Shown here piece after piece: positions 1 through 64,000 of a stretch of 64,000 bases of DNA. Source of the DNA: Tribonema minus (Eukaryota > Sar > Xanthophyceae > Tribonematales > Tribonemataceae); contig JAFCMP010000512.1 of NCBI GenBank assembly GCA_017506865.1, positions 558,001-622,000 of the forward strand, written 5' to 3'. Position 1 is the first letter of the stretch. Each line of letters begins with the position of its first letter. The translations under genes were made by a program, and so were the position numbers. Below the pieces are notes generated by a model. The model was not told where the DNA came from. It worked only from the letters and a program-made list of their open reading frames with translations, and searched no databases.

Positions 1-168
1 GCGCATAACTTGGCGAGATCTGCTGTCACACTGTAGCCTACAGCGAGCGGCTTGTAGTATGTGAATACTTGTTGAAGTACATATGTAGCAAAACCCTATA
101 CCATACATACCTCAAGTCGCGGGCATACATTGGCGAGGTCTGCGTCCGTCACACTGTAGCCTACACCA
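1..168 (-). repeat. Decayed copies of AAA exon 6 3' edge
   Basis: Two degraded copies (about 1-42 and 110-168) of the end of exon 6 plus its donor region (true copy 296-350). Both share the core gcatacattggcga or a close variant, and cacactgtagcctac. They lie in the intron downstream of exon 6 in gene orientation. Confidence 0.75.
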
Positions 169-295
169 AACGGGCAGCATGTGATGTGTACATACTTGAA
201 GTACATGTCTACATAGCAGCACCTCATTACGCGCCTGGTTGCTCGCCTGCACGCGCGCACGTACACAGTTTCATGCCTAGTGTGACCATAAATAC

Positions 296-3200
296 CTTCA
301 AGCCGCGCGCATACATTGGCGAAGTCCGCGTCCGTCACGCTGTGGTCCACGCCCGCCAGAAACGTGGCGCACATGCGGCGCAAGTCCGCAGGACCAGGGC
401 CGGCCACCTGCATCAGTTGCAGGCGTTGGTGTCCACAGCGCAGTTCACCGTGAGTTGTGCCCATGGGTCATGCAGCAGCGGCAGCAGACCAAGACTTCAG
501 AGTGAGACTTCAGAGTGAGAGTCTGAAGTAGGACTCTACAGCAAGGCGCTTTAGAGTAAGATGCAGCGCAGTCCGCAGGGTCAGGGCCTGCCACTTACGT
601 CAAGGCCGTTGGTTGACACATAACTAAAGTTCGTGCATTGCGTTCATGGGTCAGTGACAGGTGCATCTGCCTGTGCAATTCTGGAGCCGTGGGAGCCACG
701 TGCTACAGTGAACTGCAAGACTCCAGAGTAAGACTCTCTGGAGTAAGACTCTTGCGGAAGACTCTTGAGCAAGGGCTGCATGGGATGCTGAAATTGGTGA
801 TATGTCCTGCTGTGCGCAACAATATCGGCCTACATCAATGACCCGCTCGACAGCAACATAAAGTATACAGGTACTAAGTTTGCAGCTGATTCCGCTACCT
901 GTGGCTTGTGGATGTCAGGGCGTTTCTGTGCTGCACGTACCTTGCTACTCGCAGAACAAACATGTTATTACTACATGGTGATCAAAATACACTGCAGCAC
1001 GCCAGACTATGGCAGCCATTGTGACTGCAGACACTGACTCATGCCTCCGACTCAGCGACGGTACATCATCACACAGCAGCACGACGACGGAACATCGTTA
1101 AGAGGCTTTAACTGAGCACTAGAGTGGCCAGGTGAATTCATGAATCACCTGAATGCGCGCATGAAACCGCCTGAGCAGCGCCACATCCACATCTTCCGCG
1201 CGGTTGGTCGCCGCTATCACCGCGACGCCGTCACGAGAGCTGAGACCGCCCACCTTGAATGGCGACACAAAGACAGGTGCTACATCACGATGAAGACATG
1301 TGCAGCGTAGCATCTGAAATATTGCTGCACACTCGAAGTCGGTGATGACTGGAGCACCTGCGCGTTTGGAATCATATGCGTCTGAATCAGTAAATGTCAT
1401 GGCCTGCATGCGCTTCACGCTGTGTGATTGTCATATTTTGCAAAGGGCTGCCTCTCCACCACCGCAAATGAAGCAGTCGCCCCACCCTTCTCGCGAGCTG
1501 CAACTCCTCTCCCGCCCCTTCCCCCCCCCCCCCCCCCTCCTCAACAACAGTTTCACAGTATCACAGCTCGGCACCGCCTCACCTGCAGCAGCAGCTCCGC
1601 CAGCAGCCTCCCCTGCTGCTCTGGAACTGTCACATCCTTGCCGCGAAGGGACACGCTCTCCACCACAAATTAAGCAGACGCCCACGAGCTGCAAGTCAAC
1701 CCCACCCCTCCCGCCCTCCCCCCCTCCCTCTCCCTCTTAAACAAAACTTCAAGTCAGCGCTCGGCGCCCGCCGTACCTGCAGCAGCAGCTCTGCTAGCAG
1801 CCTGCAGGTCTGCAGGTCCTCTGTAACTGTCGCATCTTTGCCACGAAGGCGCCGACTCTCACCACCACAAACAGAGCAGATGCCCCACCCTTTTCGCGAG
1901 CTGCAACCCCCCCCCCCCCCCCCTCACAGCAGCGCTCGCTCACCTGTAACAGCAGCTCCGCCAACAGACGCACACCCTCCTCGTGAGCTTCAAGACGCTC
2001 CCTTCCCTCTTCAACAACAGTTTCAAGTCAGCGCTCGACGCCCACCTCACCTGCAGCAGCAGCTTCGCCTGCGGACGCACACCCTTCTCGCGAGCTCAAG
2101 ACGCCCCCCCCCCCCCCACACACACACACACCCCCATCCCCTCTTCGACGACAGTTACACAGCAGCGCTCGCTCTGTAACAGCAGCTCCGCCAGCAGTCG
2201 CCTCCCCTGCAGGTCCTCTGTAACTGTAGCATCTTTGCCACGAAGGCGCTGACTCTCACCACAACGAATGGAGCAGTTGCCTCACCCCTTCTCACGCGCA
2301 GCAAGACACCCCCACCCCCACCTTCGCCCTCCCCCTCTTCCACAACAGCTTCAAGTCAGCGCTCAGGCACCGCCTCACCTGCAGCAGCAGCTCCGCCAGC
2401 GCCTCCCTGGTACTCTGTCACTGTCGCATCCTTGCCACGAAGGCGCTGACTCTCACCACCACAACCAGAGCAGATGGCCCCCCACGCTTTTCGCGAGCTG
2501 CAAAATACCCCCCCACCCCCAACCCCGCGACAGCAGCGCTCGCTCACCTGCAGCAGCAGCTCCGCCAGCAGCCGCCTCCCCTGCAGGTCCTCGCACCCGT
2601 CCCTGCTGCACCCGAGCGCGTCAATCTCGTCCAGGAACACCACCGCGGGGGGCGCCGCGCGCGCCTGCGCAAACACCGCCCTCAGCATCCTCTCGCTCTC
2701 CCCCTGGTACTTGCTCAGTATGGAGCTGGGGGACAGGGCGTAGAAGCGCGCGCCCGCCTCGCCCGCCGCCGCCTCCGCCAGGCTCGTCTTGCCCGTGCCG
2801 GGCGGCCCTGGAGGCGTGCGCATGGGGAGAGTGTGCTAGCCTGTGAGCATTGTGCTGGGCTTGGCTCGTAGGTTGCAGTGCTGAGCGGCAGGGTACTGCA
2901 ATCTCGCTTCTGTCCAGCTGCACCACACTTTCTGTGACGCGATTTAGACAGCAAGTACGCTGGATGTCAATCAGCACTAATGATGAGCTCTCTTTTGGTC
3001 TCACGTCGCCCTTTTCCGTCCATATGTCACTCCTGCGCCCGGTATGCTCACTCTTTCGCGTTGTTTTGATTTAAAAGCGAGCAGCAACCGCATGTCCAAT
3101 CAGCCGTGAAGCCTTCCGATGCAGCAGGACGTTGCGCTGACGGCAGGCAGCCGCACAAGCATTGAAAAAACAGGTGCGTGTGTGAACTGTGATAGATCAT

Positions 3201-5364
3201 ATATTTGACATATACAAATCACGGTGACTACGCGCCGGTATGACAGGCACCAACGCCTCCTTTCTGGATCCAGATCTGCGTTCACCAACAGCACCACACT
3301 GCATGTCAGCCATATCACAAGTCCACCGTACGGCAGTTCTGGAACCAGGCAGCATACGCACTTCAACAACAATGGATGTTCGCATCGCAACTCACCGTAC
3401 AGCAGGACGCTCGCGCTGGCGGCGCACAGCCCCCGGCAGATCATTACTTCAAGTATTTGACGGTTAAAAAGCATGTTTGCCCACCAGCAACGCCCCTCTT
3501 CCTGGATCCAGACCTGCGCTCCTCGACAGCACTACACCAGATAAATGTCGCATGCATCGCAACTCACCGTACAGCAGGACGTTCGCGCTGGCGGCGCGCG
3601 GCCCCACAAAGATGGCGTCGCGGATGGACGGCGGCAGCGCCAGCGGCAGCACCACGTTTTCGCGCAGGGCCTGCTTGCCGCCCTCGCACCCCACGATGCT
3701 GTCGAAGCGCGTGGCGCTGATGGTGGGGGCTTGAACTTGGGGAGCGTCGCCTTGAAGTTCGTCGTCCTCGTCCGTCTCGCTTCCGGCCGCGGTCACGGCG
3801 ACGGGCCCCTCGTTGTTGCGCCCGCCGCCACCCTTGCAGGAAAAAGAATGGTAGCGGCAGTTATGATGCAGTGTTTGGGCCAGGCGAGATGCTGGAGAGC
3901 CCCTGGCGATAGTTTGCACAATCAAGGCAACAGCGATGGGCGTTGGAGGATTGACACAGATACAAAAACATTCATGAGCACCAGCAGCCGACTCCCTGCG
4001 GGCCGATTCAAGCTGCGATAAGTGCTGGCAATCTGTTCGGCCAGGCGCCATCGGTGAACCGCAAGCATTGCAAATGCTGCATTGAGCTTCAATATACTTC
4101 TGATCAAGCACGGCACTCGACAGTGTGATTCAAACCATGCTGATGTCAGACGACAGGGGCGCTTGGCGGTTCTCTCGGCACACAGTTCTAACACCCAAAG
4201 AGCCGGCACATTCGGGGCGTACTCGTGCCCCCAACACACAACCGACCAAGCACAGCACTTGACATTGTGATTCATAGCATTGCTGGTGCCGGATGACAAG
4301 CGCCTGGCATTTCAGGGTTAGGGTTAGGGTTAGGGTTAGGATCAGGGTTAGGGTTAAGGCGCCACCCGCACACAGCGCTCAACACCCAACCAGCCAGCAT
4401 GTTTGTGCACACTCACGCCGTAAAAACACCTTACAACCGTGCCAAACGCAACAAAAAGTCCAGGCAGTGACACATGTGGAGCAGCGTTGACAGCAACACG
4501 AATTCACTGGCGGCTACGTACCGTAGCGCCCATTTTTCCTTGTGCCACACTACTCTTGGAGCGTCCGCCGCGTGGCTTGGTGATCACGTCCACAGGGCTC
4601 TCAGCAGCCTGTACATGACAGAGTAGAGGGTGCAGCGCATTGCTTATGGCGGCGGCATGAAAACGAAGGCAAGTGCTGTACACAGCTGCAGCAGTGCATT
4701 TGTGGGGTGCTTCTGCAATGCACGGTGCTGGAGTAGATCTCCAATTCAGATGGCTTTTGGAAATGATGGCTCTGTTATTCCATGTGCCATCGTCTGAAGT
4801 GACCGGATGGGTCGCAAGCGAAAGAGAGCATAAGCGACGGTGCACCGCCTCTGTCGCAGTCGTGTGGATGCACTGGAAAGCGAATCGACTAAGATGACTT
4901 CAGCATGTTAGCACAGAAGAAGCGCACTGAGCCCTCCTGCTGAGGCATCAGGAACCACATGAATGCCGGCAGAGAGTGAACGTTCAGGCACCATAGGAGC
5001 TGCATCACCGATGTTACAGAACCCTTTTCAAGCCAACTCAGAACTGGGCTTAGGGCGCCGAAGCAACTGCTCAGCAACTCACCCTGTTGGTGGCAGCAGC
5101 AGGCTTGGCTTGAGACCGCACGGCCGCCTCCAGCATGTGCCTGCACGTCTCCAGATAGGGCCCATATGCGGCGATCGCAGGTGCAAACAGCTTGGACTGC
5201 GTAAGCAGATCTATCATGCTCTTGGCGGCGATGACATCATCGGCCCAAGGCTCACGGCAGCTCCCGCCTCCAGGTTGCGTCGCGGCGGCAGCAGCCTTCG
5301 CCTTCAGGACCAGGGAGTTGGCCTGATTGATCAGCTCCAGAGTGCCATTGCACAAAGGATCCAT
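296..5364 (-). CDS. AAA ATPase, meiotic clade (Vps4/katanin/spastin-like), 3' part off the left edge
   Basis: Six exons on the minus strand keep one open frame with matching phases: 5364-5083, 4608-4522, 3832-3568, 2807-2548, 1253-1149 and 407-296 (about 370 codons). Exon 1 starts at the ATG at 5364-5362 and encodes an alpha-helical N-terminus that could be a divergent MIT-type domain. Exon 2 is a basic linker. Exon 3 begins the AAA module (FDSIVGCEGGKQALRENVV). Exon 4 carries Walker A (GPPGTGKT, completed across the exon 3/4 junction), the pore-loop region (SKYQGESERMLRAVF) and Walker B (VVFLDEIDAL). Exon 5 carries sensor 1 (IAATNR) and the arginine-finger motif (LLRRF). Exon 6 is the lid region (HSVTDADFANVCARLE). 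The last helices must lie beyond position 1. Such ATPases disassemble protein polymers or ESCRT/microtubule structures; which subfamily this belongs to cannot be decided here. Confidence 0.85.
559..612 (-). repeat. Decayed copy of AAA exon 6 5' edge
   Basis: The stretch from gatgcagcgcagtccgcagg to aaggccgttgg matches the start of exon 6 and its acceptor (about 370-425) with several changes. It lies on the upstream, intronic side in gene orientation. The remaining 612-1148 of this intron shows no other recognisable feature. Confidence 0.65.
1440..2547 (-). repeat. Tandem array of exon 4 3'-edge copies in the AAA gene
   Basis: About six units of roughly 130-220 bp between exons 5 and 4. Each has the exon 4 end (cacctgcagcagcagctccg or a variant) followed by a shared intronic block: a 'tgtaactgtcgcatctttg' segment, 'cacgaaggcgctgactctca', a 'ttttcgcgagctgcaa' segment and often a poly-C run. 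Decay differs between units. Long proline-rich open frames across this array come from the repeats. Confidence 0.85.
3105..3567 (-). repeat. Tandem copies of AAA exon 3 3' edge
   Basis: Copies of the exon 3 end (aactcaccgtacagcaggac) recur near 3390-3440 and, more decayed, near 3300-3335 and 3105-3165. Each keeps flanking intron: a 'ctggatccagatctgcg' type segment is shared at about 3265 and 3503. The copy at about 3390 keeps the donor dinucleotide and consensus. Confidence 0.75.
4314..4357 (+). repeat. Interstitial telomere-like array (TTAGGG)
   Basis: Six or so tandem TTAGGG units with one variant unit, inside the intron between AAA exons 3 and 2. No neighbouring subtelomeric features are visible. 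Confidence 0.9.
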
Positions 5365-5701
5365 ATTTCAAATGACTTCACTTTCGGCGCGCTGACGTTT
5401 AAAGCCTGAATTTCCTACTCATGGGATTGGCACAAAGGTCAGTCTGCTGAGTCGATCAAGTCTCGTGTGCTGCTGCTGCTGCTGCCTCAGATCCACCACT
5501 CCATTTGCTTTTGGGGAAGGTACCTTCTTGTACCATGTTTCCGATGAAAGATCTTCAACTTGAACATTTGTGCATTGAGAAAACTTGAGAGGAGTGGAGC
5601 GAGCTCTGCGTGTGTGCTTCCAGCAGTGGCGCCAGCATTGTCACATTTGCTGCAGCAGCTGCAGCAGGAAGTCCCTGCGCAGGCACGCTCACGCTGCGAT
5701 C
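5365..5701. promoter_or_regulatory. Divergent intergenic region, likely shared promoter
   Basis: The AAA ATPase start codon (5364, minus strand) and the acyltransferase start codon (5702, plus strand) are head-to-head across 337 bp. This stretch must hold both 5' UTRs and probably both promoters. It contains a short CTG run near 5468 and no clear TATA box. That it is a promoter is inferred from layout only. Confidence 0.5.
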
Positions 5702-8700
5702 ATGCGGGCAGTTTTGCTCAGATCTTTGAGACCCTCTGGCAGGAGGGCGCTGTCAAAGCATGCCGGCAAGGCAGCGGCAGTGTCTCAGAAGCTCAAGTAT
5801 GAGGACATGCTACTGAGCAATCCACTGAAGCTTCCACGCCTTCCCGTCCCTGCACTCGGGGCCACAATGCAAAGGTACGTGCCTCGATCAAGAACCAAAA
5901 GATCTGCGTGCGAGAGACGAGTTGCATAGGTATAGGCATTGCAGGGCTGGGCCAAGCGCGATGGCAGCCTGCAACAACCAGCTGCACGTGTGTCCTGAGA
6001 CTCAGCCAAGAGGTTCAACTTCAACTCCTCATGGGTGTGCAGTTCGTAGCAAGTTGTGGCACGCCTTGCGTTGGTGTGCAGTATGCATCACGACACCTTC
6101 TGCAGGATACGTGTGTGTGCTCATGGCTGCTCTCAATTCGTCATTTTCAAAGCAACCTCCAGATGCAAATAATTACGCATGCTCATTATATACACCTTGC
6201 CATCGGCATCGGCTGCCTGGCGTATTTCTCTGGAGCTTGCTAGACTAAACAGAGTGAAGGCTGCACTGTTTCCCGACCAATCAATACATACTCCAGCGCC
6301 CAGTCATGATTGCAAGCTCTGCTGCACTGTGCTATTTGCATCCACTGCCTGGCTCATAGCTGCAAGCAGTAATGTCAGAGGCTAAACACGAGTTGATCTC
6401 GGTGATGCTTGCAGTCTTGCAGTCAATGCCAGCGTCACACATCCCTAACACTTCAAGTCACACGCACGTTCCCGACATGGCTTCGCAATCACTACATCAC
6501 GTTAATCTCAAAAGCAAACCCGTGCGCTCGCGCCAAAAGGTGGCTGGACAGCGTGAGGCCACACGCGGAAGGCGATGCCGGCAAGTGGGAGCACGCTCAG
6601 AAAATTGCCAAGGAGTTTGAGCACGGCGAAGGAGCGGAGCTGCACCGGCGCCTCGTGGAGCAGGACGCGAGCGATGCGGCGTTCCAGGGGGGGGGGCACT
6701 ACCCGCACTCGTACATTGAGCGTTGCTGGTGAGTGCTGTGTGAGTGGCGGCTGCAGTGCTCAATCTTGTAAGTGTGTACAAAGTGATATTCAAGGGGGGG
6801 GGGGGGGGGGGGCATCTGTACATAGAGGGCTGCATGTTGGTATCCTGTGCTGCAGTGCGCAGCAGCGGGGGGGGGGGGGGGGGGGGGGGTCACTTGCGGA
6901 GTGCGCACAATGACATTCCAAGGAGGACGGCATCATTCACACTCACACATGGAGCGGTAATGTGCAGCAGCCGCGCTGTGCGGAGCGCTGCTTTTGAGTG
7001 TCCTGTAATCCGGTGCACTCACGGTTGTGGAACCGTTGTAGACGTACGTCAGTTTTCAACCTGGCTCGGGCTTTCAGGGGACGCTGGTTGTTGTGACTGT
7101 GTTCGTCTTCATTTCCCTACACCACACCCGATCAATTGATGTCTGTAATTGATCTCACCTGAATATCACCCCCAATTTAAATAATATCTGGTGAACTATT
7201 GGTCGCTTTTCAAATTGGTTCACCTACGCAGCAGGAAATGACTAGTGTAGAAGGCTGTGCATCATTTGTTTGTCTTGTAAAAGTGCTAGAGAGATTGCTA
7301 CCCACGTACACACAGGAAGCTCACACTGGCAAGCCAGGCTGCAGCCAGTTTGGTGTGCATCAACTACATCATGGCGTGCATCACAGTCTTCTCATGCGAG
7401 GTGACGCATGCAACGGCAGCATATCAGGCCTGAGTATTGCAACGTATTTGGTGTTGGCGTAGGCGGCTGTGCCGAGTGTGCGCCCCGCCAATACATGTAC
7501 TTCATATTACACAAAACATGTAGAAAATTCCAGACTTATTCGTGTAAGTTTTGTAGTATATGCCCATGGTCTCCTTGCCGCCCAGCGCTTCTATGGCGTG
7601 CAGCCCGTCGAGCCCGGGGAGGCAAGCACGTACACACAACAGCACAATACTTAGCATATGAAATGAGAAAAATGACGCACGCAAGGGCACCACTCTATGG
7701 ACGCGCACATGTAGAGGCTTGAATGAGTGCGAGCATTGTCAATGGCATGTTGCCAGTTTAATGATTGTGACGTAACAATGTAAGACGGTGCTCAGCCGTC
7801 TGCACAGGCTGGCATCAGTGCTCAACCATCGCCTTGATGGCCGTGCCAGTCAGAGATGCCCCGATGCCTGACCCCGTGCTGTAACTGTTACGCTGTAACC
7901 GCAGGGATGACATGTATCTGGAGGGGCGCTGGGCACTGCCGATCAACTCAAACCCGGTGCTCGTGCTGCAGCCGCCGCCAAAAGGCTACAGCCCCATCGA
8001 CAGTGACCCACAGGTCTGCCTCTTGATGGGCATTACAACGCGTGGTTGCATCACCATCACCTGCACTTGATTGCCTACTATGGAAGTAAATTAAGTTGAA
8101 TTAGCTGATCGAAATAACAGCGTGTGGTCGCATCATCAGCTGTTACTGTGTTCTGTAGGGTGGGTCACAGATATCGACAGTGACCCACAGGTCTGCCTAC
8201 TCGCTCATTCGCAGCACTAGTTCAGCAGAGCGCGTGCTTGCAGCGCCAGCACTCGACTGCCTACCTGTTAAGAAACAGCGCGTGTCCGTATCACCAGCAG
8301 TTGTTTCTGTGTTCTGTATGGTGTGTCACAAATAGCAGTCATCTAGCGATGGTGGAGTATATATGCCTAGTGCTTTTTGGAGTCAGTTACAATGCAGGTT
8401 CTGAACTGCAACGAGTGCTGGTGACAAGTATTTGTCGACGGTTACGGTGTTGCATGTGCCTGTCTGGCCACCTTGCAAACGCCCACTTGCACTATATCCT
8501 GGCAGCCATGAAATGGTGTGGCTATGACCTGGCCTGAATGTGTTGCGCAACGCTGATGGGATTGTTAGGCGATGGCACTTGAAGTTTGCCATATCATTGC
8601 ACAAAATTTGTTGTGGGCGCAATCAGTGGTGGCTTTCTTGCTCAACTGTGAAACGCATTGCTCGCTGCCCTGCAGATCGCCACCGCCGCTGCGTTCATTT

Positions 8701-11700
8701 CCTCTCACATCAAGTACCTGAGCTCCGTCACCAGCGGCGCATTTGAAGTCGACCCCGGAATATGCGCATACCAGCACGCGCTGCAGGCAAGTGGATAGAA
8801 TTGGATCATGATACCTACATACTGCACATTACACCATATGTACTGTAGCTGAATGCTAGCAATGCACCATCACTATGTCACCCCCTAGGCCCCAGTCAGG
8901 CAGCTGTGCGACCGTCACCAGTGGCGCATTTAAAGTAGACCCTGGAATATGCGTGTACCAGCATGCGCTGCAGGCAAGTGGATACAAGGGGACCATGATA
9001 CCTTCTGTACGCTGCCTCATACTGTAGCCGAACGCTAGCAGGGCACCATCACTATGTCATCCCCTGGGGCCCCAGTCAAGCAGTTGTTGCATCCGTCACC
9101 AACGGCGCACTTAAAATGGAGCCCGAAATGTACGCAAGTGCAAAAGTATTGTCGCAAAGTACTTACATTATGGCACGCTAGCTGCACGCCAATAAGGGGA
9201 CTCTCTCTATTCCACCCCCTGGACCCTAGTAAGGCAGCTGTTGCATCCGCCCACATGGGCTGCAGGCAGGTCAGATCTACACATCCAGCTGCACCAGAGA
9301 TTCTGAACAGCAGCTCTGATTGCGTGCACTGTGATCAGCAATCAGTCGCACCCATCCACCAAGACTTGATTGACAGCGGTGCTGCACTCCCAAGCAACAT
9401 GAGAAACGGACACTGACACACATACATGCACACAATATATGTATTAAAGTGTAGCAAATATATTGCGGTTCGCAATTGTGCTATGGTTCCTTGTGCACAA
9501 GTGGAAGCAAAGCGCGCACAGCTGATGTGATGAACAATCGCTTCAGCCCCCGGCCGCTGGGACTCACGTTTGCAGCAGAAAGGTCGCTGTTCAAGTTGCT
9601 GATGGTGTGCCTGCGCTGTAGCGGTGCTTGTTCAGGTTGCGGTGCTCAACTCGGCGCCACTGCTTCTTGTGTACAGTAGCGTTCCTGCCCTGCGTGCCTG
9701 TTACCAGACCCAATGCCGCCGTTGATAGCATGGCGTGCCCAGCTGCTGATGCTGGCTCTTTGCGCCGTGACGGTGGCACCGTGCAACTTCAAGTTGGTCA
9801 CATGCGCATCACCGGGTGCTATTGCCGTCAAATGCATGCCAATCACCGCTCCACGCTCACTTCAAGCGAACTGCCTGCAATTCAACTGCTGGTACCTACC
9901 GTATGTGTCCATGTTCAGGTTGGTACGGGTCGCATCGCTCAACTCAATCGTGACTGCATCGCCGCGCACCCTTCATCCATACACATTTTGATTTGATACC
10001 TACCTACCGTATGTGCCCATATTTCAGGTTGGCACGGGCCGCATCGCTCAACAGGACCGCGACCGCGTCACCTCGCACCCGTCGTCCAGGCACATTGTCG
10101 TGATTGCCAACGACCGCATGTATGATCTGGACGTCCTGTCACCGCCAGGGAAGGTATGTATGTATGGAGATGATTCAAAAGGTCGTAAAGCTCTAGTGTA
10201 TGTATGTTGCCCTCGTAATTTCGTCCGGTTGGCTGGTGCTGCGCCATGCGCAACAGTGCTCTGGAACTACCCTCTTAGTGGCACTGCCTTGAGTTTCTGT
10301 GACAGCAACGAGTGTCCTTCCCTGGAGTTGTTTTGTGCTGTGTAAGGGTCGTGATGTTGACAAGGCTGGGGTCCTGCCGTGAACTTGCCGTAACTGCAGT
10401 ACACTTAAAAAGTACAGGAAGTACATGGCAGATGCCTCTCAATCCTCTCAACTTCATGTATACTCCGGGGACACGAATATCGCACAGGCGGAAGCGTCAG
10501 AATGTTGGCCAAGATCATGAGACCCTCACCGTGACATTGCGCCGCTGCCTCGAGGAAATCAAAGCCACATAAAATCGGGCTTTGCTTGCATGACATTGGG
10601 CTTCGATGCCTCTTAGCATGTCTAAAGGCATGCGGACGTATGGTTGTTAGTCTCCACACAGTGCGTCATCGGCATGGTTGCATTTCTGTGCAAGCCGCGC
10701 CCCCCGCCGCAGACAACTCAAGCAACGCCATTGTACCACAGCAGCAGCAACAGAACCGAGGCATTGTAAGGGGACCAGGCTCGCCTCCATTGAACTTGCA
10801 GCCGCGCTGCAGCAGCTGACGCAGCATAAAATGCCCGCGGCAGGAGCATTGCATGACGTTTCATTTAAATAGCATTTTGCAGAGCCTTGTCAGTTGTGGC
10901 AGACTTAAGCTTTGTGTGGCCCCATGACGACATGTGCATTTAATTCAGCAGGCTGTCTGTGAAGCTTGGGGACTGTTGCAATGCATCTTGCTATACAAAA
11001 GTACATGTTGTAATGGCGATGGTACATGGATCAGACGTACCCACAGCTTTTCCTTCAGTGCATCAACGCCTGTTTCTAATAACCCGCGCAGTGCTCATTG
11101 CTGTAGTTGATCATAGCTCTTCAAGTAAAATACAAGTCTCCACCTACACCTTCACCAGTCAGCAGTGCCCTCCACTGCCGTCCATGACTGCACTGAGTGC
11201 TGGCATCTGCAGTCAAACACATACTTCAGCGCAGCACATTCACTTCTGGCCTTTGTGCGCCTGCGCGTGCACTATGTTGAAGTTGGAGTACAAGTCTGGG
11301 AATGTGTTGCACCCCAACAGAAGCGGCAAACGTGTGCACAGCCATCAACAAAGTGGTGCAGACGATGTCTGAGAGTGTGTTTCACCCAACAGAAGTTGCA
11401 ATAGTTGAAGTTCATCATCGTCATTACTGCTGCTCGCTGCTGCAGGACGGTACCCGTACCCACCTCTCCCCGAAAGCGCTGGCCAGAGAACTGTCCAGGA
11501 TTCGCGCTGCGGCAAAGGCTGCCGGCCCCCCCAAAACCTCAGTGGGGTACCTGACGGCGGTTGACAGGAACGAGTGGGCCAACGCCAGGGCTATCCTTGA
11601 GGCCAGGTCAGCTTCTACAATGGAAGAGCATACATGAAATGCTGCACAAACCAGCATGTACTGCTAGCTATTAGGAATGAGTGGGCCACCGCCAGGGCTG

Positions 11701-14700
11701 TGCTCGAGGCCACGTCAGCTTCTGCGAACAAGGAGCATACATGGCATACATGAAAACGCTCCACAAATCAGCATATACTGCTTGCTGCTAGGAATGAATG
11801 GGCGCCGCCAGGGCTGTGCTCGAGGCCAGGTCAGCTGTTATAAAGAAGGAGCATACATGAAACTGCTCCACAAACCAGCATAGAAGTATAATACCAGGTC
11901 AGCGCTCAGAGGGGAGGAGCTCATGTACAGATGCTATTCGAGTGTACAAGTTTATTAAACAGTACTTGTGAATTCATTACGGAGTACACGTGTACTTTTT
12001 GCGGATTCAAAAGCACATTATGCAAACATTTAAGAGCATAGTATCGTGATCATGCACGTGCATGCAACCGGGGGGCATGCACATGATGACATTGCTGTGG
12101 CTCATTTGCTTGTCACTTGCCACGTTCAAATTGTGCACACCCCTTCTCTCAATACTTCGAAGTACCGAAATAGTACTTGAGCCTTACATCTGCTGTGTGT
12201 TGCTACTACCTGTATTGTGCAGCGGCGGCGACAACATGCGCTCCCTCAAGACCATCGACTCGGCGCTGTGCGTGCTGGCCTTGGAGGACGTACCCCCTGC
12301 TAAGGTGATGACCTACCTACTGTGTGTCACTCAAAGTCACAACTACCAGTGACAGTGCTGTGCGTACTGGCCCTCGAGGAGGTACCCCCTGCGACGGCGC
12401 TAACCTACCTACTGTGCGTCACTAATAGTCAAAACCCTAAGTGACAGTGCTCAGCGCGGTGGTTGACGCGCCGTTGCCATAGCCGCCGATCAGTGCGCTG
12501 GTGCCTGAGGATCACCTGTTACTTAGGGTTTGGGTAAGGGTAACCTGACCCTAGCCCTAGCCCTCACCCTGACCCTAATCCTGACCCTAACCCTGGGTCA
12601 GCCGGCCCACGCAGTGCACTGCCGCCCAAAGTAGCCTGTGCACCATTAAGTTCGTAACCGCCTGTTGGCGCGCCTGTGATCGATGTCGCACCTGCAGTGA
12701 CAAAAGTGGCCTGAGCTTCTGTCGCTGCATCAGTGACCACTGCCGTCGCTGCTTAGTCTACCAGCAGCAGCAATGTATGAGCGACACCACAGTGCCCACA
12801 GCCTTTCAATGGGTGGAGTATTTCGTTAAAACACACACACACACACACACACACACAAAGCAACCAACCTTAGCCCCTCTCTCGCTTTCATGAAAGGGAC
12901 ACGGCGAACGCCACTTTGACTGCCATTACACCCCCCTTTATCAATGCTGCAAAACGAAGCTGATCTCATGAATCCTGACCCATTGCTCGTTCTTCATCCC
13001 CACCGGCACACCCTGGAAGTGCACGTGGACGACGTGCTGAGAGATGCTGCAGCACGCTTCACTTAGACTGCAACAGCACTCCCCATATCAACGCCGCAAA
13101 CGAGGCTGGGCTCATGAATCCTGACCCCCACTTCTCGTCCTCTTGCCGGCTGCGCGCCAGGAAGTGCAGGCAACTCCTGACTCATTTCTCGTGTCCCCTT
13201 TCCAGCCGTGCGCCACGCAAACGCAGGCGGACGACGTGCTGGGCGATGCTGCAGAAGGGACACACCACACAGCGTTCACTTCGACCGTAACTGCACTCCC
13301 CCTCATCAATGCCGCCAAACGAAGTTGCGCTCATGAATTCTGCCCTGTTGCTCATTCTTCATCCGCTGGTATGCCACGCAAGCGCAGGCGGACGACGTGC
13401 TGAGCGATGCTGCAGCACAGTGTGACCTCTGGCCTGTCTCTCCCGCGCGATGTCAGAAGGGACACACCAAACAAGCTTCGCTTTGACTGCAACTGCTGTT
13501 CCCCTCGTTGATGTTGTAAAAGGAAGTAAGTACAAGTAGGGCCTGCAACTCCTGACCCATTTCTCGTCCTCTTTCTGCCGGCGCGCCGCGCGAGCGCAGG
13601 CGGGCGACGTACTGCGCGATGCCGCAGCGGGACACACCAAACACCCTTCACTTCGAATGCAACTACACTCCCCCTTGTCAAATTCGCAAACGCAAGTGTG
13701 GCCTGCAGCTTCTGACCCATTCCTCATTCTTCGTCCCCACTGACGCACCCCGGGAGAGCAGGCGGATGACGTGCTGAGCGATGCTGCAGCGCGCGTCTTC
13801 CTCCTCGGCGAGGCAGGCCGCAACCGCTGGTTCGACAAGCACCAGCTGTGCGTGCTGCCGAGCGGCGCTGCGGCGGTCAACTTTGAGCACTCGTACAGCG
13901 ACGGCATGGCGTGGTGCAGGAACCTAGGGGAGGTGTGGCACGACATGTACGGGGTGCCGTCCAAGTGAGTGAGCCAGCGCTCAGCAGCATGCTCAAATTC
14001 AACTGCTCATCTTCAAGTGCTTGTCTTAAGCTTTGCATACTCACTTCTGCAACTGGCTTGCCAAGTGACATGGAGACAAATGACATGGAGCGAGTCTGAG
14101 TGAATGCAGGGCTGCGATGTGACTGTATCGATGCTCTCACTGTATCGATGCTCTCAACAAAAGCCGCGATGCAGCAACTTCAAATGTTTCCTGGTAGCCA
14201 CATACCCCCTTCCACACAAACCTCGTTACATGAAACGAAGCAGGAAAGATGGAGGGCATCTAAGCGCCTGCATGATACGCAAATCCTGTGCGACGATGAC
14301 GTCAGTCGAATAACCACTCATGACATCAGCTGTGTGTGTTGCAGTATGTGCAGGGGGGGGGGGGGGGGGTGGCATGTATGTGTAAGTACTGATTTGGAGG
14401 TTTTGCTCTTTGAGCAAACGGCGGAGCATCAGGCTGCCGCGCAGCAAAGAGTTGCAGCCAGCTGCCAGGGTGAGGGTTAGGGTTAGGTTTAGGGTTAGTG
14501 GACGCGCCTGCCCAAGAAGGCAGTGTTCGCCGTGTCCAGCTTTGGTCATGTCCGATAGCGCCATTGCAGCCAAGCCGGTGATTCCGTCTTTGCTAAGAGT
14601 CCATACCTTCATACGCGCTTTTGAAGGACCACAACAGGAAGTAGGCCAAGGCTTACAAGGCGTCAGTACCCCTCAGCAGCTTGTGTTGCACGCGCGGCAA

Positions 14701-17700
14701 GCGCGCTTGCTGATGCAGCCACCGGCTCATCCAGGCTGCATGGTATCGGACGAGGAGTCTGCTGTGCATGATTAGATGTGAGGTTCTTCACTAAACGTCT
14801 TACACCAACAACCGTCATCAACACTAAGTTGCAATGCGCATTGATGTTGATTTATCGGCAGGAATGTGCGGGTGCTTGCCGAAGTGCCCACTCACGACAC
14901 ACATCCCCAAGCCAAGGAACTCACCTGGAAGCTTTCCAGCCATGTGGAGCAGGTAAAGTGCTACTTGCAGTTTTGGAGCAGGTGAAGTTTACACCAAGTA
15001 CCACATCGGTTCTGCGTTAGCACAGGTTGCTCACGCCGTTGAATGAAGTGCTGAAACTTTACATGGTTCACTTTTAGTCGAGAATGGCCATGACAACGGC
15101 AGCTCCTCTTGTAGGCCCTACACACTGCCCTTACACACCGCATTGCACTAGAACGCAGTGTTGCGAGATGGTGTCACACTGCCCCCATACACTGCATGGC
15201 GCTACAATGCTGTCATTGTGAATGCAGCTGGGTACTCTGTAGCAGCCTGCCATGATGGTGTGTGTTTCTTGCTGTGCATCTGAGAAGAAAGCCCACAAGT
15301 CTCAAACTGCTGCACTGCCATAAATGCATCACTCTGTGAAGATCTGACATATTGGTGTCTCTGTCGCCTACTGCAAAACCTGACCAGTGGCATACTGCTC
15401 TGAATGCTACCTTGGCTGCATGGGTATGCTGTACACCTACATACCTGGACCTGCTGAGAACTTATGTACGGCCGGCTGGACCTGCCTGCCCCGGCCCTGA
15501 TTGCGGGAGCAATCGCTGTTGCACTTGATTGATAGCGCACAAATTAGCCAATGCTGAGCGTGGTGTCGATTACCTACCCACGTGGGTACCTCAGTAGCCT
15601 GGCTGTACTCATTGACTTGCGTTTGTCCAAGGGAGGGCGGGTTTCTATTGTGTTCTAAGCGTTTACATATTCTGGCAATAATTCTGCAGCAAGCTATACT
15701 TCAAGTATGCGACATGCAGCTGGCCATCCTTTACATGCACAGCGCACTGCTTTGCCAGTGGATAACGCCGATGTGTTTGCTGCTGTGTGCTCAGGCTGCA
15801 GAAGCAGCGCGCCAGACGTACCTCAAGGACTGCGCAGGCTTAGGCCTCAAGGTGAGCTTGCTACTTAGGGTTAGGGTTAGCAACAACTATACAAATGGTC
15901 ATGCTCTGGTCATCAATGATAAATGAAAAATGAATCAAAAAGATCGTTGAGCTCTAGGTGACAAGGGATGGTTAGCCGCAAGTGCCTTCCACCAATAACC
16001 GTGGTCGCCGCTGCTGCAGTCATTGGCCACGAGTCAAACAGTGCCACCATCATCACTACTGTACTGTCAGGTTCAGTTCGTGACAGTTACGATGGTCCTT
16101 GACCGTTGAAGCTTGGAGACGAGACGCAAGACCGGCCAATTGCCTCAGTTGTGACACCTGTCCTGTTGCAGTTGGTCAGCACGCACAAGTGCTGGTGTTG
16201 AAGCTCACAGCGGTGGTGTCGATGCTGGCCACAGATGCCACGCATGCCCCTTCAAGTCTTGCCCTTTTCCGCAAGCACCGTTGTTGTTGCATTTGCATCC
16301 GCCAGCCACCCTCATGCCATGCAGAAAAGCAGACAGGTGGCATGTCAGTACTCGCAGGTGGGCTGGTATCATGTACTTGGCAATGTCATTGTTGTAACTG
16401 CACTCATGGTCACCAAAAGTGAAACCGGCCAGGCATGCCAAGGGAAGCCCTTCACACTCTGCACGCGCACTCACCCGATATCTGCAACTAAGTGTTGCTT
16501 GGATTAGAACATCTTCAACTTCAGCAAGTGTGACCCATTGCCCTGTCAGGCCTCTTGCAAGCAGATGCTCAACCAATCACATGCTGTACAGTTGTCTGCC
16601 CGGCTCTTACACTAGAGTCTACGCCGTCGCTTGTTATTGCACGTGTCAAGTACAATTAGTGATTCTCATCATATTGACAAAATTGCATGCAATCCATGCT
16701 TTACATATTGGACATGCACCCACCATGCTTGTTTACAAACAACACACACTTCAACTTTGTGATTGCATACATCTAAGTTCAACAAGTAACTGCCATCTAC
16801 TGCCGGCCTTGAGCGCAGGTGCTCGACGACATTCCGCATGCTGCGTAGCACTTACCTGGCTACTACAGATACAGAACAGGTGTACTTTTTATTAGTTCTC
16901 GCTCAGGGCGCAAAAGAGCCCAGATGGTGGATGTTCAGCTTGCAACCAGAATCTACATGTGGCTTTGTGAACAAAATGGGAGTGTCCCAATGCGCATTGC
17001 CGGACAGGTGTACTTGTACTAGTTTACAACACCGCTTTAAACCAAGCACATCATCAGCTATAACGAGTGTGACTTGCAATGAGTGTGACTCATCACCGTG
17101 CCGCCCTGCGCAGAGGTGCTCGACTTCACCACCTTCGGCAAGGGGGTGGAAAGTGAGGTTACACAGCCACCTACATGGCTACCACGGTACAAGAGCAGCA
17201 CATACTCAGTTCAACCACCACTCGACAGCACAATTTCACCTTCAATGCGTGTGACTCACCACCGCGTCGCGTCTCTTGCGCGCAGGTGCTCGACTTCACC
17301 GCCTTCGGCAAGGGCGCCTTCAAGGGCTGGAAAGTGAGCCCCGATGCCGGGGTCCAGATGGCGCTTCAGACGGCCTTCTACGCGCTGCACGGGCACCTGC
17401 CCGCAGTCTATGAGAGTGCGTCAACGAACCGCTTCTTTCACGGGCGTACGGAGACGATCCGCAGCGCCACCAGCGAGTCGTTGAAGCTCGTCAAGGCACT
17501 GCAGGTCAGTCAAGGAGTTTTGAACATAGTTGGGGTTAGGGCTGGGTTGAGGTTAGGGCTGGGGCAAGGGTAAGCCGAGGCTAGAGTTGGTGTACAAGAG
17601 CTTGACAAGTCGCTTCTTGTACGGGCGCACGGAGACGATCCGCAGCGCCACCAGCGAGTCGCTGAAGCTCGTCAAGGCACTGCAGGTCAGTTGATGAGAT

Positions 17701-20657
17701 GTGAACATTGTTTGCAAGGAGAGCTAGGTTTGGGGTAAGGATTGTGCAAGGATTAGTCTACGAGAGCGCGTCAACCAAAGGCTTCTTTCATGCGCGCACG
17801 GAGATGATCCGCAGCGCCACCAGCGAGTCGCTGAAGCTCGTCAAGGCACTGCAGTTCAGTTGAGGATCCTTGAACATTGTTCCCGAATAGGGCTACGTGG
17901 GGGGTCTGGGAGCATTGTTCAGGAATAGGGCTGGGTGGGGGTCAGGATCGCGCAAGGGCTTTGGAGTGTATGAGAGTGCTTCTACCGACCGCTTCTTTTC
18001 TCAGACGCACGGAGCCGGTACGCAGCGCCACCAGCGAGTCGCTGTTGCCCGAGAAGATGTGTCATTCATATGCCGCTGTGCCCATCACCCAGTCATACAG
18101 TAATGAAACATAATACCTCGCCTGTTGCACCTATTGAGCTATGTACCTTTACCGAACTACTTATTTATAAAGTTTCATGTAGGCACAAACTAACTGTTGA
18201 AGTTGTCAATGTTAATCACATTTGTACTTTAGGTATGACTCTACTTTGAGCTAGTTGAATGCAGCTTTGTATCAATGTTGTCAAATGGTGCAATGGTGTC
18301 TTTGGGTAAACCGCGACCTGCTTTCACAACAAGGCTGCTTCGGGCTTGCCCTCTGACAGAGAGCATGCAGGCCGCAACTTCAATAGCGCATTGCCTGCAT
18401 CTCCCATTCTACAAGTTGCAGTAGTCACCCTACACTTTGGCTTGAAAGCAACAACACACACAACCATTCCTGTCCGGTTGGCATGCGCGCATACTCCACA
18501 GGCCAGCAGCGGCGCTGGCAAGGCTGAGCGGCGGGAGCTGCTCGTTGCTGCTGCGAACAAGCACGTGGAGGTAGCGAAGGCGGCGGTGGCGGGCAACGGC
18601 GTGGACAGGCACCTAGCTGCCATGAAGCACCTCGCGGCAGAGCTTGCAGAAGGTACGCGCCTCTGTGGCTCGTGTGTGTGTGAAGTTCCGTGTTGTCAAC
18701 TTCAAGAGCACTGCGGTCACTGCGTGTTCCTGTCCGACCGTTCGTCAGCGCTCGTGCTCAGTGGACCCCTGCCATATGCAATTGTACACAAGCGACCACA
18801 CCGTGAACACTTTGCACTCTACTGTCAACAACCAGTGGCCGGTTCTGCTGCTGCGCCTGCTGCCAAGCCTGCTGCCAAACCAGCCCTTGTGTGTATGACA
18901 CCTAGACGCTGCGCCGCTTGCGTGTTTGCCGGGGACTCCTGCCAGATGTTTGAATGTGAAGTAGCGCCCGGACCGTGGCCGGTGTGCACTCTACTGCCGA
19001 AAATTGGCATTCCCTTCTACTTCTGCGCCTGCTGCTGTGCCCTCCCCTGCTGCTCGACCTCTAAATGCTGCGCTGCCTGTGTTTTCTGGGGTGCAGGCGG
19101 GCCGGTTATGGGGTCGCAGTTCTACGCAGACCCGCTGTACCGGCGCAGCTGTACATGGGAGCTCAGCACATCCAATGTTTCCAACCCGTTCCTGTCGTCG
19201 TTCAGCTTTGGGCCCGTGACCGGGACGGGCTACGGTATCGGCTACCTCATCCATGTGAGGCCATGGTGATGTTGAACTTTGCAGTGTGCGCGTCGTGCAG
19301 CGTTTCTGGAGTGTCGAGTATGCTGCGCAGTGTTATTGAAGTGTCAAGTTTGCGCACAGTGCAGGGCGCGCTGACACGTCGATGTGCTGTCGATAGATGC
19401 CAAAGAGCTGACGTGCCGACATGGGTAAGCACGTGCAAGCTGTCTCTCTTTTGAGAGTAGCTGAGAGTATCTGTGCTTAGGACTTATGGGGCACTGATCA
19501 ATGGTTGCTCATGTCCCACGAGATATACGCAGGGCAATCAAGTAGTGGCACTTGCAGGGCTGGTGCTGCAATTGACCACTATATGGCCATGCTTGCTTAA
19601 AAAGGCAAGATACTCTGGTGGGCCCTGCATTCTGTGCCTTTGACATGCAGAGTTTTCATTTCTGTTAGGTTCCTAGTCCATCACCACAGCTACCTCTGAC
19701 CTTGCCCCAATCGTACGCCTTGCTCTTAAAGTAAACCTTGCCGGCTTTGCCGCCAGTGCTCCTCCTCCTTTGCTGTATCCCAAAGCATAATTCAATGCGC
19801 AAAGGAACTGGTGCCTCGGGAGGAGTGCATGGGCCACCCCAGCGCATTTATTGTCTTGCAAACCCGCGGGAGCAGTGCTACGGCAAGCGGCCGATGACTT
19901 GTTTTAGAAGCAGTCACACCGCCAGAGTGGCCCATGCCGTGAACATCAGTCGAGGTCTTTCGCAAGTGCCTTGTGCCGTGTTCATCAAGTTCCAGGGCAC
20001 CTCGTTCAACATGCGTGGTGCATGCGGCACCTTTGGCGCTATTGCGCCTGCAGCCCCGCCGGTCGGTGCTGACCTGCACCAGGCATGTTGAATGACGTGC
20101 CCTGGAGCTTGATGACGTCCGCATGAGGCACCGCGTAATGATCGATGACCTGTGCACCGGTCCCCCGCGGTTTTGCTAGTGTCAATCTTCGGTATGAAGT
20201 AAGCGTTGCACAATATGATAACATTGGCCTGCACTCGTTCACACAGGCACTAACTCTGGTGCACATCGGATGATGTTCTGGAGCAGAAGAGCACTGGCGA
20301 CAACGCGGATCAGGATGGGGTTCGTGACTAGCTCCTTCTTTTCTAATAACTTTGCAGTGCAGTCCTGGTGCCACTTCCTGCGTAATGCACTCATTGGCAT
20401 ATGCCACCAGGTGTCAGGATGTGCAGTTGGCAAGTTTATAAACAGGCGGCACATAGCAACATGCAGTCATTCCACACAATTGCTTGGTGATGCGTACACA
20501 ACGCTGACCGCTGCGGTTTCCGTATGTTGTTCGGCTGCGACAGGAGAAGAGCATACCCATGGTGGTGTCGAACTTCAGGGCGGCAACCACGGACGCATCA
20601 GCCATGGCAGAGGGTATCGACAAGGCGCTTCACACCATCAGCGACACCCTCAGCTAG
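5702..20657 (+). CDS. Choline/carnitine O-acyltransferase, mitochondrial-type, 14 exons
   Basis: Exons: 5702-5874, 6540-6728, 7905-8013, 8676-8786, 10028-10153, 11446-11606, 12223-12304, 13762-13964, 14862-14952, 15795-15851, 17286-17504, 18502-18652, 19097-19254, 20544-20657. All phases agree and give 647 aa ending at TAG, a normal family length. The N-terminus (MRAVLLRSLRPSGRRALSK) is basic and Ser/Arg-rich like a mitochondrial presequence. Family marks in order: LPRLPVPAL; DDMYLEGRWALPINSNPV; GNRWFDK-like RNRWFDK; the catalytic-His region NFEHSYSDG in exon 8; VYESASTNRFFHGRTE with IRS in exon 11; and the carnitine-binding STSNVS plus FGPV and GYGIGY in exon 13. The enzyme exchanges acyl groups between CoA and carnitine. 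Acyl-chain preference cannot be read. Intron 4 starts with GC (ctgcag|gcaagt). The exon 4/5 junction is a few residues shorter than I would expect, so a microexon may be missed. No peroxisomal C-terminal signal. Confidence 0.92.
6797..6890 (+). repeat. Two long poly-G tracts
   Basis: Two runs of roughly 17 and 23 G, split by about 50 bp, in intron 2 of the acyltransferase. The surrounding sequence (ggcatctgtacatagaggg, gtgctgcagtgcg) hints at a local duplication of the exon 2 end region (shorter G run at 6689-6696). Confidence 0.7.
8160..8197 (+). repeat. Copy of acyltransferase exon 3 3' edge
   Basis: atcgacagtgacccacaggt repeats the exon 3 end and its donor (7995-8020) almost exactly, in direct orientation within intron 3. 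Confidence 0.85.
8787..9275 (+). repeat. Tandem array of acyltransferase exon 4 edge copies
   Basis: Two clear units and one weak unit of about 155-170 bp follow exon 4. Copies of the exon end lie at about 8912-8973 and 9092-9130. Each is preceded by a shared intron block (accatcactatgtca, then cccc and a 'ggccccagtcaggcagctg' variant). The first copy keeps the GC donor of the true exon (ctgcaggcaagtggata). Confidence 0.85.
9625..10027 (+). repeat. Copies of acyltransferase exon 5 5' edge
   Basis: A full-looking copy of the exon 5 start with its acceptor is at 9918-9991 (caggttggtacgggtcgcat) and a weak one near 9630-9660. The true exon follows at 10028. The copy reads part of exon 5 with substitutions and then a stop. 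Confidence 0.85.
11607..11900 (+). repeat. Tandem copies of acyltransferase exon 6 3' edge
   Basis: Two units of about 120 bp. Copies of the exon 6 end at 11673-11715 and 11790-11835 each keep the donor-like gtcagc and the next intron block (gagcatacatgaaa, ccacaaaccagcat). Confidence 0.9.
12355..12410 (+). repeat. Copy of acyltransferase exon 7 3' edge
   Basis: gtgctgtgcgtactggccct and the following gtaccccctgc repeat the end of exon 7 (12266-12304), with the following intron block (aacctacctactgtg) also shared. Confidence 0.85.
12532..12595. repeat. Degenerate telomere-like array with orientation switch
   Basis: G-rich units (TTAGGG/TTTGGG/TAAGGG) run directly into C-rich units (CCCTAG, CCCTAA, CCCTGA), a head-to-head arrangement inside intron 7. 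Confidence 0.8.
12833..12856 (+). repeat. (AC)n microsatellite
   Basis: About 12 AC units in intron 7 of the acyltransferase. Confidence 0.95.
12900..13761 (+). repeat. Tandem array of acyltransferase exon 8 5'-edge copies
   Basis: Four upstream copies of the exon 8 start (pattern 'gcggacgacgtgctgagcga' with changes) at about 13025-13065, 13222-13260, 13385-13420 and 13597-13632. Each sits in a unit of about 150-200 bp that shares 'ctcatgaatcctgacccatt' and 'ttcacttcgactgcaac' type segments. The true exon begins at 13762. Confidence 0.9.
14468..14499 (+). repeat. Short TTAGGG-type array
   Basis: Four to five TTAGGG/TTTAGGG units in intron 8. A poly-G tract of about 18 G lies at about 14350. 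Similar two- to four-unit arrays occur near 15865, 17529, 50852, 54511 and 58588. Confidence 0.85.
15930..16012 (+). repeat. Dispersed repeat, copy 1
   Basis: Contains gatcgttgagctctaggtga and a following block ending near 'ccttccaccaataaccgtgg'. It matches 62962-63045 over about 80 bp in intron 10 of a different gene. Shorter relatives are at about 10165-10200, 24340-24385 and, inverted, 24410-24450. Confidence 0.8.
16815..17160 (+). repeat. Upstream copies of acyltransferase exon 11 5' edge
   Basis: The exon 11 start with acceptor (gcgcaggtgctcgacttcac) recurs at about 16815-16842 (weak) and 17108-17160 (strong, cttcaccaccttcggcaagg). The flanking block with gtgtgactcaccac is shared too. 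Confidence 0.85.
17505..18055 (+). repeat. Downstream copies of acyltransferase exon 11 3' edge
   Basis: Three copies of the last 60-90 nt of exon 11 (cgcagcgccaccagcgagtc; gctgaagctcgtcaaggcac) at about 17610-17690, 17758-17860 and 17965-18045. The first keeps the donor (ctgcaggtcagt). Shared intron blocks include 'gaacattgtt' and degenerate TTAGGG-like stretches. Confidence 0.92.
19983..20113. repeat. Small inverted duplication of coding-like sequence
   Basis: The arm at 19983-20022 (catcaagttccagggcacct) is repeated in reverse complement at about 20075-20113, roughly 88% identical, in intron 13. On their own strands the arms read IKFQGTSFNM and IKLQGTSFNM. Confidence 0.75.
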
Positions 20658-21883
20658 ATGTGTGTGCTCAAGCAAGAGCCAACAACAGCACCTCCAGATT
20701 TTGAGTGTGTGTTCACGATAGCCCCACAGTTCAGCGAGCATGTATGTGTGTGTGTGACTGGAGTGGAGAGGGGATGGGAAGGGGGGGGGGGGGGGGGGCA
20801 GCACATCAAGCCCACATAAGCATCACAATGGACTCTGGTAGCGCTTGTTGAAGGCAAGCTCTGCTAATTCACCAGCAGCACTGATGTTGTGTCCCATGAT
20901 GTTGCTTGTGTTGGTGCTTGCTCTATGTTTGTTTTTGTGTAGGAAGGATGTGATGCATGCATGAACTATGGTAATGTGTGCATAATGCACACGTTGACTG
21001 CGTGGGATGCATTCCAGATTCAATGTTGTATTCATCCTGTGGAATGCACTGATTACTATGTGGGCATGCTACTGTAGCCACTGTTTTCAGGCTGCCAGTA
21101 GTGCCTGTGGAAGAGGAGTCATAATCACTGCGCTCTGGTTCAGCGGTTACGCAAGGTGGCTTGGTGCCAATCTAAGCAAACGTCATGGATACACGGTGCC
21201 GGGCATCGCTGGCTGCTTGTGAATGTATGCGAAAGCTGTAATGACAGTGTAATCGACACGAAGGCATGCTGGATCCACCCACGCGCGGGATGCGCCAAAC
21301 CTGAAAGCTTCAAAAAACTCGCTGAGTGCCGTTGTCTGAATACGGTCTGCATTTGACTGCCATCATAATGAGGCATGTGCTTGATCACCACCGCTTCAGC
21401 ACCCCCTGACCGGTGCACCATGGCAAATGCCATGAGGCGTAGAAGGAGGATGCGCCAAAGCTGCAGAGACAGATGCAATGCATACAAGACCATGCGCTCT
21501 GATCCAGAACGTCTTGAGACATGTATCCACTGAGCAGTTGCACACAGCAAACGAGCTGCCACATCAGTACGACAAGAGAGCATACCAGGCAGGCTGCCTC
21601 GGATGCAGGGCTGCCTCGGATGCACGTGCACCAGAGGAAAAACAACACACACACACACACACACACAGAGCTTGAGGTGCAAACAAGCCGTCCAAATACT
21701 TGCCATATTACAACCGAAAAAGCGCTCGCCACCGTGTGGCTCGCGGCAAATTTATCCTAGTTCCACCATAACCTGCATCTCTGCTGCATTTACGAAAGCT
21801 GCATGTCCACCTTACTGGTACTTCATGCAACACCCAGCAATACACTAGCTGTACTCTGCCTACTGGTGCTGCTGCACGCTCTA
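20658..21883. other. Convergent intergenic region
   Basis: Lies between the acyltransferase stop and the LRR gene end. It contains a poly-G run near 20781-20798, a GT/CA microsatellite at about 21645-21668, and no convincing gene. An open minus-strand frame of 188 codons here lacks recognisable motifs and crosses the microsatellite. Confidence 0.6.
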
Positions 21884-23346
21884 TCAGTCATCACGTCTGC
21901 GCACTAGCAGGCCTTCCGGCTGCGGTCCCAGCGGCTGCGAAAAGCTACTGCCCAGGGTGAGGGCGCGAAGTGTGGGCGGCAGTTGACCGAGCACGTGGTT
22001 GAACTTGCAGTTGTCCACACTGAACTTCAACTCGACCAGCTCACCGGGCAGCGGCCGAGGCTGTGTGTGTACTGTGGGCAGTCGATGTGGAGACGCCTTA
22101 GCGCAGCGGGCAGCTTCCCCAGCCGCTGCGTGAACGCTGTGCCGAGCAGCAGCTCCTGCAGCGAGTCAGGCAGCGCGGCTAACCTCTTGTTGAAGCTGGT
22201 TTTGCCTTCGTATGCGACGACGTGAAGCTGCCGCAGCTGCCGGGGCAGCGGACCCAGGGCGCTGTTGAACCTGCCTCCGAGCCACAGCTGCTGAAGCGAT
22301 GCGGGCAGCGCCGCGATGGGCGCGCTGTACCTGCCCGGCAGCTTGAGAACCTCCAGCGATGCCGGAAACGCCGGCAGCACAAACATGTCCCCGCAGCCGC
22401 GTAAGTCCAGCTCGACCAGGCGTGGCGGCGGGCTGTGCAGGTGCACGAAAGCGTTGCACGTCGCGTTGTGCGCCGGCGCCCCTGGCTCCGCCATGGGATC
22501 ATCGCCGAACGTGACGACGCGCCGCAGCGTCGATGGCAGATGGAGCTGAAACTCGACCGTGCAGTCCAGCAGTGTGAGTGTTTCGAGGCCCTCTGGGAGC
22601 CCGACCGCGCCGCCGCCGCTCTGGAACTCTCCCTCCACCACCGCACCCACCAGCGTTAAAGATTCGAGGGAGGCCGGCAGGTGGTACTGCGCCCAGATGG
22701 TGCAGTGCCGCAAGGACAGGTCCCAGAGGCTGTTTGGCCACAGCAGAATGGGGAGGCAGCTTGGCTCGGAACTTTCGAAGTTGATGCGCTCCAGAGCAGC
22801 AGGAAGCTGCACTACTGTTGCCATTGCCTCTTCGCGGGCTGGAAGCGTGCACTCTGTGACGAGGCATCCGAACAGCGTACCGGGGGCGCTGTTAAAGGTT
22901 CTGGCGACGTCTGCCAATGTGGGGCGGTCGAGGTGCAGAATCTCGAGCTTGGCCGGCAGATGATTGAAGGCGAAGAAGTTGCATACATGCAGGCGTTCCA
23001 AGCCGTCCCAGACTCTCTTCCGGAGCACTTGCTGACGAACAGGATTCTGCTGTGCCAAGGGCCCCCATAACGAGAGCTCCAAAAGTCTTTTATGCGCTGC
23101 AATGTTGTTTATGACCCTCGCCAAGCCGGGCTTGAGCGCCTCATTGACGGTCAGAGAGACGAGTGGAGCTGCCTCCTGATGGAGCGCCTTGGACAAGCTC
23201 CAAGCCTCGCTGGGGAGGCAGTTGTGAGCTGCTAGGATTTTGAATGTCTCGATCTGTCTGTCCAGCCTTGCTGCTGCTAGAGATGATGTGCTAGGGCTAT
23301 GAGCAGATTGAGACTTCGAATTCGACGGCAATTTCAGCGTCACCAC
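21884..23346 (-). CDS. FNIP-type leucine-rich-repeat protein, frameshifted in a microsatellite
   Basis: An intronless minus-strand frame starts at ATG 23346 and runs over 420 codons of repeats with the pattern LPxxLxxLxLG-x-Fxxx-L, e.g. LPASLQQLWLGGRFNSALG and LPDSLQELLLGTAFTQRLG. This matches FNIP-like LRRs, which form solenoid interaction surfaces. The unbroken frame ends at 22027. However, repeats of the same kind (LPPTLRALTLGSSFSQPLG) continue in another frame to a TGA at 21884-21886. The switch falls in an AC run at about 22064-22074, where one extra 2-bp unit would explain it. It may be a recent mutation, an assembly error or an allelic state. The N-terminal 100 residues are not repeat-like. 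Function unknown. Confidence 0.75.
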
Positions 23347-23828
23347 GCTTTTTCTCCTTGCCTGCAGGACTGACAGTAGTTCAACTTGAAGCTCCTGGTG
23401 AAGTTGTCAGTTGGCTTGCCTGACGGTGTGTGCTACGTTCTCGGCAAGACCCTGAGGTGAGCTCATATTCCTTGCTTAACTCTGGCTCGCTACATGTGCG
23501 ATTGTGTGTGGCAGAAGTTTTCAATATCATCGATCTGTTCGTAAGCAAATCACACATACACACACACAGCGGGCAATGGAGTTGCTGTAGGGGACGGTGG
23601 CAGAGACAAGCACGGGCGCCCTGTGCGCTTCTATTGAAATAAAAAAAGTTGCGCACGTGCAAGTTTGGCGCAAAACGAGCAAGCTGACTGTGGAGATACC
23701 TGGACAGCGTACAACATGTTGAGCGACACGGCAATCGGCGACGAGGCCATACAAGCGCTTTGCTTCATGTAGCGCCACGAATACACGAGCCTCACAAGGT
23801 TTCCTGTCACTCCCCCTTGTCCAGATAG
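23347..23828. other. Divergent region between LRR and TAZ genes
   Basis: Holds the upstream regions of both genes. One exon-like stretch (about 23382-23455, plus strand, reading LPDGVCYVLGKTLR before a good gtgagc donor) might be a 5' exon of the TAZ gene. Its phase does not clearly join the next exon and I recognise no family, so it is not called as coding. Confidence 0.35.
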
Positions 23829-25846
23829 TTAAAGCTCTACACACAACACGAGTCCCATGGTGGCACCCCGGCACCAGAGGCATCCGCTGTCCCGCTCATC
23901 AACACCGGCGCTCCGGCAGCGGTGAATATCGACAATATCGACACGCCGTCGGTGCCAGTGAGCGCAGACCTGGTTACTGGGCAAATGATGCAGGCGGGGG
24001 CGCTCACTGGCCAAGGTGATGGTCAGGGGGCGGCACAGGCAGGGGGCAAGCCACAATACACACAGGACCAGCGGGCGCTTCAACAGCAACAGCAGCGCCT
24101 GCTGCTGCTGCGGCACGCGAGCGCGTGCGTCGCGCCGAAGGGCAGCTGCCCGGTGACGCGGCACTGCGACATGATGAAGCACTGTGGCAGCACCTTTGTC
24201 AGTGCAAGGTGCAGACGTGCGGCGTGCTGCACTGTGTGAGCTCCAGGTCGGTGTTAGTCATGTAGGCATGCCTATTCAAAATATCAAGCGTCAATGCCAG
24301 AGTACGGTTCATACACTTGAGGTTGCAGGTTCAACAGTGAAATGAATGCGATTCAGAAGATCGTAGAGCTCTAGGTGACAAGGTAATCCAATTTCGCATG
24401 GTTCCAGCACATATGAGCTAGAGGTCTACGATCTTTGATTCATTTTCGAGCCTTCTGCACATGTGTATGCCATCAGAATAATACTGTTTTCTGGGAGCCC
24501 CTCGAGCACCGCCATTATCACTGTTGTTGCATTCGCTCAACTGTCCGCGCGCCTTACCGCTGCAGGTTTGTCCTGGGACACTACCATCGCTGCAAAAACA
24601 CCAGTTGCCCGGTCTGCAAGCCCGTCCGTGCCTGCATCCAGAAAGCCAGAGCCGACGCTGCCAACAGGGAGCGGCTTGAGCGGCAGAGGAAGATAACGAT
24701 GCACATGCAGCTGCTTGCGCACGCGGTCGAGTGCGTAAACCTTTTAGGGTTAGGGTTAGGGTTAGGGTTAGGGTTAGGATTGCCCCAGCACCAATTGCAG
24801 ACGCATAAAGGTGGGCCGGGCGTTGCAAGCAGTACTGGCAATGCCATGTGGACGTGGAATCCTAATCTGTTGACACGCTTGCCAGCGCTGGCGGTGATGA
24901 TATGTGTTTTGGTGTTTGGCGTATATCAGCGAACGCGAGGTAGCTGCACTGGCCCGCACTTGTGCGCTTTCCATTGCTGCCGCAGAAGCCGCTGTTGCAC
25001 AGGCATACATACCTGCGCTGAGCTCAGGGAGCCCAGATCTTGATTTGAGGTACTGAAGAGAGCGATGTTGAAGTTGATCGCGCTGACCCGTGCTCATGTG
25101 CTGCTTGTAATCTCTGCAGGCACTCATGTCACACCTGCAAACGTGCCCGAGCAGTGCACAAGGAGTCGAGTGCGACGTTTGCAAGCGCGTTCGGGAACTG
25201 GTGTCGGTGAGCCTTTGGTCGATGACCTCTCATGTTTGATGACAATCTGTTCTCACCGACTCAAACACAAGGGATCAGGCAGAACACAAGGGATCAGGTA
25301 GAACACTCTCCAAACATTTCAAGATTTACTGCAAGACCCCCTCCATCGGCTCTTGGGACGTCGCGGTGCTGGCATTGATGGCCCAACACTTCTGGTGCCG
25401 ACAACGGTAACGTTGCCAGCGGCACTTGCATCCTGCTTGTTGCTGACACTTGTTGGCACCATTAATGATTTTGGTCAGGCTTCGTCAAAGTTTGCGCTGC
25501 GGGCCACCGCCGCTGCAGCAACTGGCCACAAGTCAAACAGTGCCATCATACCCACAACAGTCAGAAAGACTTCTGTGTGCAAGCTTTTTAGCACTAATAT
25601 ATTCTCGCCCACTCTCTCACCTCGCTTTGACGTTGCGCTCGCTGCCTCGCCGTGCAGATACACGCGCGCCAGTGCGACAAGCAGGGCTGCAAGGTGCCTG
25701 GGTGTGACGCGATGCGGCAACAAATGCGCGCCGCGCTGAAGCAGCAGGAGGAGAAGGATGCGCGCCGCCGACAGCTCATGAAGTCGTGGTACCGCGAGCG
25801 GGCACAGCGCGCACGCTCCGCACCGAAGAGCGGCAGCGCCTCGTAG
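23829..25846 (+). CDS. Double TAZ zinc-finger protein (CBP/p300- or HAC-like fingers), no HAT domain seen
   Basis: Exons: from about 23829 (or an acceptor near 23877; 5' end uncertain) to 24246, 24566-24734, 25120-25206 and 25658-25846 (TAG). Phases agree between exons. TAZ1 runs from LLLLRHASAC through CPVTRHCDMMK, CQCKVQTCGVLHC and FVLGHYHRCKNTSCPVCKP, with the HCCC pattern of TAZ zinc ligands. A second, TAZ2-like block is ECDVCKRVRELVS-IHARQC-CKVPGCDAMR, followed by a basic tail of the type found at the C-terminus of plant HAC proteins. TAZ domains bind transcription-factor activation domains. The frame shifts by one base inside TAZ1 at about 24180, where 'aagcactgtgg' would read MK-H-L-W with one more c. 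This is a true indel or a sequence error. In CBP/HAC proteins a HAT domain separates the TAZ domains; here they are adjacent. Confidence 0.75.
24338..24450. repeat. Inverted pair of the dispersed repeat
   Basis: gatcgtagagctctaggtga at about 24358-24380 is followed at about 24415-24440 by a reverse-complement relative (tagaggtctacgatctttga). The pair could form a hairpin. It lies in intron 1 of the TAZ gene. Confidence 0.7.
24744..24780 (+). repeat. Interstitial TTAGGG array
   Basis: Five perfect TTAGGG units plus a variant, about 10 nt after the donor of TAZ exon 2 (24735). Confidence 0.95.
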
Positions 25847-26012
25847 GGTTAGGGTCGAGGTTGGGGTTGGGGTAAGGTCACCAAGCCCAAACCCTAGCCC
25901 CAAGGGTTGTGGGTGGTGAGGTTAGGGTATGTTTTGCCCCAGCCCTAACCTAACCTCAGAATTAGGGTAAGTTTACCCCAACCCCAACCCTGATCCCAAC
26001 ACAACCCCTCGC
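25847..26012. repeat. Degenerate telomere-like block with alternating strands
   Basis: Starts a base or two after the TAZ stop codon. G-rich TTAGGG/TTGGGG runs alternate with C-rich CCCTAA/CCCCAA runs four times, so the block can fold back on itself. Confidence 0.8.
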
Positions 26013-27611
26013 CCCAAGTCAACGTGGTTTTGATGCATCTGTATTGGACTAGGCCAATTAAGGCTCTCTGTGGTGGCGGAATGGATCGCTTTCGGGTGGA
26101 TGCCTCTCACATGTACCGATGCATGGTGTGTGCACCAGAGCGCCTCAACCTGGACTGTGCAGTGTGGTTCATAGAGAGGGATATACATAGCAATGCTTTT
26201 GTACACATACTTATGTGCAGCATCAGCATGCTGGTGGGCTTGCCACGTCCAGAGGCTCTATGCCAATCAAGGGGTGGAGGGTGTGTGCAGTGTAGGACCT
26301 ATCGCTGGACCGTCTGCAGAATATTCAGTGAGTGGTGTGCTGGGTGGCCAGGTTTCGATGCCTGGGGTCCTTTCAAGTTGCTAATCATGACAAGATCATC
26401 AACACTATTCTGCGGCATTGCGAGTGTTGCCTGCTGCTGAGTCAATGGCAATGCAGGTGGCAATGATGCAAGATGATGATACGTTGTGTTCAATTTCAGA
26501 TTTCCACAGTAAAATCAACACGGTGAGACGACGTGGAGGTCAATATTGCCTCTCCAACTGGTGACAATATTCTGGTGCTGATGCAATGTCAACTCTTGCT
26601 GAAGGTGATGCAGTTGTCTGCTGCCTTCACAGTCTCAACGAGTGCTTGCATTTCAATAGGTATGACGGCAATAATCGACTGCTGGGAGCCTCCTTACAAC
26701 GCAAACTGCATGAACTGCCACTTGTTTAAGCTCTGGTGGTGTGCGGCGTGCAGAGTATCGCCATGCGTCGTCGTACCTCAGCTTGCCGTCCGTTTGCAAA
26801 CATGAATTTCAAGAATGGTCGTCAGCTAAATACCATGGAATGAAACGATATGGTGTGGGGCTGAACGCCGTGTTCACGGTTGACCACATTCTCGAGGTCA
26901 TTTTAGGCTATGAAGGGCAGTAGGCAAGAAATGTATGCAAAAAAAGCCGCCAAATGTTCAAAGTTGTGTGTGCATCATTCACACTGTGGCATACACAGCA
27001 GGTGCATGCGGTCCTATAGCCATGGAAATGTCATTTTCAACATCATTGACGCACTGCCAAGCCAATGAACATAAATTGACTTTTTTGAAACATGTACCGT
27101 CAATCAATGTTTGCTTTATGTAGATCGCGAAAAAGCCCATGTATGTGCACGTTCTGTACACAGGTGCAAATGCGCCGCCTCCACACACGGTACTTCTTGT
27201 CGACCTGGGAAAAAAAAGCTTTAATGTATACACCGCTTCGAAGGCCCTTTTTTTACTGACGTTTTGACCTTGACTCCACTGCTAATGCGCACTCAGAAGC
27301 ATGCAACGTGTCGAAAATATCAGTACCTGTTGCATTGCCAAACCTACCAGAGTGCTATCATGTCAGCAGCTGGAGACACCATACAAAGCTGGCGGTGAAT
27401 CAACGAGCTTGGCGCACCTGCGACGCCTCACATCAAAACACCAATATCACAAAAAGTGCACTCTCATATTTGAAATGACCCCAGGGCACACACCAGCAGC
27501 GCTCAGTTGCTCACCGGTCGCGAATATCCACGTTTACTTCCGCGCAAAGTCGTCTACTTCAACTCTTCAGTCTTCGCCGAGAAAAAAAACTTACACACGC
27601 GAGGCGAGGCC
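26013..27611. promoter_or_regulatory. Intergenic region upstream of the CPS gene
   Basis: 1.6 kb without a recognisable gene. It must contain the CPS promoter and 5' UTR, but no TATA box or known element stands out. Short open frames here have no family motifs. A 5' UTR intron cannot be excluded. Confidence 0.45.
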
Positions 27612-30600
27612 ATGCCCGCCCACTCGGATGACGCCGCGGCGCCCCCTACGAAGCGCTGCAAGCTCATCCTGCAGGATGGCACCGAGCTGGAGGGCCTCAG
27701 CTTTGGCGCTGAGGTGCCAGTGGCAGGGGAGGTGGTCTTCAGCACTGGAATGGTGGGCTATACGGAGGCCCTGACGGACCCGTCATTCAGAGGACAGCTG
27801 CTGTGCCTGACCTTCCCCATGATTGGCAACTACGGAGTGCCGGACAGGACGCTGGTGGACGAGCATGGGCTGCCGCGAGGCTTTGAGTCCACACGCATAC
27901 ATGCTGCGGCTCTGATCGTGCAGGACTACAGGTACGCCGCAGATGGTGCAGTGCAATCACGTTGCGTTGATCTAATAATGACAGTTGAGATGGCAGTGAA
28001 GCATGCATTGCAATGCTGTCCATCACCGGTGTGTGGTGGGCTGCGGTGGCAAGCAAGGGCAGTTGATGGGACGGTGCCTTTTCAGAATCAATGTTTTGCG
28101 ACAGAAAGGCACCTACTTCATGCTCAAGACATCTGTGGAGGGCGTTACAGCTGTGCATCCCACCACTATTTCGCGCGCGCATACGGTCTCCCGTCGTGTT
28201 GCATTGGCCGTGGGTGCAGTGACGTTGCGGGCACACTTTTACGAGTTGAAGTGTCTGTGCTGTTGCACTTGAGGCCTCCATGCCCAGAGCTGAATGTACC
28301 AGCAAAATATTGTAGCTATTATGAAAATTTTTCGAAAATGAAGAAAGCGATGATTGCACATGTAATGAAGGCTCTGCTGCCACCAAAGTTCAAGTTGAGG
28401 CAGATGGGAGCAGTGTTGCTTGCTGATCAGCCAGTAATTCTATCAGAACTTTCGGCACTGACAACATTCGATGGCTCATCCAATAGCATTAACGCCTGCA
28501 GCAGTTTCAACAGCGTGGGCGTGTTTTTATTGCTGCCTACCAATTATCGAGTCGATTGGCACTTACCCAACTTGGAGAACACAGAGTCATGCACCTTTTA
28601 ATTGATAATTTGCATGCAGCTTTTAGCATGGTAATTTTTTTGAGTTGTTGCCTCCTTTCTAGGCGTTCAGGGATGCCGGCAACATCACGCAGAGTGTGTC
28701 TCAGGCAAACTGTGAGCACAGACTCGCCTCTCTAATTGCACATGCAAGCAGCAGTTTTATACACAAGCATGAAGATATCCCGCGTCTCTCTGTTTCTCAC
28801 AGCTCTTGTGCCCCACTGTTGCAGTCTCGCGCAGTAGTTTGACCTGCCAGTACTTATTAATCATTTCAGGGACTTCATAGTGTACTTTGGAAGTACACAA
28901 ATTGCACATGTCGATAGCACATATTCTAAAACAGCGATGTCGCTTTCTTCCATGCTTGGCACCTCAACTCTTATTTCAACTCCTGCGGGTGTTGAACGCA
29001 AAGAAACGAACGTTATTGCAGTTGCACATTCAAGCACAAGCAGATGTGATCATTGGGCATTCAAGCACAAGTAGATGTTGTCATTCTCCGAATGGAAAAT
29101 CATTATGCAACGGCGGAACATTATTATGCAACGGCTACTTACACTCCTCGCCCATTCAATTCTCCACTAATACACCTTCAATGAACTATGGTCACCCACT
29201 CAAGCACCAAATATGACATACACCTGTAGACAACCCCGCAGTGTCCATCTATGATTATGTAAAGTCCACCTACCTTCTTTTACAATCATTGCCAGGCCCA
29301 CGTTTTGCCGGTCTCCTGCTAGAATATTCACTGGGCACTCTGGTGGGTGTGCTCAGGCCATAGACTTGTGCAACATAAATGTCACTGGAGCGTCGTCTGC
29401 AATGCACGTAGGGGGTACTGGCACGAGATCTGGAAATTTAGCACTCCCACTTTAACCCACTGTGAGCAGCCTGGTGGGTGTGCTCATGCCATAGGCTCAT
29501 GCAAAATACATGGGCCCATGCACAACGCACGTTGCTGGAGCGTCATCTGTTATCTATCAGGGATAGTGGCAGTACTTCAATATGAAAGAACTGTTGAAGT
29601 TCTGTGGCGCTGCCTGGTGGGTGTGCTGATGCCGAAGGCTCGTGCACTTTCAATGGTATCTGACCGCTGTTGTGATTGGTGTTCACTTGGAAGGATGTGT
29701 CTGTGAACAATGTCTAACAGTTTTTCTGATGCGGTGGTGCTCTTGCTCTTGATCCTCACAGCTACCACTACAGCCACTGGGACGCGGTGAGCAGCCTGGG
29801 CGACTGGCTGAAGGAGCAGGGGGTGCCTGGCATATGCGGGCTGGACACGCGCCTGATCACTAAGAAGATCCGCGATCAGGGTAGGTGGCCAGACTGCAGT
29901 CGTTTCCTGACATACGCACACACACACAGTTCAAGTAACTGTTGAAGTATGGAAGAGGAATGCTGCAGCTCACCATAGCATCACGTTAGATCATTTGCTA
30001 CACGCACCCTTTCAAGTATTTTGTGAAGATTGACTTGACCGCGCGCTTGATCACAAAGAATATCATCGATCAGGGTGTGTGGCACGACCGCTGTTGCTTT
30101 TTATAGAAGTAGTTTACACTTCAATGAATTGTTGAAGTCTGGTGGAGGAAGGCGGCAGCTCGCAACAGCTTGAGGCGGGTATCATCACGTCAGATCATCG
30201 CTACACCCACGTTTCAATATGTCCATAAAAACGAGCGTAACAATGACCTGGGCAACACGCTTGATCACAAAGAAGATACGCAACAGGGGTGGAACGGTTG
30301 TCCTCTTTCACACACATTTCAAGTATATGTTGAGGTCTGAAGGATGAAAGAGGCCGATGCTCACACTTGCATGAGCTGGGTATCATGCTTTCATGCACAG
30401 CACACACTTCAAGTATGTATTAAAGTATGCATTGGAAGCCTAGCAGGCACTCGTGCTTGGCTGGCCAAGATGCACTGCTGAGCATTTGAAGAGGAGGATG
30501 CCAGGAGGCAGTGCAACCAATAGACCTGGCTTACAGTGAAGTGAGCATGGGTATAGGTAGCCTGACACCAGCCCCTGGTGTTTTGTGTGTTTGGCTTGCT

Positions 30601-33600
30601 GAGGCTACTCAAGCTAATCAACCCAACGTCTACCTACGTATACCTCCTGATGCGTATATATTTACCTGGGGAGCCCCCACTCCCAGTTCTCATAGGTGCA
30701 CGCGGTCATAGTGGTCTGTTCTTGCTGTGTATGTAAGTATCAGCCATTGAATGTTTGCAGTTGTATGTGCTTGCGAGAAGATGTTTTTAAAATGACGCGC
30801 ACCAGACCTTCAATCGGCGAGGCTCTGGCTCAAAGACAACAGTCGCGAAGTACGCTGATTTCAACCCATCTCAAATGCACGCGCAAACACTAATTTTGGC
30901 AATTGGTGAAGCTGACATGATGACATAGTGCAGCAAGTCGCGCTGCACCATCTGCCTTGGCCTTCTACACAAGCGACCAGGCGTGCTCAGTTGAAGTTGT
31001 TCACCAGGTGCATGCATGGTGTCTCCGCAGTTTCAAACGCCAGCTGACTGGAGTTGATGCGCAAGCGCTGCTTGTGTCGGTTTAGGCAGATAGGTTCATA
31101 GCGTTAGAGTGAGGGTGAGGCAATGCCACCGTGCCCATGCTGCGGGCCCTTTTTGCAGGGGTATGCCACTATTTTTTTTTTGTGCCTTTAAAGTTTACCA
31201 TCGTCATTGGTGTGGTGCGCACAATTAGCAGCTCCTCAATAGCAGACTGGTTTGAAATCCAGCCACTACGTAGATTCCACTTTCACATGAACTTGAAGTT
31301 GAATCATTGCGCCCTGTGCTTGTGGGCGTAACGCTTGGCTCAGGTCTTGCAATGCAACTGCCAACCAGTGCCACAGAGTGAGCGGGATCTCGTCACTGCA
31401 ACAGACTGGCACCCCTTGGTTCCGTCGAGTTTGTGCAACTTCTCTACTTGAACTTGAAGTTCTACTGTTATGTTGTGCCCTTGGATGATGTTGCTGTGCG
31501 GTTTGCAGGCGTGATGCTTGGGCGCCTGGAGGTGGAAGGAAGGGGGAGCGAGCTGGGCTTCTCGGACCCTAACAAGAAAAACCTGGTCGCAGAGGTGCGT
31601 TTGTTGAGCCAAGGAGCCAAGGCAGAAGCATGCTTGCCAGTAAACTTCAACACTATGACTTCTGTCACCGCCTTTTTCAACTTGACAATTCGCGCCCAGC
31701 GCGCTCCTCTGTAGTGCTGTACCTCACCCCCTTTGCAGTGCGGGCAGTGTCAGCAGTGGCTCAGCGGCTTGCTGGTGAACTTCACATGTAAAGTTTGATG
31801 GCAACTTCACTTCACCGCCGTTGCATTGCATGTGAAGGCGGCACCCTCATAACTCAGGAGCACAGCAACGTCAAGCAGCGAGAGCCTTGCTGCAGTAATG
31901 CTGCGACTGCATCCTCAAAACAGCGCGTGCCACGAACATCGCCGAGGATCCTCCTACTGTAGCTGAATGCTGTTGCCGTGAAGCTACATGGCACTTCTTT
32001 GCCGTGCCTGGTGCGCTGTCAGCAGCAGTGCTCAGGCGCTGCATGCTGCAGAGCTGCCACATGTGGCATAATGTGGATTACAGATCTTCAGGCAGGGTCA
32101 AGCGTGTCATATCCTAGCTAAAGCTGCTGGGATAGATTGAGCAGCATATGAACTCAAGATCTACGGCGGGCAAGCCGCGTGCATTTATTCTGACACACTA
32201 TCATTGCCTCAACTCAGCAACTACAGTGCGCATCCTGAACGAACTCCAAAAGTGCAAAATGGCATGGCATCATATTCCTATATTTGCGCGCGTGTGTACC
32301 TGCGTGAGCTCAGGTCAGCACACCGGAGGTGCGCGTGTTTGGCAAGGAGAATGGCATCAAGGTGCTGTGTGTGGACTGCGGGATCAAGCTCAACATCGTG
32401 CGCAAGCTGGTGAACAAGGGCGCAGAGGTGCGTCACATGCTGCACTTCAATTTGAGCAAAACTTCAAGTCATATAAGACGCGGGATAAAGCATCGTGCGC
32501 AAGCTGGTGAACAAGGGCGCAGATGTGCATCACATGCTGCACTGTGATGTCAGCCTGTACTTCAAATCGGCTCAACGTTGTGCGCAGGCTGGTGAACAGG
32601 GGCGACGATGTGCGTCAATGCTGTACCTCAATCAATATCCAAAAAGTCATTTTTAGAAGATGTGGGATCGAGCTCAACATTGTGCGCAAGCTGGTGAACA
32701 AGGGCGGTGAGGTGCGTCACGTGCTGCAGTTCAACTTGAGTGTAAACTTCTTGAGTCTTCACGTCAAGCTCAATATCGCGCGCAAGCTGATGAACAACTG
32801 GCGCCAGTAATCTTTAGAGACAAGCTCAACATTGTGCGCAAGCTGGTCAACAAGGGGCGCTGAGGGGCGTCACAGGCTGCACTTCAACTTGATGAATAAA
32901 CTTCAATTCATTTAAGATGCGGCGTCAAGCTCACCATCGTGCACAAGCTGGTGAACCAAGGGTGCCGAGCGGCGTCACATGCTGAATTCTATCTTGACTA
33001 TGAAGTTCAAGCTGGTAGACCTGGGTGCTAATGTGCGAGGGGGGGGGCAGCGGAAGTCATGCGCAAATCACGACAACGTGCGCAAGCTGGTGAACGATGG
33101 CGCTTCAGATGCTATTGGTTTGTCACAGTATGTCCAGCTCACGTACAAGTGACCAGCAGGTGCTATGCGTCAAGCATACGTCAACGACAAGATGACCCTG
33201 ACGTGACCTCTTCGTTGAGCGATGCATCCCTGACTTGAGCGCTGACGTGCCCCCAGGGTGAGCTCTGACGTGTCCCCTGACCGAATGCATCACCGCAGGT
33301 GACCATGGTCCCCCACGACTACGATCTCGTATCCGCGCTGAGTGCTGGCGTGTTGCCTGGTTGAGCACTGACATTTCTCCTGGTTGAGCACTGACAGAAC
33401 CCCTGCCTGAGCGCTGACGTGCCGCCGGACTGAGCACTGACATGTTGACTGAACATCACTGCAGGTGACCATGGTCCCCCACGACTACGACCTCGTCTCC
33501 GCGCTGCCCAACTTCGACGGTCTCTTCCTGTCCAACGGCCCGGGCGATCCGACCATGGCGTCAGCGACCATAGCAGCACTCAGGCAGGTGCTGAGCGATG

Positions 33601-36492
33601 TGGAGGCGGGCAAGGCGCCTGTGAAGCCCATCTTTGGCATCTGCCTGGGGAATCAGCTGGTGTCGCTGGCGGCGGGCGCTAAGGCGGTGAGTGTTTTCTT
33701 GCTCGGCTGAATTGTATGTTTACGCGATCTGTCGGCTGAGGTACACGTGTACACAGAGAGCACAGTGTTCTGACATGACTTGTAAAGCCTGTGCTGCCAT
33801 GTGAGGAAAGAAATTCACTCGGAAGGGTGAGGTTATGGTGAGGCCCTAACCCATGTGGGCATCGTGCGAAAGCACAAGCAGCAGCGGACTGCGGCCCCTG
33901 AACATTGTCACCTGTGAGCAACATCATTGCACCTATCTGGCGCAGCGTCTGGGCTTGTAGGCTAGTTACGAACCCCCTTTCACCGTGCCTTGTTGCGTAG
34001 CTAGGGTAGGGGCAGGTGATCAGGAGGGAGCGCGGGGGGGGGGGGCACACGGGGTTGCTGGTGTTGGTGGTGAACTGAAGGAGAACATTGCGTAGTGCAG
34101 CTAAGCACTGAGTTTGATGGAACTTGTGCCGTCCCCCTAATCAGGTGCATGCCTGCTTGCCAGTGGTTCGTCTCACTTCCCATGCACGTTTCGCGTCAGT
34201 GCGAATGCTGACGCCGACTCCTGTCAGCATGCTAGGTTGCCTGCGCTGCTTGTGCGATCGCTAACCCTCAAGCACGCTACGCGTTGTGCACCTGAACTGC
34301 AGAGCACCCAGCCATGTCACAGGCTTCATACATGGCACTGCGCATCAGCAGCGCGAGGGTGCAACGACAATTTCACACCGAATGTGGTGTATATTCTAGA
34401 CCGAGCCCTGTGCTTGGCTGACAGCATACCTGTGGCCAGCGCGATGGCCTTCCAAGAAACGGGACAAAACGTCATTCTTGATGTCGGTGGTTCAACTTCA
34501 ACTTTTCACTCACAGCCGTTTTCGCTGTGTGGTGCAAGTGCGCAGGTGAAACTGCCGTTTGGCAATCGTGGCCAGAACCAGCCCGTGAGGAACGTGGTGA
34601 CAGGCGACTGCTACATCACACCGCAGAACCACGGCTACGCTATAGGTCAGTTCTAGACTTTACCGTAGCATGTATAGTATAGGCCATAAACCGTGTAGTA
34701 TCTGTAGTATAGGTCAGTTTGAGCTTCAACTGGAGTCCTAACCATACATCGGTTGGGGTTAGTTGTTGTTGAGACGCAGCACATGTTTGGCGAGTGTCTC
34801 TGATTGGACGCAGCACATATTTCGGGGAGTGTCTGTGATTGGTCAGTTGTAGCCTAGAAGTCCGGAGACGTTGCGCACTGCGCCAGGTGGTTTTTGTATG
34901 AACACTCGCAAGCAAAGCATGCTGAGTGTCATACAGTTTGCTGATGCAGTGAAGATAAGCAAGGCTTCGTAATTGAGCTGAGATGATGTGGTCGCAACTT
35001 GCAGCGGGCTTGCTTGTGACCTGGTTCCAGCGGCATTGAGCTGACCCCAGGGCCTCTCACACGCATGACATTTGCAGCGTTGGAGGCATAGGTGCTTGTA
35101 GGATGGCTGCGTAGTTGTGCCTGCACACCAGTGGACATGCAGAGAGCAGAGCTCGATGTCAAGTCAGTGCTGCATGCATTGCCGGTATACCATTGCATGG
35201 CGCATCTGCACTTCCTCAACTGTGGCAATACATCCTGACAAAAATGATGACGCGGTAGCATTCTGAGCGCTGTCACATTGCGCGATGCCGGTGTGAAACT
35301 GCAATGATGAAGGTGAGCACTGCTGTGTGTCGTGTGCTGACGTGGCGTGCTCGCCGATCTGCTGCACTCGCGAGCTGTGTGCCCATCCCCTGCGCCTTTC
35401 ATGCCGGCGCTCCCAAGCATAATGCTCGAGAACAACGGGGGGGGGGGGGGGGGGGGGACATGTGCTGACGTAGCGTGCTCGCCGGTCTGCTGCACTCGCG
35501 AGCTGTGTGCCCATCCCTTGCGCTTTTCATGCCGGCGCTCCCAAGCATAATGCTCGCGAACAACGGGGGGGGGGGGGGGGGGGGGGGGCAGCCCCCTCCG
35601 CAATAATAATTGCTGGCTCCGGCACTCAGTTGCGATATTTGGGGGGGGGGGGGGGTATCCATCGATGAAATATGGTACTTCTATGTGCTGAGCACTGAAA
35701 TGCTGATCGCTGTGGTGTTGTGCGCTCGCTGTTGCGCAGAGGACTCCACTCTCCCCGCGGGCTGGAAAACTCTCTTCACCAACATCAACGACGGCACAAA
35801 TGAGGTACGGTGCAACCTCAACTTCCACCAACGAAAAATGCTTTGGAGCACTGAGTGGTTTCATGAAGGTGCACAGAAGCGATCTGCTTAGAGATGCAGT
35901 TAGCGATTTACTGTAGAATTGCAACTTGCTCAATGCAATGCGTCCGAAGTTTGCAGAGGCCGTATGTACCTCGTCATGACCATGGCAGCACTGCTCAGCA
36001 GTACGTCAGTCCGCTGCCACTGTCATACGGGTGCTCTTGCACTGCACATTCTAGCGGAAACAAAAGAGCAGTGAAGCACCTTTTGTCACAGCCATAGACA
36101 TGTGCAGACTGGTGGACTGCAGCACAGTTCAACCGCCATGCTGCAGATCCTGAAACTTTTGTTACGAGCACATTCATGTGCAGACTGGTGACTGGTGGAC
36201 TGCAGTACACTTCGTCGACCGCCGCTGCTGCAGACCCTGCAACTTGCACATGATGATTGTGTGCTGTTGACCTGTTTCCCAGGGTGTGTACCACGAGTCT
36301 CTCCTATACTGACTACTCACTTCACTGAAGCATTTCCTGAAACTTGTATATTGTGTTCGTGCGTTGTTGATCACTGTCCCAGGGTGTGTACCACGAGTCT
36401 CGGCCGTACTTCACGGCTCAGTTTCATCCCGAAGCGGACAGCGGCCCCACCGACACCGAGTTCCTGTTTGACGTCTTCCTGGACCACTGCAG
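27612..36492 (+). CDS. CPSII exons 1-8: glutamine amidotransferase (CarA-like) domain
   Basis: Exons: 27612-27931, 29762-29880, 31509-31594, 32314-32427, 33465-33686, 34546-34645, 35740-35804, 36383-36492. Landmarks: [30 protein letters not shown]-like [25 protein letters not shown], the nucleophile motif GICLGNQ (the catalytic Cys is present; Asn replaces the commoner His of GHQ), [19 protein letters not shown], and QFHPEA, which supplies the other catalytic residues (His, Glu). The domain hydrolyses glutamine and channels ammonia to the synthetase domain. Introns 1 (27932-29761) and 6 hold no other gene that I can recognise. Confidence 0.95.
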
Positions 36493-37153
36493 GTGATTTA
36501 AATGACACGAAATATCCACATGGCATCATCAAATGTACTGACAAAACGAGAACAGCATTAAGCTCTGTCTTTTTCATAAATCCACTGCCAACAAGTGGCC
36601 CCACCGACACCTCAAGTCTTCCTGTTTGACGTCCTCCTGGACCTCTGCAGGTGAAGTTGATCAACTTCAATAGTTGTCATTGTCTCATGAGGCGAATTGC
36701 TTGTGATCACAGCGGCGCCACCGACACCGAGTTCTTGTTTAGCGTCTTCCTGGACCACTGCAGTTGATGTTGATCAAGTGCAACCATTGTTTGTGGTCTA
36801 GCGAGGCGAATTGCTTGTGGACATCACGGAAATGGGTAAGATTGCCCTTTTGTGTGAGCTGTTTGCACCGACCGGCACATGATTGTCCATTGAAGCACGG
36901 GGTACTTTTGTGTCAGCTGCACGGGGACGAATGAAGCTGGAGAGTGATTCCTGCTTCAAGCGACAGAATGAAATCGAAACGTGCCACGTGTCTTGGAACT
37001 TCTGTCATTGGCTTTGTGTTGAACCAGAACGCCGCAGTGCGGTACTTGAGATAAGTTGGCCCGTCTGTTCACACAGAAAATGGAAACAAGCACAGTTTCA
37101 TGCTGTGCGCCAGCCATGGACTGCGGTCAATGGCTCATATGCAGTGGAGCCTG

Positions 37154-37199
<46 letters not shown>

Positions 37200-40100
37200 A
37201 CAATTCATCACATCAACATATGGCACCCCTTCCACTCTGCCCGTTGTAGCTCAGTGAGCGGAGCCCTGATTCTCTGATGCACAGCAGGTAAAATTAAACT
37301 TTCCAGATGGCCAAACAGCTCAAAAACCCTCATGTCTCCCCCCACTTTGTGCAGGAGCAAGGCGACAGGCGCCATAGCCTTCCCCAAGCCGCGGATTCCG
37401 CGCACGCCCCGAGACCACCCCATCAAAAAGTGCCTCTTGCTTGGCAGTGGTGGCCTCAGCATTGGTCAGGTGAGATTATGCGGTGCATACTTTTGAAGGC
37501 GCCCACTGCGTTCGGCTGGCAACTGCAGACAGACGTTTGTCACTGGCTCGTTAGATGGGACTCCTTGTTGCTCGGCAGCACATGGGTAACTGTGCCAGAG
37601 CTCAACTGGTGTGTTGTGAAGGGGGGCAGCATGAAGTGCAGCAGTGCTCAGCGGCCATCTTATCTGCATCAGTGCTCAGCTCCCTCTCTCGCAACGCAAT
37701 CTCTACGAACTACATGTTCCTGTGCGACACCCCCCCCCCCCCGTGCAGGCAGGAGGGTTCACTGCGACGGCGCCTTGCCAATTATATATACCTGTGGAAT
37801 GCCCCCTGTGCAGGCAGGGGCATTTTTAACTGTTCAGGCTTTTTGCCAACCATATCTTCCTGTGCACCGCCCGGCAGGGAAGTTTGACGACTCGATCTTG
37901 TCAACCATATATTCCTGTGCCATGACTCCCTGTGCATCCAAGAGCGTTTTACTATTCAGGCTTCTTGCCAACCGCATGCCCCTGTGAAATGCCCCTTTAT
38001 GCGCGCAGGGGAGCTTGACTACACAACTTTTTTGCCAACCATTTTTTCCTGTGCGACGCCCCCCCCCCCCCCCCACCTTGTGCAGGCAGGGGAGTTCGAC
38101 TACTCGGGGTCCCAGGCCATAGATTCCTGTGAAATGGGGAGTTTGACTGCTCTCCTTGCCAACCGAATATCCTGTGAAATGACCCCCTGTGCAGGCAGGG
38201 GAGTTTGAACCATACATTCCTGTGCGCCCCCCCCCACCCCCACCCCCCGCGTGCAGGCAGGGGAGTTTGACTACTCTGGCTCCCAGGCCATCAAGGCGCT
38301 CAAGGAGGAGGGCGTGGAGGTCATCCTCATGAACCCCAACATTGCCAGCGTGCAGACCAACGTGGACACCAAGAGCCTGCACAAGGCGGACGAGGTCTTC
38401 TTCCTGCCCGTCAACCCGCACTACGTCGAGCAGGTAAGCGTAGTGTGTCAACGCTCAGTAGGAGTCGAGTAGGCGCCATGTGTCAGTGCTCAGTAGGGGG
38501 TTGGAAGAGGCATTGCTCAATGAGGCTGTGCTCAACTTGAGCCCAGATAAGAGCGCAGACGAGGTCTTCTTCCTGCCCGTCGACCCGCACTACGTCGAGC
38601 AGGTACGCGGTGGTGTGTCAGTGCTCAGTAGGGCTTAGGCAAGCGCTCAGTGAGGCTGTGCTGAAGGCGAGCCCAGACAGACGAGGCAAACGATGTCTTT
38701 TTGCTGCCAGTCAACCCTCACTACGTCAGAGCAGGTACGCAGTGGTGTGTCAGTGCTCAGTAAGGCTCGGAAGAGGCAGCGGTCAGTGAGGCAGTGCTCA
38801 AGTTGAGCCCAGACAGACAAGGCAAACGAGGTCTTGTTCCTGCCCGTCAACCCGCACTACGTTGAGCAGGCAAGCGTGTGTGAGCAGGCAAGCGTGTGTG
38901 TCAGTGCTCAGTAGAGGGGCTTGGAAGTGGCAGCGCTCAATGAGGCAGTGGTCACAGAGGTGCAGCAGCGCTCAGCAGGGCAGTGCTCAGTAGGGTATTG
39001 CATTGCGATGAGGGCGGTGCTCAGTAGTCTAGGCAGCACCGCTCAGTAGGACATGATAGCAGCGCTCAACAGCGCATGGCAGCAGCGCTCAGCAAGGCAT
39101 GGCAGCAGGGCTCAGGAAGGCAGCGCTCGATAAGGCAGTGCTCAATCAGGCAGTGCTTATGCACATGACAGCAGGGGCCACGCATGCAGCGGGCGGGTGA
39201 TGGATCACTGGCACTCTGCCCAAGCAGCAGTACTCAGCGAGGTTGACGTTGAGAAAAAATGCGCTCAACAAGGCATCGCTTAATGATGCAGCGCATTATG
39301 GCTACACCAGCTCGACTGCTGTTGCGCTCTGATTTGATTTATTGCTGGGCTGATTAGAGAACATGCATTTTCAAGTAGCCATTCGACTGCAACATATAGC
39401 AACCGCAATTACACAATTGAAACAGATAATCGAAACATGTCAAATGCAAGGCTCAATCTGCCATGCAGCATCAGCTGACATTGCCAGCAACGCACACTCC
39501 AACACTCTCTGAGCAGCGGACCTACCACCGCGCTTCAGAATTTATACGTGTGCAATAACGAACGTCGTGGCCGTCAATTGCTTTGCGGTGGCCTGCATTC
39601 GGTGGCCCCGTGAAGTACGAAACGCCCGCACATTTTTTCGACTCACCATTGTTTGGGAGACCCACTCAGGGGTCTCCATGTGGTGACAATCATGTCTCAC
39701 TCTGAAAATGGCCTTGAATGTAATGCTAGTCAGTACTTCATGTCAGGTTTCTTGCAGCCGATGTCGATGGTTCGACCTACGTGACCAATTCAAGGAAGGG
39801 TACCTATTCTCTGGAAACAAATCAAAAACCTACTTCGACGTATTTTATATCGCGGGTCTGAGGCTAGCCCCTCTGCTCTTGCACATGTCAGTGCTGGTAA
39901 CCAGCAGGATGTGCAGCGTGCTGAGCGCTGTGCATGTGCAGGAGCATCACAGGGAAAAGAAGTCGAATGGCATGGGAAACTTGTGAACAACGTCACGTGC
40001 ACGCATTTTAATGAGAGGCGGCATTTGAGCATGGCTTATAAAAGAGGGGCCCTAACCCTGACCCTCACACTTTGGGAGAAAGGCTGAATTGCCCAGAGGG

Positions 40101-43100
40101 CCCTGTGACGTGTTTAGCACTGCAGCGGCTTCATCTGCTTTTCCAGTTGGTTCTATTTGCTGGTATGTATGCGTGGCAAGTATACCTACCCTCAATGATG
40201 ACGTTGTTTGCACGTGTGCGCACTGGCAGGTGCTCAAGCGGGAGAAGCCGGACGGCATTGTCATCTCCATGGGCGGCCAGACAGCGCTCAACTGCGCAGT
40301 GGAGCTGTACAAGGCCGGCACCTTTGAGAAATACAGTGAGTGCATACATACCGTCGAGTACATACCCTACATACCCTAGTGCGTAGTGAGTAGCCAGACA
40401 GCGCTCACTTGCGCAGTGGAGCTGGCACCTTTGAGAAATCAAATGAGCACAGTACCCTGGAGTACATAACACCCTACATACCTTATGAGCGGACAGACAG
40501 CGCTCAATTGCGCAGTGGAGCTGCACATGGCCGGCACCTTTGAAACATTCAAGTACATACATACTCGAGAGAACACACCCTATGTACCGCATGCATTGTG
40601 AGGGGGGGCGACAGCTGGTTCTTTTCAGATTCATGATCAAGCACAATGCAGCGCTGTGAATGTTTTCTGTACGTCCATGAATGTTCATCATACAGGAGTG
40701 CAGCCAGCCTAAGTTGCTCAGGAGTATTGAGCAAGTTTGTTACTCTTCATACCTTGCAAACTAGCATCGTGCCAAATTCTTCTGGCAGCAGCAGCTATAT
40801 TGTGGCTGGCGCCCACCATCATCATACTACCCCTTAACGCTTGTACCAATGGCGCTGTGTTAAAAAATACTTCACAATTGAAGTATGCTGCATAGCAAGG
40901 GTCGCATTGGCCGCTCTTGCTGCCCTGCGTTATGACAATGCGTGCCGGCGCGCCGCCACTAAGGCTCGGCTGCTGTTCTGTCACCTCCGAAGTCCCTCTC
41001 GCAGTATGCTGCTGGCAGTGGCACCATTTGATCAGGTACTTCAAAGAACCTTCTTTGTGCAGTGCATGATCAGATTGCTGATTGCCGCTGCCTGTGTTCT
41101 CTTATTGCGCAGACGTCAAGGTTCTCGGCACGCCCGTTGAGGCCATCATGGCCACAGAGGACAGGGACGTCTTCAAGGACAAGGTGAGTACTTGAAGTTC
41201 AGTACTGAAGGTTGATGAAGTGTGAAAAAGTGTGCACGTAGAACTGGAGGATTGCATTGACTGCGAATATAATTGGCAACAACACTGGAGGATTGCATTG
41301 ACTGCGAATATAATTGGCAACAACAAGGGGGTTTCGATACAGCAGTGGGCGATGATCATGGCCACGGAGGACAGGGACATCATCAGGGAAAAGGCGAGTA
41401 ATTGAAGTTAATCGTTGAAGTTTGATTTGATGTCTGTCTGTGTAGATTTGGCGAGGTACATAGTGCATAAAAATATAGTGTAGGTTTGACGAGATTGCAA
41501 GTGACTGTGGATGTGACCGGCAGAATAGAAGAACGATGACGAAAGACGATAGTTCACGAGGCTGTCAGGGGCTATGCTGTGCTGCACAGAGGCTGCAACA
41601 TCGCGTTGACTTTTATAGCTTGTGGTGTCATTCATGCCGCGCATTTGCTCGCTGCATGCAGGCTGCAAACCTGCGAATATACATGAGCAGGCTGCACACT
41701 TGTGAACGTACACATGCATGCAGTGCACTGTTAGGGCGCATTGCACTGGCTGCTGCTGCTGTGACGCAACAGTCGAACGCAACGGCGTTGCCATCTCACG
41801 CAGGCAAATCTCACGCAGGCAACGCTACGTGCTAAGTTGCAATATTGACATCGCGCAAATCACCGTGCAGAGGAACCTGAGCTTGAGCCATCACAGCAAC
41901 AAGTCACACACGTGCTAGTGTGTAGGAAAGGAAGTGATATTACAAAGCACAGCAAGCCTGGGCATTCCAGCTCAGGATTGCTGAGTCATCCATGAAAATG
42001 ATCTCGAACTGATCTCGAACAGATCTCAAACAAACTGCAACGTCAAGTGCACAACTTCAAGTGCAACCTGACTGCTACAAAACAGTGCTCATTTCAACAC
42101 CCTCCCCCAGTCAAGACTCCCATGAGCTTGACTGTCAAAACTGAAATGACAGCTGTGACAGAGCCTGGTGCCTTCCTCTGCGCTGCCACTAAACAACAAC
42201 TGCAATCATGCGCTGCCCAAAAGCGCCGCTGTGTGGAAGTGGTGCTGAACTGCGCCTAGCACTTTGGTCAGCAAATCTGCATGCTGCTCCTGTGTGCGCA
42301 CTGACTCTACTGAAACTAGTCCGTTCTGCACTTGCTCGCGCACATAATGGTACTTTACATCAATGTGCTTAGTGCGCTGCGAGGCACCTGCGTCCGCAGC
42401 TAAATGGATCGCCGCTGCGTTGTCCTCCATAATGCGCACCACCCCCTGCTCCGCGCCAAGAAACTCCAGCAGCTGCGCCAAAGGCCGCACTTCCTTGCTA
42501 GCCTCGCAAAGCGCCACGTACTCCGCCTCCGTTGAAGAAAGCGTGACGCAAGGCTGCAGTTTCGAGCGCCAAACTACCGCCGCTCCGCAGAGCAGAAACA
42601 TGTAGCCGGTCTGACTGCGCCGCGTAGAGCTGTCGCTGGCGAATGACGCGTCCGCATAGCCGACCAGTTGCAGCTGCGCTCCCTCCTGCCGCCTGTAGGT
42701 GATACCTGTGGGGTGGCCCATCAGGTAATGCAGCACGCCTTGGCTGCCTCCATGTGGCACCGCTTGGGCTGCGCCATGTGCCGCTGTAGCTGCGACACCG
42801 TAAAGCTGATGTCCGGCCGCGTGCAAGTGGCTATCCACTGCAGTCCGCCAACCATACTCTGGTACTCTGCTACCTGAGCTCCCTCCAGCTGCGCCGACTC
42901 CTCTGCTGCAATAGCCGTTGTCGCCGCTGGGGTGTGTGCCGGATGCGCGCCTAGCTGGTGGTGACGCTCCAGCAGCGTGTTGATGCAGTCTGGTTGCGAG
43001 AGCGTGATGCTGCCGTCGTCGTGGCGCGTGAAGTTGATGCCGAGGAACCGCGTGGGAAATCCCAGGTCCTTGATGGCGAACTAGCTGGCGATGAGGTCAA

Positions 43101-46100
43101 CGGTCGCCTGCAGCACGCTGTCCGTGCTGCCCGTTGTGAACACGTCGTCCACGTAGATGACCACAATGACTCCGTTGCTGCAGTTGCGCAGCACGCAAGC
43201 GTCCGCCGGTGACTGAACAAAGCCGTGCTCCAGCAGAAAGCGATCAGCTTCCTGTGCCAAAGCGCTGGGCTTTGGTGCAAGCCGTAAAGTCCCTTGTGCA
43301 GCTGCATCACAAGAGGCTCGCCGTCTGCTCCGCGCTGCACGTAGCCCTCTGGCTGCCGCACGAATGTAGGCTTGTCGATGTCGGCTTGGATGAACGCGTT
43401 CATGACGTCGCAGATATGTAGCTGCCAGTGTAGCTGCCAGCCATGATGAGCAGCTAGCGCCACAACAGACCGTAGTGACTTGATGTCTGCGGTGGGCGCG
43501 TAGACGTCGTCGAAGTCGATGCCGGGTCGCTGCTGATCGCTGCGCACTACTAGCCGCGCCTTGTGACGAACAACCTCGCCTTGCTCGCCGAACTTGGTCT
43601 TGAAGACCCAAGTGCAGCCAAGCACTTTGGCGCCCACCTCCACCTCACTGCGTGGAATGAGACTCCAAGTGCCCCTGCCCTGCAGCTCCGCAATCTCGCG
43701 ATCGCACGCCGCTCGCCACTTGCCGCCATCAGTGCCCGAGACAGCCTCCCTGTACGACTTGGGGTCTGCTGGCACCTGCTCCGCCAAGGCAGCAAATCTC
43801 GCGGCAGGCTGAGCCGAGTGACCGCGCCCGCTGCGCGTACGCGACGCCTCAGGTGCTACTCGGGCGCCCTCCCCGGGCTCTGCTGCTTCCACATCTGCTG
43901 CATCTGCTGCTGCGTCTGCTGCATCTGCTGCGTGCGCGCCAGTAGGTTGAGGCTGCTGCTGTTCTTTCTCCCCCACTGATGGCGCGTCAATTGTGGCAGG
44001 CGACTCTCCGGGCGTTTCTATGAAGGTGACATTCCTGCTGACCACTACTTGCCGGGTGCGCTCGTTGTAGATAAGGTATCCTCCGCGCACAGACTCTGAC
44101 CAGCCGACCAGCCGCCCGCGCCAGCCCTTGTTGGTCATCTTGCCCTGTTCGCCTTCCACGCACACGTACGCATAGGAGCCAAACACCCGTATGTGCTCCA
44201 GGTTCGCCACCTTGCCCGTCCACGCCTCGTACGGCGTCTGCCCCCCTATGGCTGAATGAGGGCTGCTGTTGATGAGGTAAACTGCCGCCTGCACTGCATG
44301 CTCCCATAGAAATAGTGGGAGGGAAGCATGCTGCAGCATGCAGCGGGCCTTGCTGTTGATTGTGCGCCAAGCCCGCTCCGCGATGCCGTTGGACTCCGGA
44401 GTGTACGGCGAAGAGTGGCTGAGCAAGTACCCCGCCGAGCGCGCGTGCTCCTGAAGATCTGCGCTAATGAACTCCTTTGCGCAGTCCATGTGCAATTCGT
44501 GCATATGCGCAGCTGCAGGCGCCAGTACCTCCCCGCGCAGCCACTCCACGTCTGCCACCTGGTCACCCTTGTGCCGGTGACAGTGAACTACATGGTACCT
44601 AGATACCTCGTCGATGAGCACCCGAGCGTAGAGGCTCCTGTTGCGGCTCTCCACCTCGTAGGGCCCGGCCGTGTCCGAGTGCCAAAGCTGTCCTTTGGCA
44701 GTAGCACCCTGTGTGGCCTGAGGGGGGTGCGGCTGGTGAGCTGCCTTGCCCAAATGGCAGGTCTCACAAGGCTCCAGCTCCCCAACTGGAAGTTGAACTC
44801 CGGTCCCCTCCGTATCTGCAAGCCTCCGCATGTCCGCCAGGTTGAGGTGCCCCAGCCGCTGATGCCATCGCTGCAGAGAGACCTTCGCTGCATAAGCGGC
44901 TGCGCCCTCTTTACCGCGTCCAGCAAGTTGTGCGGCTTTGCTGTCCAGACGCACCCTGAAGCGGAAAAGGCCTCCGTATGGCTCCAAACGTACCTCCTCG
45001 CGAGGTTCTCCCGGCAGAATTAACTTGGAGTGATGCTTGCTGAGAATGACACTGCCGCCATGCTTGGTCAGCAGTGAGGCACTGAGCAGTAACTGTCCTG
45101 ACCCGGGAATTACTACTGCCTCCCGCACCAGCAGCTGCTCCTCGCGCCCGTGCTTGACTGGCACCTTGATGTGCAACTCCGCTACGCCCACCGACACCGT
45201 GACCTCCCGAGAAGCTGAAGCATGAGCAGTCTCCACCGGGATACGATCGGGCCGCCATGCTGAAACTACTGAGCTCAAGTCGACCCCAAGCTGCAAAGGG
45301 TCAATGATGTGCCGGTTTGCTCCACTGCCACGTAAATGTAGACATCGCCAGACGCCTGCTGCTGCTGAGGCACAGCTGCTGCTAAAGCAGTGCCCTCACC
45401 CTGCGACTCTCCGACCCGAGCGATGCAAGCCCGTGTAGGATCCTCGCCGCCTGCCTCTTGCTGACGACGCTGCTGCTTCGCCAAGGATTTCTTTGCCGCA
45501 AATGACCCTGGCGCCGGCTTCTTGCCGGCCTTTTTCTGTTTGCACTCGTAAGCCCAGTGACCTACGCGCCCGCACCAATGACACGCGCCCTTAACTTGAG
45601 GCACGCTCCTGTCCAGACCCTTGCCTGGAACCTGTGCTGCAAAGGCTGCCGCGCCCTTGCCGGTCCTCGCAGCTGCGACCTCCGCGTCGTAGTGCGCCTT
45701 GAGCTGCCGCTCCGCCTCATCCAAGTCCATGCGTGGCATGCACCGGAGATTAGTAGCCACCATCCGGTAACCTTCCGTGTTGGGGAGACCCCGCAACAAA
45801 AGCAGCAGCAGCTCGCCATCAGCCATCGCTATGCCCAGCGTGGCCAATCTGGACCGCAGGTAGCGCGCGTGACCGAAATACTCCGCCACCGAGCGCTCCC
45901 CCATCTCCAGAGAGTGCAGCTGGTCCGATATTGCCATGGCCGTACTGACGCTCCTCGGCTCGAACCTCCGCTGCAACGCCCTGAAGGACTCCCTTCCGTG
46001 CCTGTTGTTCCCTAAGCGTAGTAGGATGTAGTGGACGTCAGTCGCCTTGCGGGACACGCAGGCGACCAACGCTGAGTAAATCCTGACATCCAGCTCGTCG

Positions 46101-49100
46101 TAGACGCGCTGGTTGCTGACCCGCAGCCCAACGTCGAACTGCTCTCCCCATTGCACCATGCATGCCGGGACTCCTTCGCACAGCAGTGCCGACTCGAACG
46201 CGTTGGCGAACATAGGCCAATCCTCGTCCTTGCCGTCGAATAACTCTAGCTTCAGCTTGAGCTTAAGGCTCATAAAAGTTGCAATATTGACATCGCGCAA
46301 ATCACCGTGCAGAGGAACCTGAGCTTGAGCCATCACAGCAACAAGTCACACACATGTGCTAGTGTGTAGGAAAGGAAGTGATATTACAAAGCACAGCAAG
46401 CCTGGGCATTCCAACTCAGGATTGCTGAGTCATCCATGAAAAAGATCTCGAACTGATCTCGAACAGATCTCGAACAAACTGCAACGTCAAGTGCACAACT
46501 TCAAGTGCAACCTGACTGCTACAAAACAGTGCTCATTTCAACACTAAGCATACCTACTCCTGTAGAAAAGCATTCCGCACTGTCCTTGCAAGACATCGGA
46601 AATGAGCGTGGCATGGTGCGGTGGTTACTAAGTGCTGATTGCCAACGGGCCTAAGGTCAACATGGTGCAGTACAGAGCCGCTGCTTAGATCTCATGCGCA
46701 GGCATTGCAGATCCAGTCACTGCCTGCATGTGAAGGCATGGTGCGACTGAGATCATGTGACCAAGGTGCACTCGAGGTTGACTCCAGTCAGTGAATGAGA
46801 GTAGACATAAGCGGAGCATGGTGCGGTCAGTACTAACTGCTGACTGCCTGTGGGTTCAAAGTCAGCATGGTGCAGTTTGAGTCGGCATGTGCAGTTTCCA
46901 TCATTCAGTCCGTTGTCGACAACGTGCACGGCGTACTGGATTATCCCACGGCGCAGTGATGGCGTGGGCACAGCGTCACTTCACGAACATCGCGGTGCCC
47001 CGAACGCTGCCCTTGGCGGCGGTGGCTGAGGCCACCACTGCAGCACCTCAGCATTGCGCATGAGCTGCTCGAAGCGCATGGATGCCGGGGGCCGAAGTCC
47101 AATGTGGCGCTAGGGGGCAGCGCTCAGGGTGCCGCGATGATCGTGAAGCGGCGGTGTGCCCACGCCATCACTGCGCCGTGGAACCTCTCCAGTACGCCGT
47201 GCGCATTGTCGGCAATGGACTGGATGATGAACTGCGCCGTGCTGCCCTCCACTTGGGGGACAGGCCTCGGAATGTGTACTTTTGCGAAGCGTCCAGGGGG
47301 AGGAAGCAGCGCGTGCATCACTTCTTGACTGGTTCCGCCCAGCAAGTGTAGGCACATAGAGTACTGCTGGCAGGCTAGCTGCCCTCCGATTAAGTTGAGC
47401 AGACAGGCGACAGTGCTGGCTATCTGGCTGGTGTTGCCGTGGCCACGAGAGCTCGGCCTTTTGCGGTCTAGCGCTTCCCGCCAGGAGTGGCGGCAGCGAC
47501 GCAAACCTCACCGCTTACGCCTGCGTTCCCCTCGCGCTGTGCACGCAGCTGGCAAGCGTGCACCCATAAGCGTTGCTATGGAGCTGGCATTTCTCACAAA
47601 AAGCCTCGGCAGTGATGCAAACCTCGTCTAATCGGCAGCCACGCAAACCTCACCAGCTTTGATTGTGTTCGCCTCGCGTTGTGTATGTATGCAGCTGGCG
47701 GAGATCGACGAGAAGGTGGCCCCGTCTGAGGCGTGCTGCGACGTGCCGGCCGCGCTCGCTGCCGCCAAGCGCATCGGTGAGAACTTGAAGTTTTAGTCGA
47801 AGTTCTCTCATTGCACATCCTGGAGAAATTTGTGCGCTGTGCCGGCCGCGCTCGCTGCCGCCAAGCGCTCGGTGAGAACTTGATGTTGAAGTTTGCTTAC
47901 TGCACGTGTTGGCAGAGGTTTCTTCACCGCAGCCCATTTGCCCCCGAGCCTATGCACAGCAGGCATGGCAGTCGCTATACTGAGCCTGCGCAGAGCTGAC
48001 AAGGCAGTTGCCGCACTGCAGCCCGTTTCGCCGAGGTTTTGCAGAGCAGGCAAGATGGCTACTGCATTGTTCTGCCGGAAGGCTCTGGGGGGGGGGCACT
48101 GCTGAAGATCTGGTATGACTCCGCTGCACCATTTGTTGGTTGCATGCTGCACTATTGTTGGTGGTGCTTTACTGCAGCGCTTGCCGCTGCTGCAGCAGAT
48201 GCCGTCTGATGCGGCCATTGTGTTTGCTTGCCTGCACGGCACTGCGGTACTCGGTTCGCACGTCCCTGACAGCTCCAACGTTGACGTGCAACGCTCTCCA
48301 CAGCGTCGATCACGTCTGCACACGTACAACGCAGCACACCCGATAGCGGCGCTGGTGTTGTCTTTGAAGATGCCATTGCGAGTCATTGTCACAATCACAC
48401 GATGCAGTCTCATACTGCACCAGCCTGCCGCATCAAGTGAGAACGTCACTCTAGCCCGAACTCATACACGTCACAGTACAAGCGCTCAGGTCTTGAAGTT
48501 GCTGCTAGTGATGCCCAGATTGCGCCCATTCTCATTGATCTGGCGCTGCACCTGCTCTTCTCTGATTGGCCAGGCTACCCCGTCATGGTGCGCGCCGCGT
48601 ACGCGCTGGGCGGCCTGGGCTCCGGCATCTGCGAAAACGAGGAGCAGGTATGTATGCACAGCATCTTATACCTACGTACTTGCTGTGCATACGCATGTCC
48701 AGCATGCCTATTTTGCCTCATTGCATACGTCAGTGTTTCACACCATGGTCTCTACTTCAGCGACAGAGAGCAAAATTGCTGCACGGCCATGCGTCAAGGG
48801 GTCAACCGCTGATTGACAATGCAAGTTTCAACTGCATGCCTGCACTCGACCTTGCCTGATGCAACTGTCCGCCGAACTTCAACAGTGCATTTTGCTCATA
48901 TGCAACAACTACTCAATGCCGACCTTGTGTGTGGCTGAATCTGCGTGCCATCACTGCTTCAGACCCAGGCGCTGTGCCAACGTGCCCTGGTGCTGAGCCC
49001 CCAAGTGCTGGTTGAGAAGAGCCTCTGGGGCTGGAAGGAAGTGGAGTACGAGGTCGTGCGTGACAGGAACGACAACTGCATCACAGTCTGCAACATGGAG

Positions 49101-52100
49101 AACTTTGACCCCCTGGGCGTGCACACCGGTAAGCTTTGTGATTAAGCTGGTGTCATCGATACAGTCAGTGTAGAGGCAAAGTAGTGATGGGAACGACAAC
49201 TGCATCACTGTGTGCAACATGGAGGATTTTGATCCCCTGGGCGTGCACACCGGTAAGAGAGAAGCTGGTCACAAGAACTCAGCATTCCAGTCGGTGTTGG
49301 GGCAGACTAGTGAGAGGACTGACCTAGTGCCACGAACAACGAATGCATCACCATGTGCAACATGGAGAATTTTCATCCCCTGGGCGTGCACACCGGTGAG
49401 AGGAGACGATGGCCACAAGTACACAGCATTCAGCATGAGGACGTGGGTGTAAGGCTGGTCTCATCAGGACAGCACTGTCAGTATTGGGGCATAACAGTGA
49501 TGGGAACGACAACTGCATCACCGTCTTCGACATTGAGAACATTTGACTCACGGTCGTGCATACCAGTGTGTGAAGAAGATTAGCTGGTCTCATTAGTCAC
49601 ACTCAATATACTGTAAAGGCACATTAGTGGTGGGGATGACAACCGCATAATTGCGCATGCAACATGGATAACTCCGGCCCCCTGGGCGTGCACACTGGTA
49701 AGAGAAGAAGCTTGAAAGCATTGAGGTGCAGGTCAGGATTGGGGTTCAGAGCGTTGCTGCACTCGTGACCCCAACCCTAAGCTTAACCCTAGCCCCAAAC
49801 TATGACCCTAAATCCTGATGCTCGTTGCGTGCGTACGCAGGCGACTCTATCGTGGTGGCCCCCAGCCAGACGCTGAGCAATGCTGAGTACCACATGCTGC
49901 GCGAGACGGCCATCAAGGTCGTGCGCCACCTGGGCATCGTGGGCGAGTGCAACATACAGTACGCACTGGACCCGTGCTCTACCAATTACTGCATTATCGA
50001 GGTGAGCCGCAGTGCAACATACAGAACATATATCACGTGCTGGACCCTTGCTCCTCGAATTACTGCTTCGTTGAAGTGAGCTGCAGTGCAACATGCAGTA
50101 TGCACTGGAACAGAGCTAATTACTGCATTATCGAGGTGAGCCGCAGTGCAACATACAGTATCTGCTCCACCAATTACTGCATTGGTGAGGTGAGCTGCAG
50201 TGCAACATGCAGTACGCACTGGACCCGTGCTCCACAAAGTACTGCATTATCGAGTGAGCGCAGTACGCACTGGACCCTTGCTCGAACGATGACTGCATGA
50301 TGAAGGAGAACTCAGCCGTTCGCTAACCCTAAACCTAACTGAGTAATCTGTGATTGTGGGGTCACCTCAGGTTTTTGCATTGTCAACAAGATTGCATTTG
50401 GCATCAGGTTTTCATTGCTTTTGATGGCTTGTTCGCATCCATTTCAGCATGGGAGGCATGCCACGAACGCACCTGCAGAGCTCAGCGTGCAAAGCGCCAC
50501 ATCGATCAACCTGAGCACTGCCTCAGAGTCCATTCCATCAAGCACGCCCCAACTCCCAGCCATCATCTGCAGCGCTTCGTTGCATGCAGCACACTTGTTG
50601 GACACCTCTGCGCTGCTTGACACTGCTGTTGCATGCAACACCTTCCCAGTCACTGCCTGTTCATGTATGCACGGGTCGCCAGTCATCCGCTGTCCTTCAA
50701 CGGGCACAGGCACGGTGCGCGCCTGTGAAACATTGCACTGCTAGCTTCCACTCTCAATCCCGCACCGACAGTCGTCCGTGTGCGACGGTCGTCTGTGTGC
50801 AGATTAACGCTCGCCTCTCACGTTAGTCGGCTGGCGTTTGTCACCGTCATATAAGGGTTAGGATTAGGGTTTGGGTTTGGTTCATGCTCGTCCAAAAGAC
50901 TCCAGCGGACGTGCAGGAACTTCAACTTTCTCCTCTCCGTCTGCGTGTGTGCAGGTTAACGCGCGTCTTTCACGTTCATCGGCCCTGGCCTCCAAGGCTA
51001 CGGGCTACCCGCTGGCGTTTGTCGCCGCCAAGCTGGCACTGGGCATTACGCTTCCCGAGATTGAGAACGCCATCACACGGAGGACCATGGCTTGCTTTGA
51101 GCCGTCCCTGGACTACTGCGTCACCAAGGTATGTATGTATATACGTTTACGTCCATGGGTATGCTTGTGTAAATGTTGAGGTTTTCAATGTCTGTATTTT
51201 AGCCTCAAGTGTATGAGATTGAAATCGCCATCACACGGAGGACCATGGCGTGCTTTGAGCCGTCCCTGGACTACTGCGTCACCAAGGTATGTATGTATAA
51301 TACGTTTACGTCCATGGGTATGCTTGTGTAAATGTTGAGGTTTTCAATGTCTGTATTTTAGCCTCAAGTATATGAGATTGAAATCGCCATCACACGGAGG
51401 ACCATGGCGTGCTTTGAGCCGTGCCTGGACTACTGCGTCACCAAGGTATGTATGTATGTACCTGCATGTCCTTGGGTATGCTTGTATGTGTGACATTGTG
51501 TGTTGAGGTATTTCGTTGCCCATGTTTGATTCTCAAGTACAGATGTATATGTGTTAGAGCGTCAGAGGCACAGTGCTCACAACACTCAGCCCTCTCTGTG
51601 AGGAGTTGCACCATTGTTCATGTACCATCGTGTGTCTCAAGGTACATAAACTAATCAGACGATGGTCTCAAATGCAGATGCTGCCGCACTGACGACCTGA
51701 AAGGCGCAAGTGTGGTGCTTCTTGTGTGCTGATGCAGCAGAGGTGTCTCATATTCTGAAGCAGAAATTTGCGAGTATTGCTTGTGAAGCACATTGCCAAA
51801 AGGAATTGGTTTGCTTGAAGAAGCAGCTCTCACAGTGAAATGCTACACATCGCTCCGTCGAAGCACACTTCAAACCGGTGCACGCACTTGAGCAATTGCT
51901 TCTACGGACGCTCCAGATCAGTGCTCGACGTGCTGCATGGGCCTGCTGCTGCTGAGTTGAACTTGCCTACTGCACTTTCTGCTTGGACTATAGTGACGTC
52001 AGCGCTCGAACTAACACTGAAAGTGACTTCTTGAACTTGTAATGCGCAGGTGCCGCGCTGGGATCTGTCCAAGTTTGAGAACGTCAGCACGGAAATCGGT

Positions 52101-55100
52101 TCGGCCATGCTGTCGGTGGGCGAGGTCATGTCCATCGGACGCACCTGGGAAGAGAGGTGGGGTCCAGTATTCAGTACAGCTTGCACAGATGAAGGCCGCG
52201 CAGTGTACTGGCATTGTAGTGATACATGGCTGATGCGCATGGCCACTACCTGTGACCGAACCACTGCGCACAGAAGGCGCAACAGTGCTCAACACGACTG
52301 CCTGCTTGTTAAGTTATTGAAGTTGCTGACGTACACCCAGACATGCATCTGATTGGCAGAGCGCTCAAACTTCAGCCCTCAGTCGACCATCAAGCCTCGT
52401 TGAGCTCCGCACACTCGACGGGCACCGTTGCGATGGCCCACCTGCGTGCCTTCATGGGAATCATTCAGGGTTACGGTTTCTGCGCGTGCAGCTGGCAGGT
52501 TAGGTGCAAGGGCTACGCTGACAACGTCGCTTTTGTTGAAGTGCACCTTTGTTGAAGTGCACCTCATCACGTGCACAAACGCGATGTCCGCGTGTGTGTA
52601 TGCTGTGGCGTGCACCTCTTTGATGACCGCGAGGGTTGCAGCAAAGGGCTTTCAAAAGCGTGTCACGCCGACTTGCCCAGTGCTCAGCTGACCTCTCCCG
52701 CCTCTACTTAGTAAGCGTGCCAGCATGACGTTTTAAGGAGTAAGCGTGCCAGCATTATGTCATCACAGCTTGCAGAAGGCGCTGCGCGTGCTCAAGACCA
52801 CAGCCTCGATGCTCAACGATGCCTCAGCAGCTGAGCCGTGTGTGACATGCTTGCGTGCTTGCGTGCTCGCGTGACCGTTCCATCCGCAGCGTGCAGAAGG
52901 CGCTTGTCCTCTATCTTGAATGCTCACAGCATCATTGCCTTACCACACCTTCAACATTATCGTGGCTGAAATCCGCAGCGTGTAGACGGGCGCTGCGCAT
53001 GGCAGACCCCTCCGCCTCTGTGCTCAGCGCATGCCTCAGCAACTGAGCCGTGTGACGTGCTTGCGCTTGCGTGACCGCTCTATCCGTAGCGTGCAGAAAG
53101 CGCTGCGCATGGTGGACCCCACCGCGGTGCAGGGCTTCCAGCCACGCAAGGCGCGCACGCGCGCGCAGATGGAGCGCGAGCTGGGCCGCCCTACGGACCT
53201 GCGCATGTTCGCCATCGCTCAGGTAACGATTCTCTCAAACCCTAACCCTAGGTGTTTGCATTTGATCGTTACCCTAGCAACACTAGCCCTAGAAGCAAGT
53301 CACCATTGCCCTAGCAGCGCTAGCCCCAGCAGCAGGACACCCTTGCCCCAGCAACACTAGCCCTAGAAGCGAGACCTGCGCATGTTCGCCATCGCCCAGG
53401 TTGTCCTTGCCCTAGCAACACCAGCCCTAAAAGCAAGAGCTGCACATGTTTGCCATCGCTGAAGCAATCCTTACCCTAGCAACACTAGCCCTACCAGCAA
53501 CTTCATCGCGCTTGTGTGTGTTGCTAAAGTGGTGAAGTGAGGCACAACGGCCGCGTGTGAGCCGCTGGTTATTGCTGAAAGAGCTGCACATGTTTACCAT
53601 CGCTCAAGCAAATTTGATTGCTGGATCTGACTGTCATTTGAGATAGGGGCTCATGAATGGCCAGCTGCAGCCTGTTTGTCTGCACCTGGTATTGTATGAG
53701 CCCCCTAATTTAGAGGGCCACATGGCCCCCACTGCAAAAACTTACGTATCACCGTCACAATTGCTTCGAAGTGTTTGTTTTGCTTCACGCCAATTCGTTT
53801 TGCTGGCCCAGGCACTGTATGACCTCAGCATGACAATCATCCTGACTTTTGAACGCACCTGATTTGTGACCTCTTTCGCTTGGTGCAGGCATTGCACGAG
53901 GTCACCATGACTGTTGACAATCATCACAATATCATATCTTCGCCTCACGCCTTGGCACTTTTGCTCAGTGCAAGTGCTGCACGTGACTTTCAATCATCGT
54001 GGCATCATATGCCTATGCCATGATACTTGTGATGATTGCAGGCGCTCTACGAGGGCAGCATGACTGTAGACGAGGCCCACAACGTTTACTAGCACAAAAC
54101 AATACATGTGTCGCTTCACACCTAGGCGCTCTTGCTCAGTGCGAGCGCTGCATGAAGTAACCATCGATCATCATGACATCATCATTTCATACCGTCGTCA
54201 CATCTGTTTGTTGCAGGCGCTCTACGAGGGCAGCATGACCGTAGACGAGGTTCACAACTTTTCCAAGATTGACCGCTGGTTCCTGCGCCGTCTGGAGCGC
54301 ATTGCCAAGCACTCGCGCGAGGTGCTGTCCGGGAGCTCCCTGGAGGCCATGACTGCAGAGGTATGCAGACGCAAACAGCGGGTTTTCTAGCAAGTGATCC
54401 ATGCACGATGATGCGGCAGCGTTTTTACTTCAACTGAATCTGGTGCTTTCACATCATGTTATTGCAGCGGCGCTCACCTGTGGCGGTTTTGACAAGCACC
54501 AAGCCAGCTAGCTTAGGGCTTGGGTTAGTTTTAGGGTTAGCTTTGGATCGAGTTCGCCTCGCACACCCAGAGTTGATAGCGTTTGCAGAGGCAGTGATGG
54601 ATCAGCAGTCGCTGTCGCTGGATCCCTGATGGGTTGGGGAATAATCTTGGCATCAGACGCATGCGTCCTGTGATCGACCAAAGCTGCACAGCATGACACT
54701 GCAGTCGCTTCCTGGCTCACACCTTAGTGTCAGCATTAAAGTTAGGGTTAGGTCTTCAGCCAGTACGCCGCAGGTGACAGATTTGTGCTCAGCACGTTGA
54801 TGATGTGTAGCGCCGTTTGTAGACACCGCCTTCTAGGCGCATGACTTTGCGTGCACCCTTCATGCGAGTGATCGCTGATGCTGATCGTTGCTGCTGCTGC
54901 TGCTACTGCTGCTGCTACTGCCGCTGCTGCTGATCTGCAACAGAGCATGCTGCTTTCAAAGCGTCTGGGCTTCAGCGACAACCAGGTAACACCATACCCT
55001 ACTTGTGTAACAATCACGGACCTTCACGGTGCCACCCTCAGGAATCACATTGCAAGTCTGATGTCAATTTTCGGCCACTGCCGCTTTGTGAGCGTATCGA

Positions 55101-58100
55101 CTGTTTTGCCGCCCATGCCAACGCGTCTGCACGTGATGCAACAGATACACTTGATGATGATGTACTCCAAAATTGGCCAGTGAATCCCCGTCATGTCTGT
55201 AGCAGCTGGCGGTCATGTGCGTCAGCGCGCCCAATGCACATGTTCGTTTCGTCAAGGCACATAGCTCTTGGAGTACTGACTGACACCTGAGCGCTCCCCC
55301 ATGAGCTGCATAAGCTGGTACGTACGCCATGACAGGCCGACCGTCAGATGCGTCTATCGTGTCAAAGAGGCGCAGAGCGCTCGCACTTCTGCGACAGTGC
55401 GGCCATCACACACGCTAATTTAACAAAGCAATAGAAGAGTTATCGATCATTTCGGAGCGCTGACATGCGATCGAGCTATCGCCTTTTCGCCGTGGATTGC
55501 GGCGCGCACCGTAGGCAAGCTTTTAAACGAAGCGTGTTCATCCGCGTGGACGCACGCAACCGCTTCTACTTGAGATTAAATTACTTCTACTTGAAGTTGC
55601 TAATCTGCATGACCATTACATCCGAGCACAGTGTAATGGCAGTATGACCATCACATCTGATCATCACCTGTCTGTGCGCTCAAGTCTCAGAGCACTGACA
55701 CGTAAGCTCTGCCCCCCCTTTCGCTTCAGATTGCGGCGCGCGTTTGAGTGCAACGATCTGGCGTGTTCATCAACCGTGTATACGCACACAACTGCTACCT
55801 CTACTTGAAGTCACAGTGGAATGGCTATATACTTGACCAAACACACCCGCTCATCACATATCTCTACACTTAGAATAACAGAGCACTGACACGTGAGTGC
55901 TGCCCTCAATTCCACTGCAGATCGCAGCGCGCGTCGTTGGCGAGTGCGATGACTTAGCGGTGCGGCGCGTGCGCAAGGCGCTGGGTGTGCGGCCGCACGT
56001 CAAGCAGATCGACACCCTCGCCGCAGAGTACCCCGCTGCCACCAACTACCTCTACATGACGTACCACGGCGCGGAGGTCAGTGCTTGTTGTACAATCAAA
56101 GTCCCCCATTGTATTTTTTGAAGTGCATGATGTTTTGAAGTACATGAGGTATACGTGCAGCACGCATGTTTGCAATACTCTACCGCCTTCAACGACGTCT
56201 ACACGACGTGCCACGGCGCGGAGGTCAGTGCTCAGTGTATGAGATCAATATGCCCAATGCTGGGAAGTGCATGATGTGTATTTATGCAGCAGGTGCAGCT
56301 GCAAAGTGTGCTGCTGCCACCAACTACCTGTACGTGACATACCACGGCGCAGAGGTCAGTGCTCAGTGCATTCCATATGATTACTAGTTACATGTAGATT
56401 CCAGTAGTGCAGAGTGTATGTGTTGCATGACGTACCACGGCGCTGAGGTCAGTGCCTGGCGTACGGGTCATAACACCATACTTTTGCTGTGTAAGCACAC
56501 CATGTATATCTGCAGCGCGCGTGGCTGCAACGTACCCCCTGGTATCCCCAGCTTTCAATGTAAATCATGTGTATTTGTAGCGTGTACGGCTGCACTCTGC
56601 ACTCTGCCGCCACCAACTACCTCTACATGACGTACCATGGCAAGGAGGTCAGTGCTCATCATATGGATCACTATGTACTTCAGAAGCATATGCAGATTAT
56701 GTGGTCGTTGGCAGCAGCGCACTTGATCTCTTGTCACCTGGGCCTGACTCCTAACGCGGAGGTCAGTGCTTGTTGTACGCATCAAAGTCCCCCCATGTAT
56801 TTATTGAAGTACCTACATGATGTATATGTGCAGCACGTGTTGTTGCAAAGTACTCTGCCGCCATCAACACCTATGTCGACATGACGTATCACAGCGCGGA
56901 GGTCAGTGTCACACACTGACACTTTGGGTACTTGCATGTATGGTCCGCGGCAGCACTGCGCTTCGACCCTAGTTGGCCAGCCTAAACTTCTAAAAACGTA
57001 ATTCTCATGGACTGGCCCCAACGCTCATCCTACAGTTGCACGCTGCCTTGCGCTTGCAGAACAACAGTGCGAACGACGGCGGCAGCTTGACGGCACTGGG
57101 CCACACCGCACGTCAACCCTAGTTAACACAGCCCTGACCCTAAATCTAATGCTCGCTGCTCATCCTTTGCCTTGCGAGTGCAGAACGAACTGTCAGCAAC
57201 GGCGGTGGGCCAATAATGCCGAGCAGCAGTGTACTTTAACCTGGTTAGCCAGCCCTGCTTTTAACCCTAAATGTAATTCTCATGGACTAGCCCTACTGCT
57301 GATCATCCCACGCCTTGCATCCGCAGAGCGACACTGTCAGCGACGGCGGCGGCATGATGGTGCTGGGCAGCGGTACCTACCGTATTGGCAGCTCCGTGGA
57401 GTTTGACTGGTGCGGCGTCAGCTCCGTGCGCGCGCTGCGGCAGATGGGATACAGGCACGTCACACGCTAATGTACTTCAAGTTGAGGGCACACAAAGGGG
57501 TCGGTCACAACAGTGAAGTTTGAGTTGAAGTGCAAGGGTTTCTTTCAGCGGAAAGCAGTAAATGTGCTCTGTTTCCAGCATGGTGCGCACATATGTACTT
57601 CAAGTTGAGGGCTTGAGGGGAACGTCACACGTCAGTGGACTTCAAGTGCAGGCTCAAGGGAGGTTGGCAGCAGAAAACGGTGCGGTCACCCCATTCTCAA
57701 TGTGATGTGTGGGTAGAGGCAGCGAGCAGCTAGAACGGTGTGCCGCAATCAGCTCATTTGTTCGTGTTGACCGGGGAACAAGGAACTGCTTGATGTTCAT
57801 GATGCAACCTTGATTAGGGTAAAAGTTAGGTCTGATGACTGCAAGGCGGAGATTCAGTTCAAGGTGGCCCTGGCGCTTGCGCTTGACTTTACAAGCGGCA
57901 TGGAATACGTTACAGGTGCAGATGTGCGAGCTCCGGCGCAACAGACATTAGCACCTGGCACATTGATCTGGTACCGACCTTTGCACACCAACGGCTACTT
58001 TGGTACCAAATATGCATGGCATTGCGCTGTGGTCAAACATGGCATGCCTACATGTGGGTCCCATCATGGCTACAGAAGCATACACTCGACCCCCCCCGCT

Positions 58101-61100
58101 CTCGTGTGCGTGCGCATGCACCTCACACGTGTGCCAGGGCCACTATGGTACTCTGCAAACCAGACGCTGCATGCAGTGTTTGCGTGATCAAGAAGGTGCG
58201 CTGGAGCCATGGACCCCTGCATGTTGTCGCACTGCAAACACAAGGATATACCACCATGCCCATCGTAACAACAAACAGCACTTCACATTCAGTACCTGCC
58301 CCGGTCTTACACATGCTACAGGGCCACCATGGTGAACTACAACCTGAGTGCTTGACATTCAGCACCTGCCCCTGCTCTGTCTCACACATGCTCCAGGGCC
58401 ACCATGGTGAACTACAACCCGGAGACTGTGTCCACAGACTACGACGAGTGCGACCAGCTGTACTTTGAGGAGCTCAGCAGGGAGAGGGTCATGGACATCT
58501 GCGAGCAGGTGACGATTGTATTCTGCAAATGCCTGAAAGTGCCTACCTTTGCCTTCACCTGACTGGTCAAGAAGCTCCATCGATCACTCAGGGTTAGGGT
58601 TAGGGTTACGGTTTGTCACTTTGAGGAGCTCTGCAGGGAGAGGGTCATGGATATCTACGAGCAGGTTACGATGGCGTTTCACAGATGCCCGGAAGGTCCT
58701 ACCTTTGCCTGCCTGGTAATAAGGTGCACCAATCACTTCATCTGCTTCTGCTGTCCCTCATGCGCACCACAAAACGCTGAAGGAGACGGTTGCGCGGCTG
58801 AGAGCACTCCATCTGCTGCTGCTCTCCTATCTACTCATCAGGGAGGTGTGTGCGGGGGAAAGTCACCAGCCTGAGACGGGCAAACCCCCCTGCGCTCTGC
58901 CCCTAACCCCTTCAAGTCGCTTGCTGATCGCTGCCACTCTTCTCTCTGTGGTAACAGGAAGCGATCGAGGGCATCATTGTGAGTGTAGGGGGGCAGATCC
59001 CCCAGAATCTGGCCTTGCCCCTCAAGCAGGCCGGCATGCCCATCCTCGGAACGGCGCCGGAGAACATCGACAACGCGGAGGACAGGCACAAGTTCAGCGC
59101 GCTCGTGGACGCTGTCGGCCTGGAACAGGTGCGCTTTTTTGTTTCAACAATTCCATTTTTTTAAAAACGTGCACGCCCGTGACTGAACAGCATTGGCACA
59201 ACAAGTCCTTTTCTGAACGTTCATGCCCATGACTGAAAAGCGTTGGCGTGCCCATTCTCGGAACAGCGCCGGGGAACATTGACAGCGCGGAGGACAGGCA
59301 CAAGTTCAGCGCGCTTGTGGATGCTGTCGGCCTGGAGCAGGTGCGGCTGTCGTTCTTCGTCAAGCCCTTTAGCAGAAGTATGTTGAACTTGAAGTATTGG
59401 ACTGGCACTTTCTTCACCGACGACGCACACGCCGTGATAGCACTGGCGTGTGTGTGTCTGGTGTGTTGTAGGCACTATGCCAGGGGAAGCATGTATGCGC
59501 CTTGTTTTTCTCTGTTTTGTGATGTCGATGCTCTGCAGTGGCACTGGCACGCAGTAACCCTTACCCCAACCCTAAACCCTTGTGATCACATGCCAAGGTA
59601 CTCGTGTCCATGCTGTCAAGTGCAGCAATGCTCCCATGTTGAGCAAGTGGGCGCGCTATGTACATGAGCCTGCCCAAAATTGGGCTACAAATTTGTGCTA
59701 GCGGTAATGCGCTTGTGCAGCACAATAGATGAACTGCGAGTATGACAAGTTGAAGCGGGATACAAACCCTCTTTGTTGCTAAGCAACAACAGCACTTATA
59801 CTAGCCTCAGCGGCAGCACGGTGCCGCCTGTGCTGGCGCTGATTGGCCAGCTGCCACTGCCATCATGTAGGCTGTGACAGGCTAACGGCGCGCAGGGAGG
59901 CATTGGTCGTGAAGACCGGCACATGCTCACCCTCAGCCTCCGCACTCGCCATCGCCACCGCCTGCTACTGCTCCATCTAGTCGCCGTCGCCGCCGCTGCT
60001 CCCCTCGCTGCGCTCCTCGCCCTAGGATTACGGTTAGGGTTAGGGTTAGTTAGGCCCTCGTACGCCGCTGCCGCCAGCTCTCTGTCAGGGGGGGCGTTTC
60101 CCTAGCAGTAAACGCCGGAGCCGTCGCTGACGCCGCACGTAGGGTGGTCGTGTGCCTAGTTGCTTTGGAGCAGAGGTCGATTGCCGCAAGCAGCAGTCGC
60201 CATCACCTTCCACGCCCTCAAGACAGACCAGACGCGTCAGAGTCACACAACCATCAGGAGCGGCGGCGCGGCGGCGCTGCTGCATGACTTCCAGGCGAGA
60301 GCCTGGCTTGATCGGTGAAACAGGACGGTCCCATTAATGGTCCAGTCCGTTCTCATGACGCCCAGACAGCCGCATAGAACGTGCACTTCCACCTGCCAAG
60401 CGGCAGAGTGAGAGTGCGCGTGCACGCTGACTCAGCAGCGGCGAAATGAGGAGGGCGAAATGAGGAGCAAGCAACACTGCTGCATCCCCACTGCGCTTTC
60501 CACGCTGAGGTCAGTCACAGCGTCAGCTGTGCACGCACACTGCGCCGCCGCCGCGCTGCCGCACCCTGACGGTCGTGTGACCCTGACGCATCTAGTCCGT
60601 CTTGGAGGCGCGGAAGGTGATGGCGACTGCCGCTCGCGGCGACGAGCCTACTCCGAGAGCAACTGCACACACGACCACTCTACGTGCGGCGACAGCATCT
60701 GCTCCGGCATGTACTGCGGCCGGCATGCGCTCCTCCATGTCCAATTTGCTGCCGTTGTCCTTCTCCGGCACATGGGTATCTGGTAAACGGTGCCGCGGTC
60801 CTGGCTCCCGAGCGCGGCCGAATACTTGTGGTAGTCGCGTCGCATGGCGTCCTGCAGCGCGCGTGCATCCACGCCGTGCATGACCAGCTGGCGCCCTTCC
60901 GGCGCGGCGGCCCCTGCTGCTGTCTGGAACGCATCCATAGGGTTAGGGTTAGGGTTAGGGTTAGGTTAGGGTTAGGGTAGGCGTACGGGCTGGCCAACCT
61001 CTGTCGAGATGGTGACTACGCCATCGGACGCGTTGGTTTGCGAATGCCCAAACAAGGCTGGCACAGCCTGCGCCATGAGCCTGGCCCCGTGTGAGGCCTA

Positions 61101-64000
61101 GCGGACACGCCGCCGCCGCCGCCAGTGTCGCCGTTCGCTTTTGTCTCGGCATGCTGCAGGTGATTCAACATGCCGGGTGTGAAGACGCTTTTCACCCACA
61201 TGGCCTCGACTACTGTGCTAGTGAGGGCGAGGTCCACCCTGGCTGCTTGCATAATGTCGCCAACGGTGGATGCGCGTTCGCTTTTAGGGTTAGGGTTAGC
61301 GTTAGGGTTAGTCTAACCCTAACACGGCGAATCTGAACTTGTGAGGTATGCCCCATGGATGAGGGCCGACGGCACATAGCCAGTCGACTGCCACTCGGCA
61401 GTCGCCACCTCCTCCCTTGTGGCAGCCTTGGCGTTGTTCGCCTGCCAGGTCTCGTTGGCGGCTTGCAACGCCTGAGTGGCTTGCTGTTGCTCCGCAACCT
61501 GCTGCTCCAAGGCCGCCAGGCGTTGCGCGGTGGGTGGCTGGGGTGGCATGTCCTTGCTTTCTCTGCTAGCCTTTAAAAATCCAGCTAGAACTCTGCTACA
61601 GCTGTGTGGCCAGTCTTGCTGGTCGGTGCCAAGCAAGGAGTGATGCACATGCTGCTGCCCATCCCAGACCTCTTGGCGAAATCTTCACACTCTTGAAGGC
61701 CTGTTCCCCGTTTATTGCTGAGCAACAAATGCTAGCCTCAGCTGGGCTCAGTTGCTTAGAATACAATGCCACCCGACAAAACGCTGTCAAACGGTCTTAC
61801 ACTGAGTCACTGCGAAGCAGAACGGCCGGGGGCAATCTGTCCCCCCTCCCCCGCCTCCCCCCCCCCCGCCAGTATCAACTACCATACTGCCTTTGCTACT
61901 TACCCCTCATATGTGCACTGTGTATATTTGGCGCTTGAGCAGGCGCCATGGAAGGAGCTTCGCAGCATCGCGGCTGCCCATTTGTTCAGATAACATGTAG
62001 TACCAGAAGGGCCTCTGTCTGTCACTTCCATTCTGCCATCGCTGCAGACCCCTCACATGTGCACTGCGCATGTGTTCTTCTGCTCGAGCAGGCGCCTTGG
62101 AACGAGCTCAGCAGCAGCGTGGCTGCTCTGGAGTAGCACATTTGTTTAGAGTACATGTAGTACCCCCCCCCTCCCGCGCATCACTTGCAGTTTGCCATTG
62201 CTACATACCCCTCACATGTGCACTGCGCATGTGTTATTGTGCTTGAGCAGGCGCCTTGGGAGGAGCTCAGCAGCAGCGCGGCTGCTCTCGAGTTTGCGCA
62301 GAAGGTCGGCTTTCCCGTGCTGATCCGGCCCTCGTACGTGCTGAGCGGTGCTGCCATGAATGTGGCCTACGACGCGGTGCAGCTGACCAAATGCCTCACC
62401 GAGGCAGCGGAGGTGAGCGTTGACACCAACGCATACAGTACGTATGTAGTCTTGGCCTTGCATTCACTTTTTCAAAGATGGAGGTACAGCACTTCAGCAA
62501 AGTATTTGACAATTTCTTATGATAAACGATGCGTTTTCAAGCTAATCCTGACCCACTGTTGGCTCATTTCTCGTCTTGAGTCTGGGTCAGTGAGCATGCC
62601 CTATGACAGCAGCACGTGCTGATCTGCGCATGCTATCACCGCGATCTAAATGGGCTGGCATCCAACGCGCAGATGACCACACAATAAGAGCTCCTCACGT
62701 ACCAATTGATGCCATCCTGACCTTGCTACCTGCTTGCACAATACCTTGCCTTTCAACTGCCATGACTCTCTGTACGATGCTTACTCGTGCTTCAACTTCC
62801 ACTCTGCAGGTCAGCAACGAGTTCCCGGTGGTGGTGTCCAAGTACATCAGCGGCGCGCGGGAAGTAGAGATGGATGCCGTTGCACAGGATGGTGAAGTCG
62901 TGGCCGCCGCCACGCACATACATGTGGAAAATGCGGGTGTGCACAGGTATGTGTGAATATATGGAAATGATTCAAAAGATCGTAGAGCTCTAGGTGACAA
63001 GGTGTGGTTAGCTGCCAGTGCCTTCCATCAATAGCCGTGGTGCTCATTCGCGGGCAATGTGCTGCCTCTGCGGGGTTCTCATTACTGAGCAGCGGTGACG
63101 CCACACTGCTGCTGCCGAGCGCTTCTGACATTTGCATACACATTTTTCTGTCACTACCCCAAGAACTGCTGGTGCTCATTTGCTGACACTGCACTATCGC
63201 TGCTGCTGTCATGTGCACGCACGTTTTTCTTTCACTGATTCATGAACACCTGGTGATCATTCGCTGGCACTGCACTGCCGCTGCGCTCGTCGTTGCTGAG
63301 CGGCCGTGACGCCACGCTGTTGCAGGCTACTGACATTGCATACACGTTTATCTTCCACTTCCATTAAGAACTCCTGGTGCTCATTGCTGACCTTAACACT
63401 ACTTCCGCGGTCGTCGTTGCCGAGCAGCGGTGACGCCACGCTGCTGCTGCCGGCGGGCCCAGAGGACCTCAGCAGCTACAGCTTCCATCGCGTGCAAGAG
63501 GCCACAGCCGCCCTAGCCAAGGCCCTTCAGGTACTATATTTGACCACACAGCATTTTTACATTGGTCTTAGATTGGCACTGGCTGACTTGACAACTTCAA
63601 CTTCACTTCAACAACGGCCACCGCCGCCCTAGCCAAGGCGTTTCAGGTCTCAGATCGGCAGTGGCTGACTTGACAATTTCAAATTCAGGTGAAGGTGATG
63701 GTGCAAGTGTTCTTCATGCACATGCTGGAGAATTGAGTTCGTCAGAGTTTGCCGAAGCCAGGTGTAAGGCTCTCATACATGCCCCCGTTCGTCACGCAAG
63801 TATTTTCGCTGCAGGCTTGCTGAATCAGAAGCGCATCAAGTAAGTTGGTACATCTCAGGCACCCAAGCACAAACGCCCCTTGAGCGAAGGAAATAAAGCA
63901 CAACAGTCAGCCATCTAGTGCTACTTCTTGTGTGATTGAGAAATGAGCACTCCAGCTGGTTGCTGTGCATGTTGGCTGTGCACTTTGTGTGTGCAAATGG
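27612..64000 (+). CDS. Carbamoyl-phosphate synthase II, fused GATase-CPSase (URA2/CAD-type), 3' end off the right edge
   Basis: 28 exons placed with fully consistent phases give 1219 codons in 35.9 kb. Exon lists are in the three sub-entries. The order is GATase small-subunit domain, linker, N-half ATP-grasp synthetase, oligomerisation domain, then the C-half synthetase up to ...[10 protein letters not shown]. The enzyme makes carbamoyl phosphate from glutamine, bicarbonate and two ATP, the first step of de novo pyrimidine synthesis. The start ATG at 27612 precedes a typical CAD-like beginning ([18 protein letters not shown]) with no transit peptide, so it is probably cytosolic. The rest of the C-half, the regulatory MGS domain and any DHOase/ATCase domains would lie beyond 64000. 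Introns reach over 6 kb (intron 12, with a Copia insertion). Intron 23 begins with GC. Confidence 0.95.
29881..30320 (+). repeat. Copies of CPS exon 2 3' edge
   Basis: Two copies of the exon end (cttgatcacaaagaatatca; cttgatcacaaagaagatac) at about 30036-30080 and 30245-30290 in units of about 200 bp. The intron blocks between them share ctgttgaagt and gctcac segments. Confidence 0.88.
30321..31508 (+). other. Rest of CPS intron 2
   Basis: No gene, transposon or RNA recognised. It contains several ACTTCAA/TTGAAGT motifs and a T run near 31172. Confidence 0.5.
32428..33130 (+). repeat. Array of about seven CPS exon 4 3'-edge copies
   Basis: The exon end (cgcaagctggtgaacaaggg, then gaggtgcgtca) recurs near 32490, 32580, 32680, 32775, 32830, 32935 and 33075 with growing decay. 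Unit length is about 90-130 bp, and 'ctgcacttcaacttga' is usually conserved after the donor. Some copies read a fragment of the exon 4 peptide (IVRKLVNKG). Confidence 0.93.
33225..33464 (+). repeat. TGAGCACTGACA minisatellite and one CPS exon 5 5'-edge copy
   Basis: About seven imperfect copies of tgagcrctgacrtg flank a strong copy of the exon 5 start with its acceptor (33293-33346, caggtgaccatggtccccca). The true exon starts at 33465. The 12-mer is the reverse complement of the TGTCAGTGCTCA motif common in later introns. Confidence 0.85.
33687..34545 (+). other. CPS intron 5
   Basis: No recognisable gene. A poly-G tract lies near 34033-34044. Confidence 0.5.
35330..35655 (+). repeat. Tandem duplication of about 125 bp, each copy ending in poly-G
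   Basis: Two near-identical copies (about 35335-35458 and 35462-35587) share cgagctgtgtgcccatcc and ccggcgctcccaagcataat. Each ends in a G run of about 20 or more; a third G run follows at about 35641-35656. In CPS intron 6. A 334-codon proline-rich minus-strand frame is an artefact of this array. Confidence 0.9.
36281..36382 (+). repeat. Upstream copy of CPS exon 8 5' edge
   Basis: cccagggtgtgtaccacgag appears at about 36280-36300 and again at the true acceptor (36379-36398), with flanking blocks shared. A further tandem duplication (catgtgcagactggtg) lies just upstream at about 36100-36245. Confidence 0.9.
36493..36770 (+). repeat. Downstream copies of CPS exon 8 3' edge
   Basis: Copies at about 36595-36655 and 36712-36765 of gccccaccgacaccgagttc and ctggaccactgcag, the first with gtgaag in the donor position. 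Confidence 0.88.
37156..37197 (+). repeat. (CTG)14 microsatellite
   Basis: Fourteen uninterrupted CTG units in CPS intron 8. A less perfect CTG tract lies at about 54888-54933, close to exon 21. Confidence 0.95.
37355..54985 (+). CDS. CPSII exons 9-21: linker, N-half ATP-grasp synthetase and oligomerisation domain
   Basis: Exons: 37355-37469, 38257-38433, 40230-40335, 41113-41183, 47695-47776, 48574-48647, 48963-49128, 49841-50001, 50955-51128, 52050-52156, 53090-53222, 54217-54360, 54944-54985. Landmarks: [124 protein letters not shown] and KRLGFSDNQ. This half activates bicarbonate with ATP and forms carbamate. The 42-nt exon 21 is the shortest well-supported one. Confidence 0.94.
37735..38256 (+). 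repeat. Array of six to seven CPS exon 10 5'-edge copies
   Basis: Acceptor plus exon start (gtgcaggcaggggagtttga and variants) recurs near 37744, 37808, 37870, 38007, 38083 and 38195, often preceded by a poly-C acceptor tract and followed by 'gccaaccatatattcctgtg'. Unit is about 60-110 bp. The copy at 38083 extends to the ggtcccaggccat segment. Confidence 0.93.
38434..38880 (+). repeat. Three copies of CPS exon 10 3' edge
   Basis: cgaggtcttcttcctgcccg and cgcactacgtcgagcaggta recur at about 38558-38603, 38685-38736 and 38826-38872 in units of about 130 bp. Each is followed by gtgtgtcagtgctcagtagg. Confidence 0.95.
38881..39300 (+). repeat. GCTCAG minisatellite
   Basis: Imperfect units of about 18-25 bp around 'ggcagcagcgctcagcaagg' repeat more than ten times. 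They seem to have grown from the tail of the exon 10 copies. Nothing else is recognised from 39300 to 40040 of this intron. Confidence 0.8.
40336..40550 (+). repeat. Two copies of CPS exon 11 3' edge
   Basis: cagacagcgctcacttgcgc (about 40393) and the relative at about 40495 repeat the exon end through ggcacctttgagaaa, each followed by the cgagtacataccctacatac-like intron block. Confidence 0.92.
41184..41400 (+). repeat. Copy of CPS exon 12 3' edge and a 43-bp tandem duplication
   Basis: atcatggccacggaggacag at about 41347-41396 repeats the exon 12 end; its donor position reads gcgagt. Before it, ctggaggattgcattgactg is duplicated in tandem (about 41243-41328). The block ttgaagtt follows both the true exon and its copy. 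Confidence 0.9.
41837..42099 (-). repeat. Copia 3' LTR
   Basis: A 263-bp repeat nearly identical to 46279-46543. A purine-rich tract (minus strand, ctgggggaggg) abuts its inner edge, as expected for a polypurine tract. Confidence 0.92.
42206..45296 (-). pseudogene. Copia pol region (integrase, RT, RNase H), broken
   Basis: Readable blocks on the minus strand: the GAG-pre-integrase zinc region ([16 protein letters not shown]...CETCHLGKA), the integrase core ([27 protein letters not shown]), RT ([44 protein letters not shown]) and RNase H ([37 protein letters not shown]). The region is interrupted a few times. Confidence 0.9.
45275..46336 (-). pseudogene. Copia gag region
   Basis: A 353-codon frame with the Copia gag-type start ([20 protein letters not shown]), a retrotransposon capsid-like middle ([16 protein letters not shown]) and a CCHC knuckle before a basic stretch. 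Part of a broken element. Confidence 0.88.
46279..46543 (-). repeat. Copia 5' LTR
   Basis: A 265-bp repeat matching 41837-42099 at roughly 99%. Its outer edge is followed by the CTAAG target duplication. Confidence 0.92.
46893..47260. repeat. Inverted duplication of a coding-like segment
   Basis: The plus-strand arm about 46893-47022 and the minus-strand arm about 47130-47260 are reverse-complement relatives. Both carry gacaacgtgcacggcgtact or its counterpart, and cacggcgcagtgatggcgtg. The arms read [13 protein letters not shown] and [13 protein letters not shown]. Just right of the Copia element. Confidence 0.8.
47124..47504 (-). CDS. Coding-like open frame of unknown family in CPS intron 12
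   Basis: A 126-codon frame antisense to the CPS gene. Its composition is protein-like ([38 protein letters not shown]), and part of it is duplicated in inverted form at 46893-47022 with the peptide partly conserved. Conservation between the arms suggests the source was coding. It may be a fragment of a gene or transposon carried with a rearrangement. I recognise no family. Confidence 0.35.
   Translation of the reverse strand: MRRCRHSWREALDRKRPSSRGHGNTSQIASTVACLLNLIGGQLACQQYSMCLHLLGGTSQEVMHALLPPPGRFAKVHIPRPVPQVEGSTAQFIIQSIADNAHGVLERFHGAVMAWAHRRFTIIAAP
47777..47885 (+). repeat. Copy of CPS exon 13 3' edge
   Basis: gtgccggccgcgctcgctgc and gccaagcgctcggtgagaac at about 47839-47881 repeat the exon 13 end and donor; the following acttgaagtt-type motif is repeated too. 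Confidence 0.93.
49129..49715 (+). repeat. Array of four CPS exon 15 3'-edge copies
   Basis: gaacgacaactgcatcactg and cctgggcgtgcacaccggta recur at about 49188-49256, 49335-49400, 49497-49570 and 49635-49702 in units of about 150 bp, with gtaaga or gtgaga donors. The first keeps the reading frame through the copied region. Confidence 0.95.
49768..49812 (-). repeat. Degenerate CCCTAA-type array
   Basis: C-rich telomere-like units (accccaaccctaagcttaac) directly upstream of CPS exon 16, on the opposite strand to most other arrays in the window. Confidence 0.75.
50002..50290 (+). repeat. Array of four CPS exon 16 3'-edge copies
   Basis: gcagtgcaacatacag and 'aattactgcattatcgaggt' type segments recur in units of about 60-80 bp between 50009 and 50285. 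Most keep gtgagc in the donor position. Confidence 0.93.
50800..50845 (+). repeat. Copy of CPS exon 17 5' edge
   Basis: gtgtgcagattaacgctcgc followed by a shortened version of the exon start (ggctggcgtttgtc). The true acceptor is at 50953-50954. Confidence 0.8.
51129..51445 (+). repeat. Two near-identical tandem copies of CPS exon 17 3' edge: possible cassette exons
   Basis: A unit of about 159 bp (donor, intron block with gtccatgggtatgcttgtgt, tattttag acceptor, exon end) is present twice. Potential exons 51203-51286 and 51362-51445 are each 84 nt, begin after ttttag, end at accaag|gtatgt, lack stops and keep phase 0. Each would add 28 residues that repeat the exon 17 end. Confidence 0.92.
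52765..53089 (+). repeat. Copies of CPS exon 19 5' edge
   Basis: gcttgcagaaggcgctgcgc, cgtgcagaaggcgct and gcgtgtagacgggcgctgcg at about 52768, 52888 and 52976 resemble the exon 19 start (true exon from 53090). 'gcctcagcagctgagccgtg' type blocks are shared between units. Confidence 0.88.
53223..53500 (+). repeat. CPS exon 19 3'-edge copies mixed with a CCCTAGCAACACTAG minisatellite
   Basis: Copies of gcgcatgttcgccatcgc at about 53376-53400 and 53440-53462 are embedded in five to six imperfect repeats of accctagcaacactagccct. Confidence 0.85.
53800..54216 (+). repeat. Four CPS exon 20 5'-edge copies
   Basis: Copies of gcaggcgctctacgagggca at about 53809, 53886, 54038 (very close, extends through gacgaggcccacaac) and 54122 (weak), each with 'cttcgcctcacgcc' and 'atcatgacatcat' type intron blocks. 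Confidence 0.9.
55490..55920 (+). repeat. Decayed CPS exon 22 5'-edge copies
   Basis: gattgcggcgcgcaccgtag (about 55495) and gattgcggcgcgcgtttgag (about 55730) resemble the exon 22 start, with 'cttctacttgaagt' and 'gagcactgacacgt' blocks repeated between them. Confidence 0.78.
55921..63530 (+). CDS. CPSII exons 22-28: start of the C-half ATP-grasp synthetase
   Basis: Exons: 55921-56076, 57327-57454, 58397-58508, 58958-59128, 62251-62412, 62810-62946, 63428-63530. Landmarks: [108 protein letters not shown] and [15 protein letters not shown]. This half phosphorylates carbamate. Exon 23 ends in a GC donor (gatacag|gcacgt), the only choice that keeps the frame into exon 24. A possible 25-nt exon at 63815-63839 (LLNQKRIK) has a good acceptor and gtaagt donor, but an exon before it would be missing, so it is not counted. 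Confidence 0.93.
56077..56910 (+). repeat. Array of about six CPS exon 22 3'-edge copies
   Basis: The end of exon 22 (accaactacctctacatgac; gtaccacggcgcggaggtca) recurs near 56190, 56320, 56430, 56620, 56755 and 56875 in units of about 110-190 bp, each followed by gtcagtgct. Decay is uneven; the 56620 copy is very close to the exon. Confidence 0.95.
57050..57326 (+). repeat. Two CPS exon 23 5'-edge copies
   Basis: ttgcagaacaacagtgcgaa with gacggcggcagc (about 57055-57100) and gtgcagaacgaactgtcagc with aacggcggtggg (about 57178-57212) precede the true start at 57327. 'ccctaaatgtaattctcatg' type blocks are shared. Confidence 0.85.
57455..58129 (+). other. CPS intron 23 body
   Basis: Begins with a GC donor. 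A block of about 25 bp (atgtacttcaagttgagggc) occurs twice, at about 57470 and 57594. Nothing else recognised. Confidence 0.5.
58130..58396 (+). repeat. CPS exon 24 5'-edge copies
   Basis: cagggccaccatggtgaact occurs at about 58318 and at the true exon (58392); a weaker cagggccactatggtac is at about 58136. 'gtgcttgacattcagcacct' type blocks are shared. Confidence 0.9.
58509..58670 (+). repeat. CPS exon 24 3'-edge copy
   Basis: ctttgaggagctctgcaggg through cgagcaggttacg (58618-58670) repeats the exon end and donor. A TTAGGG array (58588-58606) sits just before it. Confidence 0.93.
59129..59345 (+). repeat. Near-identical copy of CPS exon 25 3' half
   Basis: About 100 bp (59245-59340, from gcgtgcccattctcggaaca to ggcctggagcag) repeats exon 25 with few changes, stays open in the exon frame and keeps a gtgcgg donor. 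Evidently recent. Confidence 0.95.
60100..60715. repeat. Inverted duplication with arms of about 170 bp
   Basis: The plus-strand arm about 60551-60715 and the minus-strand arm about 60100-60275 share gaaggtgatggcgactgc, 'gtgtgaccctgacgcatcta' and 'cacgaccactctacgtgcgg' type blocks with scattered differences. The arms are about 275 bp apart. Confidence 0.82.
60939..60980 (+). repeat. Interstitial TTAGGG array
   Basis: Six to seven TTAGGG units, one short by a base, between two coding-like minus-strand blocks. A smaller array lies at 60021-60052. Confidence 0.93.
61283..61323. repeat. Head-to-head telomere-type junction
   Basis: ttagggttagcgttagggtt is followed within a few bases by tctaaccctaac. 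TTAGGG runs meet CCCTAA runs, the arrangement expected of a telomere-telomere fusion or a fold-back. Confidence 0.9.
61925..62250 (+). repeat. Two CPS exon 26 5'-edge copies
   Basis: gcttgagcaggcgccatgga (about 61935) and gctcgagcaggcgccttgga (about 62083) repeat the exon 26 acceptor and start, followed by gagctcagcagcagcg. 'tacccctcacatgtgcactg' lies upstream of each copy and of the true exon. Confidence 0.94.
62962..63045 (+). repeat. Dispersed repeat, copy 2
   Basis: Starts with atgattcaaaagatcgtaga and ends near ccatcaatagccgtggtg. Matches 15930-16012 over about 80 bp. It begins just after the exon 27 donor. Confidence 0.82.
63050..63427 (+). repeat. CPS exon 28 5'-edge copies
   Basis: gagcagcggtgacgccacac with ctgctgctgccg (about 63087-63118) and gagcggccgtgacgccacgc (about 63297) precede the true start at 63428. 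'aactgctggtgctcatt' blocks are shared between units. Confidence 0.92.
63531..63655 (+). repeat. CPS exon 28 3'-edge copy
   Basis: ggccaccgccgccctagcca with aggcgtttcaggt (63614-63650) repeats the exon 28 end and donor. 'ggcagtggctgacttgacaa' type blocks follow or precede both copies. Confidence 0.93.

Follow-up and report, generated by a model that had tools for sequence, protein, structure and literature searches.

The window, a 64-kb stretch of Tribonema minus DNA, carries three genes, encoding a fused GATase-carbamoyl-phosphate synthetase (CPS), a carnitine acyltransferase, and an AAA ATPase. The analysis of echoes, copies of an exon edge within the adjoining intron, covers these three genes. 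The CPS gene lies on the + strand and extends from 27612 to beyond 63530. Its exons were located by tblastn with E. coli CarA and CarB, followed by GT-AG signals (GC-AG at E20) and phase. When spliced, exons E7-E25 form one open frame that starts at the end of the GATase domain and takes in most of the synthetase, and with the phase carried from E4 through E25 (E6b included), every exon is open in that phase. The GATase and synthetase domains are in frame from E7 to E8 (36383-37469), so the small and large subunits appear to be fused.

The carnitine acyltransferase gene was assigned by Pfam PF00755 and PDB relatives, and its exons were mapped with a bacterial homologue (tblastn) and by eye. 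A carnitine acyltransferase exon has no relative in viral_contigs and matches one bacterial-labelled locus in genome_contigs, which was used solely as a reference protein. A contig from a MAG labelled Chloroflexales encodes a 603-aa open frame belonging to this enzyme family, 52% identical to exon C10. The AAA gene, on the - strand, was mapped by Pfam and by eye. Together, the models supply 80 homology-placed splice edges (42 donors and 38 acceptors); missing from them are exon E3 of the small subunit, the C1 and C4 acceptors, the AAA exons beyond A1-A3, and a probable acyltransferase exon near 15.8 kb. Two introns are probably of the GC-AG type, with donors at C4 (8786) and E20 (57454), and the first C4 echo retains the GC donor context. 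In the window, no Rfam family matched at gathering score, and a tRNA scan was likewise negative.

Other elements are also present in the window. A Ty1/copia-type LTR retrotransposon occupies 41834-46544 inside CPS intron E11-E12a, with terminal repeats of 267-269 bp that are 98.1% identical and a pol frame at 42951-45395 (- strand) containing integrase and RVT_2 domains. The same intron contains a near-palindrome at 46891-47235 (75%), and intron E22-E23 has inverted repeat arms at 60105-60276 and 60546-60717 (82% identical). The stretch 19500-27400 between the acyltransferase and CPS genes shows almost no local duplications and includes an FNIP-repeat frame at 22027-23406 (- strand). A small dispersed repeat with a ATGATTCAAAAGRTCGTARAGCTC core occurs at 10152-10196, 62945-62993, 15928-16005, and 24348-24384; after C5 and E24, its similarity begins at AG|GT, which looks introner-like, and it has no exact hit in viral_contigs. 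Short telomere-like TTAGGG/CCCTAA tracts are scattered across introns and spacers, for example at 24744-24778, 60938-60978, and 12544-12594. Introners and complementary intron ends were also considered; k-mer counts show AACTTGAAGTT-like words and TTAGGG tracts, but their listed positions have no regular tie to intron ends.

Self-BLAST of the window returned 121 pairs, and those separated by less than 500 bases comprise 97 direct and 2 inverted pairs. Each splice edge was then represented by a 60-base query (40 exon and 20 intron bases) and searched against the 1500 bases flanking it on the intron side, a stretch that ran on past the next exon where there was one. A score of 27 served as the threshold; it is the 99th percentile in a sample of 1302 comparisons to other introns, the best of which scored 36. 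A significant direct copy lies on the own intron side of 36 of the 80 edges (22 of 42 donors and 14 of 38 acceptors), leaving 44 edges with no significant echo. The controls gave 2/80 for the far side of the exon, 3/80 for the reverse complement, and 0/80 for the reversed sequence. These results bear out the original prediction that exon ends are copied into the adjoining introns and, within the window, that exon edges match their own introns more often than other introns.

Longer queries (up to 90 exon and 60 intron bases), run against the same uncut 1500-base stretch with at least 12 exon bases and an alignment score of at least 36 required, list 72 copies at 35 edges and none at the other 45. 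The clearest series belong to CPS exons E13, E4, E19, E14, and E15, acyltransferase exons C6, C7, and C10, and AAA exon A2. The sites in the AAA and acyltransferase genes are as follows.

3-343, - strand: probable AAA exon ending near 296 with two echoes, identified by eye and outside the 80 edges; Pfam gives no hit on this stretch
1443-2592, - strand: donor edge of AAA exon A2 (2807-2548) and six echoes on its 3' side (lower coordinates)
3122-3605, - strand: donor edge of AAA exon A1 (3568), an echo at 3433-3382, and a weaker one at 3158-3122
7996-8198, + strand: donor edge of C3 (7905-8013), with 26/26 bases repeated at 8173-8198
8724-9249, + strand: donor edge of C4 (8786, GC donor) and two downstream echoes
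9893-10096, + strand: acceptor edge of C5 (10028-10153) and an upstream echo
11566-11882, + strand: donor edge of C6 (11446-11606), three units of about 107 bp head to tail
12265-12451, + strand: donor edge of C7 (12223-12304), two 92-bp units head to tail
12912-13797, + strand: repeat field upstream of C8 (13790-13964), ending 8 bases inside the exon and so below the 12 exon bases required for a listed copy
17073-18044, + strand: both edges of C10 (17286-17504), the acceptor with one echo upstream and the donor with three downstream

The CPS gene contributes the following sites.

29848-30348, + strand: donor edge of E2 (29762-29880) and two downstream echoes
32377-33103, + strand: donor edge of E4 (32314-32427) and seven downstream echoes
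33228-33506, + strand: acceptor edge of E5 (33465-33686) and one upstream echo (33236-33340)
36236-36401, + strand: acceptor edge of E7 and one upstream echo
36438-36819, + strand: donor edge of E7 (36383-36492) and two downstream echoes
37717-38291, + strand: acceptor edge of E9 and an upstream repeat field (listed echo 38031-38120)
38381-39145, + strand: donor edge of E9 (38257-38433) and three downstream echoes
40269-40602, + strand: donor edge of E10 (40230-40335) and two downstream echoes
41145-41426, + strand: donor edge of E11 (41113-41183) and one downstream echo (41355-41426)
47737-47905, + strand: donor edge of E12a (47695-47776) and a downstream echo (47833-47905)
49060-49712, + strand: donor edge of E13 (48963-49128) and four serial downstream echoes, at 49184-49313, 49327-49400, 49497-49629, and 49638-49702, with exon-part identities of 62/69, 58/69, 57/68, and 48/58
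49946-50309, + strand: donor edge of E14 (49841-50001) and four downstream echoes, one holding an exact 23-base junction repeat
50794-50983, + strand: acceptor edge of E15 and one upstream echo
51057-51485, + strand: donor edge of E15 (50955-51128), repeated in tandem without gaps as 2.7 copies of a 158-159 bp unit that are 95% identical
52766-53125, + strand: acceptor edge of E17 and two upstream echoes
53196-53611, + strand: donor edge of E17 (53090-53222) and an echo at 53373-53401, with two more decayed echoes seen by eye near 53435 and 53580
53940-54262, + strand: acceptor edge of E18 (54217-54360) and an upstream echo (53990-54087) that keeps TTGCAG|GCGCTCTACGAGGG
55627-55934, + strand: acceptor edge of E19 and one upstream echo
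56023-56908, + strand: donor edge of E19 (55921-56076) and five downstream echoes
56950-57368, + strand: acceptor edge of E20 (57327-57454) and two upstream echoes
58122-58710, + strand: both edges of E21 (58397-58508), the acceptor with two echoes upstream and the donor with one downstream
59033-59345, + strand: donor edge of E22 (58958-59128) and an echo (59251-59345) matching 82/90 exon bases and stopping 5 bases into the intron
61857-62293, + strand: acceptor edge of E23 (62251-62412) and two upstream echoes
63038-63648, + strand: both edges of E25 (63428-63530), the acceptor with two echoes upstream and the donor with one downstream

All of these copies sit within existing introns beside their source exon, and the CPS frame E7-E25 is open without them. 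Donor echoes lie downstream and acceptor echoes upstream, in direct orientation, as the strict side rule of the original prediction stated. However, the rule needs no separate mechanism. It follows from tandem duplication and selection on the exon, because only the tandem copy joined to the exon body can stay functional and the extra copy becomes intron. Of the 72 copies, 62 cross the junction, but the intron match is shorter than 10 bases in 22 of 54 donor-side copies and 2 of 18 acceptor-side copies, so the claim that the units include some intron does not visibly hold for every one. The short donor-side matches may reflect a native intron eroded down to its splice signal, a signal that is longer at acceptors.

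The copies range from near-identical to decayed, as predicted. The native edge and its nearest copy are separated by 75-212 bp (median 155, 35 edges), and the largest exon part per edge measures 14-90 bases (median 42), the ceiling of 90 being set by the query. Contiguous head-to-tail arrays are found at C6, C7, and E15. Copies of one edge resemble each other in the length of their exon parts, with an SD of 5.2 compared with 10.9 after shuffling (0 of 2000 shuffles as low). This likeness suggests that most multi-copy edges probably go back to one founding duplication followed by array growth, a simpler account than the dozens of independent boundary events originally envisaged. At 14 of 19 edges, the copy closest to the exon surpasses the average of the later copies in exon-part identity, but across all copies the correlation with distance is weak and not significant (Spearman -0.19, P 0.12).

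Among the 42 of 72 copies with at least 15 aligned bases on both sides of the junction, identity is 89.8% in the exon part and 84.6% in the intron part, the exon part being higher in 33 of 42 pairs. In exons with a fixed frame, which excludes the AAA copies, mismatches at codon positions 1, 2, and 3 number 77/920, 54/923, and 148/920, and all 28 gaps in the exon-copy alignments break the frame. These figures are close to the prediction for a frozen sequence paired with a free one, in which changes in the copy account for most differences at positions 1 and 2, and changes in both sequences for those at position 3 and in the intron. Together, the codon-position mismatches and the frame-breaking gaps make the echoes look like neutral debris. 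GT is kept in 33 of 42 donor copies, a count that demands GT although the native C4 donor is GC, and AG is kept in 17 of 18 acceptor copies. By our own estimate, this retention is roughly that expected under neutral decay.

Whether exon edges are over-represented among local duplications was assessed at the level of repeat components. Local pairs number 153 direct and 2 inverted, and the direct repeats form 51 components, none of which contains a whole exon or lies inside the LTR retrotransposon. Thirty-seven components, holding 12905 of 14800 bases, touch an annotated edge, each exactly one, which agrees with the original count of more than 25 clusters; one more (3-343) is probably at the edge of the unannotated AAA exon, as judged by eye. 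Within the 33 annotated introns, 30 components touch an edge and 7 do not, 4 of the 11 intron-only components having been dropped for touching edges of introns outside the 33. With units of 100-220 bp, simple geometry predicts that 17-22% should touch, a figure that rises to 29-36% if copies at edges stay visible for twice the time. In CPS E4-E25, 26 of 31 components touch an exon, compared with a mean of 11.0 and a maximum of 18 for rotated maps (0 of 1000 reach 26). The TTAGGG component at 58590-61312 was left out of the geometry, rotation, and simulation comparisons. Short tandem arrays with units of 13-41 bp overlap the coordinates of none of the 80 edges.

The intron flank taken by itself speaks against a special role for the edge. 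Of 411 deep-intron tiles of 60 bases, 35% have a local match above 27 on either side and 18% one above 45. The 60 intron bases adjoining an edge match above 27 in 34 of 80 cases (42%), which is no clear enrichment. Queries that reach into the exon stand out at high scores, exceeding 60 at 25 of 80 edges compared with 9.5% of tiles, and part of this is due to slower decay of the exon half. In the intergenic stretch at 19.5-27.4 kb, local matches above 27 occur in 5.3% of 132 tiles, and no tile exceeds 45. Overall, the component-level tests favour over-represented boundaries in this window, within models that are coarse and a sample of one window.

Tandem duplications might strike everywhere alike and be easier to see at edges, where one copy is conserved. 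We consider this explanation unlikely, although two points speak for it: intron-only local repeats exist (35333-35585, 29332-29646, 46599-46876, and others) and match 35% of deep tiles, and two neutral copies diverge about twice as fast as a neutral and a frozen one, with which the codon-position and intron figures agree. A forward simulation with substitutions, deletions, constrained exons, uniform duplication, and long introns gave a mean touching fraction of 0.28 (0.14-0.42), and none of its 60 runs reached 0.81; the observed counts are 30/37 or 31/39, and the CPS rotation result also stands against uniform strikes. The edge-biased version with long introns gave 0.78 (0.69-0.90, 8 runs), compared with 0.79 observed (31/39). 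The simulation parameters, including the edge rate, were chosen by the author rather than fitted. Homology-driven array expansion was tried as a source of the bias and gave a mean of 0.30 (0.13-0.45, 12 runs), so that expansion by itself does not make edge bias. Of the 115 observed pairs, 57% touch an exon, compared with 68% in the edge-bias model and 22-32% in the others; the observed value falls in between, and the edge-bias model comes closest on components and pairs together. A smaller set of simulations (3 runs per scenario) gave 0.18-0.39 for steady long introns and 0.41-1.00 for growing introns.

The last figures bear on a scenario that we regard as improbable, in which short introns of about 100-300 bp were recently swelled by random tandem duplication and units longer than the intron crossed its edges. 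Simulated growth to a mean of 1000 bp does cover the observed 0.79 (0.60-1.00 from starts of 100-200 bp, and 0.64-0.76 from 300 bp), but it leaves 260-958 pairs with 22-32% touching, compared with 115 pairs and 57%, and among pairs at least 90% identical it has 23-29% touching, compared with 58% of 26 observed. Maintenance of the echoes by selection as alternative, backup, or decoy splice sites would fit the many copies that retain GT or AG in context. Yet this retention is close to our estimate for neutral decay, all 28 gaps break the frame, and codon positions 1 and 2 also differ; this decay pattern makes selection for decoy sites very unlikely. Least credible of all is an assembly artefact of collapsed or mis-joined repeats. 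A few arrays are indeed at least 95% identical (51057-51485, 35333-35585, and 41243-41325), but in most of the 72 copies the exon part has diverged from the exon by 5-26%, and codon-position structure and frame-breaking gaps are not made by assembly error.

The explanation that we favour, with reasonable though far from complete confidence, is that short segments straddling splice junctions are repeatedly tandem-duplicated at the DNA level and that the edge bias is most likely mutational. Such a segment would be duplicated head to tail, with only the copy attached to the exon body staying coding and the extra copy always turning into intron. The duplicated region may then act as a small tandem array that adds copies, and older copies would be pushed deeper into the intron, as on a conveyor belt, decaying free of constraint. 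The exon would serve as a seed copy that never decays, aiding the bias. With units of about 155 bp, replication errors on the scale of a nucleosome or an Okazaki fragment come to mind as possible causes of the edge bias, as do breaks linked to transcription. G+C falls from 63% to 53% at the exon-intron borders. A bolder reading, which we hold only tentatively and think somewhat less likely to be right than wrong, is that exon-intron borders in this lineage act as genuine hotspots for tandem duplications of nucleosome size, which would make them the chief source of intron DNA. Introns would then lengthen at both ends in conveyor-belt fashion, with interiors made of decayed exon-edge residue, and each would contain a dated record of its own junctions.

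Echo fields, measured from the edge to the farthest listed copy, span 8678 of 32325 intron bases (27%) in 33 introns, a total that leaves out the retrotransposon. Coverage reaches 93% in intron E19-E20, from E19 donor and E20 acceptor echoes, 87% in E4-E5, and 81% in E13-E14. This share is compatible with the suggestion that boundary duplication is the main way introns grow here but does not establish it, as no copy is listed for 10 of the 33 introns. Because old echoes fall below detection, the actual share could be higher.

Discussion of where intron DNA comes from and why introns lengthen centres largely on transposons, introners, and rare intron gains. In these housekeeping genes, growth by boundary duplication can be read from the introns themselves, and as each echo pairs one frozen with one free copy, such introns contain their own neutral clock. 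If the edge bias extends genome-wide, splice junctions would be a mutational hotspot with a steady supply of spare splice sites. Homology-based gene finders should expect many false exon ends in such genomes.

Among known systems, the echoes agree with a tandem array made by local duplication, given the 153 direct and 2 inverted pairs and the contiguous arrays, and the similarity of exon parts within an array would be compatible with repeated use of a single unit. Introners do not account for them, as the echoes match their own intron (36 of 80 edges) and none of the 1302 comparisons with other introns scores above 36. Tandem duplication of mutually exclusive exons does not either, as all 37 edge-touching components touch exactly one edge. 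Intronic minisatellites and tandem arrays consist of head-to-tail units in serial copies of like extent. Echoes share this arrangement; unlike intronic minisatellites in general, their founding unit straddles a splice junction and their components concentrate at exon edges.

In Tetrahymena LRR genes, tandem exon arrays with an intron length cycle copy whole units of a 90-bp exon plus intron, according to PMC6564038. Both cases involve tandem duplication within genes and changing intron length, but no component in the window contains a whole exon. PMC3443670 reviews how tandem duplication gives rise to new introns, and PMC2891723 reports Drosophila cases. The common feature is that local tandem duplication involving exon sequence yields intron DNA; unlike those gains, the window needs no new intron, and the copied segment holds an existing junction and adjoins its source exon. 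In a literature represented mostly by titles and the starts of abstracts, with few subscription journals, no description of pervasive boundary-echo introns was found. Within that literature, single boundary-crossing duplications are already published, and the frequency of echoes and their edge bias were not found in print. The closest parallel is the potato RdRp gene, where, according to PMC4974935, one tandem duplication crosses an intron-exon border and carries splice signals, and an 83-bp duplication inside an intron is also mentioned. The duplications in the window likewise cross the border with splice signals. In potato, a new intron and a new piece of exon were made, whereas in the window the frame is open without the copies, all of which are intronic and which number dozens in three genes.
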